64,000 nt of DNA, taken from contig NC_035164.2 of the NCBI RefSeq assembly GCF_001659605.2, positions 11,072,965 through 11,136,964 on the forward strand. The letters are read 5' to 3'. The translations under genes were made by a program, and so were the position numbers. How positions within the stretch are numbered: position 1 is the first letter of the stretch; every line of letters starts with the position of its first letter. The notes under the pieces are model-generated. The model saw only the letters and a list, made by a program, of their open reading frames with translations, did no database searches and was not told where the DNA came from. Positions 1 through 64,000 of this stretch are shown piece after piece. This DNA is from Manihot esculenta (taxonomy: Eukaryota > Streptophyta > Magnoliopsida > Malpighiales > Euphorbiaceae).

Positions 1-1802
1 CTTCCCTCAACAAAGACAGGACTACACTGGCAGACTGACTCTGCCACTGATGGGTCACACTTGGGTCCACTGACCCAGAGAGGACACTCTAACTGAGAGA
101 TCATCAACCCCAACCTCTGAACGGCTCTCGGAGCAATAAAAGAATGAGATGCACCAAGGTCCATCAAGGCATACACATCTGAACAACCAATGAGTAAGTT
201 ACCTGCCACCACGGTGTTAGATGCATCTGCCTCCTGTTGAGTCATCGTGAAGATCCGTGCTGGAGCTGATGGACCTTCACCTCTGAAACCCGCTGAAGAA
301 GAGGCTGACCCTCTCCCTCTGCCTCTGCCACTGGCCTGAGTCGTGGCTGGAGCTGCTGGCTGTGCTACACTACCAGAAGCCGTCTACTGAGACTGTGCTC
401 CAAAAGCTGCCCTAGGACACTCCCGAGCCATGTGTCCCTCCTACCCACATCTGAAGCAGGCTGTCGTCCCAACCAGACATACTCCCTTGTGCGGTCTCCC
501 ACACTTCTTGCATACTGCATTATCCGCACCAGAACTCGCGCCACTCCCCAGTCCCAGACTGGACTTGACCTTGTTCCAAAACTTATTCTTCCTCGACTTC
601 TTGGTGGTACTGCTCCACCTCTTGCTGCCTGAAGCTGCTGCACTAAAAGAAGAAGAGCCTGGGGTCTTAGAACCAGAAGGCTGTGCCACGGATTGCTTAA
701 CTGTCCCCTGAACGATGGCACTGGCCTCCATTTTCCGGACCATATCCACTATGGCATGGAAGCTCTCCCTATCTGCTGACTGGATCAAGGAGGAATATCT
801 GGAGTGGAGTTTCATGATATACCTCCTTGACCTTTTCTGATCCGAGTCAAGATTTTGCCCTGCAAAAGGCAACAGTTCCAAGAATCTGTCTGTGAACTCC
901 TCTACACTCATCTCATCAGTCTGCCTTAACTGCTCAAACTCTATCATCTTTAACTCCCTTTAACTATCTGGGAAAGCCCATCCTGCAAACTCATTTGCGA
1001 ACTCTTCCCAAGACATGCTGTCCACTCTCGGGTTCACATAATTCTTGAACCACTCTCGTGCCTTCTTGCACTTGAGTGTGAACCCAGCCATCTGTATGGC
1101 TCTACTATCATCAGCCCCAATCTCATCTGTGATCACCTTAACCCTTTCAAGATACACAAATGGGTCATCCCCTTTTTCATACTGGGGAGCACCCAACTTC
1201 ATGTAGTTTGTCATTTTGACCTTGCTCCCACTGGCTGAGCTAGGTCTAGGAGGTTGAGTAGCTGGGGCTGCTGGTTCTGCTAGGGGAGGAGGTGGTGCAA
1301 TATTTTCTGAGGTAGGGTTTGCTGGATTTGGATAGTAAGGTGGGGGTGGATACATTGGGTATTGTGAATATGGTAGGTAGTAGGGTGGGTATGGCATCTG
1401 TGTGGGATAAGGGGTGAAGCTAGGGTAATCCGATGTACCTCCCATCGAATACCCGGGATCTTGTGAGAAGGGTGGGTAGTAAGGTGGTTGAACAAATCCC
1501 GAGGCCTGAGTGCCTCCTTGGGATTCTCCCATTCCCTCTTCTGACATGCTAACTCCCAAACTGCCATCCCTCCTCTGCTCTACATCCATATCATCCCCCA
1601 TGTCCTCTAACGCTCCTCCCTGAACTGTTCCTCTGACTGATCTGCTTCTACCCATATCCAAAAACCTTCTAGGGTCTCTTACTGCTCTTTCTCTATTAGA
1701 CCTACTAGACATTGCCCTAGGCAATGCTGGAGGACGGGCGCTCGTGCCCTCATCCTCAGGTGGTACTCCAGTCAATCTTGCTGATCGACGAGTTCCTCTC
1801 AT
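1..1802 (-). pseudogene. Gypsy element A: gag and start of protease, broken, partial
   Basis: This is the 5' coding part of a Tekay-like Ty3/gypsy polyprotein and runs off the left edge. The likely start is the Met at 1802 ([12 protein letters not shown]), because the same start occurs in the complete relative at 31099; an upstream in-frame Met at 1826 is less likely. A Pro/Tyr-rich segment (about 1270-1500) precedes the retrotransposon gag domain (about 960-1220), and a CCHC zinc knuckle (CFRCG..EGHMAREC) lies near 410-450. The protease motif DLGASHSFI is at about 120-160; the relative has DPGAS. Three in-frame stops break it: TAA 960-962 (within a Ser codon context), TAG 441-443 (inside the zinc knuckle, Gln expected) and TAG 384-386. 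No frameshift is seen between the pieces. It packaged element RNA in life and is now dead. Confidence 0.85.
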
Positions 1803-1826
1803 CCTGTTTTCTGAAAAACAATACAC

Positions 1827-2061
1827 GTCACATAAACATTAGCATCATATGGTTCATGTGGGCACACATGAACCCGCATCACACATCATAGCATATCATT
1901 AATGCACATGCATATCATCATGGCATTTCACATCATCATGCAAGACATGACTCCACATCCTATCCTAGTGGACATGATCTTCCTATTGTGCTTGACCTTC
2001 TATAACCTCTATGAGCCCGACACTCTAGGTCCGACCATATGAACCTAGGGCTCTGATACCA
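1827..2061 (-). other. Gypsy A leader and primer-binding site
   Basis: Untranslated leader between the 5' LTR and gag. At 2049-2061 the minus strand reads TGGTATCAGAGCC, complementary to the 3' end of initiator tRNA-Met, the usual primer of Tekay-like and copia elements. Three bases separate it from the LTR edge at 2065. Confidence 0.85.
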
Positions 2062-2719
2062 TTCTGTAACGACCCGAAAATCGGACCGCTACCGGCGCTA
2101 GGATCCGGGTCGACTTAAGGCCGCCGGGACCCGTAGCAAGCCTAACATACATCCTGTGAACCTGCTTAATCCCATACATGATCAACAACATATATAAAAA
2201 TTAAAACTTTTCTTTCATTCATTTTCTCATACACCAAACTCAACCTGTGCATGCACTGAACATAGCTATAATCATAAACTTAATCCCTCTGTGGGATCTC
2301 ATCAATGCCCCCAATGGGTGGCATAACATGTGTTGAGTTGGCTAAACATAGTCATCAATAAACATTAAGATCATGTATCAAAAGGGATTACAATATCCAT
2401 AGGGTCAAGCACAACTTCTAAACCTCAATCTCATAATCAACATATACATGGCATAACTAATCATAACTTTTACATCATCTTACAATTCATCATGTCCACT
2501 TTCTAACTATTACAATTACAAGACTTTACTCTTCTTCACTTCTCTGTCTAGCCCGTACCTGCAATCCTGGGGGATTAGGGAAAAGGGGTGAGCTACTAGA
2601 GCCCAGTGAGCAGAATAATAAAACATTTGAAACATATGATAACATGAAATGCATCACATCACAACTAATCACATCAAGGATGAATTTGTCACCTATAGTC
2701 CTCTACATGTTCCAACTGT

Positions 2720-2875
2720 GCCAGGGGCGTAGAATGGGCCTCACTGGTCTTTCTCTTACATAATCATAACATAGCATGACATAACATTCCATAATGCCAG
2801 GGGCGTAGAATGGGCCTCACTGGTCTTTCTCTTACATAGTGCCAGGGGCGTAGAATGGGCCTCACTGGTCTTTCG
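2720..2875. repeat. LTR A internal subrepeats (3 units)
   Basis: Three direct units starting GCCAGGGGCGTAGAATGG at 2720, 2796 and 2841, each about 35-41 bp and separated by short AT-rich spacers. The same array in diverged form occurs at 5122-5260 (LTR B) and 24436-24625 / 31906-32095 (nested gypsy LTRs). Confidence 0.85.
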
Positions 2876-3271
2876 TACCGTATCATCATCATATCATAAC
2901 ATACGAGGACTAAAGGATCATTCAACATTCATCCACATCATCAACATATTATGCAATGCAACATATTCGTGATTTCTAATGCAAACAACCTAAAATATCT
3001 CATGGCATTCATGATGCGTGAATCATGCTAAAACGGGTTTATTATTTAAAAGCATAAGAGTTATTCTACTCACCTCTAGCTGAAGCTCTACTGACTCAGA
3101 AGCAGCTAAACTCACTGCCGGGGTCCTCGGTTCCTCGGGTCCGAACCTACATAGGTGGACTCAAATGAGGGACCAACCAAACATGAACATAACTCTAAAC
3201 TACTTCCCCAAAAACCCCCTAGAACATCATGAAACAATCATGCAAAACATGCAAAAGAAGGCTGGACAGGG

Positions 3272-3501
3272 CACTTTCGGCGGCAGGTTCGGCGGCCGAA
3301 AGTCCCTCCAGAGCCGAAAGTCAGGCAGGTTCGGCGGCAGAAACTCCCAGACAGAGGCGAAACTCATGCATGTTCGGCGGCACCTTCGGCGGCCGAAACT
3401 CCCAGACAGAGACGAAAGTCTCCTTTCGGGGGCAAGCTTCGGCAGCCGAAGGCTGCTTCCACAAGAGGGTTCGGCGGCCGAAAGTCCTTTCGGCTGCCGA
3501 A
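3272..3501. repeat. TTCGGCNGCCGAA palindrome cluster in LTR A
   Basis: Exact 13-bp sites at 3288, 3385 and 3470 (central G), 3438 (central A) and 3489 (central T), embedded in a semi-regular pattern with CAGAGACGAAAGT-type linkers and half-sites. The GC-rich cluster stands out from the AT-rich LTR around it. Related clusters are in LTR B, the nested gypsy LTRs and the Athila-like LTRs. A second small cluster of exact sites is at 4082, 4102 and 4173. Confidence 0.8.
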
Positions 3502-4017
3502 CTTGGTTTCTCCCGAAGGGCAGAAACTTGGTTCAAACATGCACAAATGCCTCAAACTCATGCCATTATGCATTTAGCTCAACCAAAGCATGCATACAAG
3601 CTCCTAGGGGTCTCAAACTACCTTAAACCCCAACTACAACACATCAAGCAACACAAATCCAACATACATTGCTCAAAACATAACATAAACTCAAAAACCT
3701 AACTATAAGCTAAACATGCATTCTACCCCATAGATCTTGCATAAAACTTACTTTAAACATGAAATGAGCTTAAGATCGGCTCTTACCTCTTGAAGATCGA
3801 GAGAGAGACGACCTAAAACTCGGAGGTGGGAGAGAGTGGGTTCTTGAACCTCAAAGCTCCAAAACTTGCTTTAAACTCGAAAATCTTCAAAACAAAGCAA
3901 AAACTTGTGAAAATCTTGAAAGATTTGAAGGAAAGACTCAAGGATTGGTGAGGAACGGCGGAGAGCTCACCTTGGCCGACAATGGGGAGAAAAACTCGCC
4001 CGTTTTCGGCTAAGGGA

Positions 4018-4027
4018 CCCTTTTATA
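4018..4027 (-). promoter_or_regulatory. TATA box of LTR A
   Basis: The minus strand reads CTATAAAAGGG, a strong plant TATA element in the expected place for the U3/R boundary. LTR B has the equivalent TATAAAAGG at 6404-6412. Confidence 0.6.
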
Positions 4028-4363
4028 GTGGCTGGCCAGGCCACGTTCAGGGGCCAAACGTGCCTCCGCATGCATGCCATGTTCGGCGGCCGAACTTGAG
4101 GTTCGGCGGCCGAACCTGGACTTCCCTCACTTATGCCTTCGGGGGCCTAAAGCACGCCCGAAATGCATGCATGTTCGGCGGCCGAACCTGAGTTTTCCTC
4201 CAAGGGTGTTTTCATTCAAAAAATCATTTCCTCTTTACTTAAAATCATCAAAAACATTAAAACATTTCATGAAAACATGGTTTTACCCTTCTAGAGGTCT
4301 CCGACATCCGAGATTCCACCGGACGGTAGGAATTCCAATACCGGAGTCTAGCCGGGTATTACA

Positions 4364-4476
4364 TCTACATCCTATCCTAATGGACATGAGTTTCCCTATT
4401 GTGCTTGCCCTTCTAGAACATCTATGAGCTCGACACACTCCAGGTCCGACCATATGGACCTAGGGCTCTGATACCA
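4364..4476 (-). other. Leader and primer-binding site of truncated gypsy element B
   Basis: About 113 bp that align with the leader of element A at about 1950-2061 (both contain CATCCTATCCTA.TGGACATGA) and end with a tRNA-Met primer site at 4464-4476. The rest of element B's interior is not present to the left, because LTR A begins here. Either A inserted into B's leader or the two were joined by recombination; the far side lies outside the window. Confidence 0.7.
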
Positions 4477-4479
4477 ATC

Positions 4480-6737
4480 TGTAACGATCCAGAAACTGGA
4501 CCGCTACCAGCGCTAAGATCCAAATCGGCATAAGGCCGCTGGGACCCGTAGCAAGCCTAACATACATCCTATATACCTGTTAAATCCCATACATGATCAA
4601 ACATATACATAAAAATTTTTAACTTTCTCTTTCATTTACCAAGCTTAATCTGTGCATGCACAAACTCATAAACATAAAACCCCACACTGGAGCCCTCATC
4701 AAATGCTCCAATGGGGCAACATATCATACATCAAGCTTGGCTTACATAAACATCAATAAAACATTTCATTAAAAGATCATGTACCAAAAAGGTATTAACA
4801 TACTCTAGGGCCAAGCACAATTCTATCCTCAATACAATTCTTTACATTACATTACATTACTATACTTTACATTACAATGTCTTTCTCATGTCCACAGCTA
4901 GCTATTACATAAAACATGACTTTACTCTTGTTGACTTCCTGGTCTATCCCATACCTGCAAACCTGGGGGTTAAGGGAATGGGGTGAGCTACTAGAGCCAA
5001 GTGAGCAGAATAGTAAAAACATTATGTTAAAATTCATGCTTTCATGAAATGCATCACATCACAAACAAATCACATCAAGGATGGACTTGTCACCAATAGC
5101 CCCCCCACACATTCCAATAGTGCCAGGGGCATAGCATGGGCCTCACTGGTCTTTCTCTTACATAACATAACATAACATTCCAATGTGCCAGGGGCATAGC
5201 ATGGGCCTCACTGGTCTTTCTCTTACATCGTACCAGGGGCGTAGAATGGGCCTCACTGGGCTTACATATCATACCATATCATGTCATCATACGAGGGCTA
5301 ATGGATCATTCAACACCCATCCACATCAACATTATATTATGTAATGCAACATATTCGTGAATTCTAGTGCAAACAACCTAATATATCACATGGCATTCGT
5401 GATGCATGAACATGCTCTAAATTTATTTGCTTTGAAACGTAAAGATCCATTCTACTCACCTCAGGCTAACTCTGAAAAGACATTGAAGCAGCTATCTCAC
5501 TGCTGGGGTCCTCGGTTTCTCGGGTCCGAACCTACACAGGTGGACTCAAATGAGGGACCAAACATACATGAACATGACTCTAAACTATTCCCCAAAAACC
5601 CCCTAAAACACCTTAAAACGATCACTGAAATCATGCAAAAGAAGGCTGAACAGGGCACTTTCGGCGGCAGGTTCGGCGGCCGAAAGTCCCTCCAGAGTCG
5701 AAACTCAGCCACTTTCGGCAGCACCTTCGGCGGCCGAAAGTGGTTCCAGAGCCAAAACTCGTGCATGTTCGGCGGCCGAAACTCCCTTCCAGAGCCGAAA
5801 GTCCAACTTTCGGGGGCAGGGTTCGGCAGCCAAAAGCTTGCCTCCACAGGCAGGTTCGGCGGCCGAAAGTCCCTTCGGCGGCCGAACCTGAGCTCTTCCA
5901 GAATGGTAGAACTCAGCCTCCTCATGCACAAGTAGCCTCCAAACCTTCCAAAACAACCCAAAACCTCACTTGCTCTCTCCCAAACATGCATACACACTCC
6001 CTCATGCATATAGGGTATAAACTAGCTTAAACCTCTCAACATAACATCACAGAAACATACATTAGGCGTAAAACCCACATAAACCTTAACATGCACATCT
6101 ACCCACACACAAGCATTAAAAACTCCTTAAAACTTACTTAAAACAAAGAAAAGGGTGTGGATCTACACTTACCTCTTGAAGATCGAGGGTTGGTGCGATC
6201 CCTAACTTGGAGATGGGAGAAATCTAGCTCCTTGGGTCTCCAAGCTCTAAAACTTGATCTTAAGCTCAAAACTTCAAAACCCAAGTTAAAACTTGTTAAA
6301 ACTTGAAAGATTTGGAGAAAGAACATGAAATCAACCAAAGGAAGACATGAACTCACCCTAGCTCGAGAATGGGAAGAAAACTCGCCCATTTTCGGTCTGA
6401 GGGCCTTTTATAGGTGGCCGGTCAACCACTTTCGGCGGCCAAAGCTGCTTCCAAAACCTCACCACGTTCGGCGGCCGAACATGGAGTTCGGCGGCCGAAA
6501 GAAAGCCACTTCCGGAAGCCTAACGTGCCCCCTAAACTATCCCATGTTCGGCAGCCGAACCTGGAAATGCTCTCCTTGGTCTTTTCTTTTCAAAACTCAA
6601 TTTCTTTCTTACTTAAAACCATAAAATACATGAAAACATTTTATGAAAACATGTTTTTACCCTTCTAAAGGTTTCCGACATCCGAGATTCCACCGGATGG
6701 TAGGAATTTCGATATCGGAGTCTAGCCGGGTATTACA
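4480..6737 (-). repeat. LTR B: 5' LTR of a second Tekay-like gypsy element
   Basis: A 2258-bp LTR with the same termini, subrepeats (5122, 5187, 5232), TATA box (6404-6412) and palindrome clusters as LTR A, but clearly diverged, so it is a separate insertion. Exact palindromes are at 5672, 5725, 5768, 5854 and 5874 in the transcribed part, with 6467, 6487 and 6547 upstream of TATA. Its right edge (ATTACA, 6737) abuts the 3' region of the old Athila-like element H, so B inserted into H. Confidence 0.8.
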
Positions 6738-7026
6738 ATCTTGCTTGAAACCGATAAAGTGAACGTGAAACAAATGGTTACTAAGCCACTTGCCCCAGGT
6801 TATTCAGCTCAGGTGGCTACTAGCTCCACTCATAGTAACCTAATAAAAAGGTATGGGGGAGTTTTTAAAACGGCCCAAAAAGGGTGATACTCTCCCAAAC
6901 ACCGATTTCTCCATACGGAATCACCTTAAGGGGTCACCAAGTACCGCACTACTTAAGCCATCGGGTTGATAACCAATTGATCAAGCAACTAGAGGAGTGG
7001 GTCATAGGAGTGCATTTATTTCTAAA

Positions 7027-7057
<31 letters not shown>

Positions 7058-8250
7058 TTTATTTTTATTATTTTAATTTTTCTTTGATGACACCCCTTAA
7101 TTTTCACATAAACATATAGTCTAGAAAATGTCATTTAATCCATTCTCAACAAAGGGCAGCAACTCATTTAAAAGAATATGCATTCATTACCCAACTATTT
7201 AAATAATGATCATACTTCATGAGCTTTCAAAACAAGCCTTAAAAACAAGACTAATAAAATGAACAATGATCAACTTATTCTATTTAAGCTAGCATACAAA
7301 TGGTATAAGAACTTGGATTCTATGACAAAAGACATACCAATTTCTCATGGAAGTAAGGAGCTGTAAAAAATTTTATTTTATTATTATTATTATTATTTTA
7401 TTTTTTTTTGAATAAAATGATGCCAATACTGGAAATCATAAAAAAAAATTAAATCTGAGAAATAATTTAGCAAGTGCAAGTGCTGAGGATCATAAAAACA
7501 GACCAAGTGTTTATAGGCTTGGGCAAGTCTCTAGCTCAAACAACAAAAATGCAGAGAACAATTAAAAACAATTCCAAAAAATTTTCAAAACACAGCAAAA
7601 ATATATTCAGAATATATTCATCAATCAATCTCATAAAAAAGAATACTTTTATTCCCATACCATATCTCCCTCCACACTTACTCCTCATATTGTCCTCAAT
7701 GTGGAAAAATTTAATCAAACGGGAAAAGTTCACAAAATAAAATAAAAGTAAGTCAAGGAGAATTTCCCCGAGGAGTAAAATCGCATAGAACTCAAGCTGG
7801 TGGTGGTTGGTGTATGGTGTATGGGCAACTCCAAGTGAGGGTGAATAACGTCCAATTTGGCATCAATATGGTGCATGTTCTGTCTTGGAGTTACTTCAGG
7901 ATATCTGCTTTCACCTCCCATTCTTCCTCATCATCATCACTCATTAAGTCATAGACAGGCGTCTTACCTTTTGTCTGTGAACAAGTCTGGTGTGTGGCTG
8001 TGACCGGCAAGGAAAGCTCCAAAAAGGTTTTCTAAATTTCTGAATTGCCCAGAAGATCTAATCTGCTTCAAAAATAACAAATAAATTAATTAAAACTAAA
8101 AAATTAAAAGAAAACTTACTTGTGACTCTACAGGCTTAGACAAGCCTGTAACCTTGGGTTGCCTCCCAAACAGTGCCCTTGTTTATTGTCCTAGGCTGGA
8201 CAGTGGTATGTTAAGTTTCATCCACTTTCATCTTCGTATTCATTCAACAC
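6738..8250 (-). mobile_element. Element H: 3' non-coding region of an old Athila-like retrotransposon
   Basis: Minus-strand 3' part of element H. At about 7668-7705 the minus strand carries an ATTGAGGACAATATGAG..AAGTGTGGAGGG block like the post-integrase block of the intact relatives (15165-15206), and near 8150 the GGGAGGCAACCCAA block seen after the last gene of Athila elements. Around 6800-6830 it resembles 15770-15790. H's 3' polypurine tract and 3' LTR are absent here; LTR B interrupts it at 6738. Low-complexity T/A runs lie at 7017-7080 and 7370-7415. No reverse transcriptase or integrase sequence lies between here and the protease. Confidence 0.65.
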
Positions 8251-9310
8251 CTAAATTAACTTCATTACTTTTAAAGTATTCAACTTGGAGGTGATTATGA
8301 TTGGAAGTGTGTTATCACTTCTCAAAAATGCATATTTCAAATGAGCTGGAAGCATTTTTAACTCAAGTTCTGGTGCATTATGGCTCAAAGTGTCTAATGA
8401 ACGGATTGTTTTTATGATTTCCTCATCGAGTTTCAATGTGCTACTGTCAGGGCATTCCATTATCAAGTTTTCAGTTAAAACTACCTCCAACTTATCTTCC
8501 TTGCTTAATTCACATGCTTTTTGAGCGAGAGGATCAACTACATCTATGCTGTAAAGAGAAAAATTATCGTCAGAATACTTCATTGCATCGTAGACATTAA
8601 ACTTTACCTTTTCTCCATCTAACTCCATTGAAAGCGTGCCTTCGTGCACGTCGATCTTCGTTCTAGCTGTGCTAAGGAATGGTCTTCCTAGCAATAAATC
8701 TGCAGAGTTAGATGAACTGTCATCTTCCATATCCAAGACAAAGAAGTCTGCTGGGAAGATTAATTTTTCCACTTGGACCAAAACATCTTCCAACACGCCC
8801 TTAGGATAAACTATTGATCTATCGGTGAGTTGGAGTGTGACTCCTATTTGTTTCAAAGGACCTGCATCTAAAGACAAATAAATTGATAGAGGCATAACAT
8901 TTATGGAAGCTCCTAAGTCACATATTGCCCTTTTGATTTCAAGGTTTCCAACTTTACATGATATAGCAAACATGCCTTTGTCTTTATATTTTTGCGCAAT
9001 TTTTCTTTAGAGTACAGCTGACACATTCTCCCCTACAGCAAACATGCCTTTGTCTTTATATTTTTGCGCAATTTTTCTTTAGAGTACAGCTGACACATTC
9101 TCCCCTACTTTAATCTTTTCAAGCCTGTACAATTTTCTTTTATTAGTGCAAAGGTCTTTTAGAAATTTCGCATACCTGCGTATTTACTTTATGGATTCAA
9201 GAAGGGGTATGTTTACCTGGACTTTGCGAAAAATCTCCAAGATCTATTTCTCTTCCTTTTCTCTCTTTGTTTGTGCAAGTCTTTCGGGAAAAGGTGCACG
9301 TATTACCTGT
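8251..9310 (-). pseudogene. Element H: gag C-terminus and retropepsin, broken
   Basis: The longest open stretch (8973 down to 8251, 240 aa) is an Athila-type aspartic protease domain with CDLGASINVMPLSIY and LLGRPFLSTARTKIDVHEGTL, followed by the pre-RT linker (about 8290-8350). It aligns with the protease of the composite element (about 12870-13230). From 8974 to 9310 the frame continues as a gag C-terminus with several stops and a 72-bp tandem duplication. The sequence then stops at the CCTGT insertion site and resumes at 34433. Reverse transcriptase, RNase H and integrase are missing downstream, so H could not move by itself. Confidence 0.8.
8965..9108. repeat. 72-bp perfect tandem duplication in element H
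   Basis: Units 8965-9036 and 9037-9108, each beginning AGCAAACATGCCTTTG, appear identical. At 72 bp (24 codons) the duplication keeps the gag-protease frame. Confidence 0.9.
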
Positions 9311-10965
9311 TGATAGAGCATATTTTAGCCTATATTATCATGATCTTATTGATATTTATTTGCACCTATTCTATCTAATTTTGTAGTTTTAAACATGTTT
9401 TGCAAGTATTAGGTGTAAAGAAGCAATTTGGAGAAAATGCTCTTAAAAATACCAAAAAGTGCCAAAATTGGAAAAGCCACCTTCGGCAGCTCTTTCGGCG
9501 GCCGAACCTTCGGTCCAGAGGCGAAACTCAACCTCCTTCGGAAGCACTTTCGGGAGCCAAAACTGCCAGTCATCTTCGGCGGCACTTTCGGCGACCGAAC
9601 TTTCACTCTAGAGACGAAAGTCACCTTGTGCCGCCGAACCTTGCGTTTAGAGCAGAAAGTCCTGCCTCCGAAACTTAACTTAGGCAGCTGAAAGTGCCCC
9701 CGAACAGCCTCCTTCCTATTCAATGAGCCAAATCTTGGAGATCACATGTTTCCTACATAGTGCCATGCTCATTCAAAATTCAAATCAAGGCTCCACCTTC
9801 CTCATTAGTGCATAAATCTTCTTGGACACACCATGGACAGCAATTAAAAGACCAAAATGCCCAACCTTGCCCTCACATGCACACATAAGGCCAAGGGCAC
9901 TTTGGGCAAATCTCTACAAGATGCATGGACAACCACCAAACCCTAAGGAGCCTCTCAAGATCTATTTAAAGGCTTCAAGAAGATCAAGAACTCATCATCT
10001 CCCATCAAGGATTGATCAAGAATTCGGCAAGGCTTCTCCTAGGCCTCCTCCACCTTAGTTCTTCATCTTTTTGCTTTCTTTTCTTTGATTTTCTGTTTTG
10101 GTTAAGCCATGAGTGGCTGAAACCCTTATTCTAGTTGAAGTTTGGTTGAAACTAAGGTTGTTTAAAAGGTTGTGAGATCTGAACATAAAGTGTTTGATTT
10201 TGGTTTATTCAATATTCATGCAATTGTGCTTAATTCCAAGATTACTTTGTTGTTTTGATCAAATTGGCCATTTGATTCTTGATTGCAAAGTTAATTGATT
10301 GTTGGTTAGGATATTTGTTAGTCCGCAATTGCTGGAAATATTCTGTCCATAGAACACTTGGTGTAAAAACTAGGGAATTGCATGATCTAGCACCATCTTC
10401 AAGCGTTTGGAGTAGCTAGGGTTGGATCTTTCTAGTTCTTTATGCAATTGACAATTGTTTTGATGCCTTTGGCCCAAGGACGTACCTTGGCAATTTGTTG
10501 ATTAGTAATTGATTAGAGGATGTTCCTTAATTAATTTGTTCTTAAGGAAAGACATGGTGGTGTGAAGCGTTTTCTATTCCCATAACTAACCTATTGATTC
10601 AATCAAGGTAATCTAAGTTTCAATGATCAACCCAAACAACCAAAGTGGATCCATATCTTCAACTAGACTTTTCTCATATTGATTTCCTCTTTTATTTTAA
10701 TTACTTGTTGTTTTAATTGCTTTCAATAGTTGTTAGTCAAATCATCTCAAAACCCCCCCTTTTTTACTTTATTGCACTTTACTTTTATTCTACTTTCAAT
10801 TACTTGCTTTCAATTGTGTTCCCAATTAGTTCTCTTGGTCTTGATTGAGAAAAATAAATAGGTAATCAATTCTCTGTGGATTCGATCCTTCACCACTATC
10901 TGCAGTTGTAAATTGTTGATAACCAAGAAGGTTATTTTTGATCGGCTTCGACAACCGCACTGTCA
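9311..10965 (+). repeat. Athila-like LTR 1
   Basis: A 1655-bp LTR, TGATAGAG..ACTGTCA, preceded by target-site copy CCTGT (9306-9310) and followed by a primer site. TATA-like TATTTAAA is at 9963-9970. The palindrome cluster is at 9480-9700 (exact copy 9494-9506), upstream of TATA. Compared with LTR 2, about 16 bp is missing near 9632, removing part of the cluster. Confidence 0.9.
9963..9970 (+). promoter_or_regulatory. TATA-like box of Athila LTR 1
   Basis: TATTTAAA in the middle of the LTR, conserved in LTR 2 (16829-16836). The palindromic cluster lies roughly 260-480 bp upstream, as a U3 promoter-distal element would. Confidence 0.45.
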
Positions 10966-10970
10966 AAGAT

Positions 10971-10988
10971 TGGCGCCGTTGCCGGAGA
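10971..10988 (+). other. Primer-binding site, copy 1
   Basis: TGGCGCCGTTGCCGGAGA, five bases after the LTR. This is the Athila-type primer site; copy 2 (17835-17852) reads TGGCGCCGTTGCCGGGGA, so copy 1 has one substitution. Confidence 0.85.
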
Positions 10989-11020
10989 ATTGATTTTACT
11001 TGTTTGTTTATTTTTCTTTC

Positions 11021-13256
11021 ATGACCAGGTCTGAGCATAGGGACACTCTGCCCTTTGATCCAAAAATTGAACGCACCCTCAGAAGGCTAGGAAAGCAAGC
11101 CTCTACACCTGAAGAACATTCTGCCCAACCTTCGGCCGCCGAACCATCCCAACATTCGGCCGCCGAAAGTCCTTCACTCCAGCAACCTAATCTTGCACCA
11201 ATGGCAGAACCCCAAGCACCAGCTGCTGCCCCCAATGGACAAGCTGTCCAGAATCAAATAGTTCAAGAAAATCCAGCAATAAGACCTCAAGTGCCAAGGG
11301 AAAGAACCATGAGAGAGTTAGCAACACCTATAGGTGATCAAGCACCTCTTTGCATCACCTATCCACCTCTTACAGTTCCCTTTGAACTCAAGACAGGTTT
11401 GATACATCTACTCCCTAAATTTAGAGGTGGAGAGAACGAAAATCCACACAAGCACCTAAAAGAATTTAGTATTGTTTGTTCATCCATGAGACCTCAAGGG
11501 ATCTCTGAAGATCATGTTAAATTGAGAGCTTTTCCCTTTTCATTAGATGACTATGCTAAGGATTGGTTATTTTATTTGCCACCTGGATCTATAACTTCTT
11601 GGGATGATATGGTCCAAACCTTTTTGGACAAATACTTCCCACCATCTAAATCAATTGGCATAATAAGAGAAATCACTAGCATAAGACAAAAACAAAATGA
11701 GGACTTGTATGATTATTGGGAAAGGTTTGAAAGACTATGTACAGGTTATCCACAACATGATATGTCAGACAAGACCCTTATACAATTCTTCTATGGAGGA
11801 TTGATTCCATCAGAAACGAAACTCATAAATGTAGCTTGTGGAGGATCCATCCTATACAAGTCACCAAGGGAGATGAAGGAGTTGATATCTACTCTTGCAG
11901 CCTCATCTAGGCAGTATGGAGAAGAAAGGCAACTACAAAGAGCCAATGAGGTAAGTTTTCCCACTATCTCTAAACTAACATCTGTTATGAAAAATATTGT
12001 CGTAGATGTTGTGCAACAGATGCAAACACCCCAGCCACCTAGGCCATGTGGGATTTGCTCATATGTAGGACACCCGACTGATCAATGTCCTATACTCCAA
12101 GAAGACCACCAGCAAGCAAATGCCATTGGAGGGTACCATAACCAGCCCAGACATGATCCGTACTCAAACACTTACAATCCTGGCTGGAGAGACCATCCCA
12201 ATTTCAGCTATGGAAGGGCCAACAATACCCAGAACTACCAAAGAAATCAAGCCCAACCAGCACCTCAAAACTCTAATCCAAGCCTTGAAAAGATGATGGA
12301 GACACTGATAAGCACCATGCAAGGCGTGCGACAAGACCTAGGACAAATGACCACCTCTATAAGCCAACTGCAAACCCAAGGCAAACTCCCTTCTCAAACT
12401 GAAACTAACCCTAGACAGAATGTCAGTGCCATTACTTTGAGAAGTGGCAAAGAGCTTCAAGATGCTAGTCATGAGCAAGAGAAGGAAGTTGCACCAAAGA
12501 CACCTTCTGCGCAAGAACCAAGGCCGCCTGAAGCCTCTCCATCACAATCTGAACCACCTCCTGTGCACAAGACTGATCCAAAAGTAAGTTTTCACATTCC
12601 ACCTCCTTTTCCAAAAAGATTTGAAAGAACGCAAAAAGAAAAAGAAGAAAAGGAGATCCTTGAGACTTTTAGAAAAGTGGAAATCAACATACGACTGCTA
12701 GATGCTGTCAAGCAAATTCTTAGGTATGCAAAATTTCTGAAAGAGCTTTGCACAAATAGAAGAAAGCTTGCTGAAAGAGAAAAAGTAAGTGTAGGTGAGG
12801 TAGTTACTGCTGTTATTAAAAGAGAACTCCCTACCAAATGCAAGGACAAAGGTATGTTCGCTATCTCTTGTAAGATTGGGAATGTTGGTATCAAGAAAGC
12901 CATGTGTGATCTTGGTGCATCCATTAATGTCATGCCTCTCTCCATCTATAGATCTCTAAATGCATGTGCACTAAAAGAAACAAGAGTTGTGATACAACTA
13001 GCTGATAGATCTGTGGTATACCCCATAGGAGTTCTAGAAGATGTCTTAGTCCAAGTAGATGAACTTGTCTTTCCTGCTGATTTTTATGTAATTGATACTA
13101 AGGAAGATAGTTGCAATACTAGTTCTGACATTCTTCTTGGACCTCCTTTCTTAAGTACTGCTAGAACTAAAATCGATGTGCATGATGGTACTCTTACCAT
13201 GGAATTTGAAGGGGAGGTCATTAAGTACAATGTCTATGATGCCAGAAATACCCACA
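11021..13256 (+). pseudogene. Athila-like gag-protease, copy 1 (frameshifted at the end)
   Basis: Starts at the Met of MTRSEHRD (11021); the same start is seen in element H and copy 2. The N-terminal 70 residues include two TTCGGCCGCCGAA sites (11131, 11155). A retrotransposon gag domain (about residues 130-270; LPKFRGGENENPHKHLKEF) is followed by a CCHC knuckle (CGICSYVGHPTDQC, near 12050) and then the retropepsin domain (CDLGASINVMPLSIY near 12905; DILLG.PFLSTARTKID near 13130). Compared with copy 2, one base is missing between 13244 and 13245, throwing the frame so that translation ends at 13300. Otherwise it is nearly identical to copy 2. The protease Gly-Cys-Pro of copy 2 is Gly-Pro-Pro here. 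Confidence 0.88.
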
Positions 13257-15093
13257 TGATATGTCCCCAGTTTATGGCCTTGATATTATTGATTGTTTAA
13301 GCCAAGATGTGTTTAATGAGAATGAAGATTGTATGCTGGATGATGATCTTTGCAGGACTGAAAACCTGAAACTGAAAGAAGCCATCTGCAGCATTCAGCA
13401 ATTAGAGGTAACGCAGACAGAAGACATTCGGCCTCCGAACACAGCCTACATTCGGCCGCCGAACCCCACTGCCCTTCAGACACCAGATTCTGTTGCACCA
13501 CTTTTGCAACACATTGCGCAGAAGGAAGACGTCCTTCGGCCGTCGAACATCTCTCAGCCGCCGAACCCAACCGACTTTCAGAAGCCGAATCCATCGCCAC
13601 AGTTCATTGCGCAAACTGAAGACCTTCGGCCGCCGAACTCAGACACTTTTCGGCCGCCGAACCTCTCACAGCAGTCTCCAACGCAAGCAAGCTCTTCCAT
13701 CCCGCCTCCTTTACAGTCAAACCCAGAACAGTACCTTCCAGATTCTGAAGAGTGTAAGGATGATCTCCTTGAACAAATCTTCCTTGCCCAGTCTGATGAA
13801 CCATGGTACGCAGATATGGTAAACTACTTGGCCAAAGGTAACTTACCTTCTGACATGCCAAAGCACACTAAAGATAAGATAAAAAAAGATGCCAAATACT
13901 ATGTTTGGGATGAGCCATATTTGTGGAAACATTGTGCTGACCAAATGATAAGGAGATGCATTCCTGATCAAGAAATAGCCTTTGTACTCACTTTTTGTCA
14001 TTCATATAGGTTTGGAGGACACTTTGGTCCAAGGAAAACTGCTCATAAGATATTTGAAAGTGGCCTATTTTGGCCCACAATGTTTCGAGATGCCTTTCTG
14101 TTCTGCAGGTCATGCGTTAGATGTCAACAGACTGGAAATCTGAGCAAAAGAAATCAAATGCCACAGAACCCCATCATGGTCTGTGAGGTATTTGATGTTT
14201 GGGGCATAGACTTCATGGGACCATTCCCACCATCCTTTGGATACACTTATATCATCCTTGCAGTGGATTATGTGTCCAAGTGGATGGAAGCTAGAGCAAC
14301 TAAGACTGATGATGCCAAGGCAATAGTAGACTTTGTAAAGACCAACATCTTTGCCAGACATGGAGTACCAAAAGCAATCATCAGTGATAGAGGGACCCAT
14401 TTTTGCAATAGGGTGGTGGAAAGCCTTCTCAGAAAACACAATGTCATACATAGGACATCCACAGCCTACCACCCTCAAACAAATGGGCAAGCTGAAGTCT
14501 CCAATAGGGAAATCAAAGCCATCCTTGAAAAGACGGTCTCCCCAAACTGAAAAGATTGGAGTACAAGATTAGAAGATACTCTATGGGCCTACAGAACAGC
14601 CTATAAGACCCCCATAGGTATGTCTCCCTACAGATTGGTCTATGGAAAAGCTTGTCACCTCCCAGTTGAGCTTGAACACAAGGCATATTGGGCAGTAAAG
14701 AATTGCAACATGGACCTTAAGGAAGCTGGACACCACCGCAAGTTGCAACTGCAAGAGCTAGAGGAAATAAGACGAGATGCATATGAGAACTCTTAGAACT
14801 ACAAAACAAAAACCAAAGCCTCCCATGACAATCATCTTTCAAGAAAACAATTTGAGGTTGGTGATAAAGTTTTACTCTTTCACTCTCGGTTGAAATTGTT
14901 TCCAGGGAAGCTACGGTCTAGGTGGATTGGACCATTCATGGTAGAACATGCCTACCCACATGGAGCTGTAGACATCAAAAGCATAGAAACTGGAAAAATC
15001 TTCAAAGTGAATGGACATCGTCTGAAACCATACTTTGAAGGATTCGCAGTACAAGTAGTGGAAGAAATTCCACTACAACCTCATTCTGCCTAA
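13257..15093 (+). pseudogene. Athila-like RPPN-repeat linker plus integrase, copy 1
   Basis: Directly after the protease comes about 350 bp coding Arg-Pro-Pro-Asn repeats (13420-13665; exact DNA palindromes at 13451, 13625, 13649 and several decayed ones), and then an integrase beginning near 13770 (DEPWYADMVNYLAKG). The integrase has the HHCC zinc region ([14 protein letters not shown] near 14010; CRSCVRCQQTG near 14108) and catalytic Asp (GIDFMGPF, about 14205), Asp (IISDRGTHF, about 14380) and Glu ([12 protein letters not shown], about 14485). Reverse transcriptase and RNase H, which should separate protease and integrase, are absent. Two stops break it: TGA 14548-14550 (copy 2 has CGA) and TAG 14794-14796 (copy 2 has TGG). 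Confidence 0.88.
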
Positions 15094-16159
15094 GTGATCA
15101 GGCCATGCACACCACACCCCAGGGGAGTATTCAGATTCCTTTGTTCTCTTTTTCTCTCTCCTTTTACATTGAGGACAATGCATGATTTAAGTGTGGGGGT
15201 GCATACCTTCTTCTTCATCCTCCCTTCTTCTTCTTCCTCCCCTTCTCTTCATCTTTTTCCTTTATCTTCTGCGATTTTACATGCTTTCAGATTGCAAAAT
15301 TTTTTTTTTCTCCTTTCAGTCTTGCATTTCTTTCAGTTAATTAGCCACAGTTGAATTTTAATTTGTTTATACTTTCAATAAAACACACACAACCACAACC
15401 TTCTTCTTCTTTTATTTTACTCTACTCAAACTGATGAACTATGTTGGATGATTTTGTCTTTCCATGACCCCATTGATGTGATAACTCTTTAAACTTATAT
15501 TGAATCAATTGCAGTGAGTTGTATTCATGTTTGAGAATTGCCTCTTGAATTGAATCTTTGAGTTTGCCATGGTGAAAAATATATTGATGACCCTCAATTG
15601 ATGAGAATAAATTGAAAGTTGTGTGAATGAACTTAATGTGACTTGATTTAGCAATTGGTGTTGATTTGCCCAAATCATTGAGAGAAAGAAAATTCAGCAA
15701 AGGCAAAGACCTCAAAAGCACAAATTCAAAAACTGTTCCAATGGTCAAAAGACTATGAACAAGGCTAGTAGCCACTTGGATAGGTGACCAACTGAAAAAT
15801 ATAAACCATGACATCAAAAATAGGTTGGTGACCTTTCCAAGCAAAATCAAAGTGCAAAAGTCTGAATAAAGTACTTCAAGGTAAGGACAAGTCAATCCAA
15901 AAGCTAGAGAAAGTCTTATCTAAACAAATCAATGTGCATGTATGGTCTCTCTTGAGGAAAACAAATCCTAGCCATGGTAAGCAAAGGGAAACAAGGAAAG
16001 AAGGTAAGTAATCTTCATGCATATATTCTTCACTGCAATGATTCAAAATAGGGGTTTAGAGTAAGAGCTTAAGTGGAAATAAGGATCTAGAGCAAAGAAA
16101 GCTTATTTGACTATGTTTATTTGCTTGAGGACAAGCAAAAGACTAAGTGTGGGGGTATT
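15094..16159 (+). other. 3' non-coding region and polypurine tract, copy 1
   Basis: About 1.07 kb between the integrase stop and LTR 2. It holds the block ATTGAGGACAATGCATGA..AAGTGTGGGGGTG (about 15169-15206), a long pyrimidine stretch (15206-15320), and the true polypurine tract AAGTGTGGGGG at 16145-16155 next to LTR 2. No envelope-like gene is visible on the sense strand. An uninterrupted 157-codon antisense frame lies at 15422-15895. Confidence 0.8.
15422..15895 (-). other. Antisense 157-codon open frame in the Athila-like 3' region, copy 1
   Basis: An open frame on the strand opposite to gag-pol, of identical length in copy 2 (22288-22761) with scattered substitutions and no stop. I recognise no domain in the product, which is rich in Leu, Phe, Ser and His. 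Some Tat/Athila-group plant elements are known to carry extra antisense ORFs in this interval, so a gene is possible. The two copies are recent duplicates, however, and preservation of the frame is weak evidence. Confidence 0.25.
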
Positions 16160-17829
16160 TGATAGAGTATATTTTAGCCCATATTATCATGATGTTATTG
16201 ATATTTATTTGCACCTATTCTACCTAATTTTGTGGTTTTAAACATGTTTTGCAAGTATTAGGTGTAAAGAAGCAATTTGGAGAAAATGCTCTTAAAAATA
16301 CCAAAAAGTGCCAAAATTGGAAAAGCCACCTTCGGCAGCTCTTTCGGCAGCCGAACCTTCGGTCCAGAGGTGAAACTCAACCTCCTTCGGAAGCACTTTC
16401 GGGAGCCAAAACTGCCAGTCATCTTCGGCGGCACTTTCGGCGGCCGAACCTTCACTCTAGAGACGAAAGTCACCTTCCTTCGACGGCACCTTCGGCCGCC
16501 GAACCTTGCGTCCAGAGCCGAAAGTCTTGCCTCTGAAACTTAACTTAGGCGGCCGAAAGTGCCCCCGAACAGCCTCCTTCCTATTCAATGAGCCAAATCT
16601 TGGAGATCACATGTTTCCTACATAGTGCCATGCTCATTCAAAATTCAAATCAAGGCTCCACCTTCCTCATTAGTGCATAAATCTTCTTGGACACACCATG
16701 GACAGCAATTAAAAGACCAAAATGCCCAACCCTTGCCCTCACATGCACACATAAGGCCAAGGGCACTTTGGGCAAATCTCTAAAAGATGCATGGACAGCC
16801 ACCAAACCCTAAAGAGCCTCTCAATATCTATTTAAAGGCTTTAAGAAGATCAAGAACTCATCATCTCCCATCAAGGATTGATCAAGAATTCGGCAAGGCT
16901 TCTCCTAGGCCTCCTCCACCTTAGTTCTTCATCTTTTTGCTTTCTTTTCTTTGATTTTCTGTTTTGGTTAAGCCATGAGTGGCCGAAACCCTTATTCTAG
17001 TTGAAGTTTGGTTGAAACTAAGGTTGTTTAAAAGGTTGTGAGATCTGAACATAAAGTGTATGATTTTGGTTTATTCAATATTCATGCAATTGTGCTTAAT
17101 TCCAAGATTACTTTGTTGTTTTGACCAAATTAGCCACTTGATTCTTGATTGCAAAGTTAATTGATTGTTGGTTAGGATATTTGTTAGTCCGTAATTGCTG
17201 GAAATATTCTGTCCATAGAACACTTGGTGTAAAAACTAGGAAATTGCATGATCTAGCACCATCTTCAAGCGTTTGGAGTAGCTAGGGTTGGATCTTTCTA
17301 ATTCTTTATGCAATTGACAATTGTTTTGATGCCTTTGGCCCAAGAACGTTCCTTGGCAATTTGTTGATTAGTAATTGATTAGAGGACATTCCCTAATTAA
17401 TTTATTCTTAAGGAAAGACATGGTGGTGTGAAGCATTTTCCATCCCCATAACTAACCTATTGATTCAATCAAGGTAATCTAAGTTTCAATGATCAACCCA
17501 AACAACCAAAGTGGATCCATATCTTCAACTAGACTTTTCTCATATTGATTTCCTCTTTTATTTTAATTACTTGCTGTTTTAATTGCTTTCAATAGTTGTT
17601 AGTCAAATCATCTCAAAACCCCCATTTTTACTTTATTGCACTTTACTTTTATTCTACTTTCAATTACTTGCTTTCAATTGTGTTCCCAATTAGTTCTCTT
17701 GGTCTTGATTGAGAAAAATAAATAGGTAATCAATTCTTTGTGGATTCGATCCTTCACCACTATCTGCAGTTGTAAATTGTTGATAACCAAGAAGGTTATT
17801 TTTGACCGGCTTCGACAACCGCACTGTCA
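16160..17829 (+). repeat. Athila-like LTR 2 (shared middle LTR)
   Basis: A 1670-bp LTR serving as 3' LTR for copy 1 and 5' LTR for copy 2. Its palindrome cluster (16330-16560) has exact copies at 16436 and 16491 and a central-A variant at 16343. TATTTAAA is at 16829-16836. The flanking bases are polypurine-tract sequence and primer-site spacer, not target-site duplications. Confidence 0.9.
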
Positions 17830-17834
17830 AAAAT

Positions 17835-17852
17835 TGGCGCCGTTGCCGGGGA
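17835..17852 (+). other. Primer-binding site, copy 2
   Basis: TGGCGCCGTTGCCGGGGA, five bases after LTR 2; the canonical Athila-type primer site. Confidence 0.88.
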
Positions 17853-17884
17853 ATTGATTTTACTTGTTTATTTATTTTTCTTTC

Positions 17885-20135
17885 ATGACCAGGTCTGAGC
17901 ATAGGGACATTCTGCCCTTTGACCTAGAAATTGAACGCACCCTCAGAAGGCTAGGAAAGCAAGCCTCTACGCCTGATGAACATTCTGCCCAACCTTCGGC
18001 CGCCGAACCATCCCAACATTCGGCCGCCGAAAGTCCTTCACTCCAGCAACCTAATCTTGCACAAATGGCAGAACCCCAAGCACCAACTGCTGCCCCCAAT
18101 GGACAAGCTGTCCAGAATCAAATAGTTCAAGAAAATCCAGCAATAAGACCTCAAGTGCCAAGGGAAAGAACCATGAGAGAGTTAGCAACACCTATAGGTG
18201 ATCAAGCACCTCTTTGCATCACCTATCCACCTCTTACAGTTCCCTTTGAACTCAAGACAGGTTTGATACATCTACTCCCTAAATTTAGAGGTAGAGAGAA
18301 CGAAAATCCACACAAGCACCTAAAAGAATTTAGTATTGTTTGTTCATCCATGAGACCTCAAGGGATCTCTGAAGATCATGTTAAATTGAGAGCTTTTCCC
18401 TTTTCATTAGATGACTATGCTAAGGATTGGTTATTTTATTTGCCACCTGGATCTATAACTTCTTGGGATGATATGGTCCAAACCTTTTTGGACAAATACT
18501 TCCCACCATCTAAATCAATTGGCATAATAAGAGAAATCACAAGCATAAGACAAAAACAAAATGAGGACTTGTATGATTATTGGGAAAGGTTTGAAAGACT
18601 ATGTACAGGTTGTCCAACCCATGATATGTCAGACAAGGCCCTTATACAATTCTTCTATGGAGGATTGATTCCATCAGAAACGAAACTCATAAATGTAGCT
18701 TGTGGAGGATCCATCCTAGACAAGTCACCAAGGGAGATGAAGGAGTTGATATCTACTCTTGCAGCCTCATCTAGGCAGTATGGAGAAGAAAGGCAACTAC
18801 AAAGAGCCAATGAGGTAAGTTTTCCCACTATCTCTAAACTAACATCTGTTATGAAAAATATTGTCGTAGATGTTGTGCAACAGATGCAAACACCCCAGCC
18901 ACCTAGGCCATGTGGGATTTGCTCATATGTAGGACACCCGACTGATCAATGTCCTATACTCCAAGAAGACCACTAGCAAGCAAATGCCATTGGAGGGTAC
19001 CATAACCAGCCCAGACATGATCCGTACTCAAACACTTACAATCCTGGCTGGAGAGACCATCCCAATTTCAGCTATGGAAGGGCCAACAATACCCAAAACT
19101 ACCAAAGAAATCAAGCACAACCAGCACCTCAAAACTCTAATCCAAGCCTTGAAAAGATGATGGAGACACTGATAAGCACCATGCAAGGCGTGCGACAAGA
19201 CCTAGGACAAATGGCCACCTCTATAAGCCAACTGCAAACCCAAGGCAAACTCCCTTCTCAAACTGAAACTAACCCTAGACAGAATGTCAGTGCCATTACT
19301 TTGAGAAGTGGCAAAGAGCTTCAAGATGCTAGTCATGAGCAAGAGAAGGAAGTTGCACCAAAGACACCTTCTGCGCAAGAACCAAGGCCGCCTGAAGCCT
19401 CTCCATCACAATCTGAACCATCTCCTGCGCACAAGACTGATCCAAAAGTAAGTTTTCACATTCCACCTCCTTTTCCAAAAAGATTTGAAAGAACGCAAAA
19501 AGAAAAAGAAGAAAAGGAGATCCTTGAGACTTTCAAAAAAGTGAAAATCAACATACCACTGCTAGATGCTGTCAAGCAAATTCCTAGGTATGCAAAATTT
19601 TTGAAAGAGCTTTGCACAAATAGAAGAAAGCTTGCTGAAAGAGAAAAAGTAAGTGTAAGTGAGGTAGTTACTGCTGTTATTAAAAGAGAACTCCCTACCA
19701 AATGCAAGGACAAAGGTATGTTCACTATCTCTTGTAAGATTGGGAATGTTGGTATCAAGAAAGCCATGTGTGATCTTGGTGCATCCATTAATGTCATGCC
19801 TCTCTCCATCTATAGATCTCTAAATGCATGTGCACTAAAAGAAACAAGAGTTGTGATACAACTAGCTGATAGATCTGTGGTATACCCCATAGGAGTTCTA
19901 GAAGATGTCTTAGTCCAAGTAGATGAACTTGTCTTTCCTGCTGATTTTTATGTAATTGATACTAAGGAAGATAGTTGCAATACTAGTTCTGACATTCTTC
20001 TTGGGTGTCCTTTCTTAAGTACTGCTAGAACTAAAATCGATGTGCATGATGGTACTCTTACCATGGAATTTGAAGGGGAGGTCATTAAGTACAATGTCTA
20101 TGATGCCATGAAATACCCACATGATAAGTCCCCAG
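17885..20135 (+). pseudogene. Athila-like gag-protease, copy 2 (one stop)
   Basis: Starts at Met 17885 (MTRSEHRD). Same domain order as copy 1: Pro/Ala-rich N-terminus with palindromes at 17995 and 18019, gag domain, CCHC knuckle near 18915, and retropepsin (CDLGASINVMP near 19768). A TAG at 18974-18976 follows the knuckle where copy 1 has CAG, separating gag from protease. The protease remains open and continues without frameshift into the RPPN-repeat linker, unlike copy 1, so copy 2 shows the ancestral continuous frame. Confidence 0.88.
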
Positions 20136-21958
20136 TTTATGGCCTTAATATTATTGATTGTTTAAGCCAAGATGTGTTTAATGAGAATCAAGATTGTATG
20201 CTGGATGATGATCTTTGCAGGACTGAAAACCTGAAACTGAAAGAAGCCATCTGCAGCATTCAGCAATTAGAGGTAACGCAGACAGAAGACATTCGGCCGC
20301 CGAACACAGCCTACATTCGGCCGCCGAACCCCACTGCCCTTCAGACACTAGATTCTGTTGCACCACTTTTGCAACACATTGCGCAGAAGGAAGACGTCCT
20401 TCGGCCGCCGAACATCTCTCGGCCGCCGAACCCAACCGACTTTCAGAAACCGAATCCATCGCCACAGTTCATTCCGCAAACTGAAGACCTTCGGCCGCCG
20501 AACTCAGACACTTTTCGGCCGCCGAACCTCTCACAGCAGTCTCCAACGCAAGTAAGCTCTTCCATCCCGCCTCCTTTACAATCAAACCCAAAACAGTACC
20601 TTCCAGATTCTAAAGAGTGTAAGGATGATCTCCTTGAACAAATCTTTCTTGCCCAGTCTGATGAACCATGGTACGCAGATATGGTAAACTACTTGGCCAC
20701 AGGTAACTTACCTTCTAACATGCCAAAGCACACTAAAGATAAGATAAAAAAAGATGCCAAATACTATGTTTGAGATGAGCCATATTTGTGGAAATATTGT
20801 GCTGACCAAATGATAAGGAGATACAATCCTGATCAAGAAATAGCCTCTGTACTCACTTTTTGTCATTCATAGAGTTGTGGAAGACACTTTGGTCCAAGGA
20901 AAACTGCTCATAACATACTTGAAAGTGGCCTATTTTGGCCCACAATGTTTCGAGATGCCTTTCTGTTTTGCAGGTCATGCGCTAGATGTCAACAGACTGG
21001 AAATCTGAGCAAAAGAAATCAAATGCCACAGAACCCCATCATGGTCTATGAGGTATTTGATGTTTGGGGCATAAACTTCATGGGACCATTCCCACCATCC
21101 TTTGGATACACTTATATCATCCTTGCAGTGGATTATGTGTCCAAGTGGGTGGAAGCTAGAGCAACTAAGACTGATGATGCCAAGGCAATAGTAGACTTTG
21201 TAAAGACCAACATCTTTGCCAGACATGGAGTACCAAAAGCAATCATCAGTGATAGAGGGACCCATTTTTGCAATAGGGTGGTGGAAAGCCTTCTCAGAAA
21301 ACACAATGTCATACATAGGACATCCACAACCTACCACCCTCAAACAAATGGGCAAGCTGAAGTCTCCAATAGAGAAATCAAAGCCATCCTTGAAAAGACG
21401 GTCTCCCCAAACCGAAAAGATTGGAGTACAAGATTAGAAGATACTCTATGGGCCTACAGAACAGCCTATAAGACCCCCATAGGTATGTCTCCCTACAGAT
21501 TGGTCTATGGGAAAGCTTGTCACCTCCCAGTTGAGCTTGAACACAAGGCATATTGGGCAATAAAGAATTGCAACATGGACCTTAAGGAAGCTGGACACCA
21601 CCGCAAGTTGCAACTGCAAGAGCTAGAGGAAATAAGACGAGATGCATATGAGAACTCTTGGAACTACAAAACAAAAACCAAAGCCTCCCATGATAATCAT
21701 CTTTCAAGAAAACAATTTGAGGTTGGTGATAAAGTCTTACTCTTTGACTCTCGGTTGAAATTGTTTCCAGGGAAGCTACGGTCTAGGTGGATTGGACCAT
21801 TCATGGTAGAACATGCCTACCCATATGGAGCTGTAGACATCAAAAGCATAGAAACTGAAAAAATCTTCAAAGTGAATGGACATCGTCTGAAACCATACTT
21901 TGAAGGATTCGCAGTACAAGTAGTGGAAGAAATTCCACTACAACCTCATTCTGCCTAA
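20136..21958 (+). pseudogene. Athila-like RPPN-repeat linker plus integrase, copy 2
   Basis: The linker (20280-20530) keeps more intact palindromes than copy 1 (exact at 20292, 20316, 20400, 20490 and 20514), each read as Arg-Pro-Pro-Asn. The integrase starts near 20650. Stops TGA 20771-20773 (TGG in copy 1) and TAG 20870-20872 hit the zinc-binding region. From 20945 the core is open to 21958. The first catalytic Asp is Asn here (GINFMGPF, codon AAC 21074-21076), whereas copy 1 has GAC. The second Asp (IISDRGTHF) and Glu (GQAEVSNRE) are kept. Reverse transcriptase and RNase H are absent, exactly as in copy 1. Confidence 0.88.
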
Positions 21959-23025
21959 GTGATCAGGCCATGCACACTACACCCCAGGGGAGTATTTAGA
22001 TTCCTTTGTTCTCTTTTTCTCTCTCCTTTTACATTGAGGACAATGCATCATTTAAGTGTGGGGGTGCATACCTTCTTCTTCTTCCTCCCTGCTTCTTCTT
22101 CCTCCCCTTCTCTTCATCTTCTTCCTTTATCTTCTGCGATTTTACATGCTTTCAGATTGCAAAATTTTTTCTTTTCTCCTTTCAGTCTTGCATTTCTTTC
22201 AGTTAATTAGCCACAGTTGAATTTTAATTTGTTTATGCTTTCAATAAAACACACACAACCATAACCTTCTTCTTCTTTTGTTTTACTCTACTCAAACTGA
22301 TGAACTATGTTGGATGAGTTTTTCTTTCCATGACCCCATTGATGTGATAACTCTTTAAACTTATGTTGAATCAATTGTAATGAGTTGTATTCATGTTTAA
22401 GAATTGCCTCTTGAATTGAATCTTTGAGTTTGCCATGGTGAAAAATATATTGATGACCCTCAATTGATGAGAATAAATTGAAAGTTTTGTGAATGAACTT
22501 AATGTGACTTGATTTAGCAATTGGTGTTGATTTGCCCAAATCATTGAGAGAAAGAAAATTCAGCAAAGGCAAAGACCTCAAAAGCACAAATTCAAAAACT
22601 GTTCCAATGGTCAAAAGACTATGAACAAGGCTAGTAGACACTTGGATAGGTGACCAACTGAAAAATATAAACCATGACATCAAAAATAGGTTGGTGACCT
22701 TTCCAAGTAAAATCAAAGTGCAAAAGCCTGAATAAAGTACTTCAAGGTAAGGACAAGTCAATCCAAAAGCTAGAAAAAGTCTTATCTAAACAAATCAATG
22801 TGCATGTATGGTCTCTCTTAAGGAAAACAAATCCTAGCCATGGTAAGCAAAGGGGAACAAGGAAAGAAGGTAAGTAATCTTCATGCATATATTCTTCACT
22901 GCAATGATTCAAAATAGGGGTTTAGAGTAAGAGCTTAAGTGGAAATAAGGATCTAGAGCAAAGAAAGCTTATTTGACTATGTTTATTTGCTTGAGGACAA
23001 GCAAAAGACTAAGTGTGGGGGTATT
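21959..23025 (+). other. 3' non-coding region and polypurine tract, copy 2
   Basis: Duplicate of 15094-16159, with AAGTGTGGGGG polypurine tract at 23011-23021 beside LTR 3. It contains the antisense 157-codon frame at 22288-22761. Confidence 0.8.
22288..22761 (-). other. Antisense 157-codon open frame, copy 2
   Basis: Same frame and length as 15422-15895, with only scattered substitutions. Function unrecognised. Confidence 0.25.
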
Positions 23026-23877
23026 TGATAGAGCATATTTTAGCCTATATTACCATGATCTTATTGATATTTATTTGTACCTATTCTACCTAATTTTGTG
23101 GTTTTAAACATGTTTTACAAGTATTAGGTATAAAGAAGCAATTTGGAGAAAATACTCTTAAAAATACTAAAAAGTGCCAAAATTGGAAAAGCCACCTTCG
23201 GCAGCTCTTTCGGCAGCTCTTTCGGCGGCTGAACCTTCGGTCCAGAGGTGAAACTCAACCTCCTTCGGAAGCACTTTCGAAAGCCAAAACTGCCAGTCAT
23301 CTTCGGCGGCACTTTCGGCGGCCGAACCTTCACTCCAGAGACGAAAGTCACCTTCCTTCGGCGGCACCTTCGGCCGCCGAACCTTGCGTTCAGAGCCGAA
23401 AGTTCTGCCTCCGAATCTTAACTTAGGCGGCCGAAAGTGCCCCTGAACAAGCTCCTTCCTATTCAATGAGCCAAATCTTGGAGATCACATGTTTCCTACA
23501 TAGTGCCATGCTCATTCAAAATTCAAATCAAGGCTCCACCTTCCTCATTAGTGCATAAATCTTCTTGGACACACCGTGGACAGCAATTAAAAGACCAAAA
23601 TGCCCAACCCTTGCCCTCACATGCACACATAAGACTAAGGGCACTTTGGACAAATCTCTAAAAGATGCATGGACAGCCACCAAACCCTAAGGAGCCTCTC
23701 AAGATCTATTTAAAGGCTTCAAGAAGATCAAGAACTCATCATCTCCCATCAAGGATTGATCAAGAATTCGGCAAGGCTTCTCCTAGGCCTTCTCCACCTT
23801 AGTTCTTCATCTTTTTGCTTTCTTTTCTTTGATTTTCTGTTTTGGTTAAGCCATGAGTGGCCGAAACCCTTATTCTA
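23026..23877 (+). repeat. Athila-like LTR 3, left part
   Basis: First 852 bp of the third LTR, with palindromes at 23314 and 23369 and an extra 12-bp duplication in the cluster near 23205-23225. It ends with target-site copy TTCTA (23873-23877), where the nested gypsy element begins. Confidence 0.9.
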
Positions 23878-26126
23878 TGTAACGACCCTAAAATGGACCG
23901 TCACCGGCGCTAGGATTCAGGTCGGCTTAAGGCCGCCAGAACCCGTAGCAAGCCTGCTATACTCTCTGTGTACCTGTAAATCTCATACATGATCATACAT
24001 TCTCTGTGAAAATAAAAATTCGTTTCTGAACCAAGGCTTAACCTGTGCATGCACTATCTCTGTACTCTGTAATCTGTACTCTGTACCCCTGACTAGAGCT
24101 TGCTCTAGATGGGTTAACTCATACCTGTTAAGCCTGGTTTTCACATACAAGAAAACATATATACATATACAGATCATGTACAACACATACATCACTAGGT
24201 TAAGCAACTATTACATCTCTTTCATATTACATGTCCACTCTAAGCTCTGCTGACTGTCCCTGTACACTGTACACTGACCCTGCAAAACTGGGGTTAAGGG
24301 AGTGGGATGAGCTCTACAGCCCAGTGAGGAGAACAGTAAAACAATGCATTAAAACATGATCTTATGGAATGCGTCATAACACATACATTTCACATCAAGA
24401 GTAAACCTGTCACCACATAGTCCCAGTAACTCTGTGCCAGGGCGTAGTCAAAGGCTCCTGGACTTCCTGTCATATATGTATATGTGTATATAACACCATT
24501 GTACTTACCATTGCCAGGGCGTAGTCAAAGGCTCCTGGACTTTACTATATACCTGCCAGGGCGTAGTCAAAGGCTCCTGGACTTCGCTATACTTGCCAGG
24601 GCGTAGTCAAAGGCTCCTGGACTTCCTGTCTGCGACTATGGGATCATTCAGCATTTACCCACACCAACAAATAACTATGCAATGCAACATATTCGTGATT
24701 ACTAATGCACTCAACCTATGGCATAATCATGATGCATGAGATATGCTAAAAGCAGTTTATGATTCAATTATAAGTCATATGTTTAGTTCCACTCACCTCT
24801 GGCTCTGGACTGACTTTGCAGGTTCAGTAAACTCTGGAGCAGTACTCACTGCTGCTCTCTCTGGTTCCTCTGGTCTGTATAAGCACATAAAGACGCAAAT
24901 GAGGGACCAAACTACCTTAAGAATAACTCTACTAAACTACCCAAGAAACCCCTTAATCTCACTCTACAACTCATGCAAAACATGCAAAAGAAAAACTGGA
25001 CAGAACACTTTCGGCGGCAGGTTCGGCGGCCGAATGTCCTCTCCAGAGACGAAACTCAAGCACCTTCGGCGGCCGAAACTCAATCTTCGGCGGCCGAACC
25101 CTTTCGGGGGCAAGCTTCGGGGGCCAAACCTCACTCCAGAGACGAAAGTCTCACACCTTCGGCGGCACCTTCGGCGGCCGAATCCCCCAAACAGAGCCGA
25201 ACATACAAAAACACTCAGGGGCAAGCTGTGGCAACCAAGCCACCATGCAGGAGGTTCGGCGGCCGAATGAACCTTCGGCTGCCGAACCTGAGTTCATCCA
25301 GAACTCAGCTTCAAAGGCAAACCATCTTCTCCTTCCCTTCAACCACTCAAAACATATATACGCCAACTCCTCAACATACATATACTCAAGTATATGATCA
25401 CAGGGGTCCAAAACTATCTAATAACCCCAAACAACAAATCAAACATAACACTGAAACATGTATACATGCATAAATCATCAAAACCACTACTTCTCCCTTA
25501 AACATGCATCTCGCTCCCTTAACTTCCATAAAACCTTCAGAAAACACATAAACAGGTTCAAGAGCATTACTTACCTCCTGGAACAAGAAGCTGAACACTC
25601 TGAACTAAGAAAAACGGACCAACTCTCTTCAAACTCTCAAACTTTCACAAACTTGAACTTTGGAACTCCAAAACCTTCAAACACCTTAACCACACACCAA
25701 AACGTTGCATGAGCTGGTAAAGAGGTGCAGATAAGTCATGGGAGACGTGGCCAATCTTCTGGACAGGGGTTGGAACCAACACCTGTCCAAATGCTGACTA
25801 AGGATGGCACAACAGCTGGCTGAGCAACTCAGCTTCGGCTGCCGAATCGCATGCAAAACCATGCAACATTCGGGGGCCGAACCTGAACTTCGGAAGCCGA
25901 ACATTGGGCACTTTCTGCGGCCGAACTTACCTTCGGCGGCCGAACTTGGCAAAAGTCTCCATAGACTTTTCTCTTCCAACCTCACACCAATTCAACTACA
26001 AAAAACACCTTAAAACACAGCATAACACTATAGGAAAACACAAATCCTACCCTTCTATAGAATGTCGACATCCCGGATCTCACCGGACAGTAGAATTCCG
26101 ATGCCGGACTCCAGCCGGATATTACA
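23878..26126 (-). repeat. Nested gypsy 3' LTR (left copy)
   Basis: A 2249-bp LTR. Four direct subrepeats begin GCCAGGGCGTAGTCAAAGG at 24436, 24513, 24555 and 24595. Palindrome clusters are at 25010-25290 (exact at 25022, 25065, 25086, 25170 and 25254) and 25834-25944. One site is decayed (25915, CTGCGG) that is intact in the right LTR. Confidence 0.92.
24436..24625. repeat. Nested gypsy LTR subrepeats (4 units)
   Basis: Four units of about 30 bp, GCCAGGGCGTAGTCAAAGG.., irregularly spaced; duplicated at 31906-32095 in the other LTR. They correspond in position and core (GCCAGGG.CGTAG) to the three-unit arrays of LTRs A and B but have diverged sequence and copy number. Confidence 0.88.
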
Positions 26127-26140
26127 TTCTCCCCCCCTTA
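26127..26140 (-). other. Polypurine tract of nested gypsy
   Basis: The minus strand reads TAAGGGGGGAGAA immediately before the 3' LTR. It primes plus-strand DNA synthesis. Confidence 0.9.
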
Positions 26141-26200
26141 AGAACATTCGTCCTCGAATGATCCTAAAACAAATAACACATGAAACGGAGGAAACTAACC

Positions 26201-29200
26201 TCAAAACAAATATGGATATTGCTGAAACATCGACTCCCGCGTCTCCCAAGTGCACTCTTCTAGATTATGGTGGTTTCACAGGACTTTCACCATCGGAATC
26301 TCTTTGTTCCTTAGCTGTCTGATCTGCGTGTCCAGAATCCGCACTGGCTGCTCTATATAGGTGAGATCTGTATGAATCTCCACCTCAGGCTCACTCAGAA
26401 CCTGATTCGGATCTGACACAAACTGTCGTAGCATAGAAACATGAAAGACCGGGTGAATTCTCTCCATAGAAGCAGGTAAATCCAGCTTATACGACACATT
26501 TCCGATCCTCTGCAACACCTCAAAGGGTCCAATGTACCGTGGAGCTAATTTACCCTTCTTCCCAAAACGAACCACTCCCTTCATCGGAGACACTTTCAGC
26601 AATACCATACTACCTTCCTGGAATTCTAACTGCTTCCTGCAAACGTCTGCATAACTTTTCTGTCTACTCTGAGCTGTCCTGATTCAATCTCTGATCTAGG
26701 GCACCACGCGACTCGTAAGCTCTACTAACTCTGGCCCTGCAAGAGCCTTCTCTCCTATCTCTTCCCAACAAACAGGGGATCTGCACTTCCTCCCATACAA
26801 AGCTTCATAAGGAGCCATCCCTATGCTAGCATGATGGCTGTTATTGTAGGCAAACTCCACCAAAGGTAGATGCTGCCGCCAAGAACCGCCAAAGTCTAAC
26901 ACACATAATCGAAGCATATCCTCTATGGTCTGGATGGTCCTTTCTGACTGTCCATCAGTCTGTGGGTGGAAAGCAGTACTAAAATCTAATCTCGTGCCCA
27001 TCGCACTTTGCAGACTCCGCCAAAAGCGGGAGGTAAACTGAGGTCCTCTGTCTGAAATTATAGACACTGGAACTCCATGTAATCTCACTATCTCATCCAA
27101 ATAGACCTGTGCCAACTTATCCACAGAATAGTTACTCCGTACTGGAAGAAAATGAGCAGATTTCGTGAGTCTGTCCACAATTACCCATATCGAGTCTATC
27201 CTGTTGGACGCTACTGGTAAACCTACTACAAAATCCATGGCTATGTTCTCCCATTTCCACTCTGGAATCGGTAATGGGTTAAGCATTCCGGCTGGTTTCT
27301 GATGCTCTAATTTCACCCTCTGACAAACCTCACAGGCTGTCACGAACTGCGCCACTTCCTTCTTCATGGCTGGCCACCAATAGACCCTTTTCAGATCCTG
27401 ATACATCTTGGTGGCTCCTGGGTGAACACTATACCTCGCATTATGAGCTTCCCTCATAATGTCTTCCTTCACATTGCCCCTATCTGGTACACAAAGTCGA
27501 CTCCCATAGCGAAGGATCCCTTTGCTGTCAAATCTGAACTCTACACTATTGCCTGACTGAACAGTCCTGGCAATTTTCATCAACTCAGGATCCTCATGCT
27601 GTCTCTGAGCTATCTGCTCCAGAAACACAGGTGTCACTCTCATCTGTGCTATCAACGCACCTGTACCAGACAACTCTAGCTGTAATCCCTCGTCAAAGAG
27701 CTTATAAAGCTCCATCACAACTGGTCTTCGCTCTGCTGCTATATGGGATAAACTGCCTAGTGACTTCCGGCTTAGGGCGTCTGCGACAACATTCGCCTTA
27801 CCCGGATGATACTGGATTTTACAATCATAATCACTGAGCAATTCGACCCACCTTCTCTGCCGTAAATTCAGCTCTCTCTGACTTAAGATGTACTGTAAAC
27901 TCTTGTGATCGGTGAAGATCTCGCATTTAACCCCGTAGAGGTAATGCCGCCACATCTTAAGTGCAAAGATAACTGCTGCCATCTCTAGGTCATGGGTAGG
28001 GTAATTCAACTCGTGCTTCTTCAACTGTCTAGAAGCATAAGCTATTACTCTATCACTTTGCATCAAGACACAACCCAATCCCACCCGAGACGCATCACAG
28101 AACACTGTGAACTCTTCATTACTGACAGGCAGAGCTAACACTGGTGCTGTGGTCAATCTCCTCTTGAGCTCTTCAAAGCTCGCTTCACACTGGTCTGACC
28201 AGATAAACTTCTGGTTCTTCTGAGTCAATTTGGTCATAGGAGCTGCTATCTTTGAGAAGTTCTGAACGAACCTCCTGTAGTAACCTGCCAGTCCCAGAAA
28301 GCTTTTAATCTCAGTCACTGTCGTGGGTCTGGGCCAGTTAGCTACAGCCTCTATCTTCTTGGGGTCTACCTCGATACCCTCTGCTGATACCACATGTCCC
28401 AAGAAGGCAATGCTCCGTAACCAAAACTCACACTTCGAGAACTTGGCATACAAACCATGCTCTCTCAGTGTCTGCAAAACGATCTTCAGATGCTGGGCAT
28501 GCTCCTCTGCATCTCTGGAATACACTAAGATATCATCGATAAACACAATGACAAAGTGATCCAGAAACTCACTGAATACCCTATTCATGAGATCCATAAA
28601 TGCTGCAGGGGCGTTAGTCAACCCGAACGGCATCACTAAGAACTCATAATGCCCATATCTGGTCCGAAAAGCTGTCTTAGGCACATCTGCCTCTCTGACT
28701 CTCAGCTGATGATACCCAGATCTCAGATCTATTTTCGAGAAACAACCTGCGCCAGCTAGCTGGTCAAATAGATCATCAATCTGAGGTAAGGGATACCTAT
28801 TCTTGATAGTGACCTTGTTCAATTGTCTGTAGTCGATACAAAGTCTGAGGGATCCATCCTTCTTTCTGACAAAGAGCACTGGAGCACCCCAAGGTGAGGT
28901 ACTAGGGCGGATGAAACCCTTATCTACCAAGTCCTGTAACTGTTCTTTTAACTCTGTTAACTCAGCTGGTGCCATCCTGTAGGGAGGAATAGAGATAGGT
29001 CGAGTACCTGGCAGTAATTCAAGTTCAAACCCTATCTCCCTATCAGGTGGTAGTCCTGGCAAATCGTCTGGGAACACATCGAGAAACTCTCGGACTACTG
29101 GTACTGTGGCTGGTTCCCTCACCTGACTGTCTAGCTCCCTCACATGAGCTAGAAACCCCTGACAACCCCTCCTAAGCAAACGACGAGCCTGAAGGGCTGA

Positions 29201-31099
29201 AAGCATACCTCTGGGTGTACCTCTCATGTCTCCTCTGAAGACACACTCTGACCCATCCTGGTCTCTAAGACTCACTAGCTTCTCTCGACAGTCCAACGTA
29301 GCACTATATGTAGATAACCAATCCATCCCTAGAATGACATCAAAATCCGTCAAATCTAGAACCATAAGGTCAGCTGGAAGGTATCTACCCTCGATAAACA
29401 CTGGACTGAAACGACAGACTGACACTGCCACTGATGGGTCACATCTAGGTCCACTGACCCAGAGAGGATACTCTAACTCAGAACTGATCAAACCCAATCT
29501 CTCTATGGCTCTCGAAGCAATAAAGGAATGAGAAGCACCGGGGTCCATCAAAGCATACACATCTGAACACCCAATGATGAGATTACCTGACACCACTGTG
29601 TTCGACGTGTTAGCCTCCTCCTGTGTCACTGTGAAAATCCGTGCTGGGGCTACCGAATTTCCACCTCGGGAACCTGCTGCTGAAGTAGAGGCTGCCCCTC
29701 TCCCTCTACCTCTGCCACTAGTCTGAGGCATGACTGGAGCTGCTGGCCGTACAACTGGCTGTACCACACTGCCTGAACTCATCTGCTGGGATGGTGCAAA
29801 AGTCATCTGCGGACAATCCCGAGCAATATGCCCTTCCTGTCCACATCGAAAACAAGCTGTAGATCCCAACCGACAAACTCCTCCATGTGGTTTTCCGCAT
29901 CGTCTGCAGACTGGAGCTGTGCCAGAGCTTGAGCCACTACCTATTCCCAGACCTGATTTGACTTTACTCCAGAACTTACTCTTTGTTCCTTTTGCTCTAT
30001 CCCACCTTTTACTGCTTGGTGTGGGGGCTTTAGACCCCGAAGCCTGTGCCTTTGACTGTTTCTGAATATTGGCACTAGCTTCCATTTTCCTGGCTGCGTC
30101 TACTATGGTATGGAAACTCTCCTTTTCTGCTGGAAGAATCAAGGAAGCATACCTGGGATGCAATCTCATAGTATATCTCCTTGCTTTCTTCTGATCAGTA
30201 TCATAGGCTTGACCCACGTACTGAAGCAGATCCAGGAACTTATCTGTGAATTCATCAACACTCATCTCATCTGTCTGTCTCAACTGTTCAAATTCAATTA
30301 CTTTCATCTCCCTCGAACTGTCAGGAAAAGCCCACCCTGCAAACTCATTGACGAACTCTCCCCATGACATGCTGTCCATTCTAGGCTCCACATAATTCTT
30401 AAACCATTCTCTGGCTTTCTTGCATTTTAATGTGAAACCTGCCATCTCAATGGCTCTCCTATCATCTGCTCCCAATTCACTGGTTATCATCCTAACTGCT
30501 CTGAGGTAATCAAATGGATCATCTCCCGTGTTGTATTTAGGAGCATCCAATTTCAAGTACTCCGTCATTTGTACTTTACCTCCAGATGAGCTAGGTTGAT
30601 GTTTGTCAACAACAGGGGCTACTGGTTCTGGTGGTGGTACTGGTTCATTTGGTTCTGGGTGTGCTGCACTTGGATGGGTAGGGGAAGAGGGATACATAGG
30701 ATATGGTGGATAATAAGGATAAGGCATATAAGGTATATAAGGAGGATATGGCACAAAACTCGAGTACTCCGACATACCTTCCCTCGGATACGCTGGATAG
30801 CCAAAACCTGAGGTCTGAGCACCTCCCTGCGACTCTCCCATACCTTCCTCAAAACTGCCTATACCCATGCTGTCATCTCTAGACTGATCAATCTCCATAG
30901 CTTCCCTCCTTTCCTCTGATCTTCCTCCCCTAGCTGTTCCTCTTCTGCTCTCGTCGACAGACCTTCTAGGGTCTATTGACGTACCTTCCCTGCTAGATCT
31001 CTGAGACCTTGCCCTTGGCAATGCAGGAGGACGAGCAGCTGGTCTCTCATTCTCTGGTGGGACTCCAGTCAATCGAGCTGATCGACGAGTTCCTCGCAT
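26201..31099 (-). pseudogene. Gag-pol polyprotein of nested Tekay-like element, three stops near the end
   Basis: A single frame of about 1.6 kb codons starting at [12 protein letters not shown] (31099; an in-frame Met at 31123 is also possible). In order, counting from 31123: Pro/Tyr-rich N-terminus, gag domain (about 180-300), CCHC knuckle [14 protein letters not shown] (about 424), protease ([10 protein letters not shown], about 521), reverse transcriptase with [13 protein letters not shown] (about 858), RNase H ([26 protein letters not shown]), integrase HHCC (from about 1228) and catalytic residues in [16 protein letters not shown] and [12 protein letters not shown], and a chromodomain-like C-terminus (EECTWETRESM). 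Open from 31123 to 26699; then TAG 26696-26698, TGA 26684-26686 and TGA 26276-26278 interrupt the integrase tail and the chromodomain. The frame itself is kept to its normal end at 26201. Confidence 0.93.
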
Positions 31100-31302
31100 C
31101 TTTACTTTCTGGAAACACAACATATAACTACGTTACCACATAAACATCACATATCAATCATACACATGCAACACTCATGGCATAGCATAGCAGATAGGAC
31201 TCAACACCCTATCCTAGTGGACATGATTTCCTATTGTGCTTAACCACTTCTACCCTCTATGAGCCCGACACTGTCTCTATAGGTCCGATCATGTGAACCT
31301 AG

Positions 31303-31315
31303 GGCTCTGATACCA
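31303..31315 (-). other. Primer-binding site of nested gypsy
   Basis: The minus strand reads TGGTATCAGAGCC, complementary to initiator tRNA-Met, three bases from the 5' LTR. The 31124-31302 leader resembles 1827-2061. Confidence 0.9.
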
Positions 31316-31318
31316 ATC

Positions 31319-33596
31319 TGTAACGACCCTAAAATGGACCGTCACCGGCGCTAGGATTCAGGTCGGCTTAAGGCCGCCAGAACCCGTAGCAAGCCTGCTA
31401 TACTCTCTGTGTACCTGTAAATCTCATACATGATCATACATTCTCTGTGAAAATAAAAATTCGTTTCTGAACCAAGGCTTAACCTGTGCATGCACTATCT
31501 CTGTACTCTATACTCTGTACTCTGTACCCCTGACTAGAGCTTGCTCTAGATGGGTTAACTCATACCTGTTAAGCCTGGTTTTCACATACAAGAAAACATA
31601 TATACATATACAGATCATGTACAACACATACATCACTAGGTTAAGCAACTATTACATCTCTTTCATATTACATGTCCACTCTAAGCTATTACAGATCTCT
31701 TTACTTTTCCTGTATTCTGCTGACTGTCCCTGTACACTGTACACTGACCCTGCAAAACTGGGGTTAAGGGAGTGGGATGAGCTCTACAGCCCAGTGAGGA
31801 GAACAGTAAAACAATGCATTAAAACATGATCTTATGGAATGCGTCATAACACATACATTTCACATCAAGAGTAAACCTGTCACCACATAGTCCCAGTAAC
31901 TCTGTGCCAGGGCGTAGTCAAAGGCTCCTGGACTTCCTGTCATATATGTATATGTGTATATAACACCATTGTACTTACCATTGCCAGGGCGTAGTCAAAG
32001 GCTCCTGGACTTTACTATATACCTGCCAGGGCGTAGTCAAAGGCTCCTGGACTTCGCTATACTTGCCAGGGCGTAGTCAAAGGCTCCTGGACTTCCTGTC
32101 TGCGACTATGGGATCATTCAGCATTTACCCACACCAACAAATAACTATGCAATGCAACATATTCGTGATTACTAATGCACTCAACCTATGGCATAATCAT
32201 GATGCATGAGATATGCTAAAAGCAGTTTATGATTCAATTATAAGTCATATGTTTAGTTCCACTCACCTCTGGCTCTGGACTGACTTTGCAGGTTCAGTAA
32301 ACTCTGGAGCAGTACTCACTGCTGCTCTCTCTGGTTCCTCTGGTCTGTATAAGCACATAAAGACGCAAATGAGGGACCAAACTACCTTAAGAATAACTCT
32401 ACTAAACTACCCAAGAAACCCCTTAATCTCACTCTACAACTCATGCAAAACATGCAAAAGAAAAACTGGACAGAACACTTTCGGCGGCAGGTTCGGCGGC
32501 CGAATGTCCTCTCCAGAGACGAAACTCAAGCACCTTCGGCGGCCGAAACTCAATCTTCGGCGGCCGAACCCTTTCGGGGGCAAGCTTCGGGGGCCAAACC
32601 TCACTCCAGAGACGAAAGTCTCACACCTTCGGCGGCACCTTCGGCGGCCGAATCGCCCAAACAGAGCCGAACATACAAAAACACTCAGGGGCAAGCTGTG
32701 GCAACCAAGCCACCATGCAGGAGGTTCGGCGGCCGAATGAACCTTCGGCTGCCGAACCTGAGTTCATCCAGAACTCAGCTTCAACGGCAAACCATCTTCT
32801 CCTTCCCTTCAACCACTCAAAACATATATACGCCAACTCCTCAACATACATATACTCAAGTATATGATCACAGGGGTCCAAAACTATCTAATAACCCCAA
32901 ACAACAAATCAAACATAACACTGAAACATGTATACATGCATAAATCATCAAAACCACTACTTCTCCCTTAAACATGCATCTCGCTCCCTTAACTTCCATA
33001 AAACCTTCAGAAAACACATAAACAGGTTCAAGAGCATTACTTACCTCCTGGAACAAGAAGCTGAACACTCTGAACTAAGAAAAACGGACCAACTCTCTTC
33101 AAACTCTCAAACTTTCACAAACTTGAACTTTGGAACTCCAAAACCTTCAAACACCTTAACCACACACCAAAACGTTGCATGAGCTGGTAAAGAGGTGCAG
33201 ATAAGTCATGGGAGACGTGGCCAATCTTCTGGACAGGGGTTGGAACCAACACCTGTCCAAATGCTGACTAAGGATGGCACAACAGCTGGCTGAGCAACTC
33301 AGCTTCGGCTGCCGAATCGCATGCAAAACCATGCAACATTCGGGGGCCGAACCTGAACTTCGGAAGCCGAACATTGGGCACTTTCGGCGGCCGAACTTAC
33401 CTTCGGCGGCCGAACTTGGCAAAAGTCTCCATAGACTTTTCTCTTCCAACCTCACACCAATTCAACTACAAAAAACACCTTAAAACACAGCATAACACTA
33501 TAGGAAAACACAAATCCTACCCTTCTATAGAATGTCGACATCCCGGATCTCACCGGACAGTAGAATTCCGATGCCGGACTCCAGCCGGATATTACA
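31319..33596 (-). repeat. Nested gypsy 5' LTR (right copy)
   Basis: A 2278-bp LTR almost identical to the left copy. It has about 29 bp (near 31690-31720) that the left copy lacks. Exact palindromes at 32492, 32535, 32556, 32640, 32724, 33383 and 33402. Confidence 0.92.
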
Positions 33597-33601
33597 TTCT
33601 A

Positions 33602-34432
33602 GTTGAAGTTTGGTTGAAACTAAGGTTGTTTAAAAGGTTGTGAGATCTGAACATAAAGTGTTTGATTTTGGTTTATTCAATATTCATGCAATTGTGCTTA
33701 ATTCCAAGATTACTTTGTTGTTTTGATCAAATTAGCCACTTGATTCTTGATTGCAAAGTTAATTGATTGTTGGTTAGGATATTTGTTAGTCCGTAATTGC
33801 TGGAAATATTCTGTCCATAGAACACTTGGTGTAAAAACTAGGGAATTGCATGATCTAGCACCATCTTCAAGCGTTTGGAGTAGCTAGGGTTGGATCTTTC
33901 TAATTCTTTATGCAATTGACAATTGTTTTGATGCCTTTGGCCCAAGAACGTTCCTTGGCAATTTGTTGATTAGTAATTGATTAGAGGACATTCCCTAATT
34001 AATTTGTTCTTAAGGAAAGACATGGTGGTGTGAAGCGTTTTCCATCCCCATAACTAACCTATTGATTCAATCAAGGTAATCTAAGTTTCAATGATCAACC
34101 CAAACAACCAAAGTGGATCCATATCTTCAACTAGACTTTTCTCATATTGATTTCCTCTTTTATTTTAATTACTTGTTGTTTTAATTGCTTTCAATAGTTG
34201 TTAGTCAAATCATCTCAAAACCCCCCCTTTTTACTTTATTGCACTTTACTTTTATTCTACTTTCAATTACTTGCTTTCAATTGTGTTCCCAATTAGTTCT
34301 CTTGGTCTTGATTGAGAAAAATAAATAGGTAATCAATTCTCTGTGGATTCGATCCTTCACCACTATCTGCAGTTGTAAATTGTTCATAACCAAGAAGGTT
34401 ATTTTTTACCGGCTTCGACAACCGCACTGTCA
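33602..34432 (+). repeat. Athila-like LTR 3, right part
   Basis: Remaining 831 bp of LTR 3, resuming precisely after the second TTCTA and ending ACTGTCA at 34432. It is followed by target-site copy CCTGT (34433-34437) and the gag sequence of the old host element H. Confidence 0.92.
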
Positions 34433-34437
34433 CCTGT

Positions 34438-35918
34438 ATTGGGGGTTGTTCTTCCTCAGATTCCTAGGGTTGTTTCTCTTCTGGAATCTCTATTTCTGCT
34501 TCTACCTTCTGGTTTGCCGTACTACCTTGGACAAGCCTCTTCAGGCTGGCAGATTCCAACTCCTTCCCACTTCGCAGCATAATTGCGCCTGCGTTCTGTT
34601 TTGGATTTGGCATGGTTTGGGAGGGCAGTTTCCCTTGTGATTCCAGCTTGCTTACTGATGTAGCAAGTTGGCTCATTTGATTCTTCAAATTCTGAATGCT
34701 TGACTTTGTTTCTTATTGAAAAGCAAGAGTGCTATTAGCAAGAGATTGAACAATGTCTTCTAGAGACATACCTGATTTAGCAACTTGATAGTTGGTTCAT
34801 GGTTGGTAGTTCTGCTGTCTATTTCCATAGCTAAGGTTTGGATGATATCTCCACCCTGGATTGTAAGTGCTTGAAAATTGGTCATACTTTCTTTGTTGTC
34901 CATTGAACCCTCTAATGGCGTTTACCTGTTGCTCTCCTTCTTGAAGGATAGGACACATATCTGTGGGGTGATCTGCTTGTTTGCAAATGCCACAAGTTCG
35001 TGCATTATTCCCTGCAGCCAATTGTTGAATTGCAGCTGTTAGTTGTGAAATTTTAGAATCTAAAGATACAATACTTACTTCGTTGGTATTTCTTGAAATG
35101 TCCTCTTCTTGGCCATATTGTCTAGAATTGACGACCATTTTTGAAATTAAGATTTTACCTTCTTCATGTTCCATTTTTGAAGTGGTACATTCACTAGCAG
35201 CATCAATCATCCTTCATTCTAATGGCAAAAGTCCTTCGTAGAAGTGAAGGTTAAGCTGTTTTAGAGTAATTCCATATTTTGGACAACTTGAAATTAATTT
35301 CTTATACCTTTCCTAATATTCATGTAAAGTTTCATTTTTTCTTTGTTTAATTCCACTTATTTTCTTTTTTATTGATGATGCTTTAGTCGCTGGAAAAAAT
35401 CTTTCTAAGAATAAGTCTCTAATTTGCGCCCAAGTGGTGATTGAACCTGGAGACAAATAGTAGAGCCAATCCTTAGCGGATTCAATTAAAGTGAAAGGAA
35501 AAGCTACCAACCTTATTTGTTCGTCAGTTATACCTTGTGGTCTCATGCTTGAACAAACCACATAAAACTCCTTTAGATGACGATGAGGGTCTTCATTCTC
35601 CAAGCCTTGAAATTTTGGTAACATATGAATCATACCTACTCGTAATTCTAAGGGTGCATTCAGTATTGGGTATGTGATACAAAGGGGTTGTTCTTCAGCG
35701 GCAGCAACTGCAACCATATTGTCTCTTTGATTTGTGTCAATTGGAGGCTCGGTTGGTGTTGAAGATGATGTCTCTTCGGTGTGCAAAGGGGATCGGGCAG
35801 ATGGTTGAGAGGCTCCCGATTTGGCCTATTTTTGCAACTTGGTTGTTTTTCTCAACCTTTTTGTAATCTTCTCGATTTCTGGATCAAACCGAATTATGCT
35901 ATTTTCAGACCTGGTCAT
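34438..35918 (-). pseudogene. Element H: gag, broken
   Basis: Minus-strand gag of the old Athila-like element. It starts at MTRSENS (ATG at 35918-35916), 26 bases after the primer site. The gag domain (LPKFQGLENEDPHRHLKEF; SSMRPQGITDEQIRLVAFPF) spans about 35310-35700. A CCHC knuckle (CGICKQADHPTDMC) lies near 34950-34990. Multiple in-frame stops are present, for example after LQK (near 35825), after ETLHEY (near 35310, Trp expected) and just before 35210. It is homologous to, but clearly diverged from, the gag of the composite that inserted into it. It continues on the other side of the insertion at 9310. Confidence 0.85.
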
Positions 35919-35943
35919 AAAAATAAAAACAAATTGTTAGAGG

Positions 35944-35961
35944 TCCTCGGCAACGGCGCCA
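35944..35961 (-). other. Primer-binding site of element H
   Basis: The minus strand reads TGGCGCCGTTGCCGAGGA, the Athila-type primer site, five bases from the LTR edge. Confidence 0.85.
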
Positions 35962-35966
35962 AAATT

Positions 35967-37352
35967 TGATTGGTGTCGAATCCGTCAATTTAAAATTTAC
36001 TTTCCTTTACTTAATTGATAAGAACTTGTAGGTAGGGTGAGTGAGTATTGATCCCACAGAGACCTCAATTATGTTTAATTTAAATGACCAATTGGAAATA
36101 GAAAAATAGTTTGATACGAAAAAAATGAGGAGAAAGAGAATTTTTTTTATGAAAGTGGTTGTGCCTTGGGCAAGCCAATAAAAATAAACTTAAAAGAAAA
36201 TAATAATAAACAATGCAATTGAAACCTGAGAAACAAATAAATAGTTAAAACTTTCAGTTAAAGTTAATCAAATTGAGGTATTTTGCAGATGATCATTAGT
36301 TAGAAAAATAATTCATGTTATTATCTATTGTTTGGTTATAGTGGTCAAACACGCGAATCCCACCAAATCTTCCTTATGAATAAATTAATCCGCTTCGCGC
36401 TTAAATTAATTCCTAGTCAACTAACAATCCCAACACGCCTGTAAATTTAATTAGTCAACTGTATTAAAAGAGAAGAATCCAAACTTGATCAATAAAAACA
36501 CGCGATTTATTTAAATCAAATCTGCCAATATCTTAACATAAACTAATATGTTAATTGCTACTTGTTATTAATCCAATTAAACAATTACGGATTTAATTAG
36601 ATTAATTAGCTATATGTTGTTTTCCTAAGAAATTTAATAGGCTTCTTAAATTCTCAAGAAAACAACAACAGAGGTGTTGTTTCTCGAAATCAAAAATTGA
36701 TAAAAAATAGAAATAAGATGAAGAGAATTAAAGTGCATAACCTCACAACTTGATCAAACCTCAATTTAATTTAACCTTCAACTGAAAATAAATGTTTAGC
36801 CTCTCATGGCCATAATAAAATTATAACAATTATAAAAAGAATGGCCATAATAAAATTATAACAATTAAGCAAAGAAGAAGAAAAGAAGAAGATGGAGAAG
36901 AAAATGAAGGGTAGCAAGAGAAGAAATGAGAGAGAGAGAGGTAGAATATGATTCCCTAAGTTTAATGCTAGGAGCCTTTATATAGGCACAAATAGATAAA
37001 ATTTAATAGTTTAAAATAAAATCTACTTTCTATCTTATCTCTATCATAATCTTATCTCTATCCTAATCTGATTGAGTTTGATTCAACTTGACCCATTTGA
37101 AGCTGATCTTATCTTTGCTTAGGTGGCAAAATCTATCTTATCTCTCCGTCGCCTTGAGCTACATGTTTGGTCAAGGTTGTAGCCTTCCAGTATAAAAAAC
37201 CCTTTCATTCAGCCTTTTTTCTTCCTTTTCTCAACTTCTGTTCACAAACTTGTCCAAAATTAAATTAAAATTAAAATTAAATATTTATATCAAAATTATA
37301 GTAAAATCAAGGAATTAAATGAGGAAAAAATTGTGAGTTTTGCAACTCATCA
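35967..37352 (-). repeat. 5' LTR of element H
   Basis: About 1386 bp; on the minus strand it runs TGATGAGTTGC..ACACCAATCA. A minus-strand TATA box (TATATAAAG, 36976-36984) fits. It carries no TTCGGCNGCCGAA motif, unlike the LTRs of the younger composite. It includes a near-perfect direct repeat of about 27 bp (ATGGCCATAATAAAATTA.. at 36805 and 36841) and GAAGAA-rich sequence at 36865-36950. The partner 3' LTR is not in the window, so the ends are defined from the primer site and TG/CA only. Confidence 0.75.
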
Positions 37353-37764
37353 AAATAATATATTATTATCACTAATCGGTTTGGTTCAATTTTTTCAATT
37401 TTTTCTGATCAAAATCGAACCGAACCGAAATAACCAAAATTTTTAAAATTATAAATCGAATCAAGCTAAAATAAATAAAAAACCGAATCAAATTTTTAAA
37501 TTAATTTAGTTTGGTCGGTTTTTTCGGTTTGAACCGAATACTACTCATTCATACTCCTTTGAGTCGACAACATTCCAGCCCAGAAAATATGGTTGACATA
37601 AACAGGAATCCAAAACTGCCTTTCATTGTACAACTTCAACAACTATTCATTATTTTCTAAATTGTACTTCACCATAAATTCATGTCAATTTCTCTCGAAT
37701 ATTGCAAGGCTTAGGCTGTCATAAATAAGTGCAATAAATTCATTTCTTACTTTGTTATACTCTC
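37353..37764. repeat. AACCGA-rich dispersed repeat
   Basis: 37375-37550 is rich in TCGGTTTGGTT / AACCGAACCGAA in both orientations and can fold back on itself. This type of sequence is common in plant non-autonomous DNA transposons, but I find no clean terminal repeats or target-site duplication. Confidence 0.4.
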
Positions 37765-38689
37765 AACCTCCTCTAAACTTCTCATGTACCTTACACAATA
37801 TGTGCGAAATACAAAATCTATGGATTATGTTAGGCATGACTTCTCTGATTGTGCTTCTCATGCTCTTGCATTGATCAGTCATGACTGCATTAAGAGCATG
37901 ACCTCCTACTGCTACAAGCCACATTTTGAAAAGCCATTTGAAAGTTTTAGAATCCTCATGAGAAATAAATGCACTGCCTAGTAGAATTGATTGTCTGTGA
38001 TGATTTACTTCGATAATGCTAGCAATGGCATTCTATAACGTTTAACAAAATATGTTATATCAACTATAACAACATTACATAATTCTTCATAAGCTGCGAT
38101 GCTTTGAGGATGCATCCAAAAAACGTTAGTAAGCCTTTCATCCTCATATGTATTAATCAAGTGAAAAAAAATTGGCATTCTGTTGTTGCATTCTTAAAAA
38201 CATCCTATTGATGTAATCAACACGTTCATTTCCAAGCTTAAGCCTTCGTGTTCTATCAACAAAATTTCTACAATCTCTTGGGAGATAACTTAACTGTTCA
38301 GGATCCTTAGCTTGCACTTCTAGGAGTCTAATACTTTTGCTTGGCCTTATTCCAGCAATGTCATGTGCTTCAAGTCTTCTTTTTATGACTGGAGATAGAC
38401 TCTTGTATGCTTTCATGAACCTAGACATGTTAGGGTCTAACTCATGGCTATGATCTGTCTATAACTTTCTCACCTGCCAATAGCCATTACTTCTTAAATT
38501 GCATTTAAGCGTGTAGGGAAATTTACTCTCTCCATCTTCATATTGATCATAGCTTTGCTCATCCCTGCTTACACTTTGACTTTGGCTGTGTCCAAAAATA
38601 AAAAGAATACTTCTTAATGTACTGTTATTGTCATGAATAGATTCATCAGTAAGCCTTTTTCTGTAACTATGGCTGGCTGATCCTTCCAT
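37765..38689 (-). pseudogene. FAR1/FRS-like (MULE transposase-derived) pseudogene
   Basis: Likely starts at the Met at 38689 (MEGSASHSYRKRLTDES). The first part (38459-38689) resembles the end of a FAR1 DNA-binding region (GYWQVRKL..TDHSHELDPN). 38153-38428 contains GIRPSKSIRLLEVQ..DCRNFVDRTRRLKLG, characteristic of FAR1-related proteins. 37765-38160 on the same strand is a MULE-type transposase core (NVVIVDITYFVKRYRMPL; NHHRQSILLGSAF; AVMTDQCKSMRSTIREVMP; HRFCISHI). It is broken by TAG 38459-38461, a frameshift in a T-run near 38165, and another near 38010-38020. The C-terminal zinc (SWIM) part is missing. FAR1 genes are domesticated transposases that act as light-signalling transcription factors; this copy may be a relic of either form. 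Confidence 0.7.
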
Positions 38690-38936
38690 TTTTGAATGAT
38701 GGAGAAAGCGTGTAAATGTAGGATAGAGAGATAGAAGTATAATCTTCAACGTGGACAGAGGAAATAAGTATGAAATTTTCATGGTCACAATGGCAGCGAT
38801 AACAATAGTGATTGAGTTGTGTAAAAGAAACAAAAAAAAAAAGTATAAATATAAGCACAATCCTGCTTTTGGATATATAATGACATTATAATATTATATG
38901 CAATTAACCACCTTTTGTAAAGTTTACATGACTTAA

Positions 38937-39575
38937 AGGATGTTTAGTTTATTTTTTTCTCATAGCTGATAGTTATCAGTTTCCAAACAACTATTTTATG
39001 TGTTTAGTAAACTCTTAAAAAGATGGTGGATAACTAATAAGTACATTACTAGCTGTGTTTTCAATTAACTCTAATTTTAAAATGGTTTCTCATCGGCTGA
39101 TAAAACTTTATTTTTTTTTCATTTAGATCATATTACTTTTTAGTATTTATTAATTGTAAAATTTTCATAATATAAGAAATTTTATTATATATTAATAAAT
39201 TATTTATACTTATAAATAAATATAAATATTATAAATAATTATATTATTTATAATGTTTATTTATTTTTATATAATAAAAATACATATGTACATTAAAAAA
39301 ATAAATTATATTTTATTAACAATCATATTTTAAAACACATATAACAACCATATTTTAAAACACACATATATTATATAATAAATTATTAATTTTTAGATTT
39401 TTCAATAGTAAATAAATAATATGTTATATATACATCCTTATTCACCATTTTACATATTAACTGCAATAGTTATACATAGTTTATCAAACACTTAAAATAT
39501 TTCTATTGCAATTTGAAATCAGGTATCAGTTATAAACTATTAGCTGTTTCCAACAGTTAAACCAAAAATATCCTT
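38937..39575. repeat. MITE-like AT-rich inverted repeat
   Basis: The left end (GGATGTTTAGTTTATTTTTT..) and the reverse complement of the right end (GGATATTTTTGGTTTAACTG..) are similar. Both arms carry TGTTTRGTAAAC/GTTTGATAAAC and AACTGATA-type blocks. The centre is almost pure A/T. No coding capacity. Target-site duplication not resolved. Confidence 0.4.
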
Positions 39576-39675
39576 ATACTTATTCAAAACTTTAAACTTA
39601 ATAGTGCAAAACAAGTTACAATGGCATGTGTAAATGAAGTTCATAATTAAACTCAATAATAGTGCAAATTTCAGA

Positions 39676-39870
39676 CACTACAAAAAAACAGGCTATCAGT
39701 GACGGATTTAGCGACGAAAATTACTTCCGTCGGAAAAGAAAATTTTAGCGACGGAATTAGCGACGGATCAGTGACGAATACTAAATGTGTATATTTCTGA
39801 CGGATTTGCGACGGATTATTAAAATTTTAGCGACGGAATAAATTCCGTCGCTAATCCGTCAGAAAATATG
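39676..39870. repeat. CACTA left subterminal repeat array
   Basis: Repeated GCGACGGA(T/A) units and their complements following the terminal inverted repeat. Confidence 0.85.
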
Positions 39871-39930
39871 AAAAATATAAAAGAAAAACCTAATCCATCT
39901 CTTTCATCCCCCTTTAATTTCCAGCCTCGC

Positions 39931-39968
39931 TCTCTCCTCTCCTCTCCTCTCCTCTCCTCTCCTCTCCT
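39931..39968. repeat. CTCTC microsatellite
   Basis: A run of (CTCTC)n just inside the left array of the CACTA element, followed by a GCCGCT/CCGCTA-rich segment (40000-40090) and a possible splice donor (CAGGTGAG near 40098). Confidence 0.8.
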
Positions 39969-40318
39969 TGACGCCCCACCCTTGTCCGTGCCTCAATCAC
40001 CGTCGCCGCTGCCGCTAGTGTCGCCGCTACCACTAGTGTCGCCGCTACTGGACGCTCCTCTCGCCACCGCTCCCGCTGCCGCTCCCGCTTTGGTTATCAG
40101 GTGAGTGTCTAGTTTTAGTTTTAGTTTCTTTAGTTTGTATTAATCAAAATATAATTCATTTAGTTATAAATTTGTATTAATCAAAATATATCTTTAGTTT
40201 TACTAATTATATTTTAAAAAAATTATTGAAATTGGTTAAGTGCTGTTGTGCACTAAAATATAAATTGGTTTAGTTTTGTCTTCATTTCTTTCAAATTTAA
40301 AAAAAAATAATAATAGAT

Positions 40319-40475
40319 GGTGCTGCTACACACAGCAGCAGTTGGTGCTGCTGCACACAGCAGCAGTTGGTGCTGCTGTGCAGCAGCAGTTGGTGCTGCT
40401 GCTGTGTGCAGCAGCACCTGCTGCTGCTGCACACAGCAGCACCTGCTGCTGCTGCACAGCAGCAGTTGGTGCACC
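40319..40475. repeat. GCTGCTG/CAGCAG palindromic minisatellite
   Basis: Repeats of GTTGGTGCTGCTGCACACAG and variants alternate CTG and CAG triplets, so the block can form stacked hairpins. It lies within the CACTA element upstream of the gene fragment. Confidence 0.85.
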
Positions 40476-40705
40476 TTTCTTTTGTAATTTTTTTGTAATT
40501 TTTTTAATTATTGTGCAGCAGCAGTTACACCTTTATTTTGTATTTTTTTTTAATTATTGTAAACATTTATATGAAAAATTATTCAGAGTTTTTATATCTC
40601 ATTTTTATAACTTGATGATCAAAGGAAGTTGTTATAATGGTGTATGGGTCAAAGGTGTTGTTATAATGAATATGGCAGAGAGCGAAAAACATTAAATAGT
40701 GGTGT

Positions 40706-41437
40706 ATGGGTCAAACAGTTTTTATAACTCATTTATATGGCAGAGAGCGAAAAACATTAAATAGTGGTGTATGGGTCAAAGGAAGTTGTTATAATGAATA
40801 TGAAAGTGATTACTATGGCTTGCTGAATGAGGTATTAGAATTAGAGTACTTTGGAGAGAAAAACAAGATAATCCTTTTCAAGTGTGAATGGTTTGACACT
40901 AATAGAGGGGTAAGGGTCCATCCTCAACATGGTCTTGTGGAAATCAATGTCAAATTAAGGCTAGCATCATCTGATCCATTTATTTTAGCTCAACAAGCTC
41001 ATCAAGTTTGCTATATTAAATATCCTAAAATCAATAAAGTCAAAGTTGACTGGTGTGCGGTTTTCAAAACCAAAGCTAGGAGCACTTACAATATTGGACC
41101 TTCCATGGTTAACAACAATTCAAATGAGCAAAACTCCAATGATGTTGCTTATCAAGAGGATGATGTCTCAAGACCTCAAGAAATTGTACTAACAACCGAA
41201 CTTGATGATCCCACAATGTTACTTGATTCAAGTAGTATGGTTGAGGTGGATGTTAATGAATTGCAACAAGTGCAACAACCACTTGAAGTGGTGGAAGATG
41301 AAGATGAGGATGTAGAGGAAGAGGAAGAGGGAGAGGATGAGGAAGAGGAAGAAGACACTGAAGAGTCAGATAACGATTTAGAAGTTGATGGTAGTGATAG
41401 TGATGATGATGTCAACTTAGAAGATGATTCTGAATGA
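40706..41437 (+). pseudogene. CACTA transposase-associated fragment (DUF4216-like) with acidic tail
   Basis: An open frame of 243 codons. From about residue 18 (NSGVWVKG) to 130 (VFKTKARSTYNIG) it follows the DUF4216 pattern found at the C-terminal part of plant CACTA TNP2 proteins: YYGLLNEVLELEYFG, FKCEWFD, DPFILAQQAHQVCYI. The C-terminal 40 residues are almost all Glu/Asp. The preceding Transposase_21 and DUF4218 regions are missing. Immediately upstream (40670-40780) a segment of about 45 bp containing ATATGGCAGAGAGCG is duplicated with a period near 65 bp, apparently a breakpoint of the internal deletion. The start codon is uncertain. Confidence 0.7.
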
Positions 41438-41554
41438 TACATTGTAAAGTATATCATATTTTTATATATATTCATAGACTTAATATTTGATTATTATTTT
41501 TTCTATTGTTTGTCTTTATTGTTAATTAAAACTAATGGACAATTATTTTTTCAG

Positions 41555-41674
41555 ATGCCTCGAAGAGCAGTATCATCTAGAGGTAGAGGACATAGCCAGC
41601 AGCTTTCTATGAATGAAACAGATAATCCAACTGCAGATTGTACTTCTCTATCAGATGATTCAACAAATTCATAG
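41555..41674 (+). CDS. Short second CACTA ORF/exon (39 aa)
   Basis: Opens at ATG right after a TTTTTTCAG splice-acceptor-like site (41554) and encodes a basic then Ser/Thr/Asp-rich peptide starting MPRRAVSSRGRG. It probably represents a terminal exon or the start of a TNPA-like protein rather than a free gene. Function unknown. Confidence 0.3.
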   Translation: MPRRAVSSRGRGHSQQLSMNETDNPTADCTSLSDDSTNS

Positions 41675-41959
41675 ATTAGTTTTTAGTTTTATGAACATTG
41701 TTAAGTATTATTGATTTATTTTAAATTTTATGACGATTGTTAAGTATTATGAATTTATTTTAAATTTTATGAACATTATTAAATATTATGGATTTATTTT
41801 ATATATTCTGAATATTGTTAAGTATTATGAATATTACTTATAATTATTATGAATGATATTTGATTTATATTTAATATGATTCTTAATTATAAATTATTTG
41901 ATTATAAAGGGAATATCTAAATAAAAACAGGAAATTATTTTTTGTGATTGAATTTTAAC

Positions 41960-42365
41960 ATATTAGCGACGGATTAGCGACGGATTTGTGAAAATTTTTT
42001 TTAAAATGGGTTAATATTTCCGACGGATTTCCGACGGAAAATTTCCGTCGCTAATTATTTCCGACGGATTAGCGACGGAATGTTCATCGGATGAATTGGA
42101 ATTTCCGACGGATTTAGCGACAAACGTTTTTCGTCGCTAAATTTTCCGACTGAATTTTCCTTCGGAAAACCGTCGTAAATTTTTCCGACGGAGTTTAAAT
42201 CCGTCGGAAATCCGTCGCTAATATTTCCGACGGAATTACAATCCGTCGGAAAAAATTAGCGACATGACTTTAAGCGACGGACTTGAGTCCGTCGCAAATC
42301 CGTCGCTGAAAGTTTCAGCGACGGATTTTTTACTTTCAGCGATGGAAAAATCCGTCACTGATACC
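41960..42365. repeat. CACTA right subterminal repeat array
   Basis: More than a dozen CCGACGGA/TCCGTCGG/TCCGTCGC units in both orientations, denser than the left array, ending at the right terminal inverted repeat. Confidence 0.88.
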
Positions 42366-42384
42366 CTGTTTTTTTGTAGTGAGA

Positions 42385-45065
42385 ATTTTGATTTTTAATT
42401 TCTAATAGCTCTTTTGTGCTAATTTTTTTATTTTTTTAAGCAGCAAAAGCTATTTATATTTTTTAAAAAAATACAAATTAATAGTTCAATATTATAATAT
42501 TATTTTGAAACATTTTCAAGAATAATACTTGAGCTTTATAATTTAGGTGTTGATGAGCTTAAGATACGGGGGTGATAAGATCTAGACACTTGGACCAATG
42601 GTTTCACCTAGAGGAAAAATTAATGAATTGGGATTAGTTTAAGGGGTAATAAATGCAGGTGGTGAATGAGAGTAATGAAACCGAGTGTTTGGTTTGGAGA
42701 GGTTAAAGTTTTTTAAGACTGCAAAGTGGAGGTTTCAGTGAGGTGAAAAAGATCATCCTGTTTGAGTTTGGTTGGGGTATATATTGATACAGATCCAATA
42801 GGGTAGATTTTCAATAATGGTGTGGAGCAATTTTGGGGTATATATCATTTAAATGAATTTAAAAGGAGTTTAAAATTATATTCATATGGATCAAATACAT
42901 TTGGGGTGTGTTTCAATTTATATGGGGCAAATTCGGTACATCACTTGCAATTATAAGCTTAAGGAGCATAATTGAACTTGTGGGCCAAAGTGATATAAAA
43001 GTAAACCTAAAGTGAAGTTCAAGGAACGCTTTTGAGAATATTTAAGTCCATTGGGTCTAATTAGAAGGAGTACAAGTCCATCAAACTAAGTGGGCAGATT
43101 TAAAATCACAATTTTATAATTCCTGTAAAATATAATAAAAGCATAGTAATGCGATGCCACATAAACTTCACTTTAGCTAAAAGTCCAAGAAAACATTTAA
43201 AAGAAAACTTTAGTTTGACTACGTCCACAATTGTTAGAGTTTTCTTATTTCTCTATGAATTTTTTTAACAAGATACACTAAGAAAATATTGCATATTTCT
43301 CTAAAGTTGGATCCGCGACCGTGGAGTATAGTATATTGTACATAATATGTCATTAGGTATCTCAATAAAATTTTCTATGCAGAAAATAATTACAACTTTA
43401 GAATTCTTAAATTATATTCACATACTCTATGTCCATCTCAAAGCCTTGTATATAAACTTTAAGTCTATCAATACTCTATAATCTTAGTTTTCCTAACCTT
43501 AATATAAATTACGTATATAATTATATTTCTTAAAATATTCTAACAAATACTCAAAAAATATTATATTTGCTCCAAACCAATTTTATCTCCATTATATGTA
43601 TTTTTCTTAGAATTTGAGCATTCTATTTCCATTATTAATCATAAGAACTTATATGTTAATATTACCTAAACAACCACTATTTATCTACTTATCTAATGAA
43701 ATCTCTTAATCTTTTATGACATTTATGACTTCTCCTTCTTACTCTAATCAATTATCCATTAACTAATAGTTTTCATTTCATTATTTTTTCATCAAGTTTA
43801 ACCTTATCTTACATTCCCAAAGGCATCTCTTCATAATTTTATTTTATGTTAATACTTCTAATAGTAAGTATTGAGAATTATTTCTTTGAACATTATAGTA
43901 CTACATTATTATAAATGTCAAATAATCAACTATACCCCTTTTTATAATCATCATTATAATTTATTTTAATATCTTCAGAATTAATTATGTACCTAATTAT
44001 TTTTAACATCTGTCATCCAAAAATTCAAAATAAGGAGTGTAACTCAACTTAATTAGCAACTCTATATGTCCCCTACCGGTTATATTAGTTTTATACTCCA
44101 ACTTAATTAAAATCTCAAATTTAGTGAGTACTCAATTGATGCACTTATAGATCTTGTACTGTAACTATGGTAACATCCAATCCTATATTCTGCTCCAAGC
44201 CCTTTAATTCTTCTCCTCACCTATTCTTATGCTTAACTCACAGTTGAGCTATGATTAATATTATCAACATTTTTATCTTCACTTAAAATTAAAACTCCTA
44301 CTACGCTAGAGCTTTAACTAGTCTAACTAACATTTAGTATCTTCTATTTTAAAGTTTTTTCTTTTATATTTATTTTAATTTATTTTAAGATTTTAAACAC
44401 TAGATTAGCCTTATTTTATCTTTTTTATTTGTCAATTCATATACTCAAAACATCAAAGGAGGTTTCATAACAAGTCTTCTTTTCTTCTTGGCCAAAGAGA
44501 ATCTTTAACACAATATCAAAATATTTTATTAAGTATTAAGATGTGTTTCACAGTAAAAAGCTTATAACTTTATCATGGTAACATTCATTTTACACAACTG
44601 TCTCACTTTGAAATAATACTTAGTTATTCTCTTCTAAAAAGTCTATATTACTTCTACTTATTCCTGCTATATGCGACAGAGTTTCCATTGATCAATAATC
44701 AAATTATTTACTTATATAACTGTCTAACATGTATCCCTATCTAAAAGATATTTATAATATTCAAAAAGATATAACACTCCTTACTAGGAGTTCCTAGCTC
44801 ACATGCAGAAACAGAATTCGGTTATGATGTTATCATATTAAAACAGAAGTTATTTGTAATATCCCTGATAAAATATATCGCAGTTCTATATAATAATTCA
44901 ATATATATACTGTAATCAATAATGTAAATATTTATTTTATTATTTGTTATTTTATTAGCTATTATTTTGTTAATAAATAATGTAATATAAACATAATAAT
45001 GATATTGAATTTTGTTATAATTATATTATTTGAAAGTAGTATTTTAAAATTTAATAATACATTTA
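42385..45065. other. AT-rich intergenic DNA, nothing recognised
   Basis: About 2.7 kb with no open frame above about 60 codons, no LTR edges and no inverted repeat that I can define. It is probably decayed transposon or intergenic sequence. Confidence 0.6.
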
Positions 45066-45074
45066 TTAATTTTT

Positions 45075-46135
45075 GGGATAATAGCAAAAAAAATTGAATT
45101 ATTCGTGTTTTAACAGATATACTTCAAAGTACAAAAGATATCTAAATTTATTTATACTTTACCATTAAATTTGACCTCTAAATCTAACAGGAATATTACA
45201 TCACCATCTCGGTCAACACCAAAATTAATATTTTAAAAACTTAAAATAGATAATTATTAAAAAAACCTAAACTTTACCAATTTTAATAATTATACTCTAA
45301 AATTTTTGCTTTAACAAATATACCCCAAATCAGTTTTTCGATTTAGTTTGATTTTTAATATTAATTCTTTTATTTACAATTTTGGATGAAATATTTCTAG
45401 GAGCCAATAACTCATTTTTCGGCTTTTTTTTTTTTTTTTTTGCAATGAAAAGTGCAACTTTTACGTAGTTATAGATCCTAAATGTTGTGATAACATTATA
45501 TCTAGTAAATTAAGCATTACGATTCTTGCTACTTGAGAACTTAATTATACTTATCTTATACAGTTTAGTATAAATAAAAATCAACAATCAGTCTAATTAA
45601 TTGAAAATAGTTAAGTTTAATCTAATTTATAACTACAATTTATATTTTTTCTAATGAATTTAGCTATTTTGGATTTATTAAATTAATTACTGACTAGTTA
45701 GAGTGAATATAAAAAATATAATTAATTTTACATGTAGAAAAAATCATGATTCTTAATTTACAAGAGATAATGTTATCACAATACTTGTGCTCTATGCTAC
45801 ACAAAATGTTACACTTGTCAACATTAAATATCAAATCAAATTGAAAAACTAATTTAGGATATATTTATGAAAAAAGTTTAGGGTATAATTGTTAAAATTA
45901 ATAAAATTTAAAGTTTTTTTTTTACAGTTATCTATTTTGAGTTATATTAAAATATTATTTTTTAGTGTTGATTAGGATGATGCCATCATTTTTCATTAGA
46001 TTTAACTGTTAAACTTAATGGTAAAGTATAAATAAAATTTAGATGATTAGTTTAAGATATATTAGTTAACTTTTATAGTTTGGAGTATATTTACTAAAAA
46101 AAGAATAGTTTAGAATTTTTTTTAGCCATTATCCC
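45075..46135. mobile_element. Fold-back (Mutator-like) inverted-repeat element
   Basis: A 1061-bp element whose ends are GGGATAATAGCAAAAAAA (45075) and TTTTTTTTAGCCATTATCCC (ending 46135). Similarity between the left half and the reverse complement of the right half continues for about 400 bp, including the inner block TGTGATAACATTATAT (45487) against ATAATGTTATCACAAT (45768). The flanking 9-bp segments TTAATTTTT (45066-45074) and TTAATTCTA (46136-46144) match at 7 of 9 positions, the duplication length of Mutator-like elements. No transposase is encoded. Some T-runs (45425-45441) sit near the loop. Confidence 0.7.
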
Positions 46136-46144
46136 TTAATTCTA

Positions 46145-46976
46145 TTAATTTTATTCTATCGTATTATTTTATTATCTATGGGTATTTTCGTGTTTTTAAT
46201 TTTTAATTTAATATCTTGAATTACAATTCCATTACGATAAATTGAATCATTAAATTCATTTAGTTGAATATATTTTATTTTAAATTATTTAAGTTATAAA
46301 ATAATGAATATTATTTAAGAGTTAACTAAATATTTTTGGGACTCAACAAGATTAATTGTTTAAAAAAGTAGTATGTAGTTTTCATTATAAAGGAAAAAAA
46401 AAAAAAAGAGAGAGAGAGAGAGAAAGATGCAGCACTCCCTCCCTCCCTTTCCTCCTCTCCCATGTTTTTTTTTTCCTCTCTCTTTGTTTCCTCTCCTTCC
46501 CTTCCACTTCCAATGGCCATCACCCCTATTATCAGTGATGACTAGCTTCGCTGGAAGACAAGCAACGGTCAGCGACTCTCCAATGACCAAAAGGGTGGTG
46601 GATTTTGATAATAAAGGCAAAAACTTAGGAGGAGAGAGAAAATGTGCAACCATAGCTTTGTAGCATCATTTTTGTGATTCTGGCATCAAATTGAAGCATT
46701 TTCAATGGTGTTTGACTTCTGGCAGTATGAGCTTTCATTTGGGACCAACCTTACTAGATTTTATGAAGTTTCTGGTGAGATGGAGAAGATAGAAAATTGA
46801 GAATTTTTTTCTAGATCTCGATTGATCATCAGCCTATTTTCGGTGATCAAGCTTGGTAATCGTGATCTCCACTTTGTAAGGTTCGATTTGACACTTGATA
46901 TGCCTCACTCAGACACAGATGGACGAGATTAATTTGGAAATTTTGAATGATCAGAAATGAATTTACACAAATCGTC
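46145..46976. other. Unassigned sequence with GA microsatellite
   Basis: (GA)n with flanking A-run at 46388-46424, then a C/T-rich stretch. Several short frames overlap here on both strands but all are low-complexity products of this composition. 46660-46976 is the left flank of the copia insertion; its continuation is at 51574. Confidence 0.5.
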
Positions 46977-46981
46977 TTTAG

Positions 46982-47160
46982 TATAGCTAAAATGAGGAAT
47001 AGGTGATTCAATTCATTAGAGAGGTTTTACATTTGTATTTATACAGCAGAATAATGTGTGAGAACCCTAACTAAGAAACGTATACAACAACTATTATGAT
47101 AACAACTAGTAGCTAACAGAATAACAAACTTTGGTTAAGATAAATTCTTATCTCCTAATA
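46982..47160 (-). repeat. Copia 3' LTR
   Basis: 179 bp, identical base for base to 51395-51573 as far as I can read. The adjoining polypurine tract on the minus strand is CTTGCGGGAGGG (47161-47172). Confidence 0.95.
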
Positions 47161-50100
47161 CCCTCCCGCAAGATGGCAGACCGTGAAGAAATGCCAATCT
47201 TGTCACACCATTTATGAAAAGCTTGCTTTGAAAGAGCTTTAGTGAGCAAGTCCGCAAGCTGTTCTTTTGAGGAGACATGAGTCACGCGCAATGAGCCATT
47301 TTGTACTTGCGACCTGACAAAGTGGTAGTCAACAGCTATGTGTTTCATCCTTGAGTGAAACACGAGATTTGCAGCAACATACGTGGCACTCAGATTATCA
47401 CAATAAATAATCGGTGTAGAAGAGATGTTCACCTGAAGTTCAGCTAAAAGATTTCGAACCCAAGTAACATCAGCAGATGTGGATGCCACTGACTTGTATT
47501 CAGCTTCTGTGGAGGACCTCGCAACGGACTTTTGCTTCTTGGATGACCAAGCAATAGGATTGCGGCCAAGAAAAATAATATTAGCACTTGTGGACGTGCG
47601 ATCATCAGGATTGCCGGCCCAGTCAGCATCGGAAAATGCATGGAGATCACACTTGGAATCTCGTCGAAGAAATAAACCTGTATCAAAAGTACCAATTAAA
47701 AATCGCAACAACCGTTTAACCGCCGACCAGTGATTAATGGTTGGTCGAGAAGTGAACTGAGAAAGCCTATTTACAGCAAAGGCAATATCTGGTCTAGTAA
47801 GTAAGAGATACTGCAGTTTGTCAATAACTCTGCGAAAACTAGAAACATCATCAAGATGTACTGAATCAGCTAACCGAAGAGTGGACGATGTTGACAATGG
47901 AGTATTGACAGCCTTTGCACCCTCCATTTTCGCAAATTCAAGTATCTCCCTGATATAGTTTTGTTGAGATAGAAAAATTCCTATTGGCAGTCGTTTGACT
48001 TCAACACCCAAAAAGTAACTTAAATCACCCAAGTCTTTAACCGAGAAACTGGATTTGAGCTGAGAGATAAATTTTTCCACTGCTTCCAACTTGTTTCCTG
48101 TGATGATTATATCATCAACGTAGACTAAAACATAAATAATCAGTCTATCATGAATGTAAGTAAACAAGCAAGTATCAGAGTGAGACTGAGCAAATCCACT
48201 GTTAATTAAATAATTTTTCAACTCCGAATACCAAACCCTTGGTGTCTGTTTTAGCCCGTACAGAGATTTATGCAGTCGACATACAGCAGTGGGATCATTA
48301 CTATCAACATATCCAGCAGACTGTTCCATGAAGACAGTCTCGGTTAAATGCCCATGCAAGAAAGCATTATTAATATCCACCTGTCTCAATGGCCAATCAT
48401 TAGTGACAGCAATAGATAACAAAATGCGAATGGTTGGATGTTTGGCTACCGGAGAAAATGTCTGATCATAATCCAAACCAGGCCGTTGAGTAAATCCTCT
48501 TGCAACGAGGCGTGCCTTGTTCCGAATTGGTTTACCATCCGAATCATATTTGATGCGAAAAATCCATTTGCAACTGACCACATTAGTTGCCATAGATTTC
48601 AGCACCAATGTCCATGTCTTCTGTCTTTGTAAAGCATCATACTCTTCATCCATAGCAGCTCTCCACTGTGGAATTTTTAAAGCTTGACTTACTGTTTTAG
48701 GAACAACCAACAAAGAATCATTAGCTTTTTCCGCATTCAAACATAAACGCTGCACAGGTTTGACAATATTGTTCTTGCCCCGAGTAACCATCGGATGAGT
48801 ATTCTGAGGTGCCATTGGCACAGTTGTCAATTGCCTTTGTGAATCAGCCACTGTTTCACTAGAAGGCAACACGACAGACAAGGGAGTAGTGTCCTGAGCA
48901 TGAGCAGAGGCTGATTTCATACCTGAGGATTCTGGTTCCAAATTCTCAGTATTCGGATGTGGCGAATGATGCTCCAAGGTTGCCGTCGGCGAAGGAAAAG
49001 CCAATTGTTGAACAGACCCCATTCCTGCATTATTAGAACTAATCGGAATAACAAAATGAAGAGGAATCCACGAGTCTAACGTAGATTCAGTGGGACGAGC
49101 ATATTGTGTATCGAAATTTTGGAATGGAAAAACATTTTCAACAAATTGAACATGGCGAGTTACATAAATTCAAGAGGTTTTGACATCCATACATTTATAG
49201 GCACTTTGATTGGTAGAGTAACCAAGAAATACACAAGGGGAGGATTTGGATTGAAGTTTTGTGGAATTATAAGGACGGAGCCAAGGATAGCATAAGCTTC
49301 CAAAAACACGCAGTTTAAGATAATTGGGTTCAGTTCCATGTAACTTTTGGAATGGAGAGACATTATTAATCACACGAGTCGGCATACGATTAATTAAATA
49401 AACTGCTGTAAGGAATGCATGTGGCCAAAAATGTAAAGGAAGATTGGCTAGGTGTAACATGGTCATACCAGTTTCAACAATATGTCTATGGCGTCTTTCT
49501 GCAGTAGCATTATGCTCCGGAGTATACGGAGGTGTGAGGAAATGTGTTATGCCATGTTCCTGAAAGAAAGGTTTTAAAGAGACAAACTCGCCACCATTAT
49601 CAGAATAGACAGAGATGATTGACCGTTTAAAATATTTTTCAACTGTTCGTTTAAAGACAGAAAAGATTGGGGAAACTTCAGATTTCTTTTTCAAAGGAAA
49701 AAGCCATACATACGTTGTAAAATGATCAACAATAATCAAATAATACTTAAATCCTTCCATTGAACAGACCGGGGCAGGACCCCAAACATCACTGTAAAGC
49801 AATTCTAAAGGTGTAGAACTTGTAACCGAAGACTCACGAAAAGGAACTTTATGCATTTTGTTGCATTTACATGATTCACAATGAAAAGAATCATTAACAG
49901 ACATAGAACTTTTATTTAGACGCTTAAGAAGAAAACGAATAACAGGAGCAGAAGGGTGACCAAGACGCCGATGCCATAACGATTGAGAAGTGCAAACAGT
50001 ATGAGACACAATGAGATTTGATTTCGACTTTGAGAAGACTGGGGGCCATTCGTAGAGTCCGTTCTTAGGCTCTCCTTTCGCCAGCAGCTTCCCTGTACGC

Positions 50101-51344
50101 ATATCCTTCACACCAAAAGAGAAAGAATTAAAATAAACTTCCACATCATTTGTATCACAAAATTTATGTACTGAGATTAAGTTTCTATTAATAGTTGGCA
50201 CGCAGAAAACATCATTCAACATTAAATTTCTTGTAGGAGTTGAGAAAGAAACAGAACCAGTATGTGTTACAGGATGACTCATTCCATCACCAAGCATAAC
50301 ATCTGCACCACCATCATACTCTGAATGAAGAGATAAATTCTGGATATCCTATGTCACATGTTGATTTGCCCCAGAATCTAAAAGCCATTTTGAATTTGCA
50401 GACTGCTCAGCAAAATTAACTTGAGGTTTGGAAGTCTGAGAATTGGAGAAGAACCACGGACATGCTTTCTTCAATTTTCAACACTGTTTAGTTGTATGTC
50501 CAGGTTTTTCACAAAATTGGCAAACAATACGACCTCTATTGCCAGTTGAACCAGAGTTGGTCGAATTTTTATTTTGAGATTGCTTCCCAGAACCACTGTG
50601 GTTATTTCTTGTGCCTCCAGAATATGATTGATTCTGAGTATAATTAATACTGACTTGATTGGTAACAACATTAGAGTCTCGATTCAGCTGAGTCTCCACA
50701 TCTGTGAGCTTCTCATGAAGTTCATCAAAAGAGACAACATTATCTCTTGCTCGCAAAGCCGCAGTGATTTCTTTGTAATCAGACGGAAGGCCAAGAAAAA
50801 CAGACAAAGCAAATTCAGCTGCAGAAACAGAAACACCTGCAGTTTCAAGTTGAAAAGATATAGACTTTGCCTTTTGCAAATATTCAGATATGGTTAATGA
50901 TCCCTTCGTGATCGTGAGCAATTGCTCACGTAGACTCATGATACGACTCTGCGATGGTTTCGCATACATCTTTGATAATGATTGCCAGACATCATATGAG
51001 GTTTTGTCTCCAACAACAAACGGAGCAACTTCAGGTGACAAAGAAGCTATTAACGCACTACGTATAAACTGATCTTGTCGAAATAGGAAAGAATTTCCAG
51101 TCGCCTCAGTTTTGCGATCTTGTTCGACAAAGTTGAGAAAATCATATCCGATTAAAAGAGAATACCATTGGGTATACCAAATCTGATAATTGAATGGAGT
51201 GAGTTTAATTGGTGCCTGAGCAGAAGCATTAATCAAAATTAATTGATTTGTCAGGGTAGGATTAACATTAATCGAACCTGATGGTGTTTGAGGAGAAGAG
51301 GAAGAATCGCCAGGCTGTTTTGTGAGATCAGTAGGGTTCGTCAT
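47148..51344 (-). pseudogene. Copia gag-pol polyprotein with three in-frame stops
   Basis: One continuous frame of 1399 codons with no frameshift. Gag (51344-50481): N-terminal LTPFNYQIWYTQW and a CCHC knuckle CQFCEKPGHTTKQC. Protease (about 50390): WLLDSGANQHVT. Integrase: HRRLGHPSAP and CESCKCNKMHKVPF zinc ligands, catalytic Asp in YSDVWGP, Asp in YSDNGGEF and Glu in the ERRHRHIVETG region. Reverse transcriptase: LVYVDDIIITG near 48120. RNase H: FSDADWAGNPDDRTS and ARSSTEAEYKSVA, ending LADLLTKALSKQAF. Stops: TGA 50478-50480 (just after the knuckle), TAG 50349-50351 (after the protease active site) and TGA 49170-49172 (between integrase and RT, Arg expected). The last 13 bp overlap the 3' LTR. 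Confidence 0.93.
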
Positions 51345-51380
51345 GATTTGGAATAAGGATCGAGAGTACCGCTAAGTTTG

Positions 51381-51394
51381 TGGCTCTGATACCA
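51381..51394 (-). other. Copia primer-binding site
   Basis: The minus strand reads TGGTATCAGAGCCA immediately adjacent to the 5' LTR with no spacer, complementary to initiator tRNA-Met. Confidence 0.92.
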
Positions 51395-51573
51395 TATAGC
51401 TAAAATGAGGAATAGGTGATTCAATTCATTAGAGAGGTTTTACATTTGTATTTATACAGCAGAATAATGTGTGAGAACCCTAACTAAGAAACGTATACAA
51501 CAACTATTATGATAACAACTAGTAGCTAACAGAATAACAAACTTTGGTTAAGATAAATTCTTATCTCCTAATA
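51395..51573 (-). repeat. Copia 5' LTR
   Basis: 179 bp, TATTAGGAGATAAG..CATTTTAGCTATA on the minus strand; same sequence as 46982-47160. Confidence 0.95.
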
Positions 51574-51578
51574 TTTAG

Positions 51579-52775
51579 ATCTATGACTAGGAAGTCTTGG
51601 GCATTCTAAAAGTGTATTTGAATTAGCAATAACTCATTAGCACTCAAAACTGAGCTTTTAGCTAGACCTAAGTACTCGACAGACCATCTCAAAATGCGGT
51701 CGTGTTGACAATCATCTCTGCTAATTTTAGATACTTTGAACACATTCCAAGTGTTCATTTTTGCAAAGGTAATTAATATTGGCCATCTTCTTCCTTCGAG
51801 CCAAATCAACAGTAGTAGGATTGACAAATTTGTGAGTTAGATATTAAATATTTTGATAATTTTAATATTATTTATATATGTTTGGCATGCTCTTGCATCA
51901 TAATTTATATGTATATAGCTAGTTATATATTAGAAACATTTTGATTGTTGCATAATTAGGATAATTCAGAGCCGGGTGCGTGAGTGTGTCTATGGTATAT
52001 TATAGATATAGTTTGAACGAACAGATCGACTTAATCACGTTTGGGACCCAGTCCTTATAGATAGAGGTAGTCAAGGTGGATCAACTTATGTTGAGCTCAT
52101 TGTTCCTCTCTTTTGGATTTAAGAGAAATCGACTTGAGTTCTTGTTGGACCCGTTGTATCAATAGAGTTGTGATAGGCAATCAACTCATGTATATAAAAT
52201 GTATGTTGTGTGCATGTGTGGGTGTGTGTCTCCTTATTATCTTCTTGTGTGAATTTTATCATATTATTTGTATTATGTATTATTGTGCATTCCATATTAA
52301 GTTGCATTAGTTGTAGATAAATTTATAGAAATTATTTTAATATTTAATGTCTAAGCTCACTGAGTCAAATACTCATTCTGGTTCAAATATTTTTTTCCAG
52401 GTTGCAAGAGGAACATTTTTTTTCATAGTCTTAACCTGCATTGTTCCTCATATGATATGACATTATTTAGTTAATTTTTTATTTATTTTTAGAACTCTAC
52501 TGTGACTTCAATTATTTATATTAATTGATATTGTAAGTAACAAAATTTAAAAGTAGGATTATCTTTTGAAATATGTCATGGATTGAGTTTAGACTCTCAA
52601 AAAATATGGCAAAAATAATTAAATTGTTTTATTTTATGTTATATATATGATTTTATCTAAAAATATATCTTATTGTTTGAGTTGAGCCAAAATTTGGGTT
52701 TGAGGTAAAGTGAGGTTTACTACAGATTTCTAGAACTATATATTGGTCCAAGTCCTAATGTTAGTTCGGGTCACA
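51579..52775 (+). repeat. Possible degenerate gypsy LTR split by the copia element
   Basis: Non-coding. The right end, GGTCACAACA at about 52769-52778, is followed by AAATTGGTATAAGAGC (52779-52794), which resembles a tRNA-Met primer site (TGGTATCAGAGC) with one mismatch. This suggests that an old plus-strand gypsy LTR ends here and that the copia element inserted in it. I cannot define the left end or a partner LTR. Confidence 0.35.
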
Positions 52776-52782
52776 ACAAAAT

Positions 52783-53313
52783 TGGTATAAGAGCTTAAAC
52801 TCTAGATTCAATAGAAAAAATTATATGTAATTTGTTCCATACAGAGTGTAATGTCTATTTATACAATTTCTTGTTTCTAGTTTTAGCATTATTTGTTAGG
52901 TAGTATGGGTTTGTGTTTGTTCAGTGCAACCGTTGTTTTAGGATATGAGATGACACATAAATTTGAGTTAGCACATTGTTACGATCTATCTATGACATGT
53001 CCCCTAAAGATTTATATGATGAGTAAGGAAAATGAACCTTATGTTGTGCTTGCTCAGTGGAAGGCACTTGTGTATTCAAATGAATTATGTCAGTATAGCT
53101 ACATTGGTAAAGACAAATATGCTATTTTAGCCGTATGTGGAAGGATTACTTAATTATGACACATTAATTTATATGAAATTTATAAATGGAAAAAAAAGAA
53201 GAAGAAAGAAGTGATGATGGCCTGTAGAGTTGTATCACAGTAATTGTACTATTCTCTATTAATAATTTAAATAGAAAAGAATAATATTTGCATAAATAAA
53301 TGGTATGATAAAA
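52783..53313 (+). other. Decayed primer site and leader; unknown 86-codon frame
   Basis: Starts with the degenerate primer site. A frame of 86 codons (52893-53153) has no domain I recognise and is probably chance within a decayed leader/gag region. Confidence 0.25.
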
Positions 53314-54355
53314 GGATAAATTATACTTTAGTTTCTAAATTTTAACATAATTAACATATCGATTTTTATATTTTTAAAACCGAACATTTAAATTCCTCTA
53401 TAATCAGTGCGTCCAAATTAGAGGTTCTTCTTTCTATCTATTTTATCGTTAAAAGTGTAAAAATATCTTGACTACCCTTTTTAAATGGATAAATTACACT
53501 TTAATCTTCAAGTTTTAGCATAACTAATAAATCTATCCCTGTATTTTTAAAATCGTACACTTAAATTTTTCTATAGTTAATCCGTCTAAACTCCAATCCT
53601 TTCCTCTATATCTTGTAATTAGAAGCACAGAAATATTTTTGTTGTCACCTTTTTAAATTAAAAATATTAAGGAGTTAGGTTCTATCCATTTTCACTCATC
53701 TATTAAAATTTAAACTTTTTGATATTTCATTTTCCATTTGAAAGAACACTTAACACCTCGTTAACTTTTATCCAGATTATCCCATTCAACTAATTTTTAA
53801 CACTTTTTGTCCTTTAATTTCTATTTATAAAAATACTTTAATACTAGATAACTTCATAACTTTTAGAAAATATTTACAATTTTAGCTATTTTTAAGTGGT
53901 ACCATGTAACTTTTAAGTAGGTTGTAATATTTTACAAAGAGTGTTTTAGGAAGAAATTATACTTTCAGAAGTTTGACTACCCACCAACTTTAAACTAATA
54001 TCTATAATGGAGGGAAAAACTGTAATTTTGGACGGATTGAATATAGAGGAATTTTAAGAATTCGGTTATAAAAATATAAGAACTGATCCATTAATTACAC
54101 TAAAACTTAGGGACCAAAGTGTAGTTTACGCAATATAAAATGCTTCACTTACATTGTTAAGGATTTAAGTATTTATGAGGATATTTTAGATATTTGAAAT
54201 ATTTATTCTTTCTTTGACCGGTTGACTAATGAAATTATGAATGAAAAGAACTCCAATTTGAACAGATTGATTATATAAGGATTTAAGTGTTCGATTTTAA
54301 AAATATTAAAATCGATCTGTTAATTACATTAAACTCAATAGCTAAATTTTAAATT
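53314..54355. repeat. Inverted-repeat (MITE-like) elements, nested or tandem
   Basis: 53314-53410 (GGATAAATTATACTTTAGTTTC.., ..TTTTTAAAACCGAACA.., TCCTCTATAATCAGTGCGTC) is matched in reverse complement by 54005-54136 and again by 54235-54355, and in direct orientation by 53485-53590. These are therefore at least two overlapping copies of one inverted-repeat family. No coding capacity. Confidence 0.55.
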
Positions 54356-54756
54356 ATAATATATGTAAAGTGAAAAGAGAGAAAAATAAGAGGACATCAA
54401 ACAAAGTATATTATTAGATTTAATATTACAACTTACCTATTATTTGTTTGTCTCAAAAAATGTAGTTAAAAACATTTTCAATATGGATATATTAAAAAGT
54501 TAATAAATAAATTATCATTTTAAAAGAATTATTATATACTTTAAAACATATAACAAAAATAGACATAATCTTATTTTTATAGAAAAAAGTGAGTAATATA
54601 TTTTGAAAAATAAAATCATTATTCTAAAATAACAAATATAAAAAAATTAATTATATATATAATAAAATAATAAATTTAATCTTCGCACGTTAAAAACATA
54701 GATAATCAAGAATAGGGTGTAATAGCTTAATTATATATATAATAAAATAATAAATT

Positions 54757-54961
54757 TAAGCTTCATTATCTATATTTCTAATTACATTGGTTGGTTAGGG
54801 GTGTAGTAGAACAACTTTCACTCCATTATTTATATTTCTAATCACATTGGTTGATTAGGGGTATGGTAGAACAACCTTCTGGAAGATATCTTAGCTTTTA
54901 TTTTTTATTAAATTATGTGACGGAATTTTTTATCACGAGTTGGTCTTAGATTCCGCATCAG
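54757..54961 (+). repeat. Partial LTR, head-to-head with the next LTR
   Basis: About 205 bp matching the reverse complement of 54990-55250, ending ..CCGCATCA and followed by TTGATATCAGAGCACGGTGA (54962-54981), a primer-site-like sequence. It therefore looks like the end of a plus-strand LTR of the same family. Together with 54990 onwards it forms a long inverted repeat with a loop of about 28 bp. Confidence 0.6.
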
Positions 54962-54989
54962 TTGATATCAGAGCACGGTGATAGATAAC

Positions 54990-55865
54990 TGATGCAGAAC
55001 CCAGGACTAACTCGTAATAAAAAATCCCGTCACACAATTTAATAAAAAATAAAAGCTAAGATATATTCCAGAAGGTTGCTCTACCATACCCCTAACCAAC
55101 CAATGTGATTAGAAACATAAATAATAGAGCGAAAGTTGCTCTACTACCCCCATAACCAACTAATGTGATTAGAAACATAGATCATCAAGCGAATGTTACT
55201 CTACTACACCCCTAACCAACCAATGTGATTAGAAACATAGATAAATAAGCGATTCCAGCTTCGAGAACGTCGCAAGAAATTCTTGATAAGTTAACTAAGC
55301 ATACAGGAGATTTATATTAGAATGCCATAAGGTTAAATTTTAATAAGTTGCTAAATAATGTTGAAAAACCAAATATGTTCATAATATCATCTTTATTCAT
55401 TAGCTCCTTGTGGCTGCCACCTTAAGGGTGTTTTTATAGCCTTCAAACTCTAATTCTATTGTAGGAAGATGTAATTAAAAGGGTATCTAGTCAAATAGTC
55501 AAATCTGGATTACATTAAAGATCATTTTTCTAAATTATCTTCGAGAAATCTCCTTTTTAAATGGGCTGTACGAATTTGACTTCTAATATAGGCCAAATTA
55601 ATTTAAAATAAATCCCACAAAATACTAAAATAACAAAATTGATCTAAATGCAATTTGTTCATACATGTATTACGCGATCTGAAATTGTATTGCGCGTTCA
55701 CATATATTGAAGATAGTGTGACTTGTTTCCTTATTCTCCCATACTTTTCAAATATAGTTCTCATCTCGTAAGTCTTGAATTGAGCGATAGTAACTTGATT
55801 TGTCATGATTTGGAGTTTTCCATTTTAAATCTTTAAACCATCATATTATTTCCTTACTTGTATCA
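54990..55865 (-). repeat. LTR of a small non-autonomous retrotransposon (left)
   Basis: An 876-bp copy matching 57656-58484 over its length (TGATGCAG..GTATCA). It contains three tandem units of about 60 bp (each with CTCTAC.AC.CCC.TAACCAAC.AATGTGATTAGAAACATA); the right copy has two. The element interior (55866-57655) carries no gene, only the hAT-like insertion. Confidence 0.65.
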
Positions 55866-56066
55866 TTGTCTTATTCTTTGAAAAGATTCGTCTTCGAATC
55901 TTCAACCATAATAACAAGAAAAGAATCGACATATATGTGATCCTCTTTAAATTCAGTCTGACATTTTACGAATAAAGCACTAAACTTTGACATCTCTCCT
56001 CTTTTTCTTTTTTTTTTTGTGAAATCAAACAATTGAAATGATTTTTTTTTCTTTACTCACTTTATT

Positions 56067-57475
56067 TAGGGCTGTAAATGAGCCAAGCTATTCGTGAGCT
56101 ACTCGAGACTCGACTCGATAAAAGCTCGACCGAGTTCGGCTCGTTTTTTAAACGAGCCAAGCTCGATCTCAATTTTGAGGCTCGTCACTTAAACGAGCTG
56201 AGCTTGAGCTCCATAGTATTCGGCTCGTTAAGGCTCGCGAGCTAGCTCATTTTTAGACTCGCGAGCAGGCTCGTTGAGAAGGCTCGCGAGCAGGCTCGTT
56301 GAGAAGGCTCGCGAGCAGGCTCGTTGAGAAGGCTCGCGAGCAGGCTCGTTGAGAAGGCTCACGAGCAGACTCGTTAAATAGGCTCGTGAGTAATATTGTT
56401 TAAATAAATTGGTGAACCAATTCGTTAAATAAATTTATGAACAAGTTCATATATTATTAAAAAAATAAAAATAACTATAAAGTTATAAAATTTAAACTAT
56501 TATAAATACTTGAAAATTATAATATTGAAAATTACAAATAATTAAGATTAATTATTATAATTAATATTCTTTAAAATTAAATTATAAAAATCTTTTGTAT
56601 ATAATTATTATAATAAGATTCCATAAAATTAATGTATAATCACAAATAATTAATATTCATTAGTATAATAAGTATTCTTTAAAATTATAGTACTACATGA
56701 TAAATTGAGTTGTAAAAATTATATACATTTTAAAATTAAAGTATAATTATAAAAAAATTTTTGTATATAATTAAGCATACAATATAAAAGATGATAATAA
56801 TTATCAAAATATATTAATAATAATTAATTAAGGTTATATGGATGTTGAAGTTGAAATTCAAGTTAACTAATTGAACAAGCATGAAGATGATTATGAAGAT
56901 AATTAAATTATATTAGCTTGTTTCAACTGTTGGAAGTTGGAATCAACTTCATTCGTTTGATATTAAACTTTGTGTGTAATATAATTTTATTATGTTGTTG
57001 AATTTATATTTATTTGTGTTATTTTAGTTATAAATTGTGTTACGTAATTTTTTTTATGTACACTCTCTTTTTTTTATATTATTTAAATTAATGATGATTA
57101 AAAACTGATTAAAGTGTAATTATTAATTCGAGCTCGAGCCTGAACTTGAGCTCAAACCAAACTTTTTAATTTTGAGCTCGGTCTCGAGCTTTTTTAACGA
57201 GTTTCTTAATCGAGCTTTCCGAGTTCGAACTCGAGTTTTATTAACGAGCTTCTTAATCGAGCTTTTCGAGCTCGAACTCGAATTAGGCTCGTTATTAAAT
57301 CGAACGAGCCTTTCACGAGTCGAGCTCGATTATAATATTTAATTCTCGAGCCGAGCTCGAATTAAATATTAGAGCTCGAGTCGAGCTCGAGCTCGAGCTC
57401 GAGCTTCCAAACTTTTTTAATAAACGAGCTTGAGCTTTACAAAGCTCGGCTCGGCTCGGCTCGATTACACCCCTA
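56067..57475. mobile_element. hAT-like non-autonomous transposon rich in GAGCTCG repeats
   Basis: A 1409-bp element with terminal repeats TAGGGCTGTAA (56067) and TTACACCCCTA (ending 57475) and a perfect 8-bp target duplication ACTTTATT (56059-56066 and 57476-57483), the hAT hallmark. Both ends are dense in GAGCTCG/CTCGAGC palindromic sequence. The left arm includes a 25-bp tandem repeat and the middle 700 bp (56400-57120) is AT-rich. No transposase. Confidence 0.85.
56256..56380. repeat. 25-bp minisatellite in the hAT-like element
   Basis: Units beginning GGCTCGCGAGCAGGCTCG at 56281, 56306 and 56331 are identical. A diverged unit follows at 56356, and a partial one precedes at about 56266. 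Confidence 0.9.
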
Positions 57476-57635
57476 ACTTTATTTAAAAAAAATCTCACTG
57501 AAATAAAAAAAGGTTTTCTCTTTTTTTTTTTAGGAGAAACTATAATATAAACCAAAATAAAAAATTAATAAGATAGAAAAAAAAATAAAAAAGCTTATAA
57601 AATAAATAAATATAGATAAAAAGGAATTTATTTAT

Positions 57636-57653
57636 CACCGTGCTCTGATATCA
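57636..57653 (-). other. Primer-site-like sequence of the small LTR element
   Basis: The minus strand reads TGATATCAGAGCACGGTG, two bases from the right LTR, resembling the tRNA-Met primer site with a substitution. The same sequence occurs in the opposite orientation at 54963-54980. Confidence 0.6.
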
Positions 57654-57655
57654 AC

Positions 57656-58484
57656 TAATGCAGAATTAAGGATCAACATATGATTAAAAATCCCATCACA
57701 CAACTTGACAAAAAACAAAGTATAGATATCTTCCAGAAGGTTGCTCTACTACACCCCTAACGAACGAATGTTATTAGAAACATAGATAATGGAGTGAAGT
57801 TTGCTCTACCACACCCCTAACCAACTAATGTGATTAAAAACATAGATAATCAAGCGATTCTAGCTTCGAGAACGCCACAAGAAATTCTTGATAAGTTAAC
57901 TAAACATGGAGGAGATCCATATTAGAATGCCACAAGGTTAAACCTTGATAAGTTGCTAAAAATGGAGAATAACCAAAATATTGTTCATAACATCATCTTT
58001 ATTCATTGGCCAATTGTAGTTGTCACCTTAAGGGTGTTTTTATAGTCTTTAAAAACCTAATTATATTGTAGGAAGGTGTAATTACAATATACGAAGAGTA
58101 TGTAATCAAATAGTCAAATCTGAATTACAAGATCATTTTCCTAAATTATCTTGGAGAAATCTCATTTCTAAATGGGTCGCACGAATTTGACTTCTAATTT
58201 AGGCTAAATTAATTTAAAACAAATTCCACACAAAATACTAAAATACCAAAATAATAAAATTGGCCTAAATGCAATTTGGCTATACATGCATTACGCGATC
58301 TAAAATTGTATTGCGCGTCTACATGTATTGAAGAGTGTTGCTTATTTTCTTATTCTCCCATACTTTCTAAATATAGTTCTCATCTCGTAAGATTTGAATT
58401 AAGCGATTATAACTTGATTTGTCATAATTTGGAGTTTATCATTTTAAAATTTTGAAATATCGTGTCATTTTCTTGGTCGTATCA
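57656..58484 (-). repeat. LTR of the small non-autonomous retrotransposon (right)
   Basis: 829 bp, similar along its length to 54990-55865 with many substitutions, so the element is old. Without the hAT-like insertion the interior between the two LTRs would be only about 0.4 kb, too short for any protein, like TRIM-type elements but with long LTRs. Confidence 0.65.
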
Positions 58485-58537
58485 TCTATATGTATATATA
58501 CCATCAATTAATTACGGTAAATAAAAAAGTTACTTTG

Positions 58538-58608
<71 letters not shown>
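58538..58608. repeat. (ATA)n microsatellite
   Basis: About 23 uninterrupted ATA/AAT triplets. Likely length-polymorphic. Confidence 0.97.
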
Positions 58609-58609
<1 letters not shown>

Positions 58610-59734
58610 CTATTTATGAAACGATCAGAGTAAACAATTATGAAATACTTAAAATTTTGATTAATATGACTTAATTATTTTTCTAATTAACTATTTAAAA
58701 TTATAAACCTAACTCTTAACCCAAAATTAAAAGGCCTAAGAATTTAGATGATGTGAAATTCCAGGATCACAATGTTTCCTGAAACTCTTGCACACAATTT
58801 TGATAAGAATATAGCTTAAATAAATTCTTGAAGTTTGTCTATCCCACATTTAATCAATAAATGTGATTAAGCAACGAATATAAGATAATTAAGTGATAGA
58901 AGGCAGGTTATAAACAGCACAAAGAAAATATTTTTGATTAGTAACCAAACACGGAGATTCCATAAATAAAAATATTATATCATGGACATGATAAACTTTA
59001 TAAATATTGTATTAAATAAATATTCAATATTAATTAAATTATAATAATCCATAAATTTTTAAATATTATTAATTTTACTTTAATTGTATAAATATTATTA
59101 TTAAGCTATTATTATTAAAAATGATTTAAGTACTTGATAAAAATATATTTAATATTAGTATCTAAAAATGAAATAAATAATAAAATAAATATGATAAATA
59201 AATAATATAAAAAGAAACAAAATACGGTTCCCAAGCTTCTGAGTTATGACAATAATTTGTATGCCTTTGACAATGATCTGGCAAAAAATTTTTCCCAAAT
59301 TGAAATAGGACTGAAAATATAATTGAATAACGATTGAAATAGTCAAAACGACATATCTCACTTTGTACTCAAATTTGGATTTATGAAAGAGAAACATTAG
59401 GATTTTAAACTAGTTAGTTCTTAGTTGTATTTTAATTAAATATAATAAAAATAGTTTTTTAATAAAAATATTTAAATTTAAAAAATTTAGGGCGTTAAAC
59501 ATATAAATATGTAATTTTATGAAAGAAATAAAAGAGTAAGGACAAAAATATTAAAACTAATAAAGAGAGCAATATTTATTTTATTTGCTTTAACATAAAC
59601 ACGTATAAATAGCAAGTAAGAAAAGTTCAATAATAATTAAATTAAAATTAAATGAATTTTGAAAAAGAAATTAAAATTAAGTAACTATAAAATTATCAAT
59701 CATAGTTACTTTCAAAGGAACATATTTCATAGAT
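58609..59734. other. AT-rich intergenic DNA, nothing recognised
   Basis: No gene, repeat boundary or conserved motif seen. The one antisense open frame (59155-59397) is of AT-rich composition and looks like chance. Confidence 0.6.
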
Positions 59735-60115
59735 CAACAAGCAAAGCAATGCAATATCCACATTAAGTAGAATATCTCACATAGTGAGATTGGCATAAGA
59801 ATATGCAACTCTTGCCAAAACATGAGCCACCAAATTGGCCTACCTACTTTTCCAAATCATAAACAAATTACCACCTTGTCTAAGAATGATTTTACAACTA
59901 CCACCTTGTCTATAGAGGAAGAATGTAGAATATCCACCATTAATTTGAGTCCATCTCCACCACAATATTAAAGTAATGCAATATCCGCATGAACTTTACC
60001 ATCAACACTAAAAAAGATAACTCCATAAGAAGACACATGTGACATAGTTGATATGAAAGCATCTATATTATACTTCAAGAAATCAGGGAAAGGCCAACAC
60101 CGTTATGGGATTGAT
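59735..60115 (-). pseudogene. RNase H-like (RVT_3 type) relic, probably from a LINE
   Basis: Minus-strand translation in shifting frames gives DFLKYNIDAFISTMSHVSSYGVIF followed by VDGKVHADIALL and, at 59760-59850, NLVAHVLARVAYSYANL. These match the start and end of the plant RVT_3 RNase H-like domain common in LINE polyproteins. At least one stop and frame changes are present, and the rest of the element is not visible. Confidence 0.5.
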
Positions 60116-62419
60116 TGATTTAAGGGTTGGAGAGATGATATGGATAAAGAAGCAAAGGATGTAGCAGTTGAAAAATTATTCAACTAAATTAAAATATATG
60201 CATGAATAAATATACATTGCTTTTAACACATGTCAGCAAATAGCATATGAAGCTATAATTCATTCTATTGCTAATGAAAGGGGAAAAATATTTTTCATCA
60301 ATGGCCATGCCCAACTGAAAAGACATTCTTATGGAAAACAATAATTATAAAGTTTAGATCCGAATCAAGAATAATTTTGCCTATTGCAACTTCAGGTATA
60401 GCGGTGCTAACAAATAGTAAAAGTAGTACTTGTGGTATTGCGGTGCTAACAAATAGCGGTAATTTTTAGATGCTGTTAGAACTGTTGATATAAAAATTAT
60501 ACTATGAAGTATTAATTTAATACAAATTGAACTACAAACCCCAAAATAAAAATGAGTAAAATTATATGGTACTTTTTTGTACTTTCTCTTTTTAATTAAT
60601 AATTATATTTTACTTGCTATATCGACATTTTTTGACTGCATTAAGAAATTATCGGTGCTTTCTAACGGCATGATACCACATGTACTATTTTGACATAAAT
60701 TAAACTACAAACCTTGAAGTAAAAAAAAAAGAAATAATATAGTATTTTTTTAAACTTTTCCCTTTGCAAATCTATTTCTGCCGCAAATAATTAGGATCTA
60801 TTGTACATAATTGAATTTCTAAATGGTCTCAATTTTTCAGAAGTTCCTAATCATGGCTTACAATTAAAAGTTGGCATTCTAGTCATGCTATTGAGAAATC
60901 TTAATCAAGTAGACGGTTTATGCAATGCGATTTTTTCAGAATATACATAGAATGCATGACAAAAAAAAAAAGTAAGTTGTCAAATTTTCTTGAATTTTCT
61001 CAAAATATTTCATATTAAATTCTGAAACAATCGTACAAATAATAGGATTTTAAAATTAAACCTTTATCTACTTGCACTTTTCAAAATTCAAATAAAAAAC
61101 TGAAAAATTTAAGGTCATGCATTCAAATCTTTGCTAACTTTATCTTATATTGAATTGTGTAAAAGAAAGGTGCATGAATGAATCAGAAATCTTTAGTGGC
61201 AATTACAAGACACTTCCTCTTTAATTACTATTGTATGTCTACTCTATAATTGTTTATTTCTCTAATTTGAATTAAGATTGCAACAATTAGTACATAAAAT
61301 CATCAAATGCATTATTTAACTTAATTTTTCTTTGGTCTGGCTTTATGTTTTATTTTAAGATGTTTCATGTTGCATTCAGGAGTCTGAGTAATGAATGGAA
61401 TTACCTTAATTATTAGCAAAATACTTTAAATATTTTAATTGGTTGGGATTATTTGTTATTCATATTTGATTATTTAAGCTTTTTGTAAATTATATTTTAT
61501 CGAACTATTGTTATGAGTACCTTAATGGTATATTATATACACTCGTTGGTTTGACTTTTATTTGAAGCTCAAATTTGCTTTTGGTGTTGGCCGATGCCTT
61601 TAGTAATTTAAAACTTGGATGATTTTTTTCTCCTCATGCTTTTTCACTATTTAGATTGAGTACAAAAAGATGGTTGGTTTAGATGGTGACAATATGCATG
61701 TTAAGTGTTTTCTGATTTATATTCAATAAAATAAATTTGATCTATTAATTTATTTGAACCAACAAAAAATACTAAATCAAATGCTATTTTCCCTTATCAT
61801 TATGACTGTGGGAAGTATTCGCCATTCCGATTTTAATTATGTGAAAACTATATATTTATACTTATACATATCTATCTATCTAAACTAAAGCGAAAAGAAA
61901 GTGACACTTTATTTATTAACATTCTTTTTTGAATTTCTCACTATTTTTCTTAATTATCAATGGAACAATATGGATTTTATAAGTATAAAATGATAATATT
62001 AATTCTAACTTTTGAAAAACTAAATTAATTGCACTTGTATTTATGGAATAATGTATATCATTATTATTATTATTATTCTTTTAGTATTAAAATAATTTAT
62101 TACTTTAATTTTTTTTAAATACGATGCGAAAATTCGACTACTTTTATATATAATACTAAATCCTTTGAAAGTAATTATTTAACTGTACAAGTAATACAAT
62201 ATAAATAAAATTTATTTATTTATTTCAACATTATTTAAAGATTGTTATTTTTTAAAAAATAAAATTCTATCACTAATTTAAATAATGAAATAATTTCATT
62301 TTCAACATGAATTATTAAACATTTAAATGAATAAAAATAAATTAATTAGAGAAAATAAATTAAAACCTTAAAATTAGTTTCATTAATGTTCAAATTGAAT
62401 TAATTAATTTAATAAAAAT

Positions 62420-62462
<43 letters not shown>

Positions 62463-62860
62463 GAATACAAATAAATATAAAAAATGATAATTAAAATATT
62501 AATAATTTATTAAATTGATATTTAATTTAAGATAAAATAATTAATTTTATTAATAATTAAATTTTAATTTCTTTAAATGAGAAAAAAATAAAGAAATATG
62601 AAAAAAATTAAAATAATGATAATCTGAAAACCTATTATAATAAATTAAAGTTAATTTTTATAAAAATATTAAACTTGAGTGGTTTTATTAAAATCAATTA
62701 AAATTTAATTATGAGAACGAAATAGATTTCGAAATTTAGTTGACTATAGATAAAAATTAGTTGGAATAAACACACTATGCTAATCTAGTTGTGGGAATAC
62801 ATATAACTGGTTTAGGGATTATCCGACATGCGTGCAAAATACTCCTATAACCAAACACAA
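60116..62860. other. AT-rich intergenic DNA upstream of eL30
   Basis: No gene found in 2.7 kb. Contains an (ATA)n microsatellite at 62419-62462 and long A/T runs. Confidence 0.6.
62419..62462. repeat. (ATA)n microsatellite
   Basis: About 14 triplets, uninterrupted. Confidence 0.95.
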
Positions 62861-62868
62861 GCACGCGT

Positions 62869-62927
62869 AAACCCTAGATAGGTGGCTGACCTCTATAAAT
62901 TCGTTACTCTAGTTTAAACTAGGGTTT
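62869..62927 (+). promoter_or_regulatory. eL30 core promoter: two opposed telo-boxes and a TATA box
   Basis: AAACCCTAG at 62869-62877, TATAAAT at 62894-62900, and ACTAGGGTTT (the same box reversed) at 62918-62927 followed by a pyrimidine-rich TTCTTTCCT. Telo-boxes of this sequence are typical of plant ribosomal-protein promoters and link their expression to growth. Transcription probably starts in or just after the second box, giving a 5' leader of about 65 bases. Confidence 0.75.
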
Positions 62928-62993
62928 CTTTCCTGTGTTGAGCGAACTTTAATATTCAGTGGATTCCCTCCTTGAAAGCACCCAACAGCAACC

Positions 62994-63881
62994 ATGGTGG
63001 CCGCCAAGAAGACCGTAAGTGTTTCTCTCTCCGTTCCTGATTTTCAAGTTCTTGATTACGTTGTAATTAAATTCTGAATTGGAAGATTAAAAGTTTGATT
63101 TGTCAATGCTCTCATCTGATGCATTGCAGAAGAAGACTCATGAGAGTATCAACAACAGGCTGGCTTTGGTTATGAAGAGTGGAAAATACACTTTGGGTTA
63201 CAAGACTGTACTCAAATCTCTCAGAAACTCTAAAGGTAAATTTTTTTCCTTGTCAATGTCCAATTTGTTTCTTTATGTACTAATCTGAAGTCTTGATTGT
63301 CCCTATTTGTGAAATGGTTATCAATTGTTAATCGGTTTTATTAGTTGGATATATTTTAGTTTTTGAATCTAGATGCTCTGTTTTCCGAAATTAAGAAACA
63401 GCCATCTGGGTCTGTTTGCTATACTGAGGCAGGTTTACTGTTGCCTCTGGATTCTTTATCTTGTACGTACTTGTTTTTAGTGGGAAAGAAAGAATATGTT
63501 CGCGTTCGAGACAATAAAATGTGTTGTCTTATAGAAAATCATTTTCTTATTTTCCATCTTGTTTGAGTATATAGGTTTGGAGGACATTAATTTGTTGCTG
63601 ATCTTGAAAAGTAAAAAAATCTTTTAGGTGAAGTTAGGTTCGGTACTCTTGTAATTCTATAATTGATGTAATCTGAAGAAATTTTATACGTGTAACATCA
63701 GCTGTTCTAGTTTTGGGATCTAGATTTTGTCAGCTTATTAACGTCCCATCAATTAAATATCTATGTTGATTTTTTACAGGGAAGCTGATCATCATTGCCA
63801 ACAACTGTCCTCCCCTTAGGAAGTCTGAGATAGAGTACTATGCAATGTTGGCTAAAGTTGGAGTCCACCATTACAATGGCA
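62994..63881 (+). CDS. RPL30: 60S ribosomal protein eL30, exons 1-3 (partial)
   Basis: Large-subunit cytosolic ribosomal protein eL30. Exon 1 is 62994-63014 (MVAAKKT) with donor GTAAGT; exon 2 is 63130-63235 ([19 protein letters not shown]..) with donor GTAAAT; exon 3 is 63780-63881 (ends GVHHYNG) with donor GTAAGT. Acceptors are TTGCAG and TTACAG; the exon 2/3 phase is 1. Together they give about the first 76 residues of a protein that is normally about 112 residues in plants. The remaining C-terminal exon lies beyond the right edge. The start is the ATG in ACCATGG, a strong plant context. The conserved [18 protein letters not shown] and [18 protein letters not shown] blocks identify the family clearly. 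No stop or frameshift in the exons, so it looks functional. Apparent longer frames through the introns are not coding. Confidence 0.97.
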
Positions 63882-64000
63882 GTAAGTAAATTGGCTATAA
63901 TACCCATGTTTCTTTGAAGGCCCATTTTTGTGATATATACAGCCCTTAAAGATTGGCTTCCTAGAAATCATGGAAGCTTATTGAGTTATAGATTTGTATT

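Follow-up and report, generated by a model that had tools for sequence, protein, structure and literature searches.

A palindromic site multiplied in two Ty3/gypsy retrotransposon lineages of cassava is a candidate recognition sequence for a dimeric protein

The 64-kb stretch of cassava DNA analyzed here, hereafter called the window, contained 51 exact copies of the palindrome TTCGGCNGCCGAA, compared with a mean of 0.00 and a maximum of 0 in 100 shuffles. The copies were carried by two lineages of Ty3/gypsy retrotransposons, with 33 in Tekay/Del-type LTRs, six in Athila LTRs and 12 in Athila coding sequence. We consider TTCGGCNGCCGAA to be a site under selection that is recognized in double-stranded DNA, read by a putative dimeric protein that is most likely a host factor, and serving as a U3 enhancer or in anti-silencing; we place the probability of this reading slightly above one half (roughly 0.55).

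Copies of the palindrome in the window and the genome

The window copies were located between positions 3288 and 33414, and their central base was G in 29, C in 14, T in five and A in three. A preliminary description of this DNA had expected less than one copy per 64 kb by chance and had given more than 40 copies centered on G or C, of which we counted 43. The same three central-A copies (3438, 6547 and 16343) were found, as were the three central-T copies that it listed, but two others, at 32744 and 33304, had been missed. It had also placed no copy to the right of 34.4 kb, and we found none in 34433-64000; this half has a GC content of only 30% and contains a copia pol and a DUF4216 ORF. The copia-type element at 46982-51573 lacked the site and is young, since its 179-bp LTRs are identical. 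Other palindromes with 6-bp arms and a 1-bp center each occurred in the window at most three times.

The cassava assembly contained 333,204 exact copies of TTCGGCNGCCGAA in 640,357,471 bases (86 contigs), compared with four copies of the reversed pattern, likewise a palindrome of equal composition, which was used as the control. The central base was G or C in 273,055 of the genomic copies (82%) and A or T in 60,149. In the window and in the genome sample described below, neighboring sites in LTRs were preferentially 19-20 bp or 53-55 bp apart, and those in Athila coding sequence 24 bp apart; helical phasing of the sites was weak (R of at most 0.33 over 78 non-independent distances). Among viral contigs, site pairs were found in one, which carries three central-C sites in a short tandem repeat (L001:2535-2603).

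Tekay/Del-type carriers

LTR A (2065..4363, minus strand) and LTR B (4480..6737, minus strand) each contained eight exact sites. In LTR A, five of these belonged to an array of ~55-bp units at 3263..3501 and three to a cluster at 4082..4186, upstream of the TATA box TATAAAA (4021..4027, minus strand, sense offset 337). The corresponding features of LTR B were an array of ~55-bp units at 5655..5886 with five exact sites, a cluster at 6431..6559 with three exact sites and one near copy, and a TATAAAA box downstream of this cluster at 6406..6412 (minus strand, sense offset 326). Between LTRs A and B was a leader fragment of 116 bp (4364-4479), one end of which resembled a PBS; the two LTRs were therefore arranged almost head to tail.

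A further Tekay/Del-type element (23878..33595, minus strand, PBS TGGTATCAGAGC) was nested between the two copies of its TSD TTCTA at 23873-23877 and 33596-33600, and it carried eight exact sites in its 3' LTR (23878..26126, minus strand) and nine in its 5' LTR (31319..33595, minus strand). Outside the sites, this LTR pair was identical at 2144 of 2149 positions, which indicates a recent insertion. The ORF of the nested element matched gag, PR, RT, RNase H and IN, with RVT_1, RNase H and IN in the order of the Ty3/gypsy type. Its tail, interrupted by a stop, consists of letters that we take to be chromodomain-like, the piece scanned gave no Pfam chromodomain match, and the Tekay/Del label is likewise our presumed assignment. 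LTR A, LTR B and the nested element, which share LTR identities of about 61-75%, represent one lineage, so that the window contains two site-carrying lineages and not four. The carriers named in the preliminary description (LTRs A and B, the nested LTRs, three Athila LTRs and Athila coding sequence) agreed with our counts per element; its view that they belong to unrelated lineages was not supported, as they reduce to the Tekay/Del-type and Athila lineages of Ty3/gypsy elements.

Athila carriers and sites within coding sequence

The Athila copies formed an LTR-interior-LTR-interior-LTR structure on the plus strand. LTR 1 (9311..10965, plus strand) was bounded by TG..CA, was followed by the PBS TGGCGCCGTTGCCGG, and contained an array at ~9469-9692 and one exact site. 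LTR 2 (16160..17829, plus strand) contained an array at ~16313-16557 and three exact sites, and the left piece of LTR 3 (23026..23877, plus strand) contained two exact sites, with the LTR resuming at 33601-34432 past the nested element. These LTRs are longer than the preliminary description had implied, and the third is split at 23877/33601. The whole of 9306-34437 behaved as one insertion, with a single 5-bp duplication, CCTGT, around it (9306-9310 and 34433-34437).

The Athila ORFs matched gag, PR and IN, with gag and IN of the Ty3 type and with Athila proteins as relatives, and the elements have the PBS TGGCGCCGTTGCCGG, which we take to be of the Athila type. No RT or RNase H match was found in the ORFs scanned in either interior (11000-15090 and 17864-22000), where the order was gag-PR-linker-IN; the PR-linker-IN order was also observed in the annotated cassava protein P0125. 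In copy 2, a single open frame ran from PR across the linker into the start of the IN part. A search among viral contigs found no relatives of the Athila protein.

The two Athila copies contained five and seven exact sites in coding sequence, and all 12 were read in one of two frames, as SAAE in gag or as RPPN in the linker between PR and IN. In particular, the frame through the gag site pairs of copy 1 (11131..11167, plus strand) and copy 2 (17995..18031, plus strand) read SAAE, while RPPN was read at the exact sites of the copy 1 linker (13427..13661, plus strand) and at five exact sites of the copy 2 linker (20292..20526, plus strand). The site-bearing gag stretch was 17 residues longer than in the cassava proteins P0123, P0124 and P0125, from which the SAAE peptides were absent; this comparison covered proteins with a gag start, which is missing in P0126. 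The RPPN repeats were absent from P0125. At least two such site peptides were found in none of the best 120 of 1778 matches, and a single RPPN-like match was found in three proteins among the best 120 of 7182 matches. The presence of one DNA site in two reading frames is hard to explain at the protein level.

Position relative to the TATA box and CpG islands

In LTRs A and B, the final exact site of one cluster ended about 54 bp ahead of the TATA box, and a second cluster was located about 520-735 bp past it. The TATA-adjacent cluster was present in two of the three Tekay-type subfamilies. The nested element had no TATA box at the position seen in A and B, and its only upstream-half match, TATATAT at offset 766, lay between its clusters. 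The Athila arrays were located upstream of TATTTAA at LTR offset 654 or 671. All 51 window sites fell inside CpG islands, in 15 of the 22 islands called, a result that is partly circular because the sites themselves supply CpGs. They increase the CpG ratio of the LTRs; in LTR B, for example, masking the sites lowered it from 0.62 to 0.45.

Conservation of arms, center and flanks

From LTR A to LTR B, 95 of 96 arm bases were kept, compared with six of eight centers and 110 of the 165 bases in the near flanks. In the opposite direction, from B to A, the arms retained 88 of their 96 bases, since one B site aligns to a site-free stretch. All 12 arm bases were retained at seven of eight sites from A to B, as opposed to 219 of 2211 control windows, and at five of eight sites from A to the nested element, as opposed to 40 of 2211. 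CpGs in the LTR comparison were kept in 20 of 22 cases within sites and in 30 of 61 outside them.

We extended this comparison to 14 LTR pieces, namely A, B, one LTR of the nested element, ten pieces found in the genome sample and one in L002, omitting pairs that were more than 93% identical or had fewer than 300 shared columns and sites that were mostly gapped in the partner. Identity was 98.6% in the arms (10215/10364), 85.6% at the centers (746/872) and 73.3% in the flanks (14947/20405), a contrast that is an upper estimate because the alignment may draw repeated sites together and the LTR copies are related. Windows remained intact at 746 of 872 sites but at only 2167 of 24900 controls, and the outer TTC/GAA was conserved to the same degree as the middle of the site. 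The constant arms and variable center noted in the preliminary description were thus borne out, and the equal rates in arms, center and flanks that it had named as the contrary outcome were not seen in the LTR pieces of the sample.

Carriers in a genome sample

The genome sample consisted of 20 stretches of 10 kb (200 kb), taken at 3 Mb from 18 chromosomes and also at 9 Mb from C1 and C2. Sites were present in seven of the 20 stretches, and all 64 of them were inside DNA matching Tekay-type LTRs; the alternative raised earlier, with sites in all families at random positions, was therefore not what the sample revealed. Tekay-type library matches covered 18,322 (LTR) and 25,855 (interior) of the 200,000 sampled bases, about 22% together, and Athila matches covered 3,607 (LTR) and 2,420 (interior). 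Since the Tekay-type lineage alone carried sites in the sample, the abundance of the site appears, on this basis, to reflect mainly the success of one lineage. Two further stretches, picked for their listed sites, yielded 17 more, which included a pair at 24-bp spacing between Athila-like LTR pieces where one minus-strand frame encodes SAAE twice.

An array unit of ~55 bp in both lineages

The Tekay-type and Athila arrays shared a unit of ~55 bp, which consisted of a half site (TTCGGCGGCANN) and a full site together with a spacer containing CAGAGN(C/T)GAAANTC. Alignment of the spacers of nine Tekay-type and eight Athila units, which were chosen by eye, are not independent and include half-site-like letters, gave a mean score of 8.9, compared with 3.19 +/- 0.26 (largest 4.20) after shuffling; the controls scored 3.5 (reverse complement), 3.0 (TATA-proximal spacers) and 4.8 (coding spacers). 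The core CAGAGN(C/T)GAAANTC was found at 16 places on the plus strand, nine in Tekay-type and seven in Athila LTRs. When every site-like letter of the unit was masked, blastn revealed a modest similarity, with a best E of 0.001 compared with 0.20 for the reversed control among the matches listed, so that the case for a shared unit is carried mainly by the spacer test and the core. The unit lay on the same window strand in both lineages, although their transcription directions are opposite. A unit common to both lineages and opposite in orientation to transcription suggests that the module was probably passed between them. The passage of a cis-module between families, proposed earlier, is thus probable for these two lineages, but it was not supported for families beyond them.

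Alternative explanations

A role for nucleic acid structure instead of a protein is unlikely, in our estimate. Hairpins in transcripts might feed small RNAs, or the DNA might form cruciforms, as in a comparison with the LTR palindromes of maize Sireviruses, for which a 2016 follow-up study reportedly proposed hairpins or cruciforms. Compared with 200 shuffles, RNAs of the arrays folded better in every case (z of -4.99 and -3.94), although strong folding is expected of any repeated palindromes, and the hairpin of a single site is weak (-2.9 kcal/mol). In the available text of one report, small-RNA mapping hotspots coincide with palindrome-rich regions of Sirevirus LTRs (PMC5311732). However, in 282 kb, gap-1 palindromes with the arm TTCGGC numbered 132, compared with four for the next arm, and among palindromes in general the 132 copies of TTCGGCNGCCGAA were followed by 28 of the runner-up, which is an overlapping form of the same sequence. 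As no other palindrome was comparably repeated, the letters appear to be kept and not merely their pairing, and a pure hairpin role is disfavored because alternative stems should do equally well, yet none was enriched. Across 285,013 bases (the window, the sample and L002), 142 sites were exact, while 39 others differed at one arm position and 26 at two; none of the 26 double changes was symmetric, which has little power given that only about one was estimated by chance.

We regard it as quite unlikely that the binder would be encoded by a transposon, in the manner of VANC of the Arabidopsis VANDAL elements, with other families borrowing the site. VANC proteins bind short repeated motifs and remove methylation. 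As far as the available text describes them, their targets are short transposon motifs that tandem repeats have multiplied, and an unrelated, responding family likewise contains the VANC6 motif (PMC5735166). The cassava site resembles these targets in its arrays, its CpG content and its presence in more than one lineage. In contrast, VANDAL elements are DNA transposons with a known transposon-encoded binder, and the same text does not describe their motifs, including the mainly non-coding VANC21 targets, as palindromes (PMC5735166). The window ORFs scanned contained no candidate gene for a VANC-like protein. A passive origin, in which tandem duplication and gene conversion within LTRs generated the site incidentally and a successful lineage carried it along, is similarly improbable. 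Such an origin would be compatible with the recurrence of units at 53-55 bp and of pairs at 19-20 bp and with the confinement of the sampled sites to one abundant lineage, but conversion would homogenize entire units, whereas here only the 13 bp were constant and the spacers differed. The TATA-proximal and LTR-array spacers showed no similarity (3.0 compared with 3.19 for the shuffle), and carriage of the site in two reading frames of Athila coding sequence also counts against a passive repeat. Palindromes as insertion targets were considered and rejected, as the available text describes the influence of short palindromes on where elements insert as weak (PMC6911290) and the arrays would be left unexplained.

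Proposed function of the site

In the reading that we prefer, the protein recognizing TTCGGCNGCCGAA in duplex DNA would be a symmetric dimer and, most likely, one of the host's transcription factors. The sites, multimerized within the U3 of Tekay-type and Athila LTRs, would serve as an orientation-free enhancer or would hold the promoter open against silencing. Carriage of the site may have helped element copies to spread, and the ~55-bp unit may have crossed lineages through recombination or template switching. ERF and LBD factors are the binders that we presume to be candidates, and the literature searched gave nothing usable on LBD factors in this role. A fuller scenario is put forward only tentatively, with the odds rather against it. 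According to this scenario, two distantly related Ty3/gypsy lineages would depend on one palindromic site and would have exchanged the ~55-bp unit that bears it, one protein would read about 333,000 sites, and an advantage through activation or escape from silencing would have kept the site even in gag/pol, in two frames.

Comparison with known systems

The AP2/ERF GCC box has the core GCCGCC, for which full symmetry is unnecessary. GCCGCC was present on one strand in 43 of 51 window sites and in 273,055 of the 333,204 genomic sites, with 60,149 lacking this core; unlike the GCC box, the cassava site is fully symmetric, with its outer TTC/GAA as conserved as its middle. In plant retrotransposons such as Tnt1 and Tto1, repeated cis-boxes in U3 serve host factors and precede the promoter. 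Whereas these boxes are few and confined to one family, the cassava site occurs eight to nine times per Tekay-type LTR and about 333,000 times genome-wide, and it has copies in coding sequence. We found no description of TTCGGCNGCCGAA by title and abstract start in the partially covered palindrome literature on Athila/Tekay, gypsy/Sirevirus and cassava, and none of the papers covered matched the sequence itself.

The closest kind of known site is the RM box of Sireviruses. In the available text of the report on them, whose comparison set is Ty1/copia, RM boxes are CGG-CCG palindromes that occur at least eight times per element in the LTR, upstream of the TATA box and in CpG islands, with further internal clusters on the 5' side of ENV (PMC2829016). 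The cassava sites are alike in their CGG-CCG symmetry, CpG islands and clusters inside the element. The copy number of at least eight is reached by the four Tekay-type LTRs (eight to nine each), while the Athila LTRs have one to three sites, with five to seven in coding sequence. Proximity to the TATA box was seen in LTRs A and B; the nested element lacks a TATA box there, and Athila has only TATTTAA downstream of the array. Unlike the RM boxes of Ty1/copia Sireviruses as described in that text (PMC2829016), the cassava site is carried by Ty3/gypsy elements, one exact 13-mer occurs in two lineages, the internal clusters are located in gag and the PR-IN linker, in two frames, with none before ENV, and a second LTR cluster lies past the TATA box.

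The present findings extend the palindrome phenomenon of Sireviruses to Ty3/gypsy elements and provide a probable example of the movement of a regulatory unit between lineages. The contrast between arms, center and flanks, together with the two coding frames, makes a function at the DNA level testable. If one factor reads the site, it would have about 333,000 targets inside cassava transposons, which could titrate the factor; if true, this could shape the regulation of nearby genes and help to show why the Tekay-type lineage has been so successful.
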